A DNA stretch of 64,000 bases from Proteromonas lacertae (Eukaryota > Sar > Bigyra > Opalinata > Proteromonadidae): contig NGBS01000596.1 of assembly GCA_002245135.1 (NCBI GenBank), positions 98,934-162,933 on the forward strand. The letters run 5' to 3'. The notes below the pieces were generated by a model that did not search any database, had not been told where the DNA came from, and worked only from the letters and a program-made list of their open reading frames with translations. A program made the position numbers and the translations under genes. This document shows positions 1-64,000 of the stretch, piece after piece (the first letter of the stretch is position 1; each line of letters starts with the position of its first letter).

Positions 1-3000
1 TGTTTTATAAACTGGACAACTATATTGACCAACAGGAGTTTGATAATTAACAACTGATAAGAAATGAATAAATGGAGCAGTACAATACATTTCACCTGGA
101 TTACTATCTGCTAATATTTGATTGGCTTTATCCCATCTTACACCATCACAGAATAAACCATAAATATAAACACCATCATTTGGACCTTGAGTTATTTCTT
201 TTACATCTTCATAAGGTAATATTGAGAAACTAAAGTTCAATGTATCAATTGGAATTGCATATTTTCTAGCATGACTTTGTAATGCACCAGTTAAGAAACC
301 TTGTGGGAAATAAAAACCACTTAACCAGAATGCATCTGGTTTACCATTCTTTAACCAATTTCTTAATTGTTCAACTCTTAATCCTAAATCAGTAACCCAT
401 GATGCTAATGGTTTTAAAGATGGATAAGCTGCATTTTCCCATACATCAGGTACTTTATTATTATTGACGGCAGTATACATTCTATCTAATACATCATCCA
501 TTAGTTCTTCACCTCTTATTGCCTTTTGAATTCTACTTAATGTATTTCTTATCACATTTAATAAATTATTAAATTTATCAATTTCGTGACTTAATAATGT
601 TGCTAATGAGTCCATTACACCATTTACTTCTATAAATGTCTTTGAACCAGCTTCTTCCATTAACATATTATTTGGAATCTTTGTTTCAATTTCTTGAGCT
701 AATTCTAATACGATTTCATCAGTTGATTTACCTGATGCATTTGCACTATCTCTTGGTTGAACAGGATAAACATGTATCTAACAGTTTACGACTTTCTTCT
801 ACTTGATATGCAACATTAGCATTATTATGCATACCAAATATCTCAGGATTATCATTCAATGGTAAACTCTTCACATATTTTATATATTCCATTAAACTAC
901 CAACTGGCATACTGTAATAAATACCACTTGGACTAAATTTATAATTATCTTTTAACACATCAGGTGTTATATATACATTCAATATACACATTAAACATCT
1001 TCGATCTAAATCATCAGTTACTCTTCCACCATAGTTAATTTGGACCACAAACATAAGTTAAAGCTTCCCATGGTACTTTCTCATGTTCATCAATAAACAT
1101 CTTTAATACTTGAACAGATGTTTCTAAATCACTATCATTGAATTCATAACGAATATTAAAACCTAATGGACCAAATTTACGTCTTTCTTGTATTACAGCA
1201 TGGAAGAATGATAAACCAAATACAATCTTTTTCCAACTGAATAAATCTCGACATTTCTCAAAATCAGTCCAATTCTCTAAGTTTTGCATTGATCTTAATA
1301 AATTAGCTTTTATACCTTTTGGTGGTTCATTTGTTAATTTCACACCATTCTGTAATATAGGAACAGGGAAATAATTAGTTGGCATTGATGTAAGGAATAA
1401 TCTAAAATCAGGATGAATCTTTGGTTGATTTTCTGCTCTTACACTAAATCCATCAACTATCTTTTCTAATGCTCCCATCCAGGATTTGGCTAAATGACAA
1501 TTCTGTAACATAACCCAATCACCTGTTTTACAAGCTTTCTCTATTGCTGCTGCTGCTCTTTTACCTTGTCCTTGTCCTAAAGCAATTACTGTTAATCTTT
1601 CAGTGTAATTCTTTTGTTTTGCAAAGTTCAATAACATTCCAGTTGGATCAGCACCTGTTGATAATACGAAAATCACTGGTGTTTTATAATCTGTGTCATT
1701 ATACACATCAACCATAGCTGTTGGTGGATATTCTACAAATTCATTACCTAAATAATCTTTAACAAATCCCATCAAACCAAATATCAACTTATCTTCACTC
1801 AATAGTTTCAACATCATTACTTTACGAATCTTTTGAATCTTTTCATTCCATTCATCACCACCAGGTAATGCTTCTCTATATGGTTCTTTACTCTCAGCCC
1901 ATTTCTTCCATTCTTCTAAATTATCTGTAATATGTTGACCTAAACCACTTCAAATCCAACATCTGTTCAGCGGCACTGATTGTATTCCATGCATTTGGTA
2001 TTATGAACTTTGGATCTGGATTTGGTAATGGATTCACTATCATACCAGCACCTTTTAACAATACTTTCCATTCATTATCAGATACTACACCACTATGTCT
2101 TAAGATTTGAACACATAATAAAACTGAGAATAATAACTTATCTTTTTCAAATAAACCTCTACAAATGTTGCTATAAATAACACTTGTCATATATTTCATT
2201 AGGTTATTTCAATCTTGTTTCTAAATCATCAGATTTTTCGGCATTTCTTAAGCACATATCGAATAATCGAATGAAGTAGGATAATGAGTATTGATACATT
2301 GGATCTACATTACTAAGATCAGCAATTACAAAGTAAATTATTGAACCTCTTTCAGCTACACTTTCGTATTGATTTCTAATTATATTGATTTCTTCAGCTG
2401 TCTTTTCACTCTCAGCTAATCTTTCTTTAATCACTGCGGAAATTACTTTGGAATCTTGTAATATTTGAATCAATTCTTCATCATCCAATATATTTCCACT
2501 ACTTTCAGATATTTGTTTCAAAATCTTATCTTCGATTTGTTTCAACTGTTTTTTATCATTAGACATACTCACTACCAAGTTATTCTTCTTTTCTTCTACA
2601 TCTGGTCTTTCGGCAGCAATCACATTACCTTTCAATTGATCTCCTAAACCTTCAAATGTCACAGTAAAGTTAATAATTGTCACTTTAATACAGATTTCAG
2701 GTAAATAATGTGGATTTGGTAATTTGGTTGTTAAATAGAATTTGAATGCTTCATCATAATCAACATCACTATCTCCTAAATGGATTAATGTTCTACCAGC
2801 ATTTTGGAATATTGATTTCTGTAAAACTGGATCTAAAGCTGGATCTAAAAATTCACCAATATCTTCTATCAATAATGGTCTACCAATACGAATACAATTT
2901 TCTAAACTTCTCAACATATTCGCATTATCCATACGAATTACTTCCAAATGACTCTTAGCTTCCATCTGTTTTATCCATTTCTTGGCTTGTTCTTGTGGAT

Positions 3001-6000
3001 CAATCATTAATGGCCATCTTTTACCTCTTGTAGCTAAAACAGCATTATCTGTTGATACTGTATCTGTTGGTAAACCATTAATGTTCCATTCTCTTAATAC
3101 AATTGGATCACCTAAAGTACCAAATAAAGAGAATTTATCACTAGAAGGAACTTCTTTTTCTTTGATTCTACCAAACCATTCTTCAATCATACTTTCTCTG
3201 TATGGACCAGTAAAAGCACCATAATAAGATATACAAGCGGCAGATATAAATACATCACCAACTAATGTTAATAACTGTTCATCGTAGGTTTTTACACTCT
3301 CTTTCCAACGTACTTGTTCATCAGCTAAACCAGTTGTTAATTTCTGAGCTCTTCCTAAACGATCAGCTGTTAACTTTTGATCAGCTTTTAATTGGTTTAA
3401 TTCTTCCATTGTTCGATTTAATAAATCTGTCTTTTCTTGTACAGCATCTTTGACTTCTTGTAATTGAGATAATTTCTTATCTAATTCACCTTTTGCTAAG
3501 GCATATTTTGCATCCATCTCAGCTAATATCTTTCTCTTTGGTTCTACTACTTTTGCTACTTCACTGTAATTATACATAGCATGAATCCACATACAAATAC
3601 TTGTAGCTGCTACAGATACACGTTGTACATTTTCTACTCTCATTTCATCTTTATTTACATAACCAACAATCTTCTTTATAATCTGTGGAGATATCTTATC
3701 TTTATCATAATTCTTTAATAAATTCATAAAGTCACTTCTACCTAAAATCTTCTTAGATGTATCCCAATCTGGTTTTTCACCTAATAATATACACACAGCT
3801 TCCATAACAGTCTGTACTGCAGGTGGTGGTTTAGTAAATGATTTGACTTCTGTAATATCTTTCTTATCCAATTTATCTAAAGCTTCTAATGCTGAATTCA
3901 AGGCTGGCATAGCAACATCTAAATCAGCTTGAGCATCAGCTCTTAATGCATTCACTTCATTAGCTTGTTTCTCTACAATTGCAGCTTCTTGTGTAACTTT
4001 AGCTTCTAATGCATCTGCATCAGCTTTTTCTTCAGATACTTTTTCTACTAATACTTCTGTTTCTTCACTCTTCTTGGTTAATACTGGTTCTAATTTAGTT
4101 AATTCTTCTTGTAAACTTGCTACAACAGAGTTTGTTTCTTCTAATTTACCTACACCAGTTGCTAATTTATTCTTAGATGCATTAATTTCATCTCTTCTTT
4201 CTTGTAACATAGAAATATATGAATTAATCAAATCTAAATAACTCTTTGGTGTTGTATATACTTTTCTTCTCAATTCATTAAAGAATTTAGTAGCATAAAC
4301 TTCTACATCTAAATGAATCTGAGCACATTCATTGGCTAATATTTCTCTAATATTATCACCACCTAAATTCACTTCAGTTAAGAATCTATTAGCTACAGAA
4401 ATCAAAGCATCATAAGGCCAAGGCATAAACCAATCAATTGTACAGCAGTTAATCAATGAAGGGAATTGTCTACATCTTACACGAAGTGAATCACCAACTG
4501 GAGACATACACAACACAATATGTAAATTATCTCTAACACGTTGTACAAAGGTTTGATAACAAATATCTCTTGATTCTGGTAAACCCATTTTACGAACAAC
4601 TGGACGAATATCTTCAATTAGTTTGTTCTTTTCATCATTGGCGTAAAGATTTGGAACTTCACCTGTATTTAATACATTATTCACATCTTCTAAGAATTGT
4701 TCTTTCACAATATGATTATCAGTAAATAAAAACACTATTTGATTACCTTCAATACCAGCAACTTGCATTAGTTTCTTAATATCATCGTGGAATTCATTAA
4801 TACCATAACCTCTTGTTAATTCAATCTGGAAACACTTTATACTTGCCATATAACATGCCATTCTTGTTAATGATTGTTTACCACTACCACCAACACCTAC
4901 TAACATTGCATTACCTCTTGGTTGTCTTAATATTCTAGCAATACGTGATACATGCTCTGTGGCATTTCTGAAGAAGACTAACTTCATTTTGTTAGTGAAA
5001 TCATTGTTGTAATCTTCTAACATATCATCTAATACTTTAACAGTCTTTTTATAATCTCTGCTTACTTCATAAATACTAATATTATCAATTCTTGGCTTGA
5101 TCCAATCAACAAACATTATTGAATCTTTACCTATAAATTGTTCTACTTCAAATCCATCACTAGATATATGGAATTCACTTGTAATAACTCTAACCAAATT
5201 CTCAGCAAACCAATTCTTATCTTCATCATTAATCAATCTATCACAGAATATTCTAAGACATTCATGAGCCCATAATTGAATCATTACATTTGGTAAACTA
5301 ACTTCTCTTGGTCTTACCATCAAACAACCTTGAATAACTTTAGAAACATCACGAAGGTTGAATGTATAATGTGATTTAGCTGGAGTTGGTTTTAAATTAG
5401 CTTTTACATTACAATATACTTCAATTGTACCTCTTAACATAGCTCTTGATAGTCTTTGAATATCTTTTGAAAATCCTTCTAAGAATCCATTCAATATACT
5501 TCCAAATATCTTCTCCAATACTTCATCACCAGCTGCAGGAACACTCATCATATGACAATGACGTGTAAATCTTTGAGTCACTTTGTTTCTACCTCCACCA
5601 GGTGGTGCAGCAGCTACTAATAGGGTTGTATCCATTATATCCTTCCAGAATAACTTATCTCTATCATAAAAACCATTGAAATCTTCAAATTGTCTCAATA
5701 ATTCAATTGGTGGTTGAGCTCCATATTGTTCTACAGCAGGCATATTCACATCATCAACAAATATAATCACTTTCTTACCAGCTGGACCTCCTAATAGATT
5801 CTTTCTCTTCTTTTCTAATTTATCTTCAATACTTGCTTGTGTAGCTAATGAACTAGTTTGAGCTGAGAAGTTCAACATTATATTCAAAGTTCCTTCGCCA
5901 CCATCTTCTTCTGAAGCTCCCATATGGTTTAATAATGATTGAATAATCACAGTTTTACCTGTACCAGTAACACCAGTTAAAAATGCACTTCTATGAGCAT

Positions 6001-9000
6001 GCATATCAGTTCTTAATATCTTTTCATATCTTACAGTATCTACAGTTGGTACAATAATACTGAAATAAGGTGCATTCATATCATAAACGAATTTTGGTAC
6101 AATTTCACTCCATGAGACAAATTCTCGTTTATTTTCATCATAATATACATCATAAGCACCTCTTGGACCAAACATTATATCTTTAAACTTATGTTGAATA
6201 TGATCATCAAATGGTAAGATATCTTCATCTCTTAAGGATATACCAACTGACCAAATCAAACTATAAGCGAAGTAATTCTGTAAATGTTCGATGTCTATAA
6301 TCTACATCTAATTCATGTTATCTTAATTTTACATTCTTTCAATAATTGAGTGAATAAAATACATAAACTAGCAATAAGATTTATATCCATAGTCATAATA
6401 GGTTCTTGACATTTCTTTCTTTGGAATTCAATTACTTCATCAATATTATTATCAAATAAACTCTGTATAAATTCATGTGTTTCTTCATCAAATTCAGGGA
6501 ATGTACTTGCTAACCATGTTGTCACATATGGTCTCCATCCTAATGTAGTTTCTGGTACAAATACAACACCTAATCTTGGACACAGTAGCAGGTGAAGCTT
6601 CTTCTAAATCACCTACTTCAAATAACATTCTCATTTGATTTCTTAATTTGATTCTTTGTCCATTTGCCAAACATAAGGTTTGATTATCATCTAAGACAGT
6701 ATTCATATTTTCAATCCACAATGCATCAATTGGACCATCAAATACAGTCCATCTTCTATCTTCATCTTCAAAGGTTGTTGCATATCTAATAATTGAAGAT
6801 GCTAAACCATCTCTCCATTCTTGTGTTAATTCATTAAATTCACCATATAATTCACCCATTGTAATTGCTTTTGGATTAATTACTGTATATGTAACATGTT
6901 GGAATGTTTCATTTTTACTTTCTTTATCTCTTAAAGTTCCCATTGACTTTGCTAAGATTCTATAACTTGTGGTTTTACCTCCACCACTTGGACCTACTAA
7001 TACAACTCCAAATCTGACATTAAATGTTTCATACAATTGAATTGTCTTTGTTAAAAATTCATCTTTTGGTTGTAATCCAGCTTTAGTTATTTCATCAATC
7101 AATGTTTCTTGTAACTCACCAGTATCATTTACAGGAACTACAACATTAGGGAATAAATCATTAACAATAGCATGGAATAATGGTAAATCATCAGCTAAGA
7201 ACTTAGGTACATTTGAATCTCTCATTGCTCTAATCAACACAACATCTTCACTTAATGTTGGATTACTACGTTTTAATGAACCAGCCATGACTAATACAGA
7301 CTTTACAGCTCTTAAACCATAATCGTAGTGATGTTGTTGAGATAATTGTTCACTAGATAATTTGTATAAACGAACCATCTTTCTAGAAAGATTCTTTGAA
7401 TCATCAAAACCTTCAGCGAATAACATAATTTCAGCAATTAATGCATAATCAGGAACCATCATAGATACAGGTCTGAAGAAGATCTTTAAATTATCAGGTA
7501 ATTCAGTACGACCAGCATAACCAGGATTCATAGTAATAATAACAATATGTGGATAGATTGGAATTAAAGTACCTTCAAATACAATCTTTTCATCTGTTCC
7601 TAATAAACCTTGACGTAATGTCAATAACTGTTGTGCAACCACAGATAATACTTCAATATCAATTCTATTAAATTCATCTAGACAAGTCCAACAACCACAT
7701 TGAGCTAAGCCACTAAATAATTTACCCAACATCTTATAATCAATTTGATCAGAACAGTTAAATACCACACAAAGAATGCCCAAAGCTTTAGCTAAATCTT
7801 TAGAACTTTCAGTCTTACCAGTACCAGCTGGACCAGCAGGAGCAGCACCTAAACTCAATCGAATAGCTCCTGTTATAGTCATCCAACATCTATCAGTTAA
7901 TGGAGTAATAACCAAACGACTAGTACATCCTTGATATTCATAACCATAGATTAATTCAGTACTGGATTGTCTAACTACACATTCTTCTCGATCTTTATCC
8001 CAGTAATATCTTAATTGCATTTGCCATGAAAAACTATTGATATTATCTACTCTTTTTAAACATAATGATTCTATAATATCTCTTGCATGTACATCTGTTG
8101 TTACTAAAGCGACAATAATTTTTCTTTGATTGGATGTTAATTGTCCTCTAACTAAAGCAGTCATTTGACTTAATTGCACTTTATTTTGATCATACCATGT
8201 TCTTAAAGCTTGAACTGGATTGTCTGAAGTTAATGCTTTCTCTGTATTTCTTGTCCACATGATTTGTGCAGCTGTAGCAACAACTTGTCCAAAATGATCC
8301 ATCACCCATTGTGGTCTTTTTTCTTTCTCATAATCTACTACACCTTCATAAATTAATCTTTTTATTGTTTTCTTCATATCATTTTGTACAGCTGTTAACC
8401 ATTCTTCAACTTGTCCTCTTGCTTTTAGATTCTTTCCTAATGGTACTTTTTCACCTTCTCCTGAAATCATTGCAAATATATCAATACTACTAGCTTCAGC
8501 ACCAAAATCTAACTTCATAATTTGATCAAAGCATTTACGTAAATGAGGTTGTACAGCTTGTACATTACGAGTTTGTACCAATATTTCCAATAATTCATCA
8601 TTGGATAAGAAATAGAATCTTGGGAATGCTTGACGTTTGGTTTCTAAATAATCTTCTAAAGATTTCTGGATTTTATCCAATACTTCATTATTCTTTATTA
8701 AAGTCTCTTTCAATCCTTTCAATGTACCAGCTGTAACTGCATTTGGATTAGCATTTACTCTTCTCATTATATCTTTCCAATTTCTATCAATATTTTCAAA
8801 TAACTTTGTTTCTTGTGGTAATTGTCTTTGAATATCACCAGCAGAGAAAATAGTTTCCAAATACATCCATTGTTTCTGACAGTTAAACCATTCATCCATT
8901 GTTTCTTGTAATAACATTAATTTCTTCTGCCAATATTCTACTTCATCTCTTATTGGACTACAATATCTACTACCCATAATTGTATTTAACGTAACTAATG

Positions 9001-12000
9001 AATCATCTAATGCTGCAATAATATCATCAGGAGCACCTAAAATAAACACATCCTTTTGCTCTTTATAAGGTAATACTTCAAATTCTAAGTCCTTCCATAC
9101 TGATTTAACTTTAACTTGTAATAGATCTAATAAAGCAGCTTCTTGTACAGCATTATTGGCGATTCTATTGATTTCTGGTTGATGAATAATAACATTCAAT
9201 TGAATTAATTCACCAAGTGAATAAGATTTTCCTTCTTCAAATGTATGTCCAATAATTTCTTGGATTTCCTGTAAATGTCTTTGTTGTAAATGTGGATTTC
9301 TTAAATCCAATATAACTGGTAATAAAGTCTTGAAATCTTCAACCATTTGTTTGAACTTTGGCACAACTCTTGAACCTGGCAAACCTCTTGCACAAATTGC
9401 GACAGCTTTATTGTATTGTTGTACATATTTATTCAATTCATCAGTGTTGATCTTATCTAATGGAGTATTTTTCCATTTTTCAGTTAATTCTCCCCATTCT
9501 TTCAATCCTTTCCATAATTGCATCTTACACTTCAAATCCATTGCTACTTCATCCAATACTTCATATTGTTGTACTTCTTGATTCAATAATATCTGATAAG
9601 ATTCATATTTCTGACTTTGTTCAGTTAATTTCTGAACTTCTTTCTCTTGTTTCTCTAAGAATTCTATTACATCATCTATTGGTGCATCTGGATTACCGAT
9701 CATTGCATATTCTAATTGTTCTCTCACTGTAATTACATTTCTCTTCAATACTGGAATCTCTTTAGCAATCTTTGCAGCAAATACTTTCTTATCTTGTTCT
9801 AAGTTACCTTCACAATATCTTAAACCTTCTTCAATTGTATTCATTAAATCAGTTAAGGAGATATTATTAGCATTTTGGGTTTCTGATAATTCCCATTCAT
9901 TATTCTCCATTACTTCACATAAATCAAAGATTCTTTCATATTTTGTTTTAGCTAATGGCATAGCTTCAGCACATTCATTTAAAAACTTCACTTTTTCAAC
10001 AAATTCTTCAACTGATGATGGTGTGGAAGATACCTTTTGATTTCTCATCTTTAATTCAGCTAATAATTCAGTAGTAAACTCAGCAATTAATCCAGGAAGC
10101 ATTTCATGCATTGCAGATATACAACTCATTGGTGTTGGTTTAATATTAGCTTTAGTTTCAATACTGTCAACATATAACACCATAATATCAGCACTTGATG
10201 GTATATCTTCTAACTCTTTATATTGTTTGTAATATTTCTCTATTGTCTTTCTCCAAACATCAGCTGTAGCATCGTGGAATAATTCTTGTACATTTCTTTC
10301 TGTATTATTATTTTCTAAGTATATATCTCTATATGGTTCAAAACACTTACAATATTCAGTCACTTCATCAAATGAATGATTTAAACCATTTCTTATCTTC
10401 TCTACAAATTCTGTATATTGATCCATCTTCATAAACACATTTCCTAGTATATTTTCTTCACTTAAGTCCATATCAGCATCTTCTTCAGTAACAGCCATTG
10501 TATAAGGCTTCAAATCTTCGTGTGTTAATAACATCTCATTATGATTGATAATATCAACACCATTACTAATTAATCTATCAAATCTATCCCATGTATCTTT
10601 GTAATTAGGATATACTGATATAGTACCATCTGTATCACTTACACTTACGACTGTACTGATTAATGGATGATATTCATCTGGATTAGATGTTGTATTACTA
10701 CCTTCTTCTATCACTTCTTCAGTTCTAATCTTATTAGGTGGTAAATTAGGTGGTTCAATGGATTGATATAATTCGTCTAATGACTCTATACATATTTCAA
10801 TAAGTGTATGAGCAATAACAAAATCAGTTAATCGAATAAATCGAGTTAATCTTCTACATTCAGATCTTAAAGCTGCCTTCTTTGTAAATGACATTTTCTG
10901 ATCTGCTGAAATATTATTGGCTACTAAAAATGCATCTAATACTTTATCACATGATGTTCTTAATAATAATCTTGTCTTTACATTGAATTGCTCTAAGTAA
11001 TTAATAGCATATGCTTTTCTTTTACCTTGCTCTTTTGTAAATTCTTCTAAATCTAATGTCTTTGAATATCCTAAACTGAATAATTTACATTCAGTGTGAG
11101 CTTCAACACATAATAATCTTATCTTAAACATACATTCTCTTAAGATTGGATTTAGTATGAAATAATTCTTATCTATTGCTTCACTAGCTTGAGCTATCTT
11201 TTTGTAGTGTAAATTCTTTTTCCACCATGTATAACTCTTCCATATTGGATACTTTTCAAAGAAGGGGATTTCTTTAATTGTATTGAAAATAGTATATTCT
11301 CTCTCAAATTGTTCTAAACTAGTAAACTCACATTCATTCTCATAGAAATGAGTAATACCGTGTTTAGAAAGTGTGTAATAATCATTAATAATAGATGATT
11401 GCTTTGCAAATGTATTAGTAGTTGTTAATGATGAAGTTGATTGACTTCCTGTCATTGATTTTCTTCCATTTGTACTTGCCATTGATTTTCTACCAGTTTT
11501 TGAATTATTATTATTATTGTTATTGTTATTATTATTTGTATTGTTATTGTCGTTTTGTATTTCACTGTGTGGTACAACCATCATATCATAATAACCATAT
11601 AAATACTTGTTTTTGGATGGTCTTTTGTTTTTAGGTAATAAATAGAGGAAATTACCTTTACTAAAGTCATCTAAGGTTGCTTCATCAAGATTTAAGGATT
11701 CAATGAATTTACCATAATGAGGTTTCTTATGGAAAGTAAATACATCATCATCTTCTTCCATTTTGTTTTGATTTTGGTTAGCTGCTGTTTCATTAAACTG
11801 TACAACATCCTCTAAGGGTAAGGTTGATGTTGATGATATTGTTGTCAAACCAGCAGCTTGAGGTAAGGTGGGAAAACTACTATCTGCTTGTAATGTTTTC
11901 TTTTTATTGATATTTCTCAATGGTGACGTTTCTGTATATACCTTCTTTAACGGAGGCTATTTAGAATATATATATAACGAAATTATACATGAGTAGTGGT

Positions 12001-12030
12001 AATTAATGTTGGTAGGGTGGTAGTAGTCAT
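1..12030 (-). CDS. Axonemal inner-arm dynein heavy chain (3' end cut by window edge)
   Basis: ATP-driven microtubule motor of the ciliary axoneme. About 3,985 residues are visible; the C-terminal few dozen lie beyond position 1. Four P-loops are in order: AAA1 GPAGTGKTE (residue ~1390), AAA2 GPSGGGKTT (~1670), AAA3 GVTGTGKTV (~1995), AAA4 GVGGSGKQS (~2355). A coiled-coil stalk with the microtubule-binding domain (~2600-2900) follows, then AAA5/6 and C-terminal signatures such as NYGGRVTDD and SLPLNDNPEIFGMH. The tail before AAA1 is short (~1,390 residues), as in single-headed inner-arm chains of the DNAH1/3/6/7/12 type; I cannot assign the exact class. The start is an ATG at 12030 in a 14-codon exon, joined over a 32-nt intron (11957-11988). 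A 38-nt intron (6290-6327) restores LLKEYIEHLQNYFAYS. An Asn run sits near 11490-11560. Five +1 frame breaks (near 6577, 2206, 1947, 1043, 763) interrupt otherwise perfect family sequence; there is no other sign of decay. Confidence 0.95.
760..768 (-). other. +1 frame break 5 in dynein
   Basis: Coding sense ACA TGT TTA TCC T GTT CAA CCA AGA. Skipping one base joins LLDTCLS to VQPRDSANASG; the VQPR motif is nearly invariant in dyneins. The zero frame reaches TAG 6 codons later. Confidence 0.85.
1037..1046 (-). other. +1 frame break 4 in dynein
   Basis: Coding sense TGT GGT C CAA ATT AAC TAT. Skipping one base joins TYVCG to INYGGRVTDD at the exact family spacing. The zero frame stops 2 codons later. 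Confidence 0.85.
1944..1952 (-). other. +1 frame break 3 in dynein
   Basis: Coding sense GAT TTG AAG T GGT TTA GGT. Dropping one base gives ...EQMLDLK then GLGQHITDNLEEW, the conserved contiguous sequence. The zero frame runs to a stop 8 codons later. Dropping one A instead (DLSGLGQ) fits equally well. Confidence 0.85.
2203..2212 (-). other. +1 frame break 2 in dynein
   Basis: Coding sense AGA TTG AAA T AAC CTA ATG. Skipping one base joins ETRLK to NLMKYMTSVIYSNICRG with the spacing expected before AAA6. Without the skip, TAA terminates at once. Confidence 0.85.
6574..6583 (-). other. +1 frame break 1 in dynein
   Basis: Upstream frame ends ...EEASPATVS; downstream frame starts RLGVVFVPETTLGWRPYV, the contiguous dynein sequence after AAA2. 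In coding sense the junction is GTG TCC A AGA TTA, one base too many. The family sequence leaves no room for an intron. Confidence 0.85.
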
Positions 12031-12481
12031 AGCCTTTCTTTTAAAATTCAATTTTGTTTTAGACAATGTGCCATCACACACAGGACTGTCATTTGTTAAT
12101 CTGATATTGCTTTTAGAGTATCTAAAACATAATTTATCTAGTCAATACAATCTAGAAGTCAAATCCGGTGCATTTGAAGACATCCCTTTTATCTTCTTTG
12201 CTGTTCTGTCCATTGAAGTTTAAATAACGACAAAAAGCTTGATCTAAAAATTTGGCTCGAACATGTAATTCATGTCATTTTGTCATTTTTCTTTCTTTCT
12301 CTATTTTCTCATTATACATTTGTTAGATGTACTTTATTTTATCATGTTAAAAGTTAATTGAATATTATACAATGATAAAATGAATTATGTATTTTATATT
12401 CATAGTATTACTTTTCAGTTGCTTTTAGTATATGGAGATTGTTCTAAAACACAAAATATACATTTAAAAAATCTAAATTAA
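12031..12481. other. Intergenic gap, dynein 5' side / USP 3' side
   Basis: AT-rich spacer between two minus-strand genes, presumably holding the dynein promoter and the USP 3' end. I see no supported gene, repeat or RNA in it. Confidence 0.6.
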
Positions 12482-13893
12482 TTATCTAATTCTTTCATAG
12501 AACAAAACATATGCATTTTCGCTTATTATTTCATCCTCTTTGCATTTTTCAACAATTTTGTCATTATAGCAATACCACTGTCTATCAAAATTATGTGCTT
12601 TTGATACATAATGTCCAGAATTAATATTACCATAATGTTCCTATATAATGAGAATTATATTTATAGATTTATATACTGATATAGCAAAGAGTTTATATTT
12701 ACTAGAATTTCCTGGAAAGTACTTAGATAGACTTAATTTAAGTGGATAATGAACCAAAGTGTTTATTTTGTTTCCACCTGTATAGAATATACTATATTCT
12801 CTATATTCAAATCTTTTCAAGTAAAAATTCAATTAAAGGAATGAATAGATTAATTTAAAAAAATGATATATGAAATATTAGTATTTTTGGTAAAGATAAA
12901 ATCTCACTTGATTTAGTTGCACTTCTTTTCTCATTACATTTTGAACAAAGCCATTCATCTTTAATATTCTCTTTCTCGAAATACTCATCTAAACAGCTGT
13001 ACAGTGTAATTCTATTATTATTCATAATGTTATATTTTTCATAAGATTCATCAAAGATAATCATATCATTGATTGGATTGAAGTTTTTCATTTTCTCATA
13101 ATACAATTCAATATTCATTATATTCATATCATTAGGGTTTGTAGATATATTTTTTATCATTTCTTTTTGATTATCGAATAAAGTCATAATGAATTGTAAC
13201 ACTTTTTCTGTCTATTTATAATAATATAACTAAATATAAATATTAATACTTCACAATAGGGAACATAGCTTGGATATAAATAAATATATTGCTCATTTAC
13301 ACAACTAAAGAAATTCAAAAAAGTATAATTTTTGCAATAATGAAAATTACTATTATTTATTGTATTAGGAATTGGTTGAAAAGCAGATTCATTCAACTGC
13401 AAATCATCTGGTTGAATTGAAAATAACACGTTTGGAGATTCATTTCCATTATTATTATTATCATCAATATTATCCAACTCTAAATCATTAAAATCGTCAC
13501 TATCAATTCTATTAAATAAATACAACTCAAAATTATATAAATCTTGTGGTAAACTATCAACATTATGTGAATCATAAATGTATTTATTAACGACACATGG
13601 ATAGAATATCTTATTCTTATCAATATTATATTCTTGACAAAATTCATCTATGATTGAATCAATGCTATTCGCTAATGTCTTTAAAATGAAATAAGTAGGT
13701 GGTATGATATTAGTTGAATAATAGATGATTCTTATATAATGATATTCTTTTGGAATTGAAAGTGAAAAATATAAAAATGTTTCACTTGATTCACTTGTAC
13801 TACTACAAACATCACATTTTATTATCGATTTTAGTTTACTTCTAAATAAGTATTGGATTATTGTTAACTTTTCTTCTTCTTTTTCCTATATTA

Positions 13894-13939
<46 letters not shown>

Positions 13940-15650
13940 GATAAACAGTTCATATTGCTTTAATGCATCATCTAAAGTGTTCAGAATATAATCCATAAAC
14001 TCACTTGTGTCGTGTTGATTATTATCATCAAAATCAGGAACTATTGAAATAAATGACTTTCTAAACTTGTTTATATCAATATATCTTTTAGTTGGTTTAT
14101 AAATTTTTATTAAAAATTGAATAAATCTATTGATTAAATATATATAATATGATTATATTTTCATACTCGTTTAAAAAAACACAATATTTTTCATTTATTA
14201 AACTATCAACTCCAATTCTATCAACAAAAAAATCAACTAAATCTTTAGAATGACACAAGCACTGTAACATTGAATTCATGTAACATGTATTGCCGATATT
14301 TGTAATACCAACAGCGCCAGATGTAAATATACTAGCATCTTCATTATCCTCCTCCTCCTCCTCATCATCATCATCATCAACATATGATTTCTTATTATAA
14401 TTATCCAATATTATTTCATCTGGATTGATATTGGGTATTAAATTGTTATATTCGTTGTTCACTATATATATATATATATATATATAAGTATAAATACAAG
14501 AAAAATGAATATTCTCATCATTAATCTTTACATCATAAGCTGAATAAGGTGGTTCACATATTTGTATAGATAATTTATCATCAACTTTCTATTTGATTAT
14601 GTAATATATATATATACATCATAGATAGTTGCTTCTTTCCATTGATCTCCTTCATAATACATTATATAATCATAAATATTGATATTTTTATTAACAGGAG
14701 GAGTATAATATGAATAATTCTTTATTCTTACATTTATATCTGATTTGTTACTATAACATAAATAATATTTCAATTTAATAATATTATACAATTCATATTC
14801 CCTTCTATCATAAGTACACTTAAATGTTAACGAATTATTATTAACATTCATTAATACACCAACATACCAACAATTACCTAATTTTATATCATATTTATGT
14901 TGTATTTGTAAGGATAAATTATTCATTTCATTTTCATTTGTGAAATCAACTATTATTGCATTATATTGAATTCCATTTGGATGGTATGCAGTTTCTGGTT
15001 CTAAAAGATTGGATTTACGAAAATAGAGATGATTTGGTGAAAGTTTAAACTGCAAACTATAAAGAAAATAATAACACAAAATAACAACTATACATTCTAC
15101 TTAATATTGTGATAATTTGATTCATTGTGTAAGAAGGATGAAGAAATATTGATGTTTCTTTTTTTATTATTTCATTATTAATTCGTAAGTATATCTCTGT
15201 TAAATGTGGGTTTATGTATGCTTGAATTAATTTTGAATCTTCATCAATATATGTTATATAACCAATATATGCTTTAATAGGTTTTAAGAAATATTCACTA
15301 AGCATATTATATAGTTCTTCTGAGCAAAAATGAGAGTTATTCTATTTTAAAAAATATGACATTCTAATATACTTTTAAATTAATTAAAAATACACTATTC
15401 GATATATTTTCAGTTTTTATTTTCTATAAACAGTAGAGTAAAACAAATATACCTCATGAAAATTAGTTGTAACAATATTCTTGTGCTGAACTATAGACTC
15501 AAACCAATCATTCTCAATAACATAACTATTTCATATAAATAACCATACCACAAAATACATTTTATCACATAGATTGAATTTCGTATGCCTATCCATCCAC
15601 TTTAGCACATCGATTTGATTTGAAGTGAGAATAGGCTCATTTTTATTCAT
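12482..15650 (-). CDS. Ubiquitin-specific protease with DUSP and Tudor-like modules
   Basis: Cysteine protease (peptidase C19) that removes ubiquitin from proteins. The catalytic core is complete: Cys box [13 protein letters not shown] (14230-14300), [12 protein letters not shown], zinc-ribbon pairs CDVC and CSKC, the [12 protein letters not shown] motif and His box NSGHYVSKA with a terminal [12 protein letters not shown]. The N-terminus (ATG at 15650) spliced at a 33-nt intron reads [16 protein letters not shown], a DUSP-domain signature as in USP4/15. The middle (14500-15060) contains Tudor/agenet-like stretches ([24 protein letters not shown]). Many mini-introns interrupt it; two are filled with TA repeats and one is an AT-AC intron placed exactly inside FH|LKRF. 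An acidic D/E run precedes the Cys box. It shares a 64-bp promoter with SOF1 on the other strand. Family assignment is secure; substrate unknown. Confidence 0.88.
12821..12869 (-). other. U12-type AT-AC intron in the USP gene
   Basis: In coding sense a 49-nt intron starts ATATCATTTT, holds TTCCTTTAAT about 13 nt from its end and finishes TTTTTAC. Removing it fuses ...PKILIFH to [10 protein letters not shown], the universal USP motif, in frame; no GT-AG choice does this. The 5' site, branch motif and short branch-to-acceptor distance are the hallmarks of minor-spliceosome AT-AC introns. Confidence 0.8.
13898..13935. repeat. (TA)n microsatellite in a USP intron
   Basis: A near-perfect TA dinucleotide run fills most of a GT-AG intron of the protease gene. 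Confidence 0.95.
14464..14486. repeat. (TA)n microsatellite in a second USP intron
   Basis: A TA run makes up the 3' part of the intron just before the exon encoding [11 protein letters not shown]. It provides the TATAG acceptor. Confidence 0.9.
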
Positions 15651-15714
15651 CTATGAAGGATAAAGAGAATATGGTAAAACGGGTGTTTGAAAAAACTACG
15701 AAAAATAATTCAAA
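15651..15714. promoter_or_regulatory. 64-bp bidirectional promoter (USP / SOF1)
   Basis: The two start codons point away from each other only 64 bp apart, so both 5' UTRs and core promoters must fit here. No TATA-like element stands out from the AT background. Confidence 0.55.
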
Positions 15715-17238
15715 ATGAAAATTAAAGTCATTTCTCGTAATGAAGAAGAGTTTACTAAGGAAAGAAAATTAGATACTTTAAAAGTATTCCGTAATCTTAA
15801 CCCAGTTGAACATCCATTTGAACGAGCAAGAGAAGTATTAATTTTCATATTATCGAAATAATAGTATACTCGTGCTTTAAATGCTGTAAAATTGGACAAG
15901 ATATTTGCAAAGCCATTTATAGGTGCTTTAGAAGGACATTCAGATGGAATTAACTGTTTATCATCAAATCCAAAGAGTTTAGTATATTATACATTCGTTA
16001 TAAATCTTAAATATATAAATAGGTTGCAATGTTTTCTGGATCATGTGATGGTGAGATTAGAGTGTGGGATTTGCCTTTACGTAAAACAATGTGGAGAGCT
16101 CATAGTCATGCAGGTTTTGTGCGTGGATTAGTAATAGATCAAACAGGTGAAAACCTATTTACTTGCGGTGATGATAAAACAATAAAGATGTATAAGACAT
16201 ATTTAAATATCGATGGAACAGTTCAATCACTCAATGAAGATCCAGAACCAAATATGATTTGGTATGGAAAATCACCATTTACGTATAAATTATTAATTTT
16301 CTAAATAATTATAGTGGAATCGATCACTGTTGGCAAAATGATTTATTTATAACATGTAGTAAGACAGTAGATGTATGGAGTCACATGCATAATACTCCAA
16401 TACAGACATTTAAGTGGGGTGATGATACAGTCACTTCTGTTAAATATAATCCTAGTGATCCTAATATAGTATGCAGTACTAGTTATGATAGAGGTATTGC
16501 ACTCTATGATGTATAGATTATTTTAAATTATTATACAATTATAGTTAAGAAGTGGTATACCCATTCATAAAGTCATTTTACAAATGTGTACTAACTGTAT
16601 TGCATGGAATCCGATGGAGCCTATGAATTTTACAGCCGCTAATGAAGATACTAACTTATATACCTTTGATATGAGAAAATTAGCATCTGCTTCTGTTGTA
16701 CATAAAGATCATATCCAAGCAGTGATGTCTGTAAGCTATTCTCCTACAGGACAAGAATTTGTTACAGGATCTTATGATAGAACTATTAGATTGTTTGACA
16801 GATGGAGTGGAAGGTCTAAAGAAGTATATCATGATAGAAGAATGCAGAAAGTATTCAGTGTTAGCTTCAGTAGCGATGCACAATATGTATTGAGTGGTTC
16901 TGAAGATACTGATATAAGAATTTGGAAAGCTAAAGCTTCTAAGTCTTTAGGATATAAAGTACACAGAGAAAAGGAGAAATTGGAGTATTTAGACCAATTG
17001 AAACAGAGATATAAGCATATGCCTGAAATTAGAAGAATTATGAAGTATATAATCATTCACTCTATTCATTAATAGTCATCGTCATTTACCTAAAGCTATA
17101 ATAACTGCAAATAGAAGAAATGTAAAACACACTCTATCAGTAAAGAGGAAGTTTGAGAATAGAATGAAGCATTCTAAGAAAGGAACAGTGGTGCCAATCC
17201 CAGAAAAGACAAAGTCAATAGTGACACAAGTCGAATAA
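15715..17238 (+). CDS. SOF1: SOF1/DCAF13, U3 snoRNP WD40 protein
   Basis: Component of the small-subunit processome needed for 18S rRNA processing. The spliced protein aligns along its whole length with human DCAF13/yeast Sof1: N-terminal MKIKVISRNEEEFTKER, then HPFERAREYTRALNAVKL, WD40 repeats (FSGSCDGEIRVWD, TCGDDKTIKMYK, TAANEDTNLYTFD, VTGSYDRTIRLFD, LSGSEDTDIRIWK) and the basic Sof1 tail HRHLPKAI...RMKHSKKGTVVP. Six exons are joined by five mini-introns at 15835-15864, 15982-16022, 16283-16314, 16511-16544 and 17045-17075 (30-41 nt), all GTA...TAG. No frame break is needed. It is followed 208 bp later by RPS3 on the same strand, a second ribosome-related gene. Confidence 0.95.
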
Positions 17239-17445
17239 TTTTTCTTTATATTTTATTTTCTTTGTTGTTCAATGTGTACTTGTTTTTTGATATAATGCAG
17301 TTTATATACAAGACATGTATGATAAAAAACCTAAAAAGAGAGTCAAGCCAACTTGATAAAACCGAACATCAAATAGTATTTGATAATCAAAGAAAAATAT
17401 AACTATACGCACAATTTGCATTAATCTGCAGTCAGATCAAAAAAA

Positions 17446-18233
17446 ATGGTCAATTCAATCAACAAAAAGAGAAAGTTTTGCACTGATGGTGTATTCTATG
17501 CTGAACTTAACGAAGTATAATATCAAAGTCACTTATAACTCTTTTCTTTACTCCAATTCACATTTATAATCGATATATTTATTTTAAATAGTTCTTATTA
17601 AGAGAATTAGGTCCAGATGGTTATGCTGGTGTTGAAGTTCGTAGAACTCCAATGAAGACTGAAGTTGTTATTAGTGCAACTCAACCAGCTAAAATCATGG
17701 GAGAAAAAAGTCAAAGACTCCGTGAATTAACCTCCATCATCCAAAAACGTTTCAATTTCGCTCCAGAAAGTGTTGAATTATTTATTGAACGTGTTAACTA
17801 CCGTGGATTATGTGCTGATGTACAAGCTGAATCTATTCACTATAAATTAATGGCTGGTTTAGCAGTAAGAAGAGCTTGTTATGGTGTAATTAGATACATT
17901 ATGGATGCTGGTGCTAAGGGTTGTGAAGTTATAATCTCTGGTAAATTACGTGCCCAAAGAGCTAAAGCTATGAAATTCAGAGAAGGTTATATGGTTAAAT
18001 CAGGTTATTCTTGTGTAGAATTTGTAGATGTAGCCATCAGACATGCTAAGATGAGACAAGGAGTATTAGGAATTAAAGTTAAAATCATGAAGCCATACGA
18101 TCCTCATGGAAAATTAGGACCAAAGAAACAATTAGCTGATGTAGTGACAATCTTAGATCCAAAAGAAGATGGTTTACCAAGCCAAGAACAAGAAAGAAGA
18201 AGATACCCAAGAAGAGATGAAGTAAGTGCTTAA
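17446..18233 (+). CDS. RPS3: 40S ribosomal protein S3 (uS3)
   Basis: Small-subunit ribosomal protein lining the mRNA entry channel. The first exon encodes 23 residues ([20 protein letters not shown]); a 77-nt intron (17515-17591), the longest clear intron here, leads to [20 protein letters not shown] and a KH domain with the signature [19 protein letters not shown]. The C-terminal S3 domain ([40 protein letters not shown]) is complete. About 235 residues, normal for the family. A longer intron in a ribosomal protein gene is a pattern known from yeasts. Confidence 0.97.
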
Positions 18234-18452
18234 AAATGTAGATTTTTAAATAAAATAAACGACTGCAGAATCAAAATATAAAAATGCATTTTGTTTCTTA
18301 AAAAATATGGGGGAAATACTATATAAACAAAAAATACAATAAACATAATATCTAATTTAGTAATTTAATGGAAATACGTTATTTTACTTGTATAGTAGTG
18401 AATAACAAACCTCCAATCAACAAAATATAAATATAAAAAATAAATAATATCT

Positions 18453-18503
18453 CTATTTAACATTACGGAATTCTTCTAAAATATCTTTCTTAATTTCTAT
18501 TGA
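18453..18503 (-). pseudogene. Untranslated remnant of the LRR copy 1 C-terminus
   Basis: After the TGA at 18504 the same frame continues SIEIKKDILEEFRNVK and a TAG, closely matching the tail EEEKKELSEHFYNVK of the paralogue. Either the protein was shortened by a recent nonsense change or the TGA is read through. Confidence 0.6.
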
Positions 18504-21500
18504 TCATTTTAATTTTATCATCCCTATTGATGAAAATGTTTCAAAGAATGATTTTAATAATGATTTGTTTATATCTTCTTTTAAAGTAATTGATAATTCG
18601 TCTAAATTCTCAAACACTTCTTTGTTTTCTATCATTAATCTCAATTCATCTTCATTTAACTCATTTCCGAATAAATTGATCTTTCTTAATGGATTATAAT
18701 CTTTTAACCTTTCTATTAACAATTTTAATCCCATTTCACTCATACCAATATCTATTTCAAATTATATAACATTATGATATTGATTAAATAATACTTGATA
18801 AATTTAATTCTTTATCATAATCTCTATCTAAATATATCTCGACAAATTTATCAATATTCCTACATATTATCTCTATTCCTTTATTTTTAATTGAATTATT
18901 TGCTATTGAAATATACTTTGATTCTTTTGGTAATGAATCTGTCAATTCTTTCAATCCTTTATAAGTAATGTGATTATTGGATAAATCTAACTTTTTATAA
19001 TCAATCTGTTTTATTAATGCAATTTGAGAGTCATTAATATTCATATCTATTTCATAATACAGTTAGAATTAATACTTGAAAAATCATATTCTTTATTATA
19101 ACCCTCACTTTTCTTTTTAATGCAATAATCCAAATAATATTTAAATTCTTCATTTGTCCATGATATACATTTCATTTCGATAAACGGATATTCTTCTTTT
19201 GCTAATGATTTTGAACAAATTGATTTTAATCCCTTCATTCTGATATTATTCCCTTTTAAATTAATTGATTCGCATTTTTCACTTGATCCTATCTTGCTTG
19301 CCAATTGTATTACACCTTCATCATCTATTGAGATATTGCTCAAATCTATTTCATTTATAAATCTTGATATTAGCACTTTTAAATCATTTAATAACAATTT
19401 CAATCCATTATTACCTATTGGATTATCTGTTTTATAATACTAAATTATATATATATCCATACGATGAATTAATAATGTTATAATAAAATCTATTTCTTTC
19501 AAATAATCCATCAAGTATTTTATTCCATCTGAATTGATATTATTGTCACTAATATCAAGTATAATCTTTTTTGTATTTCTTCTATTTCTAAAACAGTTAG
19601 TAAGTCCTTTCAATAAATATTCTACTCCGATTGATGATAAACCCATTTCTATTGCATATTACATAATCAATATACTTGAGCATTGTATTTTAATACCCCA
19701 AAACTCATCATCCAATAATAAATGTAAGTTTGGAGATAATATTCTTATTCCTAAATCTCCTATAAGATTTCCATATAATTCAAGATGCTCAAGCTTTGAA
19801 AATAAAGATAAATTGTTAATCAGTATTTCTATACTCTTATAAGTCAGTTTATTATCTAAATAATAAAAAAAAATATATCAATCTATACCACTCAAATCTA
19901 ACATTACTATATTTTTACACTCTTTTCCTCTTACTGAAATGGAGGATTTGAAGAATACATCATCTACTTCACTATTACTTAGACTAATTCCTTTATCTAT
20001 ATATTCTTCTATATATTTCTCTATGCTTGGTATATCTGTATCTATCAGTAATTCTTTATTTTCATTAAAATCAAAATCTGTTTTTGCAATAGGAAATTTG
20101 GAGAATAAAGCTTTTAATCCTTTTGAATGAATATTTCTGTTTTCTTTAATATCTATTCTCTCAATATTTGGATATTTATATAACTCTTCTGATAATAGTA
20201 TCACTGATTCATCATCTAAATTCATTCTTCGAAGATTCAAAATATTCCATTGGTTGATTAATAAATGTATATAAGGAAGTAACAGCTTGAAGCCTTTTGT
20301 ACCAATTGGATTAGCTATTTCACATTAATATATAAAAAGAATAATAAATACGAGAAAGGTTTAGACGTTTTAATCTCATGAGCGGCATAGATTTAACAAA
20401 CGATTCAACAAAACGATAAGTAATATTACACTTATAAAAAACTAATACCTGTAGATTGGATAGTTGTGAAAAATATTGACCTAATGATGACTGCTGTTTT
20501 ATTGGAATTACTATTTCATCTGATTTGTTGCCTAAATGAATATAAAAAGATTTAAAACATACCAAAATGGAGTTCTTTTGGATTAATTGGTTTAAATATT
20601 CTTAAGAAAAACTTCATTCCTCTTTCACAGGAACAAAAACATTCTGAATTAATATAATTTTTTTCTTCATCTTTATCAGTATATATATTAAACACCATTT
20701 CATCTAAATAACATTCTTTTTCACTCTTTTTACAATTGTGACATATTTGAAATTTCAGCTCATCTTGTATTGATTTATCTTCTTTGTATGTTTTCATCAT
20801 CAACAACATCGATAATACTCTTTCATTTGTTTTGTCATTATAGCTATCTATCAAATTATCTCGAACTGCTATTCATTTATTATAAATATATTATATATAC
20901 TTTCATAATTGTTATACTGAAAATAATAGTGTAATTGAACATCAAATGGGAATGTTTTTATCACATAATCATTATTGAATATTATCTCTTTTCTTTCTTT
21001 ATACATCATTAGATTATTATCATCATCTTTCAATATTTCACCCATTTTTATCATTTCTTTTCTCAACTCTTTTAAGCTAATTCTATCTTCACTATTCACT
21101 TTAAACATTCTTTCTATCATCTCTTTCATAGAATTGTCACATTCTACATCAACACTGAATTTACATCTCATGATATTATTCAGAGTTTTTATCATATTAT
21201 CATCTTCATTAAATGGTAATTTCTTGTTTATCATTTCATATAATATACATCCAATTGACCAAATTACACTTCTCTCGTTACACTCTAATCCAGTCAATTC
21301 TTCAGGGCTTTTAAAACACATATCATATAAACTCATTTCTTCTTCTTTTCTCAAATCATTCAAGAATAAATCACATACTTTCAGATTGTAATTATTACAA
21401 TATACCACATTAGAACTCTTTAAATTACCAACCAATATATCATACTCAGTCAATATCGTTAAAACATCACATATTGAACTAATCATACCACAAATATCAT

Positions 21501-21860
21501 CGCCTGATAAGGATTTAATGTGAATTATCTCCTCCAAATCTATCTCATAATAATCTCGTGATATTATCATATATTCATCATTATTAATCAGATGAACTGT
21601 TTTAGAATTATGTAAACAATAGTTCAACAACAACGAGTTTTTCTCTAAGAATTTCAATATTTTCTTTTCATTAATCCTAGAAATATTTAGGATTTTGAGT
21701 AATTTAGTATGATTTTCATATCGAATAACAAAATTAATTTCTCTATTACCCTTTTCAACTCTTTCTATTATCTAAGTAAATAAAATTAATGAAATACCTC
21801 AGTATTAGATGGTGATATTGAGCATAAAATATCAATCTCATAAGATTTAAAGAATTTCAT
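18504..21860 (-). CDS. Pseudokinase-LRR protein, copy 1
   Basis: Starts MKFFKSYEIDILCSIS at 21860; a 26-nt intron (21772-21797) follows. The first ~330 residues are kinase-like: VGNLKSSNVV stands where HRDLKxxN should be (catalytic Asp replaced by Asn), DLF replaces DFG, and an APE-like SPEEL and WSIGCILYEM remain. No glycine loop or VAIK lysine is visible, so it is probably catalytically dead. The rest is a run of ribonuclease-inhibitor-type leucine-rich repeats (for example LDLSNNHITYKGLKEL, LDISDNNINSDGIKYL) split over many mini-introns, often one repeat or two per exon. A small Cys/His-rich patch (CHNCKKSEKECYLD, CFCSCERG) separates the parts. It is a paralogue of the gene at 30806-34188. 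Function unknown; a scaffold or sensor role is only inference. TGA at 18504 ends it 17 codons before the position used by the paralogue. Confidence 0.8.
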
Positions 21861-22217
21861 TTTTCAAACTAGTTTGATGTTTCAAAATATTTAGTCGTTT
21901 CATGATGTCAGTTTGATTAGTTTATTTTTCATAACAGTCTTAATCATTTTTCATGATAAATATTACACAATTTAATTAATCATTCCATAATCCTTTATTT
22001 GATTATAATTTCAATTTCTAAGTAATATTCATATCTACATCTTCATTATTCCAGAATGAAAGACTGCTAATTAGTCATTATTATACTATATACCGGTTTC
22101 AACAACTCAGATTGTATTTATCTTTAAAATTACTTTACTCAACTTTACGATAAACATTTCACAAATATAATTAATTAGTAATTTCAGTTTGATTAGTTTA
22201 TTTTTCATAACAGAATA
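21861..22217. promoter_or_regulatory. Divergent promoter with a 30-bp direct repeat
   Basis: This 357-bp gap separates LRR copy 1 (minus) and the zinc-finger gene (plus). An exact 30-bp sequence, beginning TCAGTTTGATTAG and ending TTTTTCATAACAG, occurs at 21908-21937 and 22184-22213; the second copy ends 4 bp before the plus-strand ATG. Near the LRR start lies GTTTCAAAATAT-TTAGTCGTT (21879-21899), a motif shared with the other LRR gene. Confidence 0.6.
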
Positions 22218-23967
22218 ATGAATACTTTATCACCATCTAGAAAACCATTATTTACTAATGATCATTATCCTTCTAAACCTTCAGTATCAAACCCTTCCTT
22301 GATTTCTTTAATGAATAATGGTGATGATATAACTAAATTTGATTCAGATATAATTCCAACATATAATTATACAAGTGAATCGCCATGTATAAAGCCATAT
22401 GTAGAACCTCCCAAAACAATAGCTGAAGTATTTCCTTATATTATCTGTATAATTACTAATAGATGAAAGAAGAGGATGAAGACAAATTTTTAGAAGACTT
22501 TCTACACAATGGGTATAAATTTCTACAATTATTCCTGTATTTAGTCAAGAGTTATTATCAAGAACAAAAGACATTCCCTACAAATTAATGTGTCAAGAGC
22601 CCAAATCAAAAAGAGCATTGTACGAACAACGTGAAGATTATGAAGATTCAGCTGGTGATAATACTGATGAATGGGAATGTCCAGCATGTACATACCTTAA
22701 TCCATCAAGTCAAAAAATCTGCGACATATGTGGTACAAATCGACCATCTAGGAGAAGTGTAGGTGCAAGTGACAGTGAATGGAGAAGTAAATTGCACGTC
22801 GGAAGTGTAATAGATGCTCAAGATATGAGAGGTCAATGGTACAAAAGTATAATCATCAATGAAAAAGACAATAAATTTGTAGTTGTTCATTTCTTAGGTT
22901 GGAAATCAGATTGTGATGAATTAATAAGTTTAGACAGTCCAAGACTTGCCAGATTAACATCACATTTAAATGAATATGCTCCACTGTTTGATTCTATGGG
23001 TTATGAGTTAAATAATGGTTGTAGAAGATTATCTAGTTTATTAACTTTGAGTAAACAAAGATTTAATAGAAATAGTTTATCAAAACAACTACAACAACAA
23101 CAACAGTTTGTGTTAGATGCTACTGTATATATGAAATTACCATTTCAGAATACTTTAAAATATTATATTGGTAAAATCATTAAAGTACATAATAAAGAAT
23201 TAGTTGATATTGAAATAGAAAAAATGAAATTGAGTTATGTTAAAACAAGTAATTTGAAATTAGTTGTACCAAAAGGTGAAGAAATTGCTCCACAAGATGT
23301 GAAAGTGATAAATAATTTATTATTTAAACAAAATATAGGTGTTTCTAGTAATAATAATAATATTCATATTATTAATAATGCTAGAAGAAGAGAAAGTGTT
23401 AATTTAAATATGATGAGTAATAAAAACAAGCCAAAAAGATATTTGTTTAATGGAAATAGTGAAGTTAATACGATTTTAAATGAATTTGTCAGTGAATTTC
23501 GACCATATAATTCTTCATTATTCTCTAAAGGACAAACTAATAATTCATCTTCTTCTTCTAATAATAATAATAATAACCTCAGTTCTGGTGATAGAGAAAT
23601 AGGCAGTTCATCTTCAGCTAATCTTTTGAGATATGAAAATTTCTTCCAGAATATTCTTGCAATAAGTAATGGTGGTTTGAGTAATGTTGATGATGAACTC
23701 ACCTTCCATCATGCTCCCTTCGAATATGAGCCTTACGAAGATAGAGATTGGATAAATGACTTAGATGTAGGAAATATGATCGATTATAAGAGTAAAGAGA
23801 ATATATGGTATGAAGCTACTATAATAGATATTAATGAGAGTGGTATGAAGATTAAATATAATAATGATAAGGAAGAATGGGTTAATAAAGAGAGTAACAG
23901 AATTACTGTTCATGGATATCATAGGAATAAATATGGTCAAAAAGAAGAGAGATGTGCTGCTCAATAA
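22218..23967 (+). CDS. RanBP2-type zinc finger protein with two Tudor-like domains
   Basis: Three exons (introns 22428-22462 and 22513-22544). Residues after the second intron contain one RanBP2/NZF finger: WECPACTYLNPSSQKICDIC followed by GTNRP, the form that binds ubiquitin or RNA. Two Tudor/agenet-like barrels follow: LHVGSVIDAQDMRGQWYKSI...VHFLGWKSDCDELI near the finger, and DLDVGNMIDYKSKENIWYEA...NKESNRI at the C-terminus. The linker is rich in Asn and Ser runs. This combination suggests a chromatin or ubiquitin reader, but I know no direct orthologue. The C-terminal module resembles the WKEATIYD segment of the ubiquitin protease at 12482-15650. Confidence 0.8.
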
Positions 23968-24018
23968 ATAATACACACAAGAATAAATAGAAAATATTAT
24001 TAATTCTTAATTATTTTC

Positions 24019-24600
24019 TTATTCTATTGATATATAGTCGAATTTAGATTCAAAACCACCTTCTTTAGCACTAGCACAAAACAATCCAATCTTTATTTCA
24101 CTTCCATCTGGAATGTGTAAATGACAAATTCTTAATTGTTGCCATTTATCAGTTTCTTTTTCACGAGCATAGACATAGAAGTCCTTACCTTTTCTTTCAA
24201 TCTTTAAATACATCTCTGCATCTTTAGTATGTGTTTCTTGAATAGACCAATCAGAATAACCAAAATTTGTTACAACTGCACCAATATCAGTAATTTCACC
24301 TTGATCATATTCAATTGGCGCTTTTAACCAAAATTCTTCTGAATAATACACAAATAAGCCTGTTTGATCAAATTGAGAGTGTGGCTTGAATGAACAATGA
24401 GTTTCCATTGAAAAATCTCCCAATTTCTTTGTAATTAAAGCATGACCATTATTCAATTGAAAACCGAAACCAGTCTTCTGCCAGAAATCTGTTTCAGATG
24501 CAGTTTTAGTGATTAGAGAACCATCCTTGAAAGACACTGATGGAGGTTCATTCATCCATTCGAACTCTTTAGGGATAGCTGATGAGAATTGGTACTTCAT
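24019..24600 (-). CDS. DUF1349 protein, copy A
   Basis: Intronless 193-residue protein. The whole length matches the DUF1349 (beta-sandwich, concanavalin-like) family: PKEFEWMNEPPSVSFKDGSL, DFWQKTGFGFQLNNGHAL, FDQTGLFVYYSEEFWLKAPI, VVTNFGYSDWS, WQQLRICHLHIPDG and FCASAKEGGFESKFDYISIE. Biochemical function is not established for the family. A second copy at 26152-26733 is closely similar, and the oxidoreductase lies between them on the same strand. Confidence 0.88.
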   Translation of the reverse strand: MKYQFSSAIPKEFEWMNEPPSVSFKDGSLITKTASETDFWQKTGFGFQLNNGHALITKKLGDFSMETHCSFKPHSQFDQTGLFVYYSEEFWLKAPIEYDQGEITDIGAVVTNFGYSDWSIQETHTKDAEMYLKIERKGKDFYVYAREKETDKWQQLRICHLHIPDGSEIKIGLFCASAKEGGFESKFDYISIE

Positions 24601-24809
24601 AGTAAATCGTCAAGATTTTCAAACTATAGGCTTGATGACTGTGTTTTTGTAAACTTCAATAACATGTGTATTTTAACATAAAAAGTATTTAAATATTAAT
24701 GAATAGTTTGTTATAATACCAATTTATATTGAAATATTTAATTCATCAAAAAATACAGTAAAATAACACAAATATTATTAAGAGAATATTTTCAGATATT
24801 ATAAGTCTT

Positions 24810-25979
24810 TTAATACTTTGTATGAGATGGCTTCCTTGTACCCCAACGATAACTATCATGATAAGCAGGCATTTCTAATCCTAAATCTTGAGCTACATGT
24901 CTTGGGAAGAAAGCATCTCTTAACACTCCTCTTCCGATTAACACTAAATCAGCTTCATCATTCACTATTAAATCATTCGCAATTTTACCATCACATATTC
25001 CACCAACTGCTGCACTTGGAATTCCCATCTTATGAATAGCTTTAGCATAAGGTAATTGATGATCCCAATTTGATGGAATTTTTTGATCTGGCACTAAAGC
25101 AGCACTACTTGCATTTATTAAATCAACTTCATATTTTTCATGTAATTCTTTTGATAACTTCAATGTATCATCTAATGTTATTCCACCTTCTTTATAATCG
25201 GTACAACTTAATCGAACAAATAAAGGCATTTCTTTTGGAATTACTTTTCTCACTTCTACACAAATATCTTTTAAAAACTTCGCTGTATCAACACCATATT
25301 CATCTTTACGATGATTACTTAATGGAGATAAAAATTCATGAATTAAATATCCATGAGCACCATGAATTTCTATAAAATCATATCCACTTTTTACAGATCT
25401 TTCAGCTGTTTCTTTAAACTGTTTTATTAGAACTTTTATCTCTTCAACTGTTAATTCATGGGGTACAGGCCAATTATCATACGCAATTGCACTTGGAGCG
25501 TCAGTAACCCATCCTCCTTCTTCATTTGATGGAACAATGGATCGATTTGATTTATCACTACCAGGAGGGAATTCTGAGCCTTTTCGCCCTGCATGAGCGA
25601 TTTGTATACCGATCTTACATCCTTCTTTATGAACAAAATCCACTATTCTCTTATATTCAGGAATAAATGAATCATCCCACAAACCAAGATCTCTATAATA
25701 ATAATTTAAATTGATATACTTAAAACTAATTCTACCTTTTGGACAAACAGCTGTAGCTTCTTGAATTATACATCCATAACCTGCTAGAGCGTAAGATCCT
25801 ATTCAAATAAATGTTTATCACATACCATAACGCACTAAATGGAAATCAGTTGGATGTCCATCTTTTGCTTCAAACTATTTAACTAAATCTTACAAAATAC
25901 CAAGCACATTGGTGGAATACCCAATCTGTTAGGGAAAGTTAAACCTCTTCAACTTTAATGGAGTGAATAAATTAGACAT
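24810..25979 (-). CDS. NADH:flavin oxidoreductase / Old Yellow Enzyme family
   Basis: FMN-dependent TIM-barrel ene-reductase. Spliced sequence: MSNLFTPLKLKR, then (after a +1 break near 25943) LTFPNRLGIPPMC, FEAKDGHPTDFHLVRYGSYA, GYGCIIQEATAVCPKGRIS, then one long exon with IQIAHAGRKG, the catalytic/FMN segment DFIEIHGAHGYLIHEFLSP, NHRKDEYG, FVRLSCTDY and IGRGVLRDAFFP. HGAHGYL and the NxRxDxYG motif are diagnostic of the YqjM-like subclass. Three mini-introns cut the 5' third. About 350 residues, normal length. Intact apart from the frame break. Natural substrate unknown. Confidence 0.9.
25938..25948 (-). other. +1 frame break in the oxidoreductase
   Basis: Coding sense TTG AAG AGG T TTA ACT TTC CCT AAC AGA. 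Skipping one T restores PLKLKR-LTFPNRLGIPPMC, contiguous in this family. The zero frame meets TAA after three more codons. Confidence 0.8.
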
Positions 25980-26151
25980 AGCTATAAAGAAACAATGAAA
26001 AAAGAATCTTTAAATCTAATATGAAACGGATATATATATTGTAAACTTCAACAACATGTGTAATTTAACAAAAAAAACAATAAAAGAATGATATTCTTTT
26101 CTTCTATTATCGTTTAACAATTACAGTTAATCAAATTATTTTTAATTACAA

Positions 26152-26733
26152 TTACTCAATTTTTAAGTAATTAAAACTAGTTTCAAAACCACCTTCTTTT
26201 GGACTGCAACAATACAAACCAATTTGTAATTCACTATCTTCTGGAATATGGAAGTGACATATTCTCAACTGTTGCCATTTCTCTTCACCAACTGATCTAG
26301 CATAAACAAAGAAATCATTTCCTTTTCTTTGGATTTTAAATTCCATTTCTACATCCTTTTTGGAATATGGTTGAGTAGACCAATCGGAATAACCCATATT
26401 TGTAACTACAGCACCAAGATTGTATGGTCCTTCTTTTTCAAATTCAATTGATGTTTTGATCCAGAATTCTTCGTTTAAATACACAATTAGTCCAGCTTGA
26501 TCATATTGTTCTTTTGGAGCGTATTTAACCTTGGTTTCCATAGTAAAATCTCCCTTCTTGTTCATCATTAAGCAATGTCCTGTATTTCTTCTAAAGCCAT
26601 AATGAGTTCTTTGCCAGAAATCAGTATCACTTGCAGTCTTCACTACTAATGCTCCATTTTTAATTTCGTGTGATGGAGGTTCATTCAACCATTTAAACTC
26701 TTTTGGAACAGTGTCCTTAAATTCGTAAATCAT
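26152..26733 (-). CDS. DUF1349 protein, copy B
   Basis: Intronless 193-residue paralogue of the protein at 24019-24600, with the same length and the same landmark strings (KEFKWLNEPPSHEIKNGAL, DFWQRTHYGFRRNTGHCL, VVTNMGYSDWS, WQQLRICHFHIPED, CSPKEGGFETSFNYLKIE). The two genes bracket the oxidoreductase, all on the minus strand, so a local duplication or a functional grouping is likely. Function of the domain unknown. Confidence 0.88.
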   Translation of the reverse strand: MIYEFKDTVPKEFKWLNEPPSHEIKNGALVVKTASDTDFWQRTHYGFRRNTGHCLMMNKKGDFTMETKVKYAPKEQYDQAGLIVYLNEEFWIKTSIEFEKEGPYNLGAVVTNMGYSDWSTQPYSKKDVEMEFKIQRKGNDFFVYARSVGEEKWQQLRICHFHIPEDSELQIGLYCCSPKEGGFETSFNYLKIE

Positions 26734-26816
26734 AAGATATATAAAATTCTATTTCGATTCAATTATTTGGCTTGAAAATTCACTTTCTTTTTCTTTCTTT
26801 TTTTAAATGTCTCTAG

Positions 26817-28236
26817 GGTTTAGAACAGAATCTGCTTTAATTCCCAAAAAATCTAAAGAAATATCAGTGGATAAGGAAAGTGTATTCTATTGATTCCATC
26901 TCTTTCTTAGTTAATTGGTTTAGAAGCTGCAATTAATGAATATAAGGTGAAAAATAAAGACAAACCTGTAATAGCAAATATAAGAAAAGTATATTATTAT
27001 ATTCTATTAGTTAAATAAAAATAGAAAACATCCAAGAGAATAATTGTTGGGAAAAAAGAGGAAGAAGATAAATTAGGTAGGTCTAACAAAGGAATAGAAG
27101 AAAGAATAAAATATGATGAAGAATCCCGTCTAAATCTAAAGAAGTCAAAAATGGTAGAACAAGCATTAGAAAGAAAAGCAATATTGTATAACAAAATGTC
27201 CAATGGAGAAATAGAAGCAGATGAAGATTGTTTAGTCAACTTTGATGAAAAAGTGAAAAGAAAGACAACTGAACAATCAACACAACCTAAAAAAGTATAT
27301 TCATTCATAATATATGTAATAATAGAAGCATAAACATCGTAGAGTCTTAATTGAAGATAGACATGGAAGATTACGTTGGGTAAAAGAAGGCTCATCAGAT
27401 CATATGGACAGAATAGGTATAGCTCACAGATTAGTACAATTAAATCCATGGTTAAAGAGTGTAGTAGATTTTGAAGAGGTTGATTTGAATAAAGTAATAA
27501 CAACAGCAGAAGCTGATAAAATGAAGAAAGAAAAAGAAGAAGAAGAAGAAGAACGTATATATATATATATATATATATATTATTATTATTATTATTTATT
27601 ATAGAAAAGAAGAAGATAGGAATAAAATTATTCAAGTCTCAATGGGAATTTGTAAAGTCAAAAGATGAGAAAGAATATTTAGAAGGATTATCAAATAAAA
27701 CAAAAGAAATTAGAAATGAAGTGATTAATAAAACTGCAAAGATATTTGAACAAATTGATTCAATTACATCCAATAAAGAAAATATGAAAGAAAGTGTAAA
27801 AGAAGAAGAAGATGATGAAAAGAAAAAGATGAAAGAAAAAGACGAAAAGACAAAACAAAAATTGAAGGGATTATTTGATTTATTAAAGAATAAAGACAAT
27901 GATAATAAGAATGAAGAATCTAATATAGAACCACCACCAGTACAATCGCAACAACCGGTAGAACAATCGGTTCAACCTACTCAACAACCACAACCACCTC
28001 AATTACCGTTTTGTAACAATAACTCACAGTATTTTCCTCCTCAACAGTATCAATATTATTACCAAAACCAATCTTCCTATTATAATCAATATCCAGGATA
28101 TTATGCTTATCCTCAACAATATCAATTTACTCAATCTTACCCAAATCCTCAAGATAATTTAAATTCACAACAAATTAATACTTCTAACCCTGATCCATAT
28201 TCTAGACCGAATGTAACTTATTTACCAACCCATTAA
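26817..28236 (+). CDS. CCDC174: CCDC174-like nuclear coiled-coil protein
   Basis: Five exons with introns after KES, after ANIRK, after TQPKK and a TA/TAA-repeat intron near 27555-27604. The product resembles human CCDC174: a Lys/Glu-rich helix with ERKAILYNKMSNGEIEADED and CLVNFDEKV (human EKAKLYEKMTKGD...YLVDFTQKI), then EDRHGRLRWVKEG (human DSLGRSRRCMRKD) and further charged helices. CCDC174 associates with the exon junction complex/spliceosome in animals. The C-terminal ~100 residues here are a Gln/Pro/Tyr-rich low-complexity tail not expected in the human protein. An RNPS1 homologue lies elsewhere in this window. Confidence 0.72.
27555..27604 (+). repeat. TA / TTA microsatellite intron in CCDC174
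   Basis: A (TA)n tract followed by (TTA)n fills this intron from GTATATATA to TTATTATAG. Its removal keeps EEEQKKKIGIKLF in frame. Confidence 0.85.
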
Positions 28237-28438
28237 TAATCATTTTTGTTTTTTAATTTTTAGAAATTGATTTAATGCAACTTAATTTGGATTATTCATT
28301 GTTAAGTGGAATTTGCATATGTATAAATCCCTTTATGTAACAATGAATGTAAAAATAAATTCAAACCTCAAGCCGAATCTAGCTTCTTTTTTATTGGATA
28401 TTTATCTATTTAACTCTTTCTACTTTACATGAGTTCCT

Positions 28439-30708
28439 CAAACAATGAAAATACAAGATTAGTTCAAGTTAAGGAATATTTGATGGCTTTAACAGAAGGA
28501 AGACCGCCAACAAAGAACATACAAGATGTAAATGAGTATTTTTAATATTTAATGGTCTGCATAGTTTGGTTTATAATCTAGTAATGAACAACTGTGGAGT
28601 GGAATTATATGTCACTGTAGAAACAATTTTGTTGAATTACACAAAGAAGCTACAAAAGGAGGTAAAGAAATTGCAAGAAGATGACCTTCTACATGGATTG
28701 GGACAGATGTGGAGGAATGTAAGTGCTTTAGAGAAAAAGATTAGAGATTCTTTGTGGTATTTGGTATATTTTACTCTCTCACTATCATCATAGAACGATC
28801 ACTTAGAAACTCTAGACCGAAAAGTAACTAGTGGAATAGATGAGGACGAAAATCAAGAAGATAAAAAGTCCGGCCGTAAATCCACCAAAATATTAATCCT
28901 TGGTAGTTTTTCCAAAGAAATATTAGAAAAGAAAAACTTAATAGAAAGAATGATCACAGCATTACTAATAGAATACCAAAGACATAGAGAAAAGCAGAAT
29001 ATTGATGAATCGACGCTCCACAGCTTAGGTAAGATGTTGGTAGAGTTAACAGAAGTCGAAGGAAATGTATTATATGAAAAATATTTCCAAGAAAGGTTTT
29101 TGAATAACACAACCGAGTTTTACTCAACTTATGCTAATAAGATCTTAGCTAAACAGGATATCAATTTGTTCAATTATTGTGAATTAGTAGAAGCACAATT
29201 GAATCATGAAAAGAACCAATATTTCTATTTAAAGAGTGAAACTCGAAACAAAGTTAATCAGATTGTAGAAATTCAACTTATTTCACATCATTATAAAGAT
29301 CTATTAGATAGAAATCCTGGTGGTTTTAGCTCCATTGTTGAATCTAAAGATAGTAAAGATATTCAACTTCGAAAAGTGTATGATGTATTCCACAATATAA
29401 TTGATGCTAAGAAAGATTTATGTGATCATTATTATCATTATGTTGAAACTGAATCTAGTGAATTGATTGGTAATGAAAAGGAGTGGGAAAAACCAGTAGT
29501 TTGGGCACAGAATTACCTACAATTATTTGGTGATAACAGTGAAACAGGTTCGTTTTTCATTCAGATGGGACAAAGATTTTGAAAGTGCAAGAATCAGTGC
29601 CTTCCGTGCTTCTTTAAAAGGTAAAACTGCTCCTTGTACTGCATTAGCATTGAATTTAGATAGTCGATTAAGAGAAAAGGCAGGAACACTATCAACAGAT
29701 CAACAGAAAGTATTAATAGAAACAACACTAGAAGTATTTGAATTATTAGATGATAAAGATGTGTTTAAGAATGAATATGAAAAATGTTTGAAGAAGAGAT
29801 TATTAGATAACAAAGTAATGAGTGAAGATTTTGAAAGTAGAATATTAACTGGTTTAACTGACAAAGCTGGTAAATCATTTACTGAAACAAGTTATCAGAT
29901 TCAACAAGAGTATAAGAATGAACATGAGAATAGTAAATACAAATATGCTATCTCTGGTTGTTCACTTGATTTGAATCCAACTATATTGACTGAAGGAACT
30001 TGGAAATTTGAAACAAAACCAGCTATTGGTACAGCTCCACCTTATTTCGCTAATATTTATAAACTATATGAAACAAATTATATCAATAAGAATGGTAATA
30101 AGAGAATTAGACCGATTTATACTGAAGGAAGTGTAAAAGCAATTATTACTTATCCTAATGGTAAGAAGTATGATGTTACATTTACAACACCACAAGCATT
30201 TATTGTCGAAATGATTAGAAATGGAACAAATACAAGAGAGACTATAATGAATAATTTAAAAGTAGAATCTTCCAAATCAAAGAGTGAGTTCTTAAGTCAA
30301 GTTCAATCCTTTTTATCCTGTAAAAAGAAAAGTGATCCAACCTTCTTATTGGAAGACAGTTCAGAAAGTGATAAGAATAAAAGAAAGATTTCATTTAATA
30401 TGAACTATGTAAATCCAAGAAACAAGTTCTCTATTCCAGTTCCAACATTAAAACATAAAGTTGCACAAACTGTAAGTGATGATTTGAATCAACAGAGATG
30501 GCATCAAATGGATGCTGCTATAGTGAGAGTGATGAAAATTAGAGGTCGTTTACAATTGAATCAATTAGAATCAAATGTAGTTGAGTTATTGAAAAGATTC
30601 TTTAAACCTACTCCTAATGATATTAAGAAGAGAATTGATGATTTGATTGAGAGAGAGTATCTAACAAGAGATGAACATGATAAATCTATTTTCCATTATG
30701 TAGCTTAA
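28439..30708 (+). CDS. Cullin, scaffold of a RING ubiquitin ligase
   Basis: Holds substrate adaptors at its N-terminus and RBX1 at its C-terminus. Exons: MSSSNNENTRLVQVKEYLMA..., intron ~28538-28566, NLVMNNCGVELYVTVETIL, intron ~28763-28792, then the long helical repeats. The cullin-homology region is clear (DVFKNEYEKCLKKRLLDNKV, LTGLTDKAGKSFTETSYQI), and the C-terminal winged helix has the NEDD8 acceptor context AAIVRVMKIRGRLQLNQL and ends IDDLIEREYLTRDE...FHYVA. About 735 residues, normal for CUL1-4. A +1 break near 29547 joins the N-terminal repeats to SFRWDKDFESARISAFRA. Subfamily not assigned. Confidence 0.92.
29541..29560 (+). other. +1 frame break in the cullin
   Basis: Reading GAA ACA G GTT CGT TTT TCA restores the cullin pattern S-F-x-x-D-K-D-F (FSFRWDKDFESARISAF). 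The zero frame ends at TGA after GQRF. No GT-AG pair here gives the right phase. Confidence 0.78.
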
Positions 30709-30805
30709 CAATTTTTTTTTTAATATTATTATGATTATGATTATTCAAATAATTATTTTTCTAATCTTTACCTAAAAGAAAAGAAAATAAACATATCATG
30801 TATTT

Positions 30806-33800
30806 CTATTTAACATTATAAAAATGTTCTGATAATTCTTTCTTTTCTTCTTCTGTAATTCCATCAATAAATATATAATTAATTGATGAATAAGTTTCAA
30901 AGAATGATTTTAATTCCGATTTATTGAAATTGTCTTTTATGGTAATTGCTAATACATCTAGTTTATAAAAAATATCTTCATTTTCTCTCATCATTCTTAA
31001 TTCTCTCTCATTCAATTCATAACCTTCTATGTTTATCTTTTTTAATTGTTGATAATCTTTTAATCTTTCTATTAACATGTTTAATCCTTTTTCACTCATT
31101 CCAACATCTATTCAAATATATATATAAACCATAAAAATACTAGAGATAATTAATGAATTATCTAAAATAAATGTGTCTAAATTTTCACATATTATTTCTA
31201 TTCCTTCATCTCCAATTTCATTATTATATATCGAAATATATTGTGCATGTTCTGGTAAAGAATCTATTAGTTCTTTCAATCCTTTATAGCTTATCTTGTT
31301 ATTGAATAAATCAAGTCTTTCATAATAAATCTGTTTAATCAAACGAATGTGAGAATCATTAATATTTAAATCTATTTTATTGGAAATTAATACTTTTATA
31401 CTTGAAAAATCATATTTTCTATACTCATGTCTAGTTGCTTTTATACAATAATTCAAGTAACATTCTAACTCTTCATTTGTCCATAATGAACATTTCATTT
31501 CAATAAATGGATAATTTCCTTCTTCTTCTAATGATTTAGAATAAACTGATTTTATTGCTTTTATTCCAATATGATTTCCTCCTAAGAATATTCTCAGATA
31601 ATTATCAAAATGATCATCTAAACTCATTGGTTTAACTTGATTTATTAATAGTAACACACTTTCATCATCTATTGAGGTATTAGATAAATTTAATTCACCA
31701 AAATTCCTGAATAATTCTAAATTGCCCAGTAATGATTTAAATCCATCATTACCTATTGGATTATCTATTTATAAAATTAAAAAATTATATTTATACTATG
31801 TATGTATATATCTCTAACATTTTTGATGTCTTTCATAGAGTTCATCATATATTCTACTCCATCTGAATCAATATTATTGCCATTTAAATATATTATTCTA
31901 ATCCAACTTTTTGTTTTCTTTACACCATCTAATATATACTTCAATCCAGTTGAAGATAATCCCATATCTATTACATATCAAACAATATTTCAAATACTAG
32001 AACAATTTATTATACTAACACAATCTTTTAATTTACATAAATGTGGAGATAATATCTTCATTCCTTCATCTCCTATTTCATTTCCATATAACTTAACCAT
32101 TAGTTTTGGAAAATTATTTATACTATAAATCAATACTTCTATACTTCGGTATGTTAATTTATTATCTAAATAATAGAAAAATATCAAATCATACTACTCA
32201 GATTTAACTCTCCTATTCTCTGTAATTCATCAGATCTCAAGGCAAGGAATTGTTTCAATATATCATCATCAATACCTGAATTACTCAGATCTAATATACT
32301 AAATAAAACTCCTCCAATGATTGATTCAACCATCTTCGGAATTGTTTTATCAATCAACAGCTCTTTACATCCATTTATACGAAAAAGCGTTTCAGATGCC
32401 GGATATACAGAAAATATTTCTTTTAGTCCTTTTAAATGTATTTGTGGGTTGAACATAATTACAAGATAGCTAATAGTATATTTATATTTATGTAATTCTT
32501 GTGACAATAATATCATCGACTCATCATTCAAATTCATTTGCAAAAGATCCAAATCACGGATGTCATTAATTAATAAATGTAAATATGGTAGTAATAATTT
32601 GAATCCTTTTGGACCAATTGGATTTGCTATTTCAAAAATATAAATAATATGCTTATACACCATAGTATTAAACTTTTCAATTTCATGTATGGAATGGTTT
32701 TAACAAATGTTTCCATAAAGTAATGAGTAAGATGGCATTCTGATAAATCTAATACTTCGAGATTTGAGAATTGGATAAAATATGTTCCAAACAATGAATG
32801 ATAATGTAGTTGAATGTTAAACCAATCAATGTCTATATAAACAATAAATATTATTATTTATCAATATACCAAACTTAAGTTTCTTTGGATTGATTAGTTT
32901 CAATATTTTGAATAAATAATACATTCCTTCTTCACATAAACAGCAACAATTTGATTCAATCTTAATGATTTCTTTATCTGGATAGCATCTGCCAATGTTA
33001 CATATTATTTTATCTAAATGACATTCTTCTTCTTTACATTTGTGATGAATTTGAAATCTTAGTTTTTCAATTTTTAAAACATATTCTTTATATAATTTCA
33101 TCATCAAGAGTATTGACAATATTCTTGTATTGGATTGCTTATTGTATAATTCTACCAAATCGTCTCCAATTTCTATTCAATAATAGTTTTTAAGAATGTA
33201 AAAAATATATATATTATACCTTTCAATTTCTCACTTTCGAGATAATGTTCCAAAGGATATATTATTGGAAATGTAGAAAAAATATTGTTACTATAATTAT
33301 ATAACATTTCTTTTCTTTGATCAGACATTATTATACTGTTTTCTTCATCTCTAAATATTTCACTCATTTCGTTCATTTCTTTTCTTAATTCTTTTAAACT
33401 CAATCTATCTTCATTCTTCACACATAAAATTCTTTCCATTATTTCTTTAATCATATCATCTTTTATTAACTCTCTATTATATTCACATTTCATAATATTG
33501 CTAAGAGTTTTAATTGTATTATTATCTTCATTAAATGGTAATTTCTTGTTTATTATCTCATATAATATACATCCAATTGACCAATTCACACTTTTCTCAT
33601 TACATTCCAATCCATTCAACTCTTCTGGAGATTTAAAACATATGTCATACATCATCATTTCTTGACCTTTTCTTACTTCATTCAAACATAAATCACATAA
33701 CTTTATATCATTATTATCTTCATATACTACATTACTGCTCTTCAAATTACCAACCACTAAACCATATTCACTCAATATTGCCAATATTTTACAAATAGAA

Positions 33801-34188
33801 CATATCGCACTACAAATATCATCATTTGAAAAGGATTTACTTTGAATTATCTCTTCCAAGTCTTTGAAATACTGTTTTCTTTCTATTATCATATATTCAC
33901 CATTTTTATCCAACTGAAATGCTTTATAAGGATATATGAATGAGAAACAACAGTCTGACAGAAATGAGTTTGTTTCAAGGAATTTCAATATTCTCTTTTC
34001 TATAATCCCATTTACATATAAGATTTTAAGCATTTTAATTTTCTTCTTTTTTTGTATTTTCAAGTCTATTTCGCTATTACCCTTTTCTACTCTTTCTTTT
34101 ACCTATAAAACATAAAATCACTAAAAAATACTTGAGTTTTAGAAGATAATAATGAGTGTAACACATTATCTACAAAAGAATTCAGCAT
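30806..34188 (-). CDS. Pseudokinase-LRR protein, copy 2
   Basis: Paralogue of the gene at 18504-21860. Begins MLNSFVDNVLHSLLSSKTQ (34188), intron, VKERVEKGNSEIDLKIQ, then a kinase-like domain with VGNLKSSNVVYEDNN for the catalytic loop (Asp to Asn), LCDL where DFG belongs, SPEELNGLECNEKSVNWSIG and NEDRLSLKELRKEM. The Cys/His patch is HHKCKEEECHLDK...CCCLCEEG. RNI-type leucine-rich repeats follow over numerous mini-introns (LDLFNNKISYKGLKEL, LYGNEIGDEGMKIL) and the protein ends EHFYNVK-TAG. Exon order and intron positions mirror copy 1. The upstream motif GTTTCAAAATAT-AGAGTCGTT (34199-34219) is shared with copy 1. No catalytic activity expected; role unknown. Confidence 0.8.
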
Positions 34189-34410
34189 TTTAATTATTGT
34201 TTCAAAATATAGAGTCGTTATTTTATTATGTAAATACTTTTTATGTAGCAATTATTTACACAATATATATTATTTCCATAAAAATAGATCCCCCTAACAA
34301 ACATTAACATATTTAAATTAATCCTTCTTTGATATTCTAATATTTGCGCTTAAGTTTTTATATGTAGACTTTAAGTTATTCAGAGTCTATAATACCATAA
34401 TTAAAATATC

Positions 34411-34768
34411 TTATACTTGCTTCAATTGGTATATTTCAGCATCTAAGTCTTGAGACAACTCTTCATTATTCGATTCCTACCAATTATAATATCATAACCA
34501 CAATATACCAAAGCTACATCAAGCTGCCTTTGTTTCTCTTCAATCTCTAAACTACAAGCTGTTATTCTCTATATTCATATTACAATCATAATTGATAAAA
34601 TACAGCTTTTAAAACTTGACTTCTTTGATGAATTTCATATATTTCTGGTAGTTTTGATATTTGAAAAGTACCTGTGGAATAATACACTAAACCCAAAGAA
34701 AATGCTACAATGATTACAGCCAGGAGTAGAATAATGTAAAGCATTGACAGTATGTAATGAAAAATCAT
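34411..34768 (-). CDS. Small single-pass membrane protein with coiled coil
   Basis: Three-exon gene of about 100 residues. Exon 1: MIFHYILSMLYIILLLAVII and onward, a strong N-terminal transmembrane helix, then KLPEIYEIHQRSQVLKA. A 35-nt intron (GTATTTT...ATATAG) leads to RITACSLEIEEKQRQLDVAL, and a second intron (ending GGTAG) to ESNNEELSQDLDAEIYQLKQ and V-TAA. Both introns are typical of this genome and all three exons stay open, which supports a real gene. The shape (TM plus short coiled coil) resembles tail- or signal-anchored accessory proteins; no family recognised. Confidence 0.6.
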
Positions 34769-34894
34769 TTTTAATATTACCTCAAGCCAAGTTATTCTTC
34801 AGTTCAAACTTAATTTTTAAATTTTTTTAAATTTATATTTATAAATTGCCTTTAATAATTAAAAGTATTACTTGAAATATAACATTTATTATAG

Positions 34895-35555
34895 ATGTCA
34901 ACTGGATTACAAGGAATAAAGTCATCTGGACGTTTTTCACCTGCTAGACGTAGACAGAAGCCACGTGTTGTATGATAGTATCAATAATATGAATAGGCAC
35001 TCGACGAAGAACAACTCGAAGAAATTAAAGAAGCCTTCAAATTGTTTGATCCTGATGATAAAGGGAAAATAGATGCAAAAGAACTCAAAGCTGCAATGAG
35101 AGCATTAGGATTTATAGTTAAAAAAGTATGTTATATTTATTTAAGTGTTAATAGACTGATATAAAGAAAATGTTGACAGAAATCAATAAATTGGACACTG
35201 GTGAAGTTACTCAAGAAGAGTTTATTCATTTAGCTTCAGCAAAGATGGGTGAAAGAGATACCAGGGAAGAAATAATGAAAGTATTTGATTTATTTGATGA
35301 AGACCATACAGGTAAAATCACATTTAGAAATTTGAAAAGAGTAGTAGCAAGAACTTGGAGAAGATTTAACTGATCAAGATATAACAGTATATATAGTTAT
35401 TTTACTCATTTTTTTAATCATTATAGGAAATGATAGAAGAAGCAGATAGAGACCATGATGGAATGATAAATCAAGATGAATTCTATAGAGTGATGAAAAA
35501 GAGAGGAGATAATCCTTTAGATGATTTAGATTCTGATGACGATGATGATTATTAA
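34895..35555 (+). CDS. Centrin
   Basis: EF-hand protein of centrioles and basal bodies. Exon 1: basic N-terminus [20 protein letters not shown]; exon 2: [20 protein letters not shown] with [17 protein letters not shown], the centrin hallmark; exon 3: [10 protein letters not shown]...[20 protein letters not shown]; exon 4: [20 protein letters not shown]. Three mini-introns. EF2 is degenerate ([14 protein letters not shown]); EF3 and EF4 look calcium-competent. The C-terminus ends in an unusual acidic run (DSDDDDDY). A +1 break near 35350 joins NLKRVV to [10 protein letters not shown]. Together with the dynein and the Sfi1-like gene this shows a ciliated cell. Confidence 0.93.
35344..35354 (+). 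other. +1 frame break in centrin
   Basis: Sequence GTA GTA GCA A GAA CTT GGA GAA. One base must be skipped to pass from FRNLKRVVA to [10 protein letters not shown], matching centrin KRVAKELGENLTDEE residue for residue. The zero frame reads ARTWRRFN and stops at TGA. Confidence 0.85.
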
Positions 35556-35726
35556 ATTATATATTGTTTATTGTTATTATTTTAATTGCATTTTAAAGTT
35601 TAAAATTAAATAATTTGAGGTAATTCATCCATAAAATAAAGAAATTAAAATGAATGACTGAAATGAATAAGGATTCAATACCTATTTAGCCTCATCAAAA
35701 AATTTGAAATTTGAGCTTTAGTTTTC

Positions 35727-37737
35727 ATGTCAGGCAAGATATTATCTTATGGTGAACCAATTTTATATTATCAACCTAATGGTATTGTTTCTAAATTTAT
35801 TAAATATATCTAGGAGCTAACTGTATGTTAGAATCTAAGTGTTGTTCCAATGATATGATGAGAACAGTTGGTGGATCTGAAGTTAGTGTGTTATTAAATC
35901 TTTGCCAATTAGGGCATCAGTGTGAGTTTGCAAGTGTCTTACCAAATAGTATATAAACAAGAAATATAATTATCTAGGCTATTTGGGTGATTTTGTTAAT
36001 GAAGCTTTAACCAGTCATGGTATTGATTTGTCCAACTGTAAGAGAGGTGATGGATTAATGAGTGAAGGAACAATAAAAACCGATTGTACTACTTTTTATC
36101 AGAGAGATGCATCAGCATTTTCACTTCAATCAGAAACTTTTGATTGGGATTCAATTGTAACAGGTGAAAAATGGGTACATTTATCATATGATCCGACTTT
36201 AATATCAGGCGAAGCTGAAGAAAACTGGAAGGGCTTATTAAAAACTGCAGCTGAAAGAAATTGTAACATCAGTATAGATTGTTCAATGACAGAGAAAGTT
36301 GAAGAAAATTTACCAAAATTCTGGAACGCTGTAAAACCTTATATCCAAAAAGTACGTTTCTTATACTTAAGTAATGAAGTCGTAAAGCCTTTTGCTGATT
36401 TATTAGAAGTATGTTGTATGTCATCACCTAATCCAGATCCAAAGTCAGAAGAATGGTGTAAACAATGTTGTGCATTATATAATAAAATAAAAGGACCAAT
36501 CATCTTAACATCCTTTGTTATAGAACAAGGTTTAATCACTGAACTGTTTAGCTTGGCTTGTCAAGGAGAATGTAAATCTGATCAACCCTGTGGAACTAAG
36601 AACATCCCAGTATATTTATCCGTTACAGATCCAAGAGGAAGAGTAGGAGGTTATATTGCTGGTATGATTGACTTTATTTTATCAAACAATATCACTATTC
36701 GACCTTCTAATGATAATGGTTACAGTGTAGATTGTCCAATGTGTTTATTATGTAGAAGAGGTGATATAGTATCATCATTTACACAATTAACAAAAGGTGA
36801 ACAAATTGAATATCCTGAAGACATTATGCACTATTATGAAAACGCCTATACTGATATACCAATATTAATCAACATTGATGGAACAGCAGTAACTGATAAT
36901 GATGAATTATTAAAGCGAATTGAAGAAAATAATAAAAGAATTAAAACAACAAAAGAAACAATTGATAAAGCTAAAATCTGTTGTGCAATCAAAGTTGCTT
37001 ATGTAGAAAGATACTTAACAAGGGCTAAGAATTATGCAGATAGAAAGATTAAGATGTTTTCCATTAATTCAACCTCAGAAAACTTAGATTCATTGATGAA
37101 GAAAGTATTTGAAACTCTTCCTAAAGATTGTGTTATTGGTATTCATAATGTTAATAATCTTCATGATTTATGTAAAGCTATTAAACTAGGCATTCATTAT
37201 GTAGTCTGTCCCTTCTTACCAACCTTTGATTTCATTAGTGAAGCACATAAATTTGGAGTTGTAATAATAGTTTCTGCAATGAGTATACAAGAGATATCTG
37301 ATATTAATAAAACTAACACTGATTATATTCAAATATATCCATCTACAATTTACAGTCCATTTACATTCAAAGAATATTTAGATACTAAAATGTGGGGAGA
37401 TAGAAAGTTTATCTTGGATCATGGCACTTTAGATGATTGTTTAGATTGGCTTCATAATGGATTTACTGTTGTTTTCTTAGATCATAACTTTATAGGTGAA
37501 GATTGTTGTGTTGCTCCATCTAGTGCTAGAGTATTATCCACTGAAAGAACTTATAATTTAAATATTAAAGATTTTGCCATGAATTTGATTGATGATGTTA
37601 CTGGATGTAAAATGCCAAAGAAAGCTTTGAAAGGTGCTGATAGAGCGAATGATAATTTAGATTTTACTCAAGGATCTACTTATACTAGACCAATTAGACG
37701 TCCTGCTGGTGGTACTGATCATATTCAATTGTTCTAA
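35727..37737 (+). CDS. KDG kinase-KDPG aldolase fusion, both active sites degenerate
   Basis: Three exons (introns 35782-35813 and 35949-35977), about 649 residues. N-terminal half: PfkB/ribokinase fold (MSGKILSYGEPILYY, GGSEVSVLLNLCQLGHQCEF, FYQRDASAFSL), resembling 2-keto-3-deoxygluconate kinases. The ATP/catalytic motif GAGD is replaced: DPRGRVGGYIAGM (~residue 280). C-terminal half: KDPG/KHG-aldolase-like barrel (about residues 330-570). The Schiff-base Lys motif K-x-F-P-A reads QIYPS (~residue 511), IGAGTV reads IGIHNV, and the Glu of the IEVT strand is Ser. These two domains would catalyse consecutive steps (KDG to KDPG to pyruvate plus GAP), but none of the key residues survives. The domain order is read directly; loss of activity is inference. 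The gene is intact and has no frame break, so it is presumably expressed. Confidence 0.75.
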
Positions 37738-37917
37738 TTAATTGAATTAAAAAAATCTAATTCTTATAATATATTATATTATGCATCCATAAAATTGTTT
37801 TTGTATTTTAATGGGTGGGAAAGAGAAGAGAAAATATACATATAAACAACAACTAAATAAAAATAATAAAGAAATATAATAATAAAATATTTTATTTATA
37901 GAAAACAGTTAAAATAG

Positions 37918-40132
37918 TTAAAAATCAGGTAGAAGATTAGCGAATTGATCTGGTTGTTTTGGTGGTTGTGGTGGTGGTTGCATACCCATTCCTTGATTCA
38001 TTCCCATTCCTGTATTCATTCCATATCCCATACCTCCTTGTGGTGGTTGTTGCATTCCATAACCTCCAGCCATTCCTCCTTGTGGTGGCATACCATATCC
38101 TCCTTGTGGTGGCATTCCCATTCCTGGATTCATACCATAACCTCCTCCTGGCATACCTCCTGGTTGCATTCTCATTCCTCCTTGTGGTGGCATTCCATAA
38201 CCGCCTTGTCCTGGAGGTGGCATACCCATATTAGGATTCATTCCATATCCACCTTGCATTCCTCCAGCAGGTGGCATATTATAACCTCCTACATTCATAC
38301 CATATCCTCCACCTTGCATACCAGGATTATAGGATGGAATTGCATTCAAATCAATACCTGCACTAGAACCTCTACTTCTTCCTCTTGGATTAGCTGGTTT
38401 TACATTATCAAAATAACCAAATGCATCATCACCTCCACTTTGATTCATCACATTATGTTGTGGTTGTGATGGAGCTGTATTCATTGTCATAGAGGGCTGT
38501 CCACCAAAATCTATATTACCAAATAAATCATCACCACCACCAGCAGCTGCAGATGGAACATTGGTTGGAGGAATTGACTGAAAATCAAAATTATCAACAA
38601 CAGATTTATTTACAACTTCAGTGGTTAAACCATCAAATAAAGCACCTTCATCCACTGCAGGTGCAGGTGGTGCTTCTGGTTCTGATGGCATTATATTAAA
38701 CAAATCATCACCTCCTCCACCAGCCATCAAGTCTTCCTCTGGTGGTATTTCTTCTGCTGGTAATTCTTGTTGTTGTGGTTGTGGTTGTGGTTGAACTCTT
38801 CTTGGTGGAGGTGGTGCATCTGGTTCTTCTTCTTCCTCTGGCTCATCTTCACCTCCTCTTTCTATCAAGGTAATTACTGAATCTGCTTTTTTACATACTG
38901 CTTTATTACCTTTAATACCTAATTCAGCTATTTCTTCTTGGTTTTCTTTGAAATATTCTAAATAATCTTCACAACCTTCTTGTTTACACAACGCTTCTAC
39001 TACACATAATGCTTTTAATTGTACTTGATAACTATCTTCACTTAATTTAGCTAATAACAATGGAGCAATTAATGTCTGCTGGAATATTTCTACAATTTCT
39101 TACAAATATTTCTAATTTATCAGCTGGTGGAACTGGCTTCATTCCTCCAGGAGCACATAACTCATTCACTAAACCTCTCTCATATGTACCATCTGTATTA
39201 GCTTTACCTGCATTAGCTTGATTTCGTTGTGCTATTGTAAATCCACCTGTTGGAGCTTTATAACCACTAGCTGGTTGTTGTTGTTGTTGTTGTCCATTTA
39301 CTGCACCTCTTGGACCTACTGGTTTTGGTATGTAATTTGTATTAGATGTTGATGTACTTGTAGCAGTAGTATTAACTGGTCCTCTTGGTTGTGCAACACC
39401 TCTTGGTGCGAAATTATTCAAAGTTGGTCTACCCAAATTTTGAGCTTTATCTTGCCAATTATTTGCAGGTTGTTTTTGTACTGCTTCATTTCCCATGCCA
39501 GCCATTGCCTTTGGTGCCACTGCTGCTGGTGCTGCTGGTGCTGCTGGTTTATTAAGACCTATATGAGCTCCTCTTGCCATTGGTGCAGTTGCTTGACCTG
39601 GTCTACTAATTGTATTGAATAAACCATTTTGGGGCTTTCTACTTCCACCATTTACTCTGGAAGCTACTTGTTCTATTGTAGTATGTGCTTGATCGTGTAA
39701 GGCTTTGTAAGGTTCCATTCCTCTTAATGGATCTGGAGCACCTGTGAATGCAGCTGCTGCTTTTAATTCATTCATGTGTTTCATCATCTCTACGGAGAAT
39801 ATTGGCTTTCCTGATGTAGATACGTACTATTCATAAGATATATATATATAACTTTGATTTTTATCATACTTCAATAATTCTCATACACTTTAATTTAATT
39901 ACTGGATTGTCTTTAGCTAACCTCTGAATTAATAAATCTACGAGACTCTTACATCTTGCCTCACTCTCGTCACAAGCAAGTATAGCAATTAAGAAAACTG
40001 TTCTAATTATAGTTTTAAAATGATATATTTTATTTCATCAAGTTGTGGACCACCAACTGGTTGGTTAGTAGTTGATGTGACTTTATTAACAAGCAATCTA
40101 TCTTGAACTACAGACTTAGCACCGCTTAACAT
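37918..40132 (-). CDS. TEPSIN: Tepsin-like AP-4 accessory protein (ENTH/VHS-type)
   Basis: Coat-associated ENTH/VHS protein. Spliced N-terminus: MLSGAKSVVQDRLLVNKVTS, then PQLDEIKFACDESEARCKSL (across an AT-AC intron) and LKCMRIIEYVSTSGKPIFSV. The string AAAAFTGAPDPLRGMEPYKA parallels human tepsin EAAAFAGPPDPLHGNSLYQK. A second helical domain (KLEIFVRNCRNIPADI then LLLAKLSEDSYQVQLKALCV) matches tepsin's VHS-like domain in spacing. ALFDGL resembles the LFxG(M/L) AP-4-binding peptide; DDLF and DDLFG peptides also occur. The C-terminal ~130 residues are Gly/Met/Pro repeats (GGYGMNPGMGMPPQGG-like). A +1 break lies near 39071. A 5' UTR intron probably ends just before the ATG. Confidence 0.78.
37985..38330 (-). 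repeat. Gly-Met-Pro coding repeats in tepsin tail
   Basis: Imperfect repeats of about 24-36 bp encode GYGMPPQGGM and GYGMNPGMGM units. The degenerate array explains spurious open frames on the plus strand here. Confidence 0.8.
39064..39080 (-). other. +1 frame break in tepsin
   Basis: Coding sense CCA GCA GAC ATT A ATT GCT CCA TTG. Dropping one base gives FVRNCRNIPADI then IAPLLLAKLSEDSY, aligning without gap to the VHS-like domain of human tepsin (FIKAC...LQLLTCHL). A GT...CAG alternative of 25 nt would delete that aligned segment. Confidence 0.72.
39980..40026 (-). other. U12-type AT-AC intron in the tepsin gene
   Basis: Coding sense: 47 nt starting ATATCATTTT, with TTTTCTTAAT close to the end and finishing GCTATAC. 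Splicing joins LDEIK to FACDESEARCKSLV with the spacing of human tepsin. No GT-AG intron solves this junction. The 5' splice site is identical over 10 nt to that of the USP AT-AC intron. Confidence 0.8.
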
Positions 40133-40509
40133 CTAATTAAATAATAGAATGATAAAGAACAATAGAAATGTATAGAAATTGGATATAATATAATTATCAA
40201 TTATACATACCTTTCAATAAACTCAAAGATCTCTTTTGAATAGATCCAATCAATATTCAAGCTTTTTATTATTCATTCGTTATATAGTGTTTACTTATAA
40301 AATTATGCCTCGTTTGATACAAGTCAAGCTTTTTAATTACATTCTATTTTTTTATACTAATCAACTTTTCTAACATGTATAATTTTATTATAAGAACATA
40401 ATGCACATATTAGATGATTGATTTCACTCATAAAGTGTAAGAAATACAATTTTACTTTACAATGTCATTTTGATGTAATTTACATACCAAAAAAAATATC
40501 TTCAAAATA
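40133..40509. promoter_or_regulatory. Divergent promoter tepsin / ELMOD
   Basis: 377 bp between oppositely directed starts. Toward tepsin there is a probable 5' UTR intron of about 80 nt (GTATGTATAATTG...TTTAATTAG, 40133-40211) ending exactly at the ATG. The rest shows no gene. Confidence 0.5.
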
Positions 40510-41397
40510 ATGAGTATTGAAGAGTCTTTATTACATCATAAGTATGATTATTGAATTTATTTGAATAGTGAAGAAGTAGAGGTTAATAAGCCAAGTGTAT
40601 TCCAACTACATTTATTGAATAGAAGCTAAAGAACTGCTTGTTCTGCTTATGTCCATGTATAAAACCACAGATAAAGTCGTATGAAGATTTTTGTAGTCAA
40701 GATGAAGTATATTCTGACTTATTTATTTAATTAGATGGATATTATCAATTCTATCAGATCTGAATCAACAGTAGCATATGATTCTAACAACAAGGCTCAT
40801 GAAAAACTATTACAAAACCTATGGGACTTAGCTTGTCCAACAACACCCTTAGAATCAAGAATTAACGATCAGTGGAAGATGTTAGGTTTTCAAAGTCATG
40901 ACCCAGCAACAGACTTTAGAGCAGGAGGTATATTTTCATTAAAGAACCTCATATATTTTGTGAAGAAATACCCAGAAAGAATGAAGATTATAATTGATGA
41001 AAGAAAAGAATATCCCTTCGCTGCATCAGCAATTAATATTTCCAGAATGTTCTTATATCATTATAAAATATCACAAAACCCAAAAATGTGCCCTTGCTGT
41101 AATACATCGATTATGAAATTGAAAGATAAAGCAACTCCAGAAATAAAGGACTTATTAAGAGTACTAGTGAATGATGGCACTGGTAAAGCAATTGATGAAA
41201 TTATATCTGTTGGAATATTGGCTATGGATGATATATTTGTAAGAAAACAAAAAGAAAATCCAAATTTTACTGTTTTACAATTTAGAGATGTTTTTAAAGA
41301 AGTTACTGTTTATCTTCGTACTATTTTTAGTAAACATCCTAAAGATCTGGATGAATTTCTTGATATATCGCAGAGAATAAAACTAAATAAAAAATAA
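40510..41397 (+). CDS. ELMO-domain protein (ELMOD-like Arf GAP)
   Basis: Regulator of Arf-family GTPases. Four exons: MSIEESLLHHN, EEVEVNKPS, a Cys-rich KLKNCLFCLCPCIKPQIKSY, then the main exon from 40735. The ELMO/GAP consensus W-x3-GFQ-x3-P-x-TDFRG-x-G-x2-(G/S)L is present as WKMLGFQSHDPATDFRAGGI, including the Arg proposed as the catalytic finger; the consensus Gly after FR is Ala. The C-terminal half (ASAINISRMFLYHYK and so on) matches ELMOD2-type proteins in length. The CLFCLCPC segment could be a palmitoylation site. No frame break. Confidence 0.9.
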
Positions 41398-41482
41398 AAG
41401 ATGTTTTAATTAAATGTTTATGACTTTTTTTTATAAATTTTATATTAATTTTATTAATCTATGTGTAACTATTTATATTAAA

Positions 41483-41988
41483 TTAATTCAATAATATTTT
41501 TACTAAATCTTCAAATTCTATCCTTCCATTTCCATCACAATCACCAATTCTAAGAAATTTCTTCATTTCTTCTTCTGATAATTGTTCTCCATACGTTGAT
41601 AAAAGATGCATCACTTCATCTGTAGTTAAATACCCTTTATTATCTGTATCTAATTCTTTTAAAGCTGTTATAAGTGTTTCAGATGTATCTTTTCCTTGTT
41701 CATTTTCATACTCTTTCATTGTTTCTAAAAATACATCAAACGAACATCCATTAGAATTATCTAAAACAAAAATTGTAATTTAAATACTTTCATCTAATTT
41801 TGCTATTATTTCACGAACTTCAGCATTTGATGGATTTAATTCTACACTTCTCATAACCTATTTATCTTGAATAAAAGATATACTTTGCCAATATCCTCTA
41901 GTTCAAGTATTGATGTTTTTTTATTAGCGTACATTTCATAATATCTTCGAATTACATACAAATGTTGATCATTTATCTCTTCTGCCAT
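41483..41988 (-). CDS. Calmodulin-like / myosin light chain-like EF-hand protein
   Basis: Three exons. MAEEINDQHLYVIRRYYEMY, intron ~41855-41880, VMRSVELNPSNAEVREIIAK, intron ~41764-41790, then SFDVFLETMKEYENEQGKD and two EF hands: DTDNKGYLTTDE and DCDGNGRIEFED. The first two EF hands are degenerate (no acidic loop), as in myosin essential light chains, axonemal dynein light chains and troponin C relatives. About 150 residues. It shares a short divergent promoter with the Sfi1-like gene. Exact partner unknown. Confidence 0.82.
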
Positions 41989-42090
41989 TCACAATTCGTT
42001 ATATTAATAAAAAGCTTGAATTCTTATCAAACCTATTTTTATCGTTTCTTCTTTTATTTCGATAGTAGAATAAGTTATACTGTTGAAAAT
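41989..42090. promoter_or_regulatory. 102-bp bidirectional promoter
   Basis: Only 102 bp lie between the start codons of the EF-hand gene (minus) and the Sfi1-like gene (plus). Co-expression of the two cytoskeletal-type genes is a reasonable inference. Confidence 0.5.
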
Positions 42091-44927
42091 ATGAACAAAA
42101 GTTACTCTGATACTTCTTTTAACATAAAAGGGGAAAGAGGATATAGAAGAAAAGCTAGGTATTTTTAATTTTCTATATTATAGATTGGAAGCTGAACAAC
42201 AATATTTTAATTCAATATTAAAAGGTTCTGAAGATAAAAGTAAAAAAGATCATCTAAATAAATTTACAAAGAGATGGATCTATTTAATGAAATTGTGGAA
42301 CACCTATGAGTATTTTCCAATACAAAAATCATGTTCATTAATACAAACATTTACAAATAATACATGTGATTATATAATGGACAAATATTATTTTCTTCAT
42401 TTGTTTTCAAAGTACTTTGGACCAATGTATTATATTTATTTATTTATTATTTTTTGTAATTAGTAAAGCAGAAGTTGAAAAAACACTCTTCCAAGTCTTT
42501 GAAGCATTTAATATAAATGGAAAAGAGAAAATTGATTATAGACCATTATTAGCATCAATAGTGTATAAATTATTATATATATAATAGATTAATGCATTAT
42601 CACAAATCTTCACCAAAACAGTTATTAATTATGATATATAATGTATATGATGGCGATTTTAAAGGATATATAACAGCTGATGAATTATACAATTTAGTTA
42701 CATTACCATGTTGGAATAAAAAGGATTATGAAATTGCTGATTATGATGTATTATTGTTTATTAAAATAATTTAAATAGTTATTTGAACCATTTAAACAAG
42801 AATTCATTCAAGTTGGAAAGAATAAAAAGAAGTTGGGAATAACTAAAAAGTCATATATTTATGTTGTTAGTAATTATGAAAATCTAGTTCAACAGTTTGA
42901 TAAATTGCTATTAGAATGTTATACAAAATCAGTATATATAATAATAATAATAATTATTATTATTATTATTATTTTAGATGAAATCTGCAGCTTTAATGGC
43001 GAGATTAAAAGAAGTAAATATTACTCAATCTGAAGCAATGTATATATATTAATCTTTCTGTTATTTTATTTATTGTTTAAATAGAAGAGATGATGTAAGA
43101 GAAAATCAAGCAAGACAATTATTCTTAAATATATTTTATGGATGGAAGAAATATACAAAAGAAAGAAGAATAAAGAAACAAAAATATCATGAATTAGATC
43201 AATTTGCTCATAGTTATAGATTGAAATATGCAATAGAAATATTAATCTGTAATACAGAAAATTCATTAAATGCTAAAGCAAATGAAGTATTTATTCATTA
43301 TTTATATAATATTATTATTAATAGTATAAATCAAGTAAAGTATTTAGTGATAAAACATTAAGGAAATGTTTAACACAATGGAAGATATATAAGAATACTG
43401 AGAAATATAAAGATTTATATGCTTTAGAAAAAGGATCAAAAATATTTAGAAAATGTAGATTAGTTATAAGAATGTCTATATGGAAGATATATCATATAGT
43501 ATATTTATAATATATTTAGTTTTAATATATTTATAGAGATCAATACGAAAACAGAATGCTAAAAGAATGTATAATCGAATACTAAATGAATGGAAATCTA
43601 AAGTATTTAAATCATGGAAAGAATATGTTCAAGAAGTTGTATCAGAACGAAAAGAAAAAGAAAGAGAAGAGAGAGAAAGAAAAGAAGCTGAAGAAAGAAG
43701 AATATTAGAAGAGAAATTAGCAATTGAATCAGAAGCTAAAAAACAAAAATTGGCAATGGAACATCAACAATTAAGAGAGAAAATGAAACAATATAAAGAA
43801 GAAAGAGAAAAACAGATTAAATCAAAGAATTCTATTGATTATTCAAATAATCCAGAATCTTTACAAAAATTGGCAATTCAAGAACAAATTCGAAAAGAGA
43901 ATAAGGAAGAACAAATGAAGTTAATGATGGAAGAAGTGAATAGGAATTTAGATGAGTATGAATATATATTGTTATATTTTTATAATTTTATTTATATCTT
44001 AGAACTGAAAAAGAAGAAATAAAACTTGCTGAAGAAGATGTACAAAGCTATTTAAAATCAAATGAAGGTAAAAAGATCATTCAAAAAGAAGCTGAAAGAA
44101 TATTCGATGAAATAAACAATCCAAAGGTTGTAAAATCTTGTGTATTCTGTGAAACTCCTTGGAAAAGATTATATGATAAAATGGACAATTTAGTAATATA
44201 TTCCAATGATGAAACAGGTGAAAAAATAATGAGTCATATAGAAATCAGTAGAGCAAATGAATTATCAAAAGAGTTAGTGTCAGGATCATTATTACACAAA
44301 GCAAAATTAAAAATAACAGCACACAGAGAAGGTTCTTTAAGAATATTCAAGAAATTATATTGTGTCCAATTAATCGAAGGTTTATGGGAGATTCATAAAG
44401 CGAAATTAATATTACAAGAAAGAATGAAAGAGATTTGGGTAAAGAGATATGTTTTAGGTAAAGTTAAGCCATTTTATTATAATATAAATACTTATGAGAA
44501 GAGATGGACTAAACCACATTTGTTAGGATCAAGTGAAGCTACTGAATTGTCAAAATATGTGATTTTACAGGATGATAAGTGTAATTATCAATATTGCTCA
44601 TTAATTTCAAAATGGAAGAGTCAGAAAAAGCCAGATGGTGTTATGTTGTGTATGAAATGTAATTTTAATTTTGGGAATTTGTACTGTAAAGAATGCCATT
44701 TCATCTATTGCTTTGATTGTTATGAAGAAGTACATCCTGATGAATATACAAAGTGGCATGAGAAATCATTCTTTGAGACTAAGAAATTGTGTTGTTTGAT
44801 ATGCAATTCTCTTGCTAGTTATGTTTGTCCTGATGATACCTGTTTTGGATCAGCTTATTGTAGAAAATGTGTGAGATTAATGCACAATCGTCCTCAAACT
44901 CAATTTCATAAGTATGTACCTGTATAA
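42091..44927 (+). CDS. Sfi1-like repeat, WW and zinc-binding protein
   Basis: At least nine exons; all junctions keep frame after removing GTA...TAG introns. N-terminal EF-hand-like helices (FEAFNINGKEKIDYRPLL, NVYDGDFKGYITADELY). The middle has repeated Trp helices similar to Sfi1 centrin-binding repeats: FLNIFYGWKKYTKERR, LRKCLTQWKIYKNTEK, RMSIWKIYH, LNEWKSKVFKSWKEYV, followed by a long E/K/R coiled coil. Next comes a WW-like element (VKPFYYNINTYEKRWTKPHL). The C-terminus is a Cys/His array (CMKCNFNFGNLYCKECHFIY CFDC..., CLICNSLASYVCPDDTC, YCRKCVRLMH) resembling tandem B-box-type fingers. This architecture suggests a centriolar or axonemal scaffold that binds centrin; inference only. Confidence 0.75.
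42931..42976 (+). repeat. ATA/ATT trinucleotide intron
   Basis: A 46-nt intron made almost wholly of (TAA)n then (TTA)n, which could fold on itself. Removing it joins LLECYTKS to MKSAALMARLK. Confidence 0.75.
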
Positions 44928-45088
44928 TTTAAATAATTTATTCATCATTATTTGCTATTTTATCTTTGTATTCATGATTTGAGAAAGAATTTGACAAAAT
45001 GCGAAAATATACTCAAATCGTGGAATTATTTTATCAGTTATTTTATTTTATTCTTTATATCTTTATAACTACACATTTTAGAGTTTAA

Positions 45089-47850
45089 ATGGATAGTAGA
45101 TTCGGTCGAACTTCTCGTACAGTTTCTAGTATACAAAATTTCTTTATGTTTTGTAGATAATACTGTAATTAACGTAAAGAGTAAGTCAGGGCTAGGTATG
45201 CAAAGTATAAGAGCTTCTAATAACCAAACACCAGAAGTGACTATTCCTGGCACACCAATCACTTTGGTTGATAGACCTCCAGTACTGCTTATCAATGCTC
45301 CAAAACCACCTCCTGTTACTCCTCAAATAGAATACAAAGATGATAAAGGCACAGGAACAGATGACTTCCATGAACAGCCAAAAGAAAAATCTCACTGTGG
45401 TTTATACAGTGCATACTGTTTTATCGTTTTTATATACACAGTTTTATGTTTTGTAATATACACATTCATCCTCTATGGAATAGGAACTGCATTTATGAAA
45501 TCACATTATCATATATCAATTGATGGTAAAACCCTATCACTCAATTCACTAGATGTATTAAGATATCCAGGTGTATATAATGTATTTACAACTCCTCAAA
45601 CAACATCAATGAAACAACGAGAACTTAAAGAAAATGACATTATTGATTTAGATAATATAAAATACAGTGTAACTAAAGTAAAAGCACTAACACCAAACAA
45701 CAGAAGAACAGCTGTAATTGATGGACAAAATGATTTATATCTAAGAAGTAAAGGATTAGAAACAACAGATGTAAGTATTGACGGAAGAACAAAAATGTTA
45801 GGTGATGTAATGATTGGAGATTTTAACCATACAAATAATCTAAAAATCAATGGAACAATTGATGTACAATCAGTGAAAGTGAATAAAGTGTTTGATTTAT
45901 CAGATGCAATATTAAAATACAACGCTCCAAATCCAAACAATGTAAATCAAACATTTCCAAACATTACTATTGGACAATTAGATGCTAAAGTAATAAATGT
46001 TCAAACAACACTATGTAATATCAGTATAAATAATTTTACAAATATAAATGATATATTATTTAAAAAACCAAATATTATTACTGTAAGAAGTGGTAATTTA
46101 GTATTAAAAGGAGATAAAGAAGGTAATGGAAGAATAACAATGTTGACTGATGCTGATGCGCCAACAGTGAATGCTGAATATATGAATATTGGATTAAAAG
46201 ATAGTGAAAAGAAAATAAATATAAGAGGAGATGATAATTCTATTAAGAATGTAATTAATTTAGAATCTGATTCTATTACCTCTAAATCGATAAAAGTGAG
46301 TGAAATTAATGCAATTCTAGATACAATTAAAATGAAGAATGTAGTTGATATGAATGGGAATTTATTAAAAACAACTAAAATACAAAATACTGATACAATA
46401 CAGACATTGAATATAAAACCATTGGATGATAAAAACTATTTATCTATAAATGGAATCAATGTATTAGATAACTATGAAATGACTAATTTATTGAAGTTAA
46501 GATCAGCTCAAGTATTTACCAATGAGATTCAAGTTTCCAATGCAGGATCAATATCTATTAAATCTGATATAAATATGAATGATTATTCTATTTCAAATAT
46601 AAAGACAGTATCAACTACTAATTTAGATGTAATTCAATTATCTGTTAATTCAATCACATCTAAAGATGCAGCTAATCCAATAAGTGTAGAAAGTGATATG
46701 TTATGTAATAAAATAATAAAAATAAATGAAATTGATCCAACGAATGTAGGTAAGAAAATACTAGTAAATGGTGATATAAGTATGGAGAGTAAATCAATTA
46801 TCAATATAATAGATACTCAAACAGACAAATTAACTGTTAAAGAAATAATCAGTAAAAATAGTGATGGTAGTCCAATCAATGTTAATTCTGCTGTGAATTT
46901 TGGTAATACCAATCACTACAGGAATTATTAATGTTGGAACATTACAATATTCTGCACTTGGTGGTGAAATCAGTGTTAATTCTGATTTGAATTTAGTTGA
47001 TAAGAAAATCACTTCTGGTACACTAACTGTTAATTATATTGTTCCAAAGGATTTATTCTCTCTTAGCATTGGAGTAGACTCTGGAAAAACTACATTGAAT
47101 GGAATGGTGGAATATAAAGGAGGAATAACAGGTTCTTTAAATCTCAATAGTAATAAAATAGTTGGGATTGGTAGTCTACAAGGAACTGGTGAAGATTCTA
47201 TTTTATTTGAAAGTCATATAAAAATGTTAAATAAAAACATTAATATGGATGGTAATAGTATAACTAATATCGGTACACTTACAGCACAACAAGCTGGTAA
47301 AATAACTGTCAATTCTGATATTTTAATGCCAAATAATGAACTGACTGTACAATCCATACAAAGTAATAATGCTAATGGATTGACATTTAAAGGGAATATA
47401 AAATTTGGTATTAATAAAATCACAATTAAAGATGATGGTACAATTACTGGATTACAGAAAATAAATTCAGCTATAGGAGATTCTGTTGATATAAAAGGCA
47501 AAGTTACTATAGGATCTATCACTATTAGTGATTCACAAATTGATATGGGAGGTTCTGATATTACAAAAATAAAATCAATTTCAGGACAACCAAGTAATGC
47601 AATAGGAATTAAAAGTAATATAGATATGAGTGGTAAATCAATTACTAAGGTAAAAGGAATTAATGAAAACAGTGGTGATTCTTTGGACATATTTGGAAGT
47701 GTAAATATAAAGAATGAACTAATATTACCTAATGTGGTAGGTGCTTCTCCTGGCAGTAATTGTTCTCCTAATGGATCTATTACAAGTGATGGAACAAATT
47801 TGTATTTCTGTTCTGCATCAAAATGGAATAAAATCATAATCACTTATTAG
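45089..47850 (+). CDS. Type II membrane protein with large beta-solenoid-like ectodomain
   Basis: Two exons (28-nt intron after MDSRFGRTSRTVS). A Pro-rich cytosolic stretch (TPEVTIPGTPITLVDRPP) precedes one transmembrane helix (YCFIVFIYTVLCFVIYTFIL). Some 750 extracellular residues follow, dominated by 20-30-residue repeats of the kind I-x-V-x-S-D-I-N-M-x-x-x-x-I-x-N-I (SIKSDINMNDYSISNIKTVS, GISVNSDLNL-like, NIDMSGKSITKVKGI), typical of right-handed beta-helices. Several N-x-S/T sites occur. The end, GSNCSPNGSITSDGTNLYFC, is a Cys-bridged cap like those of fibre or adhesin proteins. A +1 break or a 19-nt intron near 46900-46918 is required. Adhesin or surface-coat role is inferred; no orthologue recognised. 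Confidence 0.75.
46896..46920 (+). other. +1 frame break (or 19-nt intron) in the beta-solenoid gene
   Basis: The zero frame ends VNFGNTNHYRNY-TAA; the next frame resumes ITTGIINVGTLQYS. Either ACC A ATC skips one base or GTAATACCAATCACTACAG is removed as a 19-nt intron. The repeat is too loose to decide, though 19 nt would be the shortest intron in the window. Confidence 0.6.
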
Positions 47851-47971
47851 TATCTCTTTAATTTATTCTTTTCTATAATAATATATTAATTTTTAAAAAT
47901 ACCTTTTTTTATTTCCTCAAAAAAACAAAAAAACAATCATAAACAAAATAAAGAATAATAATTATATAATT

Positions 47972-49332
47972 CTATTTCATAATCTTTGGTAATGGAAGCG
48001 TAGTATTTGGATTACCAAGTGGATCACCACTTTGACAAATACCAAATCTATTCAAAAATAAAAATAATCAATAAATACAATATCAGAATATTCAATATAT
48101 TTAATGACACAAATATGATTATCAAGTCACTAAATATACCTAAACATCTATCATAAAACGCATCAAAACTTGTACAAGTGAGTGAATCTACAAATGAACA
48201 GTAAGATTCATGAGTGTCAGTGTTACAACACAATTTGAATGTCTTTTGGTAATTCTTCTGCGTTGGAGTAAAGATAATTGCGAAATACATTGTTATAAAT
48301 ATAACTAAAATTATTATTCTAATAATAAATAAATAAATAAATAAATATAAAATTATATAGAAAATATACGTATAAATAATGGTTTTATATTCTTTAAAGA
48401 ATCTTGTTTCCATCACAATACACAATAATACTGATGATATAAATGTAAATAATGAAATACACAATACCAAAATACCTAAACCAGGTTGTATAAAATGATT
48501 ATAATGTTTAACATCATATAATAACAATATACTAAATGCAAATAATCCAACACTTGAAAGTAATAAAATACCAATTCCAACTCGAGTGAAGAATTGTTTT
48601 ACATTTTCTGGTAAATTTACTTTCTCACCATCTGATTCTAATTTCTTCTCTCTAATTCTGATATTTCCTATACATCCAATAGCATAGATAAACATAGTAA
48701 ATAACAAGACAAGTCCTAATTGTTCACCTTTGTGAGTACAAGTTGAATGAAATACTGACAGTTCTTTACAATCGTTTTTAGTAAAAGAATCACACTATTT
48801 ATTATTATTATTATATTTATACAACATCTGGTATATCTGTTAAATTCCCACAACATGTGTTGAATGTATGTAATAGATTTTTAAATGTTGGAACTTGTGA
48901 ACTTGTTGCATAGATTATTAAGATGCACACCATAACCGGAACTACAGCAAATGCTCTATTTTAATGCATTATTATATATAATTAATATACTCTACTGTTC
49001 TAGCATAGATTGGATTTGATGATATTTTAAATCCCCATATTGATGTGACGACAGTTAATATTATCGTTAATACTGCAAAGATAGCACATGCAACACATGT
49101 GACCAACGGTATAATGTTATAACCTAGACAGAGTAATAGAAAAAACATACCCACGGTGTAATAACTATTAAAGAAGAGTCCTGTGTCAACTATGCACAAA
49201 ATTGTCATAACCTAGTGTGTAAAAGCACAAATATACATATTGTAAACCTAAGCCGATATACAACCACTTTGGTTTTTCTGTATCTCCATTTGTACTTTCT
49301 GATAATGATCTAAGCTCCTTATAACCTGACAT
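47972..49332 (-). CDS. Tandem (double) tetraspanin
   Basis: Six exons; all junctions hold frame. Module 1: membrane helices from WLYIGLGLQYVMTILCIVDT through GFKISSN and VPVMVCILIIYA, then a large extracellular loop with the tetraspanin CCG motif (FNTCCGNLTDIPD) plus CDSFTKNDC and STC, then GLVLLFTMFIYAIGCIG. Module 2 repeats the plan: VGIGILLLSSVGLFAFSILL, GILVLCISLFTFISSVLLCI, a third helix across a 49-nt intron, a loop KLCCNTDTHESYCSFVDSLT CTSF...RC, and IFSDLIIIFVSLNILNILI. The tail is GICQSGDPLGNPNTTLPLPK. Canonical tetraspanins have four helices and one loop; eight helices with two Cys-rich loops in one chain is unusual. Confidence 0.72.
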
Positions 49333-49866
49333 TGTCTCATATTCAGAAGATTAAAAGTTTGTTTTTAGAAAATGATCCGTTTCTCATAAAATTTTCTTTT
49401 TTCTTCTAAAATTATTTTTAAAATGCAAATATTTTTATTCTATTGTTTTATATAAAAACTGAGATGGTTGATGACTTATTTCATACATCTTTACTTTTTG
49501 TTAAATGAACTTTTTATATAGCAACAACATTTTTAATAAATTAATATGATATAGCTATGAGTATTTAATTGCATTACAAGATCTATACCAATTTCATTTA
49601 GACATTCGACAACAGTATTTTTCTTCATTTCAATGTATATACTACACTTATGGTAACATATATTCAATAATGATTCTATAAAATATGATTGTAAATCTTG
49701 AATTTTTCACATTTTTGAATTTTAAAACGCATAGTTTTTTGAAACTGTTAATTCTTTGCTTATTTTAAGGTATATATAAACATCATAATACCATTTCTAA
49801 ATTATTTTTATATTATTCTATCTATAATCTATTATTGAAACAATTATTATGTAATAGTGATAGTTA
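49333..49866. other. Divergent intergenic region, tetraspanin / RNPS1
   Basis: 534 bp of AT-rich sequence between oppositely directed genes. I see no open frame with support, no repeat and no RNA structure. Confidence 0.55.
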
Positions 49867-50743
49867 ATGGCTTCATCAAGTTCTAGGAGTAGATCAAGAT
49901 CCAAATCTAGATCTAAATCACGTATTATAAATCGTTTATATTTTATAAGCATCTGAAAAGCGTTCAAAGTCTCGTTCTACTTCTCGATCAAGATCCTCTT
50001 CACCGTATTATTAGATATAAGTTCTATTCAATAGTGCACCACAAAAAGAAGCAATGAAACAACAAACTATACTATGCGTTGATGGTTTAACAAAGTATTG
50101 TTATATCTGTTCTAATGTTTTTAATAGTAATGTCAATGAAGGTCATTTAGAAGAAATATTTGGAAATTATGGTAAAGTAATAGAAACTCGAATAAAGAAA
50201 GATCCAAAATACAAATTTCCAGAAGGAATGGGATATGTTGTATTTGAGAGTAAATCAGATGCAAGAAATGCAATATCACACATGGATGGAGCACAAATAG
50301 ATGGAGAAAAAGTAAAAGTTAGATTTGCTTTGAGTATGGAAGGAGAAGAATCAAATTCAACACAATCAAATAAAGACACAACAACAAAATCAATTCCACC
50401 ACTACCACCACCACCACCACCTCTGCCTGCAACAACTGCATCTACAAAGAGTAAAAGTAGAAGTAGAAGTAGATCTGCTTCACCTCCACCTCCGCCTCCA
50501 TTACCAACATCATCATCGTCAACTACAACAACCATACAAAAGAGAAGAATGTCTAGAAGTAGAAGTCCACCTAAAAGAAGAAGAACTACTCATCATAGAT
50601 CTCCTAGACGTAGAACACGTCATTCTCGTAGTTCATCTCGTAGTTCATCATCTAGAAGTTCTTCTCGTAGTGGAAGTAGTTCAAGATCTTCTTCACGTTC
50701 CAGTTATAGTAGTTCTTCATCTCGTTCAAGAAGTAGAAGTTAA
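49867..50743 (+). CDS. RNPS1: RNPS1-like SR/RRM splicing regulator
   Basis: Member of the ASAP/PSAP complex attached to exon junction complexes. Four exons (introns 49922-49949, 50005-50034, 50095-50127). Short N-terminal RS stretch (MASSSSRSRSRSKSRSKS), then one RRM: ILCVDGLTNNVNEGHLEEIF, GKVIETRIKKDPKYKFPEGM, GYVVFESKSDARNAI, DGAQIDGEKVKVRFAL. RNPS1 is typified by a single RRM with this QIDG(Q/E) segment between RS domains. A Pro-rich linker and a long C-terminal SR/RS tail complete the protein. The RS tail (SRSSSRSSSSRSSSRSG) is of low complexity. No frame break. Confidence 0.85.
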
Positions 50744-50865
50744 AGATTTTCTAAGTTTTTATTATTTTGTCGACTGTTTGATGAGGTTTTTGAGTGAAAA
50801 GAATAATATAGGTTTGATTACAGTTTGACTGTTTTATTTTTTTTTTTGATTTTTGAGTGATCTAG

Positions 50866-51695
50866 ATGGAAAGTGAACTAGAAGATAAACTTTTAAAAGA
50901 AGTTGAAAAGGTATTTATTAGTATATCATATTGCATATAGATGGCTCAAAATGAATATATTTATTATGACCAATTATTTCAAATGAAACCTACAGAAGAT
51001 ATATTAAAACAATTAATTACTGAAGCTACAAAAATTTCTGCGATCCAAGTAAATTACCCAATTGTCTTATTCTAATAGAAAATGAGGAATATGCAAGAGT
51101 GTTATATATATGAAACAGATATAAAATTGATTCAACTATATCTGCAATCATATATGTTGAAAGATGCAATAAATGAATCAAATAGATGTATAAAGAATCT
51201 CCATTTTAAGAAGAATCAACAAAATATTGTATTAATATATATTTATATTTATACATAATGTCCAATAGAATGTTAATTTTTACCCATTATTTCTCTCAAT
51301 TCTCAAATCTTATGTAACTTTACCAAAAGATTCTACTTACAGTGATTTTGTTGAGAATCTTCCAGAATCATTACCACCATCCTATACACTACTTTTTAAC
51401 GAACAAGCCAAGCCTGATGATGAAAAATTAACATGGAAATTAATACTGTCAATAATACATGAAAATCCACTTATATATAAAAATAAAATAAAATATTATT
51501 ATGATATAATTCCAATATATTTATTAGGTCATGTAATTAGAATATGGAACACATTGCAAGTGTCAGGTTATGTACCATTAAACAGATTAATTGAATTTAT
51601 TCAAAATGATTATTCTTATATTTTATACATTGATTCAGTTGATTTAATCAAAGCATTAAAAGAGAATTTAGCATTGAAACAACTGCAACAATGTG

Positions 51696-51737
<42 letters not shown>

Positions 51738-52993
51738 TAATATCATGGGAAGAATGGTTGGAATATAATATATTATTCTGTTATCCAATGACATATCCAT
51801 ACATCTCATTTCAACTTCAGTTTTACTTATGTAAAAGTGAATTAGAAAATGATCGAATATGGTATTCTGCTTCTTTGATTAGAAATATAATTGATCAATG
51901 TGAAGTATTATATCCAAAATTATCATTAATGAGGATAAAATGCTATCAATTATATTCTGAATATTTAAATATGGAGTTTATTACTCTGTTTGAAAAAGAA
52001 AAGAAAATGATTAATAAATATTCGAATGAAATATCTTCCATTCAGAAAAAAGAAATTTTACATTTAGCTTATGAAATAAGAGAGAAAAATAACAACAAGA
52101 GAAATAAAAGACATATTAGAATGAATGAAGCATTATTAATAGCAGAACAACAATATTTGACAAATAACAACAACAACAAAAACAATGATAGTAGTGAATG
52201 TTTTGATAATAAAGACTGTATTAAATATTTCAAATTGTGTATTAATGAAACAAAGAAACTATTTAATGAGAATAATAATGAAAATAAACAATATTCAAAT
52301 AATAAAAATACTATTCATTTTTTCTTAGCCAATTTATATATAGAATTAGCAGAAATATTATCGATATATAATAAAAGAGAAGGATTGAGATATTATTCAA
52401 TAGCATTTAATATCTGTTTGTCTAATTATTCTGTCTCTTCAAAGAATGGAATTTATACCTTTAAATCACCTGTTATTAACCAACCAATCATTTTCTATTT
52501 ATACCTCTGTTTAGGAAAGATTGAATATTGCTTAAAGTATCATTATTCTGCAGCAGAACATTACACAATTGCTGCTGAATATTTGACAAATATATTCACA
52601 AATTATGAGAATGATTTAGATAAATTTAAGGATTATTCTATTACTTATTTAAATAACATTGAAGATACTTATAATTATTGGATTAAAGCTGGAGAATGTT
52701 ATATGAATATCAATTATAGATCAAATTCTATTTATTGTTATGAAAATGCAATTAAAATGGTGAATTTGTTGTATAATGAGAATAATGAATATGAAATTGA
52801 TTGCTATAAAATATTGGCTGATTTATATTATCCTATTGATAGGAATAAATGTGTTGAGATGTTAATTAAATGTCAAAATGCTTGGAAAGTATTGTATGGT
52901 AGTGATTCTAGATTTTATATTCATTTAGCACAGTTGATCGAGTCTGTTGCAATGCAAACTCCAGAGAAACAAATAAATAATAATTTTCAATAA
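50866..52993 (+). CDS. Unknown helical-repeat (TPR-like) protein
   Basis: Four exons joined by phase-0 mini-introns (50911-50940, ~51050-51080, ~51230-51270). About 680 residues of alpha-helix with Tyr/Asn-rich composition. TPR-like helix pairs in the C-terminal half: FLANLYIELAEILSIYNKRE, LGKIEYCLKYHYSAAEHYTI, AGECYMNINYRSNSIYCYEN, KILADLYYPIDRNKCVEMLI. The arrangement resembles the C-terminal TPR part of SET/MYND-type or other scaffold proteins, but no catalytic motif is present. An Asn homopolymer (~51700-51736) sits in the middle. I do not recognise the family. Confidence 0.7.
51699..51738 (+). repeat. (AAT)n poly-Asn coding repeat
   Basis: Thirteen or so consecutive AAT codons give an Asn homopolymer inside the helical-repeat protein. 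Similar shorter runs occur in the dynein N-terminus and the zinc-finger gene. Confidence 0.9.
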
Positions 52994-53100
52994 TGTAATT
53001 AATTATGTTGTTTTTGATTTAAATTGTAAAAAAACAACAATTTAATAGTAAAGTGTTTTTAACATATTATGTCATTTTATTAACTAACTTTTAGTTATTC

Positions 53101-53687
53101 TTAAGCTTTAATAGCTTTTTTGGCTTTTGGTTTTAATGTCCAGCTTGCTAATCCAAGACATACAACAGCTGTTCCGAGATAAATAACCCATGATGATGAA
53201 ATGATGCTCTTGAATGTCAATTGTTCTGGGAAATATTCAAAATACATGTGTCTTAAACCACCAGCGAAGTGATATAATACACAATATGATGTTATAAATT
53301 TAGTACACCATAATAAAATACCATGTCCCTTTAACCATTCAACCCATTGCATTGGATCACTAACAAAAGATCCTAAACCAACTAAGCCAATACCTATACA
53401 ATTAAAAAATTATAATTTGAATAAATATACCACCTACAAGTCCCATACCAGTTAAACGGTGAGCACCTGATGAAACTGAACCCATATGAATATGATAAAT
53501 AGATAAACAAGGTGAGGTAAATCTACCTTTTGCTCTTTGTTCATCAGAATAACTAAAAAAATAACATAAACAGAGAAAAGAAATACACTGTTCTTTGTCC
53601 AATTGTTGATAATAATGGTGTGCAACGAGATACTGCATTACGAGCTCTGCAAGCAGCTAAAGATGAACGGGTGAATGAAGAAAGCAT
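53101..53687 (-). CDS. SDHC: Succinate dehydrogenase cytochrome b560 subunit (mitochondrial)
   Basis: Membrane anchor of respiratory complex II. Exon 1 encodes a mitochondrial presequence (MLSSFTRSSLAACRARNAVS, Arg/Ser-rich, no acids). A 35-nt intron leads to DEQRAKGRFTSPCLSIYHIH with the Sdh_cyt motif S-P-x-L-x-I-Y and SSGAHRLTG. A second intron (53394-53430) splits GLVGG|IGLVG. Three helices follow, with the haem-ligand segment VLYHFAGGLRH. Full family length (~165 residues). Nuclear coding and a targeting peptide show an aerobic mitochondrion. Confidence 0.93.
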
Positions 53688-54122
53688 ATTAACTTATATT
53701 AAAAAGATTAAAATTGGGGGAGTTTCATACAGCACGGCGAATCCACAAAAATATATAACAATGCTATTAAAGGGATTCTGACGTGACAGATTAATGAAAT
53801 TTTCATACCCCAAATATTTCAAAATGATTACTATTAACATTTGTCAGATGTAATTAATTAAATATCCTTGTTTTTTCTTTAATAAAAATGCCTAGAGCAT
53901 AATAAAATGATAAAAAATTAAAATCATAATTTCAAAAATGATTATGATGAGATTCATCGTTGATAGTGAAATTGAACATCTATCATTTAAATTTTCAGAT
54001 TTATTTTAAATCATAAACATTGATGATTTTAATTTCATATAAACATAAAATAATTCAGTGTTTTTATTAAATATGATGAAATAGTGTTTCTGACATGTAA
54101 AATGTAATAATAACCTTCAAAA
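53688..54122. other. Divergent intergenic region, SDHC / MFS
   Basis: 435 bp between divergent starts. AT-rich and without supported genes or repeats; presumably two promoters. Confidence 0.55.
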
Positions 54123-55709
54123 ATGAAAACAATTCCTCTTTGGTTATCTATTGGTATAATTTATTTAATTGTGTTTTTTGACTGTAATGGGGTTTCAATG
54201 ATTGTGCCTATACTCCCGAAATATTCAGAGAAGTTCGGATCTTCATCGTTTGTTCATGGAATCACCTTTATAGCTTATCCTACAACTGGATTCTTTAGTA
54301 CTATGATTATGGGCTGGTTGAGTGATAAATACGGGAGAAAAGCGCTGATGGTAGCTTCAATTGTTGGATCTTGTGTAGGTGCGATCTTTCAGTTTTTATC
54401 AAATGAACACTGGCAATTTATTCTAGCTCGTTGTTTCACAGGAGCTCTAGGAGGTTCAATGACAGTCGCATCATCTTATATAGCCGATGTTTTTGATCCT
54501 CTTGAAAGACCAAAACAACAAGCAAGGTTGTCTGGTGTAATATCTTTATCTTATTTAATTGGTCCAGTAATTGGATCATTTTTAGGTGATGTAGAATTGA
54601 ATTTACCTCTTTATGTTATAAGTGGATGTGCTGGATTGGTATTTATAATAGTAGTGTGCTTTCTACCTGATTCAAAGGAATATACAAAGAATAAGAACAA
54701 TGAGAATAAAGAAATTAAGGCTGTAGAATTAGGAACAAAAACAGAAACAAACACAATAATAACAGAAGGAAATGAAAAAGTTGAAGAAAAAATTGAAAAT
54801 TCTACAAAAGAAGCAACAACAGAATCTGAAGAAAAAACAAAAGAAGAGACAACATCATCAACAACAACAACAACAGAAAAACCAACAGAAATAAATGATA
54901 ATACAATAACAATCACAATAGATACATCACAAAATAGTGAAAATGAAAAACTAGTAAATGAAAATGATTTATCACCAATAAATGTGGATAATAATATAAC
55001 ACAAATGATTGTTCCAAAAGAAGTATCAGTTACTCGTGCATCATTTATATCTGAAAATAATAATAATATTAATAATAATAACAAAGAAACACCTATAGAT
55101 CCTAAAGAAGAAAGGAAAAATAACATTTCTTTATTTTTGATATTTGTGGAGTGTTTCTTTTTAGTTTCATCATTGATGGCACAAGATATTGGATTTCCAG
55201 TTTTTGCTGAAAAACAGTTAAAAATTAGTACAACAATCAGTGGAATATTTTTCAGTAGTTTTGGCTTATTTTTCATAGTTTTTGAGTGGTTTTTATTTGA
55301 TCTAATTCGAAGATATGTTTCTTTACCAATAATTTTAGTTTTTGGAACAGTAGTTCAAGCTATTGGTTGGCTATTTGTTGGTTTTATAAAGAATAATGTT
55401 TGTAGTTATATTGGATTTTACATAATGGGATCAGGATCTGCTCTTTGTTATTGTTTACCTGCAATTATTATCTCATTACTTTCAAAACCAGAAGTACAAG
55501 GTAAAAACATTGGAATATGTCAAGGTTTTGATGGTAGTGCTAGAATTTTCCCACCTTTATTTTATGCAGCTTTATTTGATGTAAATTATTATGTGCCATT
55601 TGAATTAGCAATGGGTTTAAGTCTAATGGCATTGTGTTTTGCTGTGGCTTTCTATTGTATAAATGGTAAGAATCCTAAACTAGCTGCTAAAAATAAACTT
55701 AAACATTAG
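54123..55709 (+). CDS. Major facilitator superfamily transporter (TetA/SLC18-like)
   Basis: Intronless 528-residue membrane protein. Twelve helices with the MFS loop-2 signature GWLSDKYGRKALM and the antiporter-type motif in helix 5 (SLSYLIGPVIGSFLG), typical of drug:H+ antiporter-1/TetA and vesicular amine transporter (SLC18) relatives. A hydrophilic loop of about 160 residues between helices 6 and 7 is rich in Glu, Thr and Asn (TTSSTTTTTEKPTEIND). Such an insertion is much longer than in bacterial TetA. Substrate unknown. Confidence 0.88.
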   Translation: MKTIPLWLSIGIIYLIVFFDCNGVSMIVPILPKYSEKFGSSSFVHGITFIAYPTTGFFSTMIMGWLSDKYGRKALMVASIVGSCVGAIFQFLSNEHWQFILARCFTGALGGSMTVASSYIADVFDPLERPKQQARLSGVISLSYLIGPVIGSFLGDVELNLPLYVISGCAGLVFIIVVCFLPDSKEYTKNKNNENKEIKAVELGTKTETNTIITEGNEKVEEKIENSTKEATTESEEKTKEETTSSTTTTTEKPTEINDNTITITIDTSQNSENEKLVNENDLSPINVDNNITQMIVPKEVSVTRASFISENNNNINNNNKETPIDPKEERKNNISLFLIFVECFFLVSSLMAQDIGFPVFAEKQLKISTTISGIFFSSFGLFFIVFEWFLFDLIRRYVSLPIILVFGTVVQAIGWLFVGFIKNNVCSYIGFYIMGSGSALCYCLPAIIISLLSKPEVQGKNIGICQGFDGSARIFPPLFYAALFDVNYYVPFELAMGLSLMALCFAVAFYCINGKNPKLAAKNKLKH

Positions 55710-55822
55710 TTTTTGACATATATATAATTTAGTATAATGTTTTTTTTTTGTTTTAAACATTGTATGAAAAAATTACCCCAATTTAATATTTCAAACATAG
55801 TTTGAGTGTCAATTAATCGAAA

Positions 55823-57180
55823 ATGAACAGAGCTAGAGATATTATTTACTCTCCTTTAGAAAAGAAAGGTTATGTAACAGCAGCTGAAAGTCATATTGTG
55901 GAAGTTCCATTAGTTTTAGTTGGATTAATTGCTGCTGCTTATATTTTAATCTTTATGAAGTCAATATTAATACCATTTGTTTTTGCTATGTTATTGGTAT
56001 ATGTCATCCGTCCAGTAGCTGATTTCTTTTACACTCCATTCGAAGACTGCTGTCGTAGAAACTCAGATAACCAAGATAGATATCCAGTATATATACATAA
56101 ATATTTTAATTTTATTTATATTCATTATCGATAGAATGATTCGCCAATACATCGATCAAGAGTGGAATACAAAGCTCGTTGTCCTAGATTTATAGCAGTA
56201 TTTCTAGCAATAATTATATCTGTGTTTGTAATGTGTGCATTAGTCCTTCTTATTCTTGATTCAGTATAATTATTCTTTCTAATATTATTCTATAAATAGG
56301 TTGAATCAGTAACAGCAAAAGACATTGAAACATTTCAAATAAGAGCAATTCGATTGGCAAAATCCATTACAAAGTCAGCAGAGAAACTGTTTGGAATAAA
56401 TATAGAAAAAATAGTCAGATCATTTTTAGATAACGTATTATATATATAATAATTATTATTATTATATTTTAATAGTTACCAATCCAATCAATTATTCAAA
56501 GTGTATTAATCTACATCTATGAACTTATTGTTGGATTATTATTCGTTATACTCATCGCTATCTATTTACTATTTGATGATAATACTTCCACTTCACATAG
56601 CAGAAGTGAATTAAAACATGAGATTGATAAACAAATTCAATATTATTTAGGTATTAAGACTATAATAAGTGGAACTGTCGCTTTAATTATTTATATATTC
56701 TTTGGGCCAATAATGAGAGTAAGATTTGGCAATGTATTTGGTATTTTAACTTTCTTATTGAATTATATACCAAATATTGGACCAATTATTGCAACTTTTA
56801 TTCCAATTCCTATCATTCTGTTGGATGATAATGTCACATTTAGTAAATTCCTTTTAATACTTCTATTTCCTGGTGTATATCAAATATTTATATATTTTTT
56901 ATTTATAGTGTATTCATTGTATTATAGGTAATTGTATTGAACCTTCAGTTTTTGGTAAATCTTTTGAATTACATCCAGTAATAGTTCTTCTTTCCTTAGC
57001 TTTATGGTATTCAATTTGGGGTATTACTGGTGCATTTTTGGCTGTCCCTATAATGGCAGTTATGAGAATCGCACTTGAAAATTATCATCATCCTTATGCA
57101 AAGGTATATGTTAATATAATATATTGATATTTATAGTTTGTTGTTAATTTATTGAATGGTAATATTTGGCAAGATAGTTG
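55823..57180 (+). CDS. AI-2E family membrane protein (PF01594 type)
   Basis: Six exons joined by GTA/GTG...TAG introns; every junction holds frame. Starts MNRARDIIYSPLEKKGYVTA. Helices: VEVPLVLVGLIAAAYILIFM-KSILIPFVFAMLLVYVIRPV (the conserved two-helix start), CPRFIAVFLAIIISVFVMCA, IYELIVGLLFVILIAIYLLF and the C-terminal block FGNVFGILTFLLNYIPNIGP with GNCIEPSVFGKSFELHPVIV and WGITGAFLAVPIMAVMRIAL. The N-Y-I-P-x-(I/V)-G-P and G-N-x-(I/L)-E-P motifs are diagnostic. Bacterial members export autoinducer-2 or act as Na+/H+ antiporters; the eukaryotic role is unknown. Ends at TGA, the rarest stop here. Confidence 0.88.
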
Positions 57181-57359
57181 AAATTTAAAAATGACATTTA
57201 AATTGTGTAATAAAATAATATAAGTATTTAAATTCTTTCTTTTTTTTGAATATTGTTATTGTTATTGGCGTGTTATATTTTGATTTAATTATTTTGAAAT
57301 AATTAATCAACTCAAACCATGTATTCGACAAGAAATAGAACGTTATAATAATAAGACAT

Positions 57360-57614
57360 CTATATTTTTATATTTGGTATAAAACTCTTCACACCTTCAA
57401 TATTAGGATTAGTTTTATACACGACACTTTTATATTTTTGTTCATAACATTTTATAGCAATTGTTCCAGGCTCTATTTCTAATTTTGAGTCATTTACATA
57501 AAACTCTGTTTTTCTAGTTGATGATATATATTTGACTTTCATTTTTCCTGGTTTTCCTGTTTTTGGATCAGCTAGTCCAGTTAAATGTGATATTGGCAAA
57601 GGGGTAGTTAACAT
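57360..57614 (-). CDS. Small hypothetical protein next to the mobile region
   Basis: Intronless 84-codon frame, MLTTPLPISHLTGLADPKTG to KSFIPNIKI, with ordinary codon use and no low complexity. It starts 6 bp from the first terminal-repeat motif of the mobile region, so it may be the remaining part of a host gene whose upstream exons were displaced. No family recognised. Confidence 0.4.
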   Translation of the reverse strand: MLTTPLPISHLTGLADPKTGKPGKMKVKYISSTRKTEFYVNDSKLEIEPGTIAIKCYEQKYKSVVYKTNPNIEGVKSFIPNIKI

Positions 57615-57620
57615 TTGAGC

Positions 57621-57960
57621 ACGTGTTCAATCGATTGAACATGGGGTTTATAGAGGGTTTTCGTCTATTCTAATTAGATATTCTTATACATCTTTGTATT
57701 TCTTATTTATAAAAATAGTCTCAGCTTCATATGTAAACTACATGCTAATTCAATTAATTTGATTTCGAATATTTCACTCAGTAATAGCTTCAAAAAATGC
57801 TATAAATTATGTTTAGACAGGATCTCCGTTTTATTTCTTCATATAAAAACTATTGAATGAGAAATCTTTAAAAATAAAAATTGAGCACAAGTTTTGATTT
57901 GAAAATTTTTCAACATAGATTTAAATTTTGAGCATGGGGCATATAAGAAGTAAATTAATA
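57621..57960 (+). repeat. Diverged copy of the element's terminal repeat
   Basis: Begins ACGTGTTCAATCGATTGAAC, containing a perfect 16-bp palindrome (57625-57640). It parallels the outer 350 bp of the left inverted-repeat arm in the same orientation: GCGTGTTCAAAATTTGAAC at the start, ACAGGATCTCC in the middle and AAATTTGAGCA near the end. Much more diverged than the two arms are from each other. Confidence 0.55.
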
Positions 57961-58245
57961 AAATAAACATTACAATCAATTGCATATTTCACAAAAAATA
58001 TTATGAGTGACTAAAATAGTATTTTCATAACTTCATATAATCAAATTATTTAATTTCTTATTATTTTAAAACTCTGATTGAAATTATTTAATCAACAAAA
58101 ATTATATGTATCAATTCTATATTTATATTAATTTACATCAGTAGACTCAATATTAATAGCTTTTTTATTTAAATTCAAATCAAACATAGAAACGAATATA
58201 ATTTTTTATTAGTTTTCTTTTCTTAATTTCTTTTGTAGTTGCTAC

Positions 58246-59555
58246 ATGTATAGCATAATAAATGATGATACTATCGACATACCTATCGGTGTTAATAGTA
58301 GTAGCCATAGCATAGTTGACGGTAGGATGAAGAATTTGTCCAAGTTATGTAAGCGTTACCCTCCGTTTGAGAAAATAGCTCAAATAGACTACTCTGTATT
58401 TAGTAAGAAATTTACAAAGCTAGAGGATGTATACTATACAGTATATGTCTTCTGCTTTCAATATGGTTTGAAAGTTAAGCCAATACACGGGACATTAGCT
58501 AGCTGTTCGACTCTAACATTCAAATTTAAATGTTGTAAAGCACAAATTAAGTGCTACTACTCGAAGAACAATATAGTTTTGAAAGTGATAGATCATAATC
58601 ATACAATTCAAATAAAAAAAGTATTCAATATTAACACAATTATGGAAAAAGAAATTATTGATTTAATTGAAGCAACTAATTGTAATAGTAAACAAGTTAT
58701 TGATCTCTTAAATAAAAAATATTCTATAACAAAGAATGAAGAAAATCAAATAAGATCAATAATTAGATCAAAAAGCAAAGAAAAGAATGATCATCTTAGT
58801 GGAAAAACTAAATTTTTCGAACAAATTATCAATTATGAATATCATTGTAATGATGAGACTATTTTAGTTATACTGGATAGAAACACACTTAATAAGTACT
58901 CAACTATTTTATGTGATGGAACCTTCTCTATTTTTATGGATAGCTCGCAATTATATAACATATATTCACAAGTTTCTCCTAAACTCTTTCTTCTTGTAGC
59001 TTTCGCAATTACAGCAAATAGAAATAGTACAACATATGAATATATTTACAGATTTATCAACAAAAACAAAAATATAACTGCTGTAATTCACGATAGAGAA
59101 CAAGCTGTTATGTGTGTTCTGAAGAAATTAAGAATTAATTTAGTAAGTGATTCATTTCATATTCTGATTAATATTAAAAATAATGCTTTAAAAATATAGT
59201 AAAAACATATCTTAAAAACCCAAATGAAGTTGATCTAAATAATATTGATAAAAAGTATAAAGATTTTATAATTAAGTATGATTTGGACAATTTCGGAGCT
59301 TTTGGAACACATAGTACCAGTTGTGTTGAATCTTTAAACAATAAGATAAAGAATATGCTGCATCACAAACGCAGCAGATATGATGTTGTGCTGAATACAT
59401 TAATACATTCACAAACAACAAAAAGCCATAATAATTGATGAAGTCAAAAAAAGAACAATGGTTAATAATATTGGATCATTATTATGGAATGAGTGTTCAT
59501 CAACATTATACTCAGAAATGGAGAATATGATTAATAATAATGGGAAGTTTGGGTT
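58246..59555 (+). pseudogene. MULE-type transposase, frame-damaged
   Basis: Intact for 317 codons: an N-terminal FAR1/FLYWCH-like zinc-binding module (FKFKCCKAQIKCYYSKNN with DHNHTI), then the DDE core: first Asp in LCDGTFSIFMDSSQLYNIYS, LLVAFAITANRNSTTYEYIY, second Asp in AVIHDREQAVMCVL. After KNNALK at 59196 a -1/+2 shift is needed to continue VKTYLKNPNEVDLNNIDKKY and FGTHSTSCVESLNNKIKNML, which carries the expected third acidic residue (Glu). Stops and a further shift follow near 59440, and the frame (LWNECSSTLYSEMENMINNN) runs into the inverted-repeat end at 59556. Domestication is unlikely given the breaks. Confidence 0.8.
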
Positions 59556-61016
59556 TAGACGCGTGTTCAAAATTTGAACTCGCCTAATCTAGTTAGAGTT
59601 TGACTCTAATATTTTATATTACTTGACTATAATTGCTTAATTAAGAGATTCTGAGAAGATGGTAGAGATAGCACAACTATTTTTTGGTCTAATTTCACGA
59701 TCTTTTAATGATTTGAGCATTTTTGATCCCAACCTATTGTACATAATAACTGTACACAGGATCTCCAGTTTTTTTATTAAATATCTTACTATTAGATGAG
59801 AATGCTCAAAATATAATGTGTGATAACACAAGCTCGGCTTGAATATTTTTTAATATTTTATAAAATTTGAGCACCTGCCTCCTATAGGAAGCTAGGGCTT
59901 ATTTTTGTTAATTAATTAATAAATACTATTATTTTTTAAACTGTTTGACTTATTTACTATCTGAATAACTATCTTAAGCTCTATTTCAATCGTTTATCCC
60001 ATAAAAACAATTTAACTAAGTCATTAAGACATATTTATTTATAACTAACTGATAATTGAACCTTTTTCTTAAAAAACAAATCATTCAACTAAATTTTGGC
60101 AATCTTGTATCTATTCGAGGAAGTCAACATATTTTACATTTCCATAGCTTCTATTATTGTTAAATTATCACCTTCTTGAACATAATTTACTTACATTTAT
60201 TAAACTACTAGCCATTGGATAAGTTAAGAATTTAGAATCATCTACTTCTCGTTTTATAATCATGAATTTTGATAATTTGCTTTCTAAAGCATTTCTTATA
60301 CCTACAACGAAGTTATCTCTATTGAATTGTAATTGATATACTTCTACTAATCTTTTCATATATTATAAAGCTACTTCTTTTATATTCAATTTACCTCTCA
60401 TGATTTAGCTTTGAATATCTAGCTTTTACAACCATTCTTTAAAATTTCTCAGGTGTAAGAAGACCTTTATCATTTGTAATTGTGATCTTATTAGCTTTAC
60501 CAATACTCTCTTTTACAACACTTACATTCAAAGTATTATTAGTTATTATATATTGTCATAGATTCTTCACCTTCAAACACTTGAATTAACACATCGAGTT
60601 GTTAATCACTGTATGTACTAAATACTTGAGTATTATTAACTGAAATTTTGATATTAATTGTAATTAATTAACTTCTATTAATCCTTTCATATATTCAAAA
60701 GCTAATTCTTTAACTTTGTATAACTTTTACTTTGTTAAATCATCTCTTCTAAAAAACCTTTTTAAATCACTATAATTTCTTTTCTGTTCAATAAACAAGT
60801 CTCAATTATTACTTTAACAAGCACACATTCCTATATTATAGTGAAATTCCCATTGCCCAAATATCACTCAATGGACTTATACTACCTGTTTTAATTGATT
60901 TGTTTAATATTTTTATTGCATATTGATTCTTTGATGGATCTTCACATAATTCAACTAATTTCTTTATTATTTTATATTGATTGATATGTCCATTACCACT
61001 TTGATCTACTTGTAAC
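59556..61016 (-). repeat. Inverted-repeat element, left arm
   Basis: Starts TAGACGCGTGTTC and is the reverse complement of 62544-64000 over about 1.46 kb with only a few differences (for example GGGAAT here against GGAAT in the other arm near 60850). It contains HSP70 and kinase fragments plus two short frames without assigned family. The inner boundary (ACAAGTAGATC) falls inside the kinase fragment, which continues beyond the repeat only on this side. Confidence 0.9.
60405..60660 (-). pseudogene. HSP70 substrate-binding-domain fragment (left arm)
   Basis: Reads TQVFSTYSD-QLDVLIQVFEG and EESMT, then jumps to LNVSVVKESIGKANKITITN and DKGLLTPEKF-RMVVKA, with stop codons and an internal deletion of the segment normally between MTKDNN and LNVS. 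These strings are unmistakable HSP70. It is a captured, decayed piece. Confidence 0.85.
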
Positions 61017-61404
61017 TTTAATAAATTAGTTTGCTCCATAGGCTTATCGATTGTTACATGACGTTTTAATTTTGCATGAATATTTTCACTTATATCACAA
61101 GTATTGTACTATACTTTTTGACATTTTTTCGAGCTTCTCTTTCATGAGAGGTTGTGGAATTTCGAGGTGATTCGTTTGTAAGCCAATCATAAACTTCAGG
61201 GTTATCACACTCTTCAGAACAATAAGACATACCAACTGATCCTATTAATTGATGTGTATGCCTACCACCTACAACAGATTGACCAATTGGTCTAACTGAA
61301 GGTTTTATTATATTATTAGATGACAATGGTTGGTTTCGAGATGAATTCTGTTGACTTCCACCATTTTGGTTTTTAAAAGCTTTTTCATGTATATTTAACT
61401 TCAC
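60836..61404 (-). pseudogene. CaMKK-like Ser/Thr kinase fragment
   Basis: N-terminal segment MSYCSEECDNPEVYDWLTNE (61090-61404), a frame shift near 61085, then LKRHVTIDKPMEQTNLLKLQ, INQYKIIKKLVELCEDPSKN, QYAIKILNKSIKTG and SPLSDIWAMGISL. The glycine loop is partly deleted, and most of the kinase core between the VAIK-like AIK and the D-(V/I)-W-A-M-G helix is missing. DIWAMGI is characteristic of CaMKK-type kinases. A second copy of the part beyond 61016 lies at 62544-62722. Confidence 0.65.
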
Positions 61405-61479
61405 TGTTTTTATTTCTACCTCAGATTCAAAATATTTGGAACTACTACAGGGCTAGAACCCGTACATCCCGTTATTTTC

Positions 61480-62185
61480 TTTCCAGAATTTTAAATTCAA
61501 GAAATATTAATAAACAAAGTGGTAAAAAGTTTGAAGGCTTGTTATCTTTATGAAAGATTTTTAATGGTGAATCGTCTGCTTTAGAACCTTTACAAGCTCA
61601 AACAAAGTTTCAAGAGGTTTTAAGAGATTATAGTGAAAACAATATTTATATCTACAGGTATATATAAATATATTGATTATTCTTATCACTAGAAAATCAT
61701 TATTGGAAAATTTCAACAGAGGTGCTTATTTTGTAGAAATTAATTTAGCTCATCTAGGAATATTCAACAATGTTTTACTTGATGTATTACAAAGAGAGAC
61801 AAATTGTTATTTACCACAAGTACATTAAACAATTATTATTACTTATCAATAGTTTGAAATTGCAGCTCAAAGAGTAGTAGAAAATGAGTTAAATGCAGAA
61901 AATTCTCCCTCAATCAATGTCTTATTGAAATTTTCACAAAACTCAATATCAATCCGATCATTAAATGTATAAATGAAATGATTTTTAATGTACATATATA
62001 TAATAGGCAAATCATGTGAACAAGCTAGTCAGTATATCAGGACTTATAATCAGTGCATCTCTTTAAAGACCAAAAGCCATCAAAGTCGCAATTCGTTGTT
62101 CAAATTGTAAGTATTTAAAGTATATCCCAGTTCCTTCTGCATTTGGAAATGTTCAATTACCTATGAATTATGTTGGTTAGTTTAA
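61480..62185 (+). pseudogene. MCM5: MCM5 5'-gene fragment with introns
   Basis: Reads EPLQAQTKFQEVLRDYSENN, RKSLLENFNRGAYFVEINLA, FEIAAQRVVENELNAENSPS, VLLKFSQNSISIRSL, NHVNKLVSISGLIISASL, RPKAIKVAIRCSNCKYL, matching the N-terminal part of the replicative helicase subunit MCM5. Three GTA...TAG introns (~61657-61694, 61820-61852, 61970-62008) are preserved, so capture was at DNA level and not through cDNA. An in-frame TAA after SASL and loss of the helicase domain make it non-functional. Confidence 0.8.
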
Positions 62186-62543
62186 ACATTCCCAACAAAG
62201 CATTCATCAAAAGAAGAATAATCGTGAATATTTAAATTCGCTTATTTATATGCTCAGTTATTGATAGATGATGCTAGTTTTTTCTATTGACCTATTGATG
62301 TTCCTGGTTCAGTTACAATTTATCTACAATAACTAGTTCAAGATTAACAATTGGTAGAACCAACGTTTAGATAAATTTACTAGTGACGATTATTATTGGA
62401 ATGAGCTTAAAACGATTGAGTTTGAATTAATTTAATAAAGAGATAATGAAAGAAAATGAAATATCTAATCTTTTAAATAGAATTATGATTTAAATCCTTA
62501 AAAACAAATAAAAAATCAATGAATATAATAATAAATTGAAAGC

Positions 62544-62722
62544 TACAAGTAGATCAAAGTGGTAATGGACATATCAATCAATATAAAATAATAAAGAAAT
62601 TAGTTGAATTATGTGAAGATCCATCAAAGAATCAATATGCAATAAAAATATTAAACAAATCAATTAAAACAGGTAGTATAAGTCCATTGAGTGATATTTG
62701 GGCAATGGAATTTCACTATAAT
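62544..62722 (+). pseudogene. Kinase fragment, right-arm copy
   Basis: Repeats VDQSGNGHINQYKIIKKLVE through SPLSDIWAME from the left arm, with a one-base deletion in the final codons. It lacks the N-terminal part, which shows the repeat boundary. Confidence 0.7.
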
Positions 62723-62904
62723 ATAGGAATGTGTGCTTGTTAAAGTAATAATTGAGACTTGTTTATTGAACAGAAAAGAAATTATAGTGATTTAAAAAGG
62801 TTTTTAGAAGAGATGATTTAACAAAGTAAAAGTTATACAAAGTTAAAGAATTAGCTTTTGAATATATGAAAGGATTAATAGAAGTTAATTAATTACAATT
62901 AATA

Positions 62905-63155
62905 TCAAAATTTCAGTTAATAATACTCAAGTATTTAGTACATACAGTGATTAACAACTCGATGTGTTAATTCAAGTGTTTGAAGGTGAAGAATCTATGA
63001 CAATATATAATAACTAATAATACTTTGAATGTAAGTGTTGTAAAAGAGAGTATTGGTAAAGCTAATAAGATCACAATTACAAATGATAAAGGTCTTCTTA
63101 CACCTGAGAAATTTTAAAGAATGGTTGTAAAAGCTAGATATTCAAAGCTAAATCA
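62905..63155 (+). pseudogene. HSP70 substrate-binding-domain fragment (right arm)
   Basis: Mirror copy of the fragment at 60405-60660 with the same deletion and stop codons, so the damage predates the inverted duplication. Confidence 0.85.
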
Positions 63156-64000
63156 TGAGAGGTAAATTGAATATAAAAGAAGTAGCTTTATAATATATGA
63201 AAAGATTAGTAGAAGTATATCAATTACAATTCAATAGAGATAACTTCGTTGTAGGTATAAGAAATGCTTTAGAAAGCAAATTATCAAAATTCATGATTAT
63301 AAAACGAGAAGTAGATGATTCTAAATTCTTAACTTATCCAATGGCTAGTAGTTTAATAAATGTAAGTAAATTATGTTCAAGAAGGTGATAATTTAACAAT
63401 AATAGAAGCTATGGAAATGTAAAATATGTTGACTTCCTCGAATAGATACAAGATTGCCAAAATTTAGTTGAATGATTTGTTTTTTAAGAAAAAGGTTCAA
63501 TTATCAGTTAGTTATAAATAAATATGTCTTAATGACTTAGTTAAATTGTTTTTATGGGATAAACGATTGAAATAGAGCTTAAGATAGTTATTCAGATAGT
63601 AAATAAGTCAAACAGTTTAAAAAATAATAGTATTTATTAATTAATTAACAAAAATAAGCCCTAGCTTCCTATAGGAGGCAGGTGCTCAAATTTTATAAAA
63701 TATTAAAAAATATTCAAGCCGAGCTTGTGTTATCACACATTATATTTTGAGCATTCTCATCTAATAGTAAGATATTTAATAAAAAAACTGGAGATCCTGT
63801 GTACAGTTATTATGTACAATAGGTTGGGATCAAAAATGCTCAAATCATTAAAAGATCGTGAAATTAGACCAAAAAATAGTTGTGCTATCTCTACCATCTT
63901 CTCAGAATCTCTTAATTAAGCAATTATAGTCAAGTAATATAAAATATTAGAGTCAAACTCTAACTAGATTAGGCGAGTTCAAATTTTGAACACGCGTCTA

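Follow-up and report, generated by a model that had tools for sequence, protein, structure and literature searches.

The window, a stretch of 64,000 nucleotides from Proteromonas lacertae, contains conserved genes in which the homologous protein resumes one base out of frame, five times in a DNAH6-type dynein, once in an oxidoreductase and once in cullin-3. These breaks are probably surplus single bases in the assembly consensus rather than a new mode of gene reading. They are biased to one sign, patchy and share no decoding context, and near-identical contigs disagree at such places. The recurrent one-base breaks reported in the initial annotation are largely right and partly confirmed, and its description of them as recurrent, +1 and not Euplotes-like is mostly correct.

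The DNAH6-type axonemal dynein heavy chain occupies positions 1..11956 (minus strand), is open at the left edge of the window and was identified by matches in the PDB and in protein databases. The five breaks were all seen by tblastn with six relatives, as pieces in changing frames, and their junctions were read (all on the minus strand; the surplus base is set between hyphens). The site TTA TCC-T-GTT CAA (757..769) faces a family sequence that is mostly L-S-[IL]-Q-P-R. At GGT-C-CAA ATT AAC TAT (1029..1046) the 14 aligned relatives read G-[HQES]-x-x-Y-G-G, mostly G-[HQ]-I-N-Y and with P in none, and the paralogue reads GQINYGG. The third site, about TTG-A-AGT GGT TTA (1939..1953), lies in a loose alignment where the family is mostly x-G-L-x-x-x-I. 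The fourth is TTG-A-AAT AAC CTA or alternatively AAA-T-AAC (2197..2215; R-L-N-N in the paralogue), and AAA-TAA is also possible as the spelling at 2205. The fifth is GTG TCC-A-AGA TTA (6569..6583), where the paralogue has an unbroken SPATVSRLGVV. A further discontinuity at 6289..6333, in which the coding model leaves 26 bases non-coding, may represent two +1 breaks, one -1 break or a 38-nt intron of atypical form (GTAA...ATAG).

The cullin-3 site, GAA ACA-G-GTT CGT (29541..29552, plus strand), was located by the spacing between two CUL3-matched stretches, where 31 nt are available for 10 residues. The oxidoreductase, presumably of the OYE type, is broken near its start (25926..25949, minus strand), where AGG-T-TTA and CCC-T-AAC both fit when read by eye against the family sequence; an ordinary 26-nt intron follows at 25875..25900 (minus strand), with others at 25799-25825 and 25693-25719. 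The tepsin break, about ATT-C-CAG (39074..39088, minus strand), and the one listed as probable in the beta-solenoid gene, about ACC-A-ATC (46902..46919, plus strand), were placed by hand and stand on the coding model only, which, after a 10-nat penalty, prefers them to the next-best path by 12.0 and 10.8 nats respectively. In the centrin-like gene the frame is restored by two introns of 26 nt (41858..41883) and 27 nt (41761..41787), both on the minus strand, and there is no frameshift. Eight of the nine sites called well supported in the initial annotation therefore stand, along with the probable one, and its exclusion of introns by family spacing holds for most of the dynein sites and for cullin but not for centrin. 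That the breaks as a whole are unrecognised introns or alignment slips is very improbable: this is true of the centrin site and of other oxidoreductase breaks, and possibly of 6289-6333, but a one-base surplus with family spacing is found at most dynein sites, in cullin and in a chaperonin, and the shortest intron called is 24 nt, with a model that permits 20. Of 81 introns no longer than 60 nt, 77 begin with GTAT, and those of the centrin-like gene are of this usual type.

The plus sign holds across the genome: 26 +1 sites were placed on eight contigs, a second dynein contributing nine of them, and the candidates for -1 number two or three. One disputed pair, on C134 near 74715, stands apart from the 26 and brings the number to 28: the family spacing L-S-V-V-x-x-Q-x-x-x-I-Q-N-A-L gives two +1 breaks, whereas the coding model favours one -1 break by 8.4 nats after penalties. 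The sites left aside comprise C1012:74158 (HSP70-like, not placeable), the 6289-6333 break, one weak L002 call, weaker +1 calls on C1012 (1596, 3413, 17369, 50391, 85889, 94645 and 98186) and C1155 (23307, 33196, 47176, 49874 and 64907), and the decayed or noisy copies C537, C138, C444, C529, C942 and C1072. The coding model itself called 28 +1 against 8 -1 breaks, or 14 against 3 at 8 nats or more, in a scan covering C1012, C1155:160-260 kb, C1140:160-169 kb and 8.3 kb of C1066, with joint values for clustered sites. Two of the -1 calls fall in the window part of C1012, at 117991 (1.3 nats) and 160037 (8.7 nats, no readable left flank). Among the eight, C1012:37127 and C1012:64286 look plausible, and the five other than these two and 160037 score 1.3-5.7. 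Two kinesin pairs, on C992 and C864, have offsets of +11 and -10 and are taken as a putative intron with missing positions; a degenerate pair on C529 has an offset of -2.

The plus bias bears on two readings in which the extra bases are real DNA. The first, which we consider rather unlikely, is that extra nuclear bases, often a C in CC, are skipped by +1 ribosomal frameshifting or removed from the mRNA; it is favoured by the ratio of 26 to two or three and by the conserved protein found on either side of the breaks in what is presumably DNA polymerase epsilon and in chaperonin, kinesin and cullin. The second, an unlikely one, is that the breaks mark recent null alleles or pseudogenes whose product is supplied by other copies. 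Near-identical contig pairs and decayed dynein copies do occur in the assembly, but decay should also yield -1 shifts and stops, and the two DNAH6 genes carry 14 +1 breaks with no -1 called (6289-6333 apart); moreover, no further near-identical copy was found for the cullin stretch or for the chaperonin site. The dynein stretch 700-2300, the C18 sites and the C829 sites likewise lack one.

The immediate context of the junctions favours surplus bases, since no local signal was identified: the dicodons of 20 of 21 sites and the heptamers of 18 are found unshifted in intact genes. A run of at least two bases is present at 20 of 21 junctions (76% of control windows), which also favours them. The initial annotation had noted that the shift does not sit at a stop codon, and this is nearly right: a stop (TGA) occupies the A site at only one of the 28 sites placed, and that one lies outside the window. 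Its hint of a recurring UCC is borne out: the zero frame ends on TCC at 5 of 28 sites (TGA follows at none of them) and on an NCC codon at 10 (9 of 26 without the disputed pair), against 1.0% in intact genes, and this excess speaks for recoding. A simple NCC-W decoding rule is nevertheless rejected: among 55,553 intact codons, in which TCC is used in frame 196 times, ACC 164 and GCC 110, there are 302 unshifted readings of TCC or ACC with A or T as the next base. The CC class also occurs in two phases, NCC-W and N-C-CAN, which defeat a codon rule, and about half of the sites are not CC.

Of 26 junctions, 12 carry CC on the coding strand (6.1% in controls) and 3 carry GG, with P = 0.0017 under symmetric C/G duplication in a post hoc test on sites placed by hand; with the disputed pair CC reaches 14 of 28 and the ratio 14:3 (P = 4e-4). 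This excess is a further point for recoding, and the 12:3 ratio contradicts the independence from coding strand expected of a consensus error. C/G duplication was also considered by codon usage alone and is unsupported, with 2 of 16 best placements against about 0.5 expected and 0.11 for random insertion; codon usage is a poor guide to the position of the surplus base, and the CC excess came from homology-based placement.

In the second DNAH6 paralogue (C1140), nine +1 sites fall within a gene of 12.7 kb, and the remainder of the 21 kb yielded no call. Compared by eye, the five and nine sites of the two genes have none of the 14 positions in common. Surplus bases are favoured because recoding would need five and nine successive near-perfect shifts in these genes, and because the breaks are patchy: eight other dyneins are single frames of 3640-4637 aa, and among 65 HSP70 rows, for which 54 of 365 candidates were scored, none runs on into an adjacent row in a different frame. 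The absence of common positions, the 302 unshifted readings and the 18 unshifted heptamers together speak against the recoding suggested in the initial annotation. As for close relatives, no close dynein was seen, the best identity being 61% among the matches listed (best 120 of 2002; 7989 candidates scored). An RPS3 of a close relative was identified in metagenome contigs (P0121, 96%).

Some near-identical copies also differ by one-base indels, which favours surplus bases in the assembly. C537, near-identical to C1140, lacks the surplus, a point against recoding: at each of the two C1140 sites that it overlaps it has two bases fewer, and so is one short of in-frame. In that alignment C537 shows 15 one-base gaps or extras (10 of them deletions in C537) and four two-base gaps, both sites being among the latter. 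With so many indels in C537, it is likelier that the true sequence is in frame and the two contigs err in opposite directions than that the +1 is true. Between the repeat copies C962 and C972 there are 1 substitution and 9 one-base indels, six of which are an extra base relative to the other copies, for example an extra G in CAGGTG and in TAGGCA or an extra C in AGCCTA. Indels outnumber substitutions in these two pairs (8 mismatches and 28 gap columns for C1140/C537) but not in C634/C962 (9 mismatches, 6 gap columns) or C800/C1021 (6 mismatches, no gaps).

The surplus would mostly lengthen a short run by one base where the consensus is poor, and the cell's own genes would be in frame, with reads expected to lack the extra base. 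Surplus assembly bases, named in the initial annotation as the main rival, fit better than recoding, although the sign and coding-strand biases are unlike usual assembly errors. Against them stand the +1 bias, which exceeds what homopolymer errors usually give; the coding-strand CC at about half of the junctions, not predicted by plain DNA sequencing error; the codon-usage result; the two pairs without indel dominance; the tendency of C537 to err by deletion; and the presence of contigs of 559-610 kb among those affected. Long-read assemblies are reported to contain gene-breaking indels, and their residual errors most commonly concern homopolymer length (PMC12007338, PMC8812927). The present breaks resemble these in being one-base, scattered and variable by locus, but are insertions in runs of 2-3 with an excess of coding-strand C.

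Known recoding systems offer partial likenesses. The shift site of Euplotes is AAA-TAR. In Euplotes +1 frameshifting occurs at internal stops (PMC10235951, PMC4759687, PMC5011710). Both cases concern a protist in which +1 shifts are common and spread over many nuclear genes, whereas an A-site stop is the exception here. In Perkinsus mitochondria the shift sites are described as unused codons (AGGY, TMGGY, CCCCT) with +1 or +2 shifts at conserved gene positions (PMC9550989). Several shifts per gene, conserved proteins and AGG and CCC-type sites are shared with that system; in contrast, the codons here are in normal use, the genes are nuclear and the two DNAH6 paralogues have no shift position in common. 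The antizyme shift site is UCC-UGA. Yeast +1 sites include those of Ty1, Ty3, EST3 and ABP140 (PMC12661321). The NCC codons before the shift and one chaperonin site, GCC-TGA, recall both, but otherwise there is no stop or fixed next codon, shifts are many per gene and most heptamers are also read unshifted.

If the breaks are consensus errors, the likelier case, the genes and proteins predicted from this assembly are broken up at the affected points, and the preference for +1 and for the coding strand suggests a systematic origin that deserves to be traced. It is quite improbable that this nuclear genome, with ordinary stops, holds real extra bases in many conserved genes, preferentially doubled coding-strand C, that are neutralised efficiently by base deletion in the mRNA or by quadruplet or +1 reading, with neither stops nor a fixed slippery site. 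If the surplus bases are really in the DNA, nuclear genes would here be decoded by a new non-triplet mechanism or edited by a new type of base deletion.

The initial annotation had claimed frame breaks of a single sign, +1, with one base too many for the family protein frame; after a genome screen, the breaks are present in the sequence and remarkably biased to +1. The coding model, with introns forced to the type of this genome, called 28 +1 and 8 -1 shifts (14 and 3 at 8 nats or more) in C1012 (the contig containing the window, at 98934-162933) and, on other contigs of the assembly, C1155:160001-260000, C1140:160101-169000 and 8.3 kb of C1066. The gene at the C1155:240799 site is presumably DNA polymerase epsilon. 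Homology match tables were scanned by eye for neighbouring matches in differing frames with a small offset. The dynein breaks at C1155:166541/3, C1140, C18:164561/5, C139 (two) and C134 near 76059 were each +1, as were those of a chaperonin (C829:35284/5; 22 rows, 31 of 31 candidates scored) and a kinesin (C5; 128 rows listed, best 122 of 179 candidates scored). The C134 dynein has a net offset of +2 near 74715, read as two +1 by family spacing and as one -1 by the coding model. No shift of either sign was found among the 65 HSP70 rows listed (best 54 of 365 candidates scored) or the 17 listed for class-I tRNA synthetase, and no clear -1 in the dynein, chaperonin, kinesin, HSP70 and tRNA synthetase tables, setting aside decayed copies, intron-compatible offsets, the C134 pair and kinesin pairs on C992 and C864. 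Several HSP70-family matches (C1140:136527-143222, C49, C445, C573) contain a single in-frame TAA or TAG.

The assembly comprises 50.2 Mb in 1181 contigs and, judged by dyneins and introns, the source genome is eukaryotic. Stop codons are ordinary, dynein genes staying open for up to 4637 amino acids. Across C1012 and C1155:160-260 kb, 110 introns were predicted by the coding model, and 81 of these are no longer than 60 nt (range 24-54 nt); these short introns start with GTAT in 77 cases and carry T at -3 in 79. The GTAT...ATAG consensus is tight in very short introns, as at window 41761-41883 and 25693-25900.

In the window, all five breaks of the DNAH6-type dynein (1..11956, reverse strand) were upheld by tblastn with six relatives, the frames joining at near-contiguous family coordinates, each one base too long. 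For three of them, 14 aligned relatives helped to place the surplus base: before CAA at 1047, where most of the family has G-[HQ]-I-N-Y-G-G; near 766, after the Ser and before the Val of L-S-V-Q-P-R; and at 1949, in a loosely aligned stretch, roughly at the TTG/AGT boundary. The cullin break also holds (CUL3 match in the first frame to residue 348 and in the second from 359, 31 nt for 10 residues), as does one near the start of the oxidoreductase gene, read by eye against the family sequence; further breaks in this gene were rejected as frameshifts, being introns of 26-27 nt. Those of tepsin and the beta-solenoid gene stand as calls of the coding model alone, and the centrin break is accounted for by two introns without any shift. 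The tepsin region (38001-40000) has 39% GC, against 26-30% in adjacent 2-kb windows. There are two similar reverse-strand blocks (18787-21771 and 30809-34102), named by eye; in each a kinase-like stretch precedes several that resemble leucine-rich repeats. Ribosomal protein S3 (17592-18233) has a 96% identical relative in metagenome contigs (P0121), probably a congener.

The second DNAH6-like dynein lies on the 571-kb contig C1140. Its nine called shifts, all +1, fall within 12.7 kb; no shift was called elsewhere in the 21 kb examined, and one further frame change is a 41-nt intron in the coding model. All 14 shifts called in the two genes together are +1 (leaving aside the ambiguous window break 6289-6333), and none of the 14 positions is shared, the nearest pair (window 1949 and C1140:162804) lying about eight codons apart. 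Recoding of real extra bases fails the tests run of shared signal and shared positions, and would require near-perfect shifting at every site of the nine-site gene without a common signal. The dicodon is also read unshifted in intact genes for 20 of the 21 sites examined and the heptamer for 18, and TCC or ACC with A or T as the next base is read without a shift 302 times in 55,553 codons of intact genes. That the shift does not sit at a stop codon is nearly right (A-site stop in 1 of 28 sites).

Near-identical copies bear on errors in the assembly consensus. C537 (16 kb) is near-identical to part of C1140, with 8 mismatches and 28 gap columns over 3.9 kb. It spans two of the nine sites, and at both it lacks two of the bases present in C1140, which leaves it one base short of the reading frame. 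The same alignment contains 15 one-base length differences (C537 shorter in 10, longer in 5) and four two-base gaps, including those at both sites. An in-frame truth would require one one-base error per contig at both places, whereas a true +1 in C1140 requires that C537 lost two bases at precisely these two sites; the former is likelier by a few tens, an estimate and not a computed value. The coincidence of errors in both contigs suggests that the sites are hard. A dispersed dynein fragment was compared in four near-identical copies. Between C962 and C972 there are 9 one-base indels, 6 of which add a base relative to the other copies, and a single substitution; C634 shows 1 mismatch with two internal indels relative to C970, and 9 mismatches with 6 gap columns relative to C962. 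Over 3.3 kb, the pair C800 and C1021 has 6 mismatches but zero indels. From these comparisons the assembly appears to include one-base errors, unevenly spread. Similar copies of the fragment occur on about ten contigs (C634, C962, C970, C972, C925, C754, C364 and others), with internal stops in five listed copies. Haplotype- or redundant-looking pairs, some clean and others error-rich, were recognized by alignment (C1140/C537, C800/C1021) or equal scores (C134/C736, C520/C1012:6229, C545/C1155:137046 and others).

Consensus errors explain the patchiness of the breaks and the disagreement between copies. An error of double-stranded sequencing should be blind to the coding strand. At 10 of the 28 placed sites zero-frame reading ends on an NCC codon (1.0% in controls), and the junction carries coding-strand CC in 14 (6.1%) and GG in 3 (7.7%); this 14 to 3 has P = 4e-4 if isolated C and G were equally prone to duplication on either strand, in a post hoc test with the authors' own placements. 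Without the disputed C134 pair (n=26) NCC, CC and GG number 9, 12 and 3 (P = 0.0017), and without also tepsin, beta-solenoid and oxidoreductase (n=23) 8, 10 and 2 (P = 0.0026). At 16 model-placed sites, in a fixed 8-nt window, [AT]CC[AT] occurs in 10 of 16 against a rate of 0.166 (P = 5e-5) and [AT]GG[AT] in 6 of 16 against 0.226; in the codon-usage placement test the C/G excess is absent. A biological origin of the extra bases is improbable, and is kept alive by the coding-strand CC bias together with the bias of sign toward +1.
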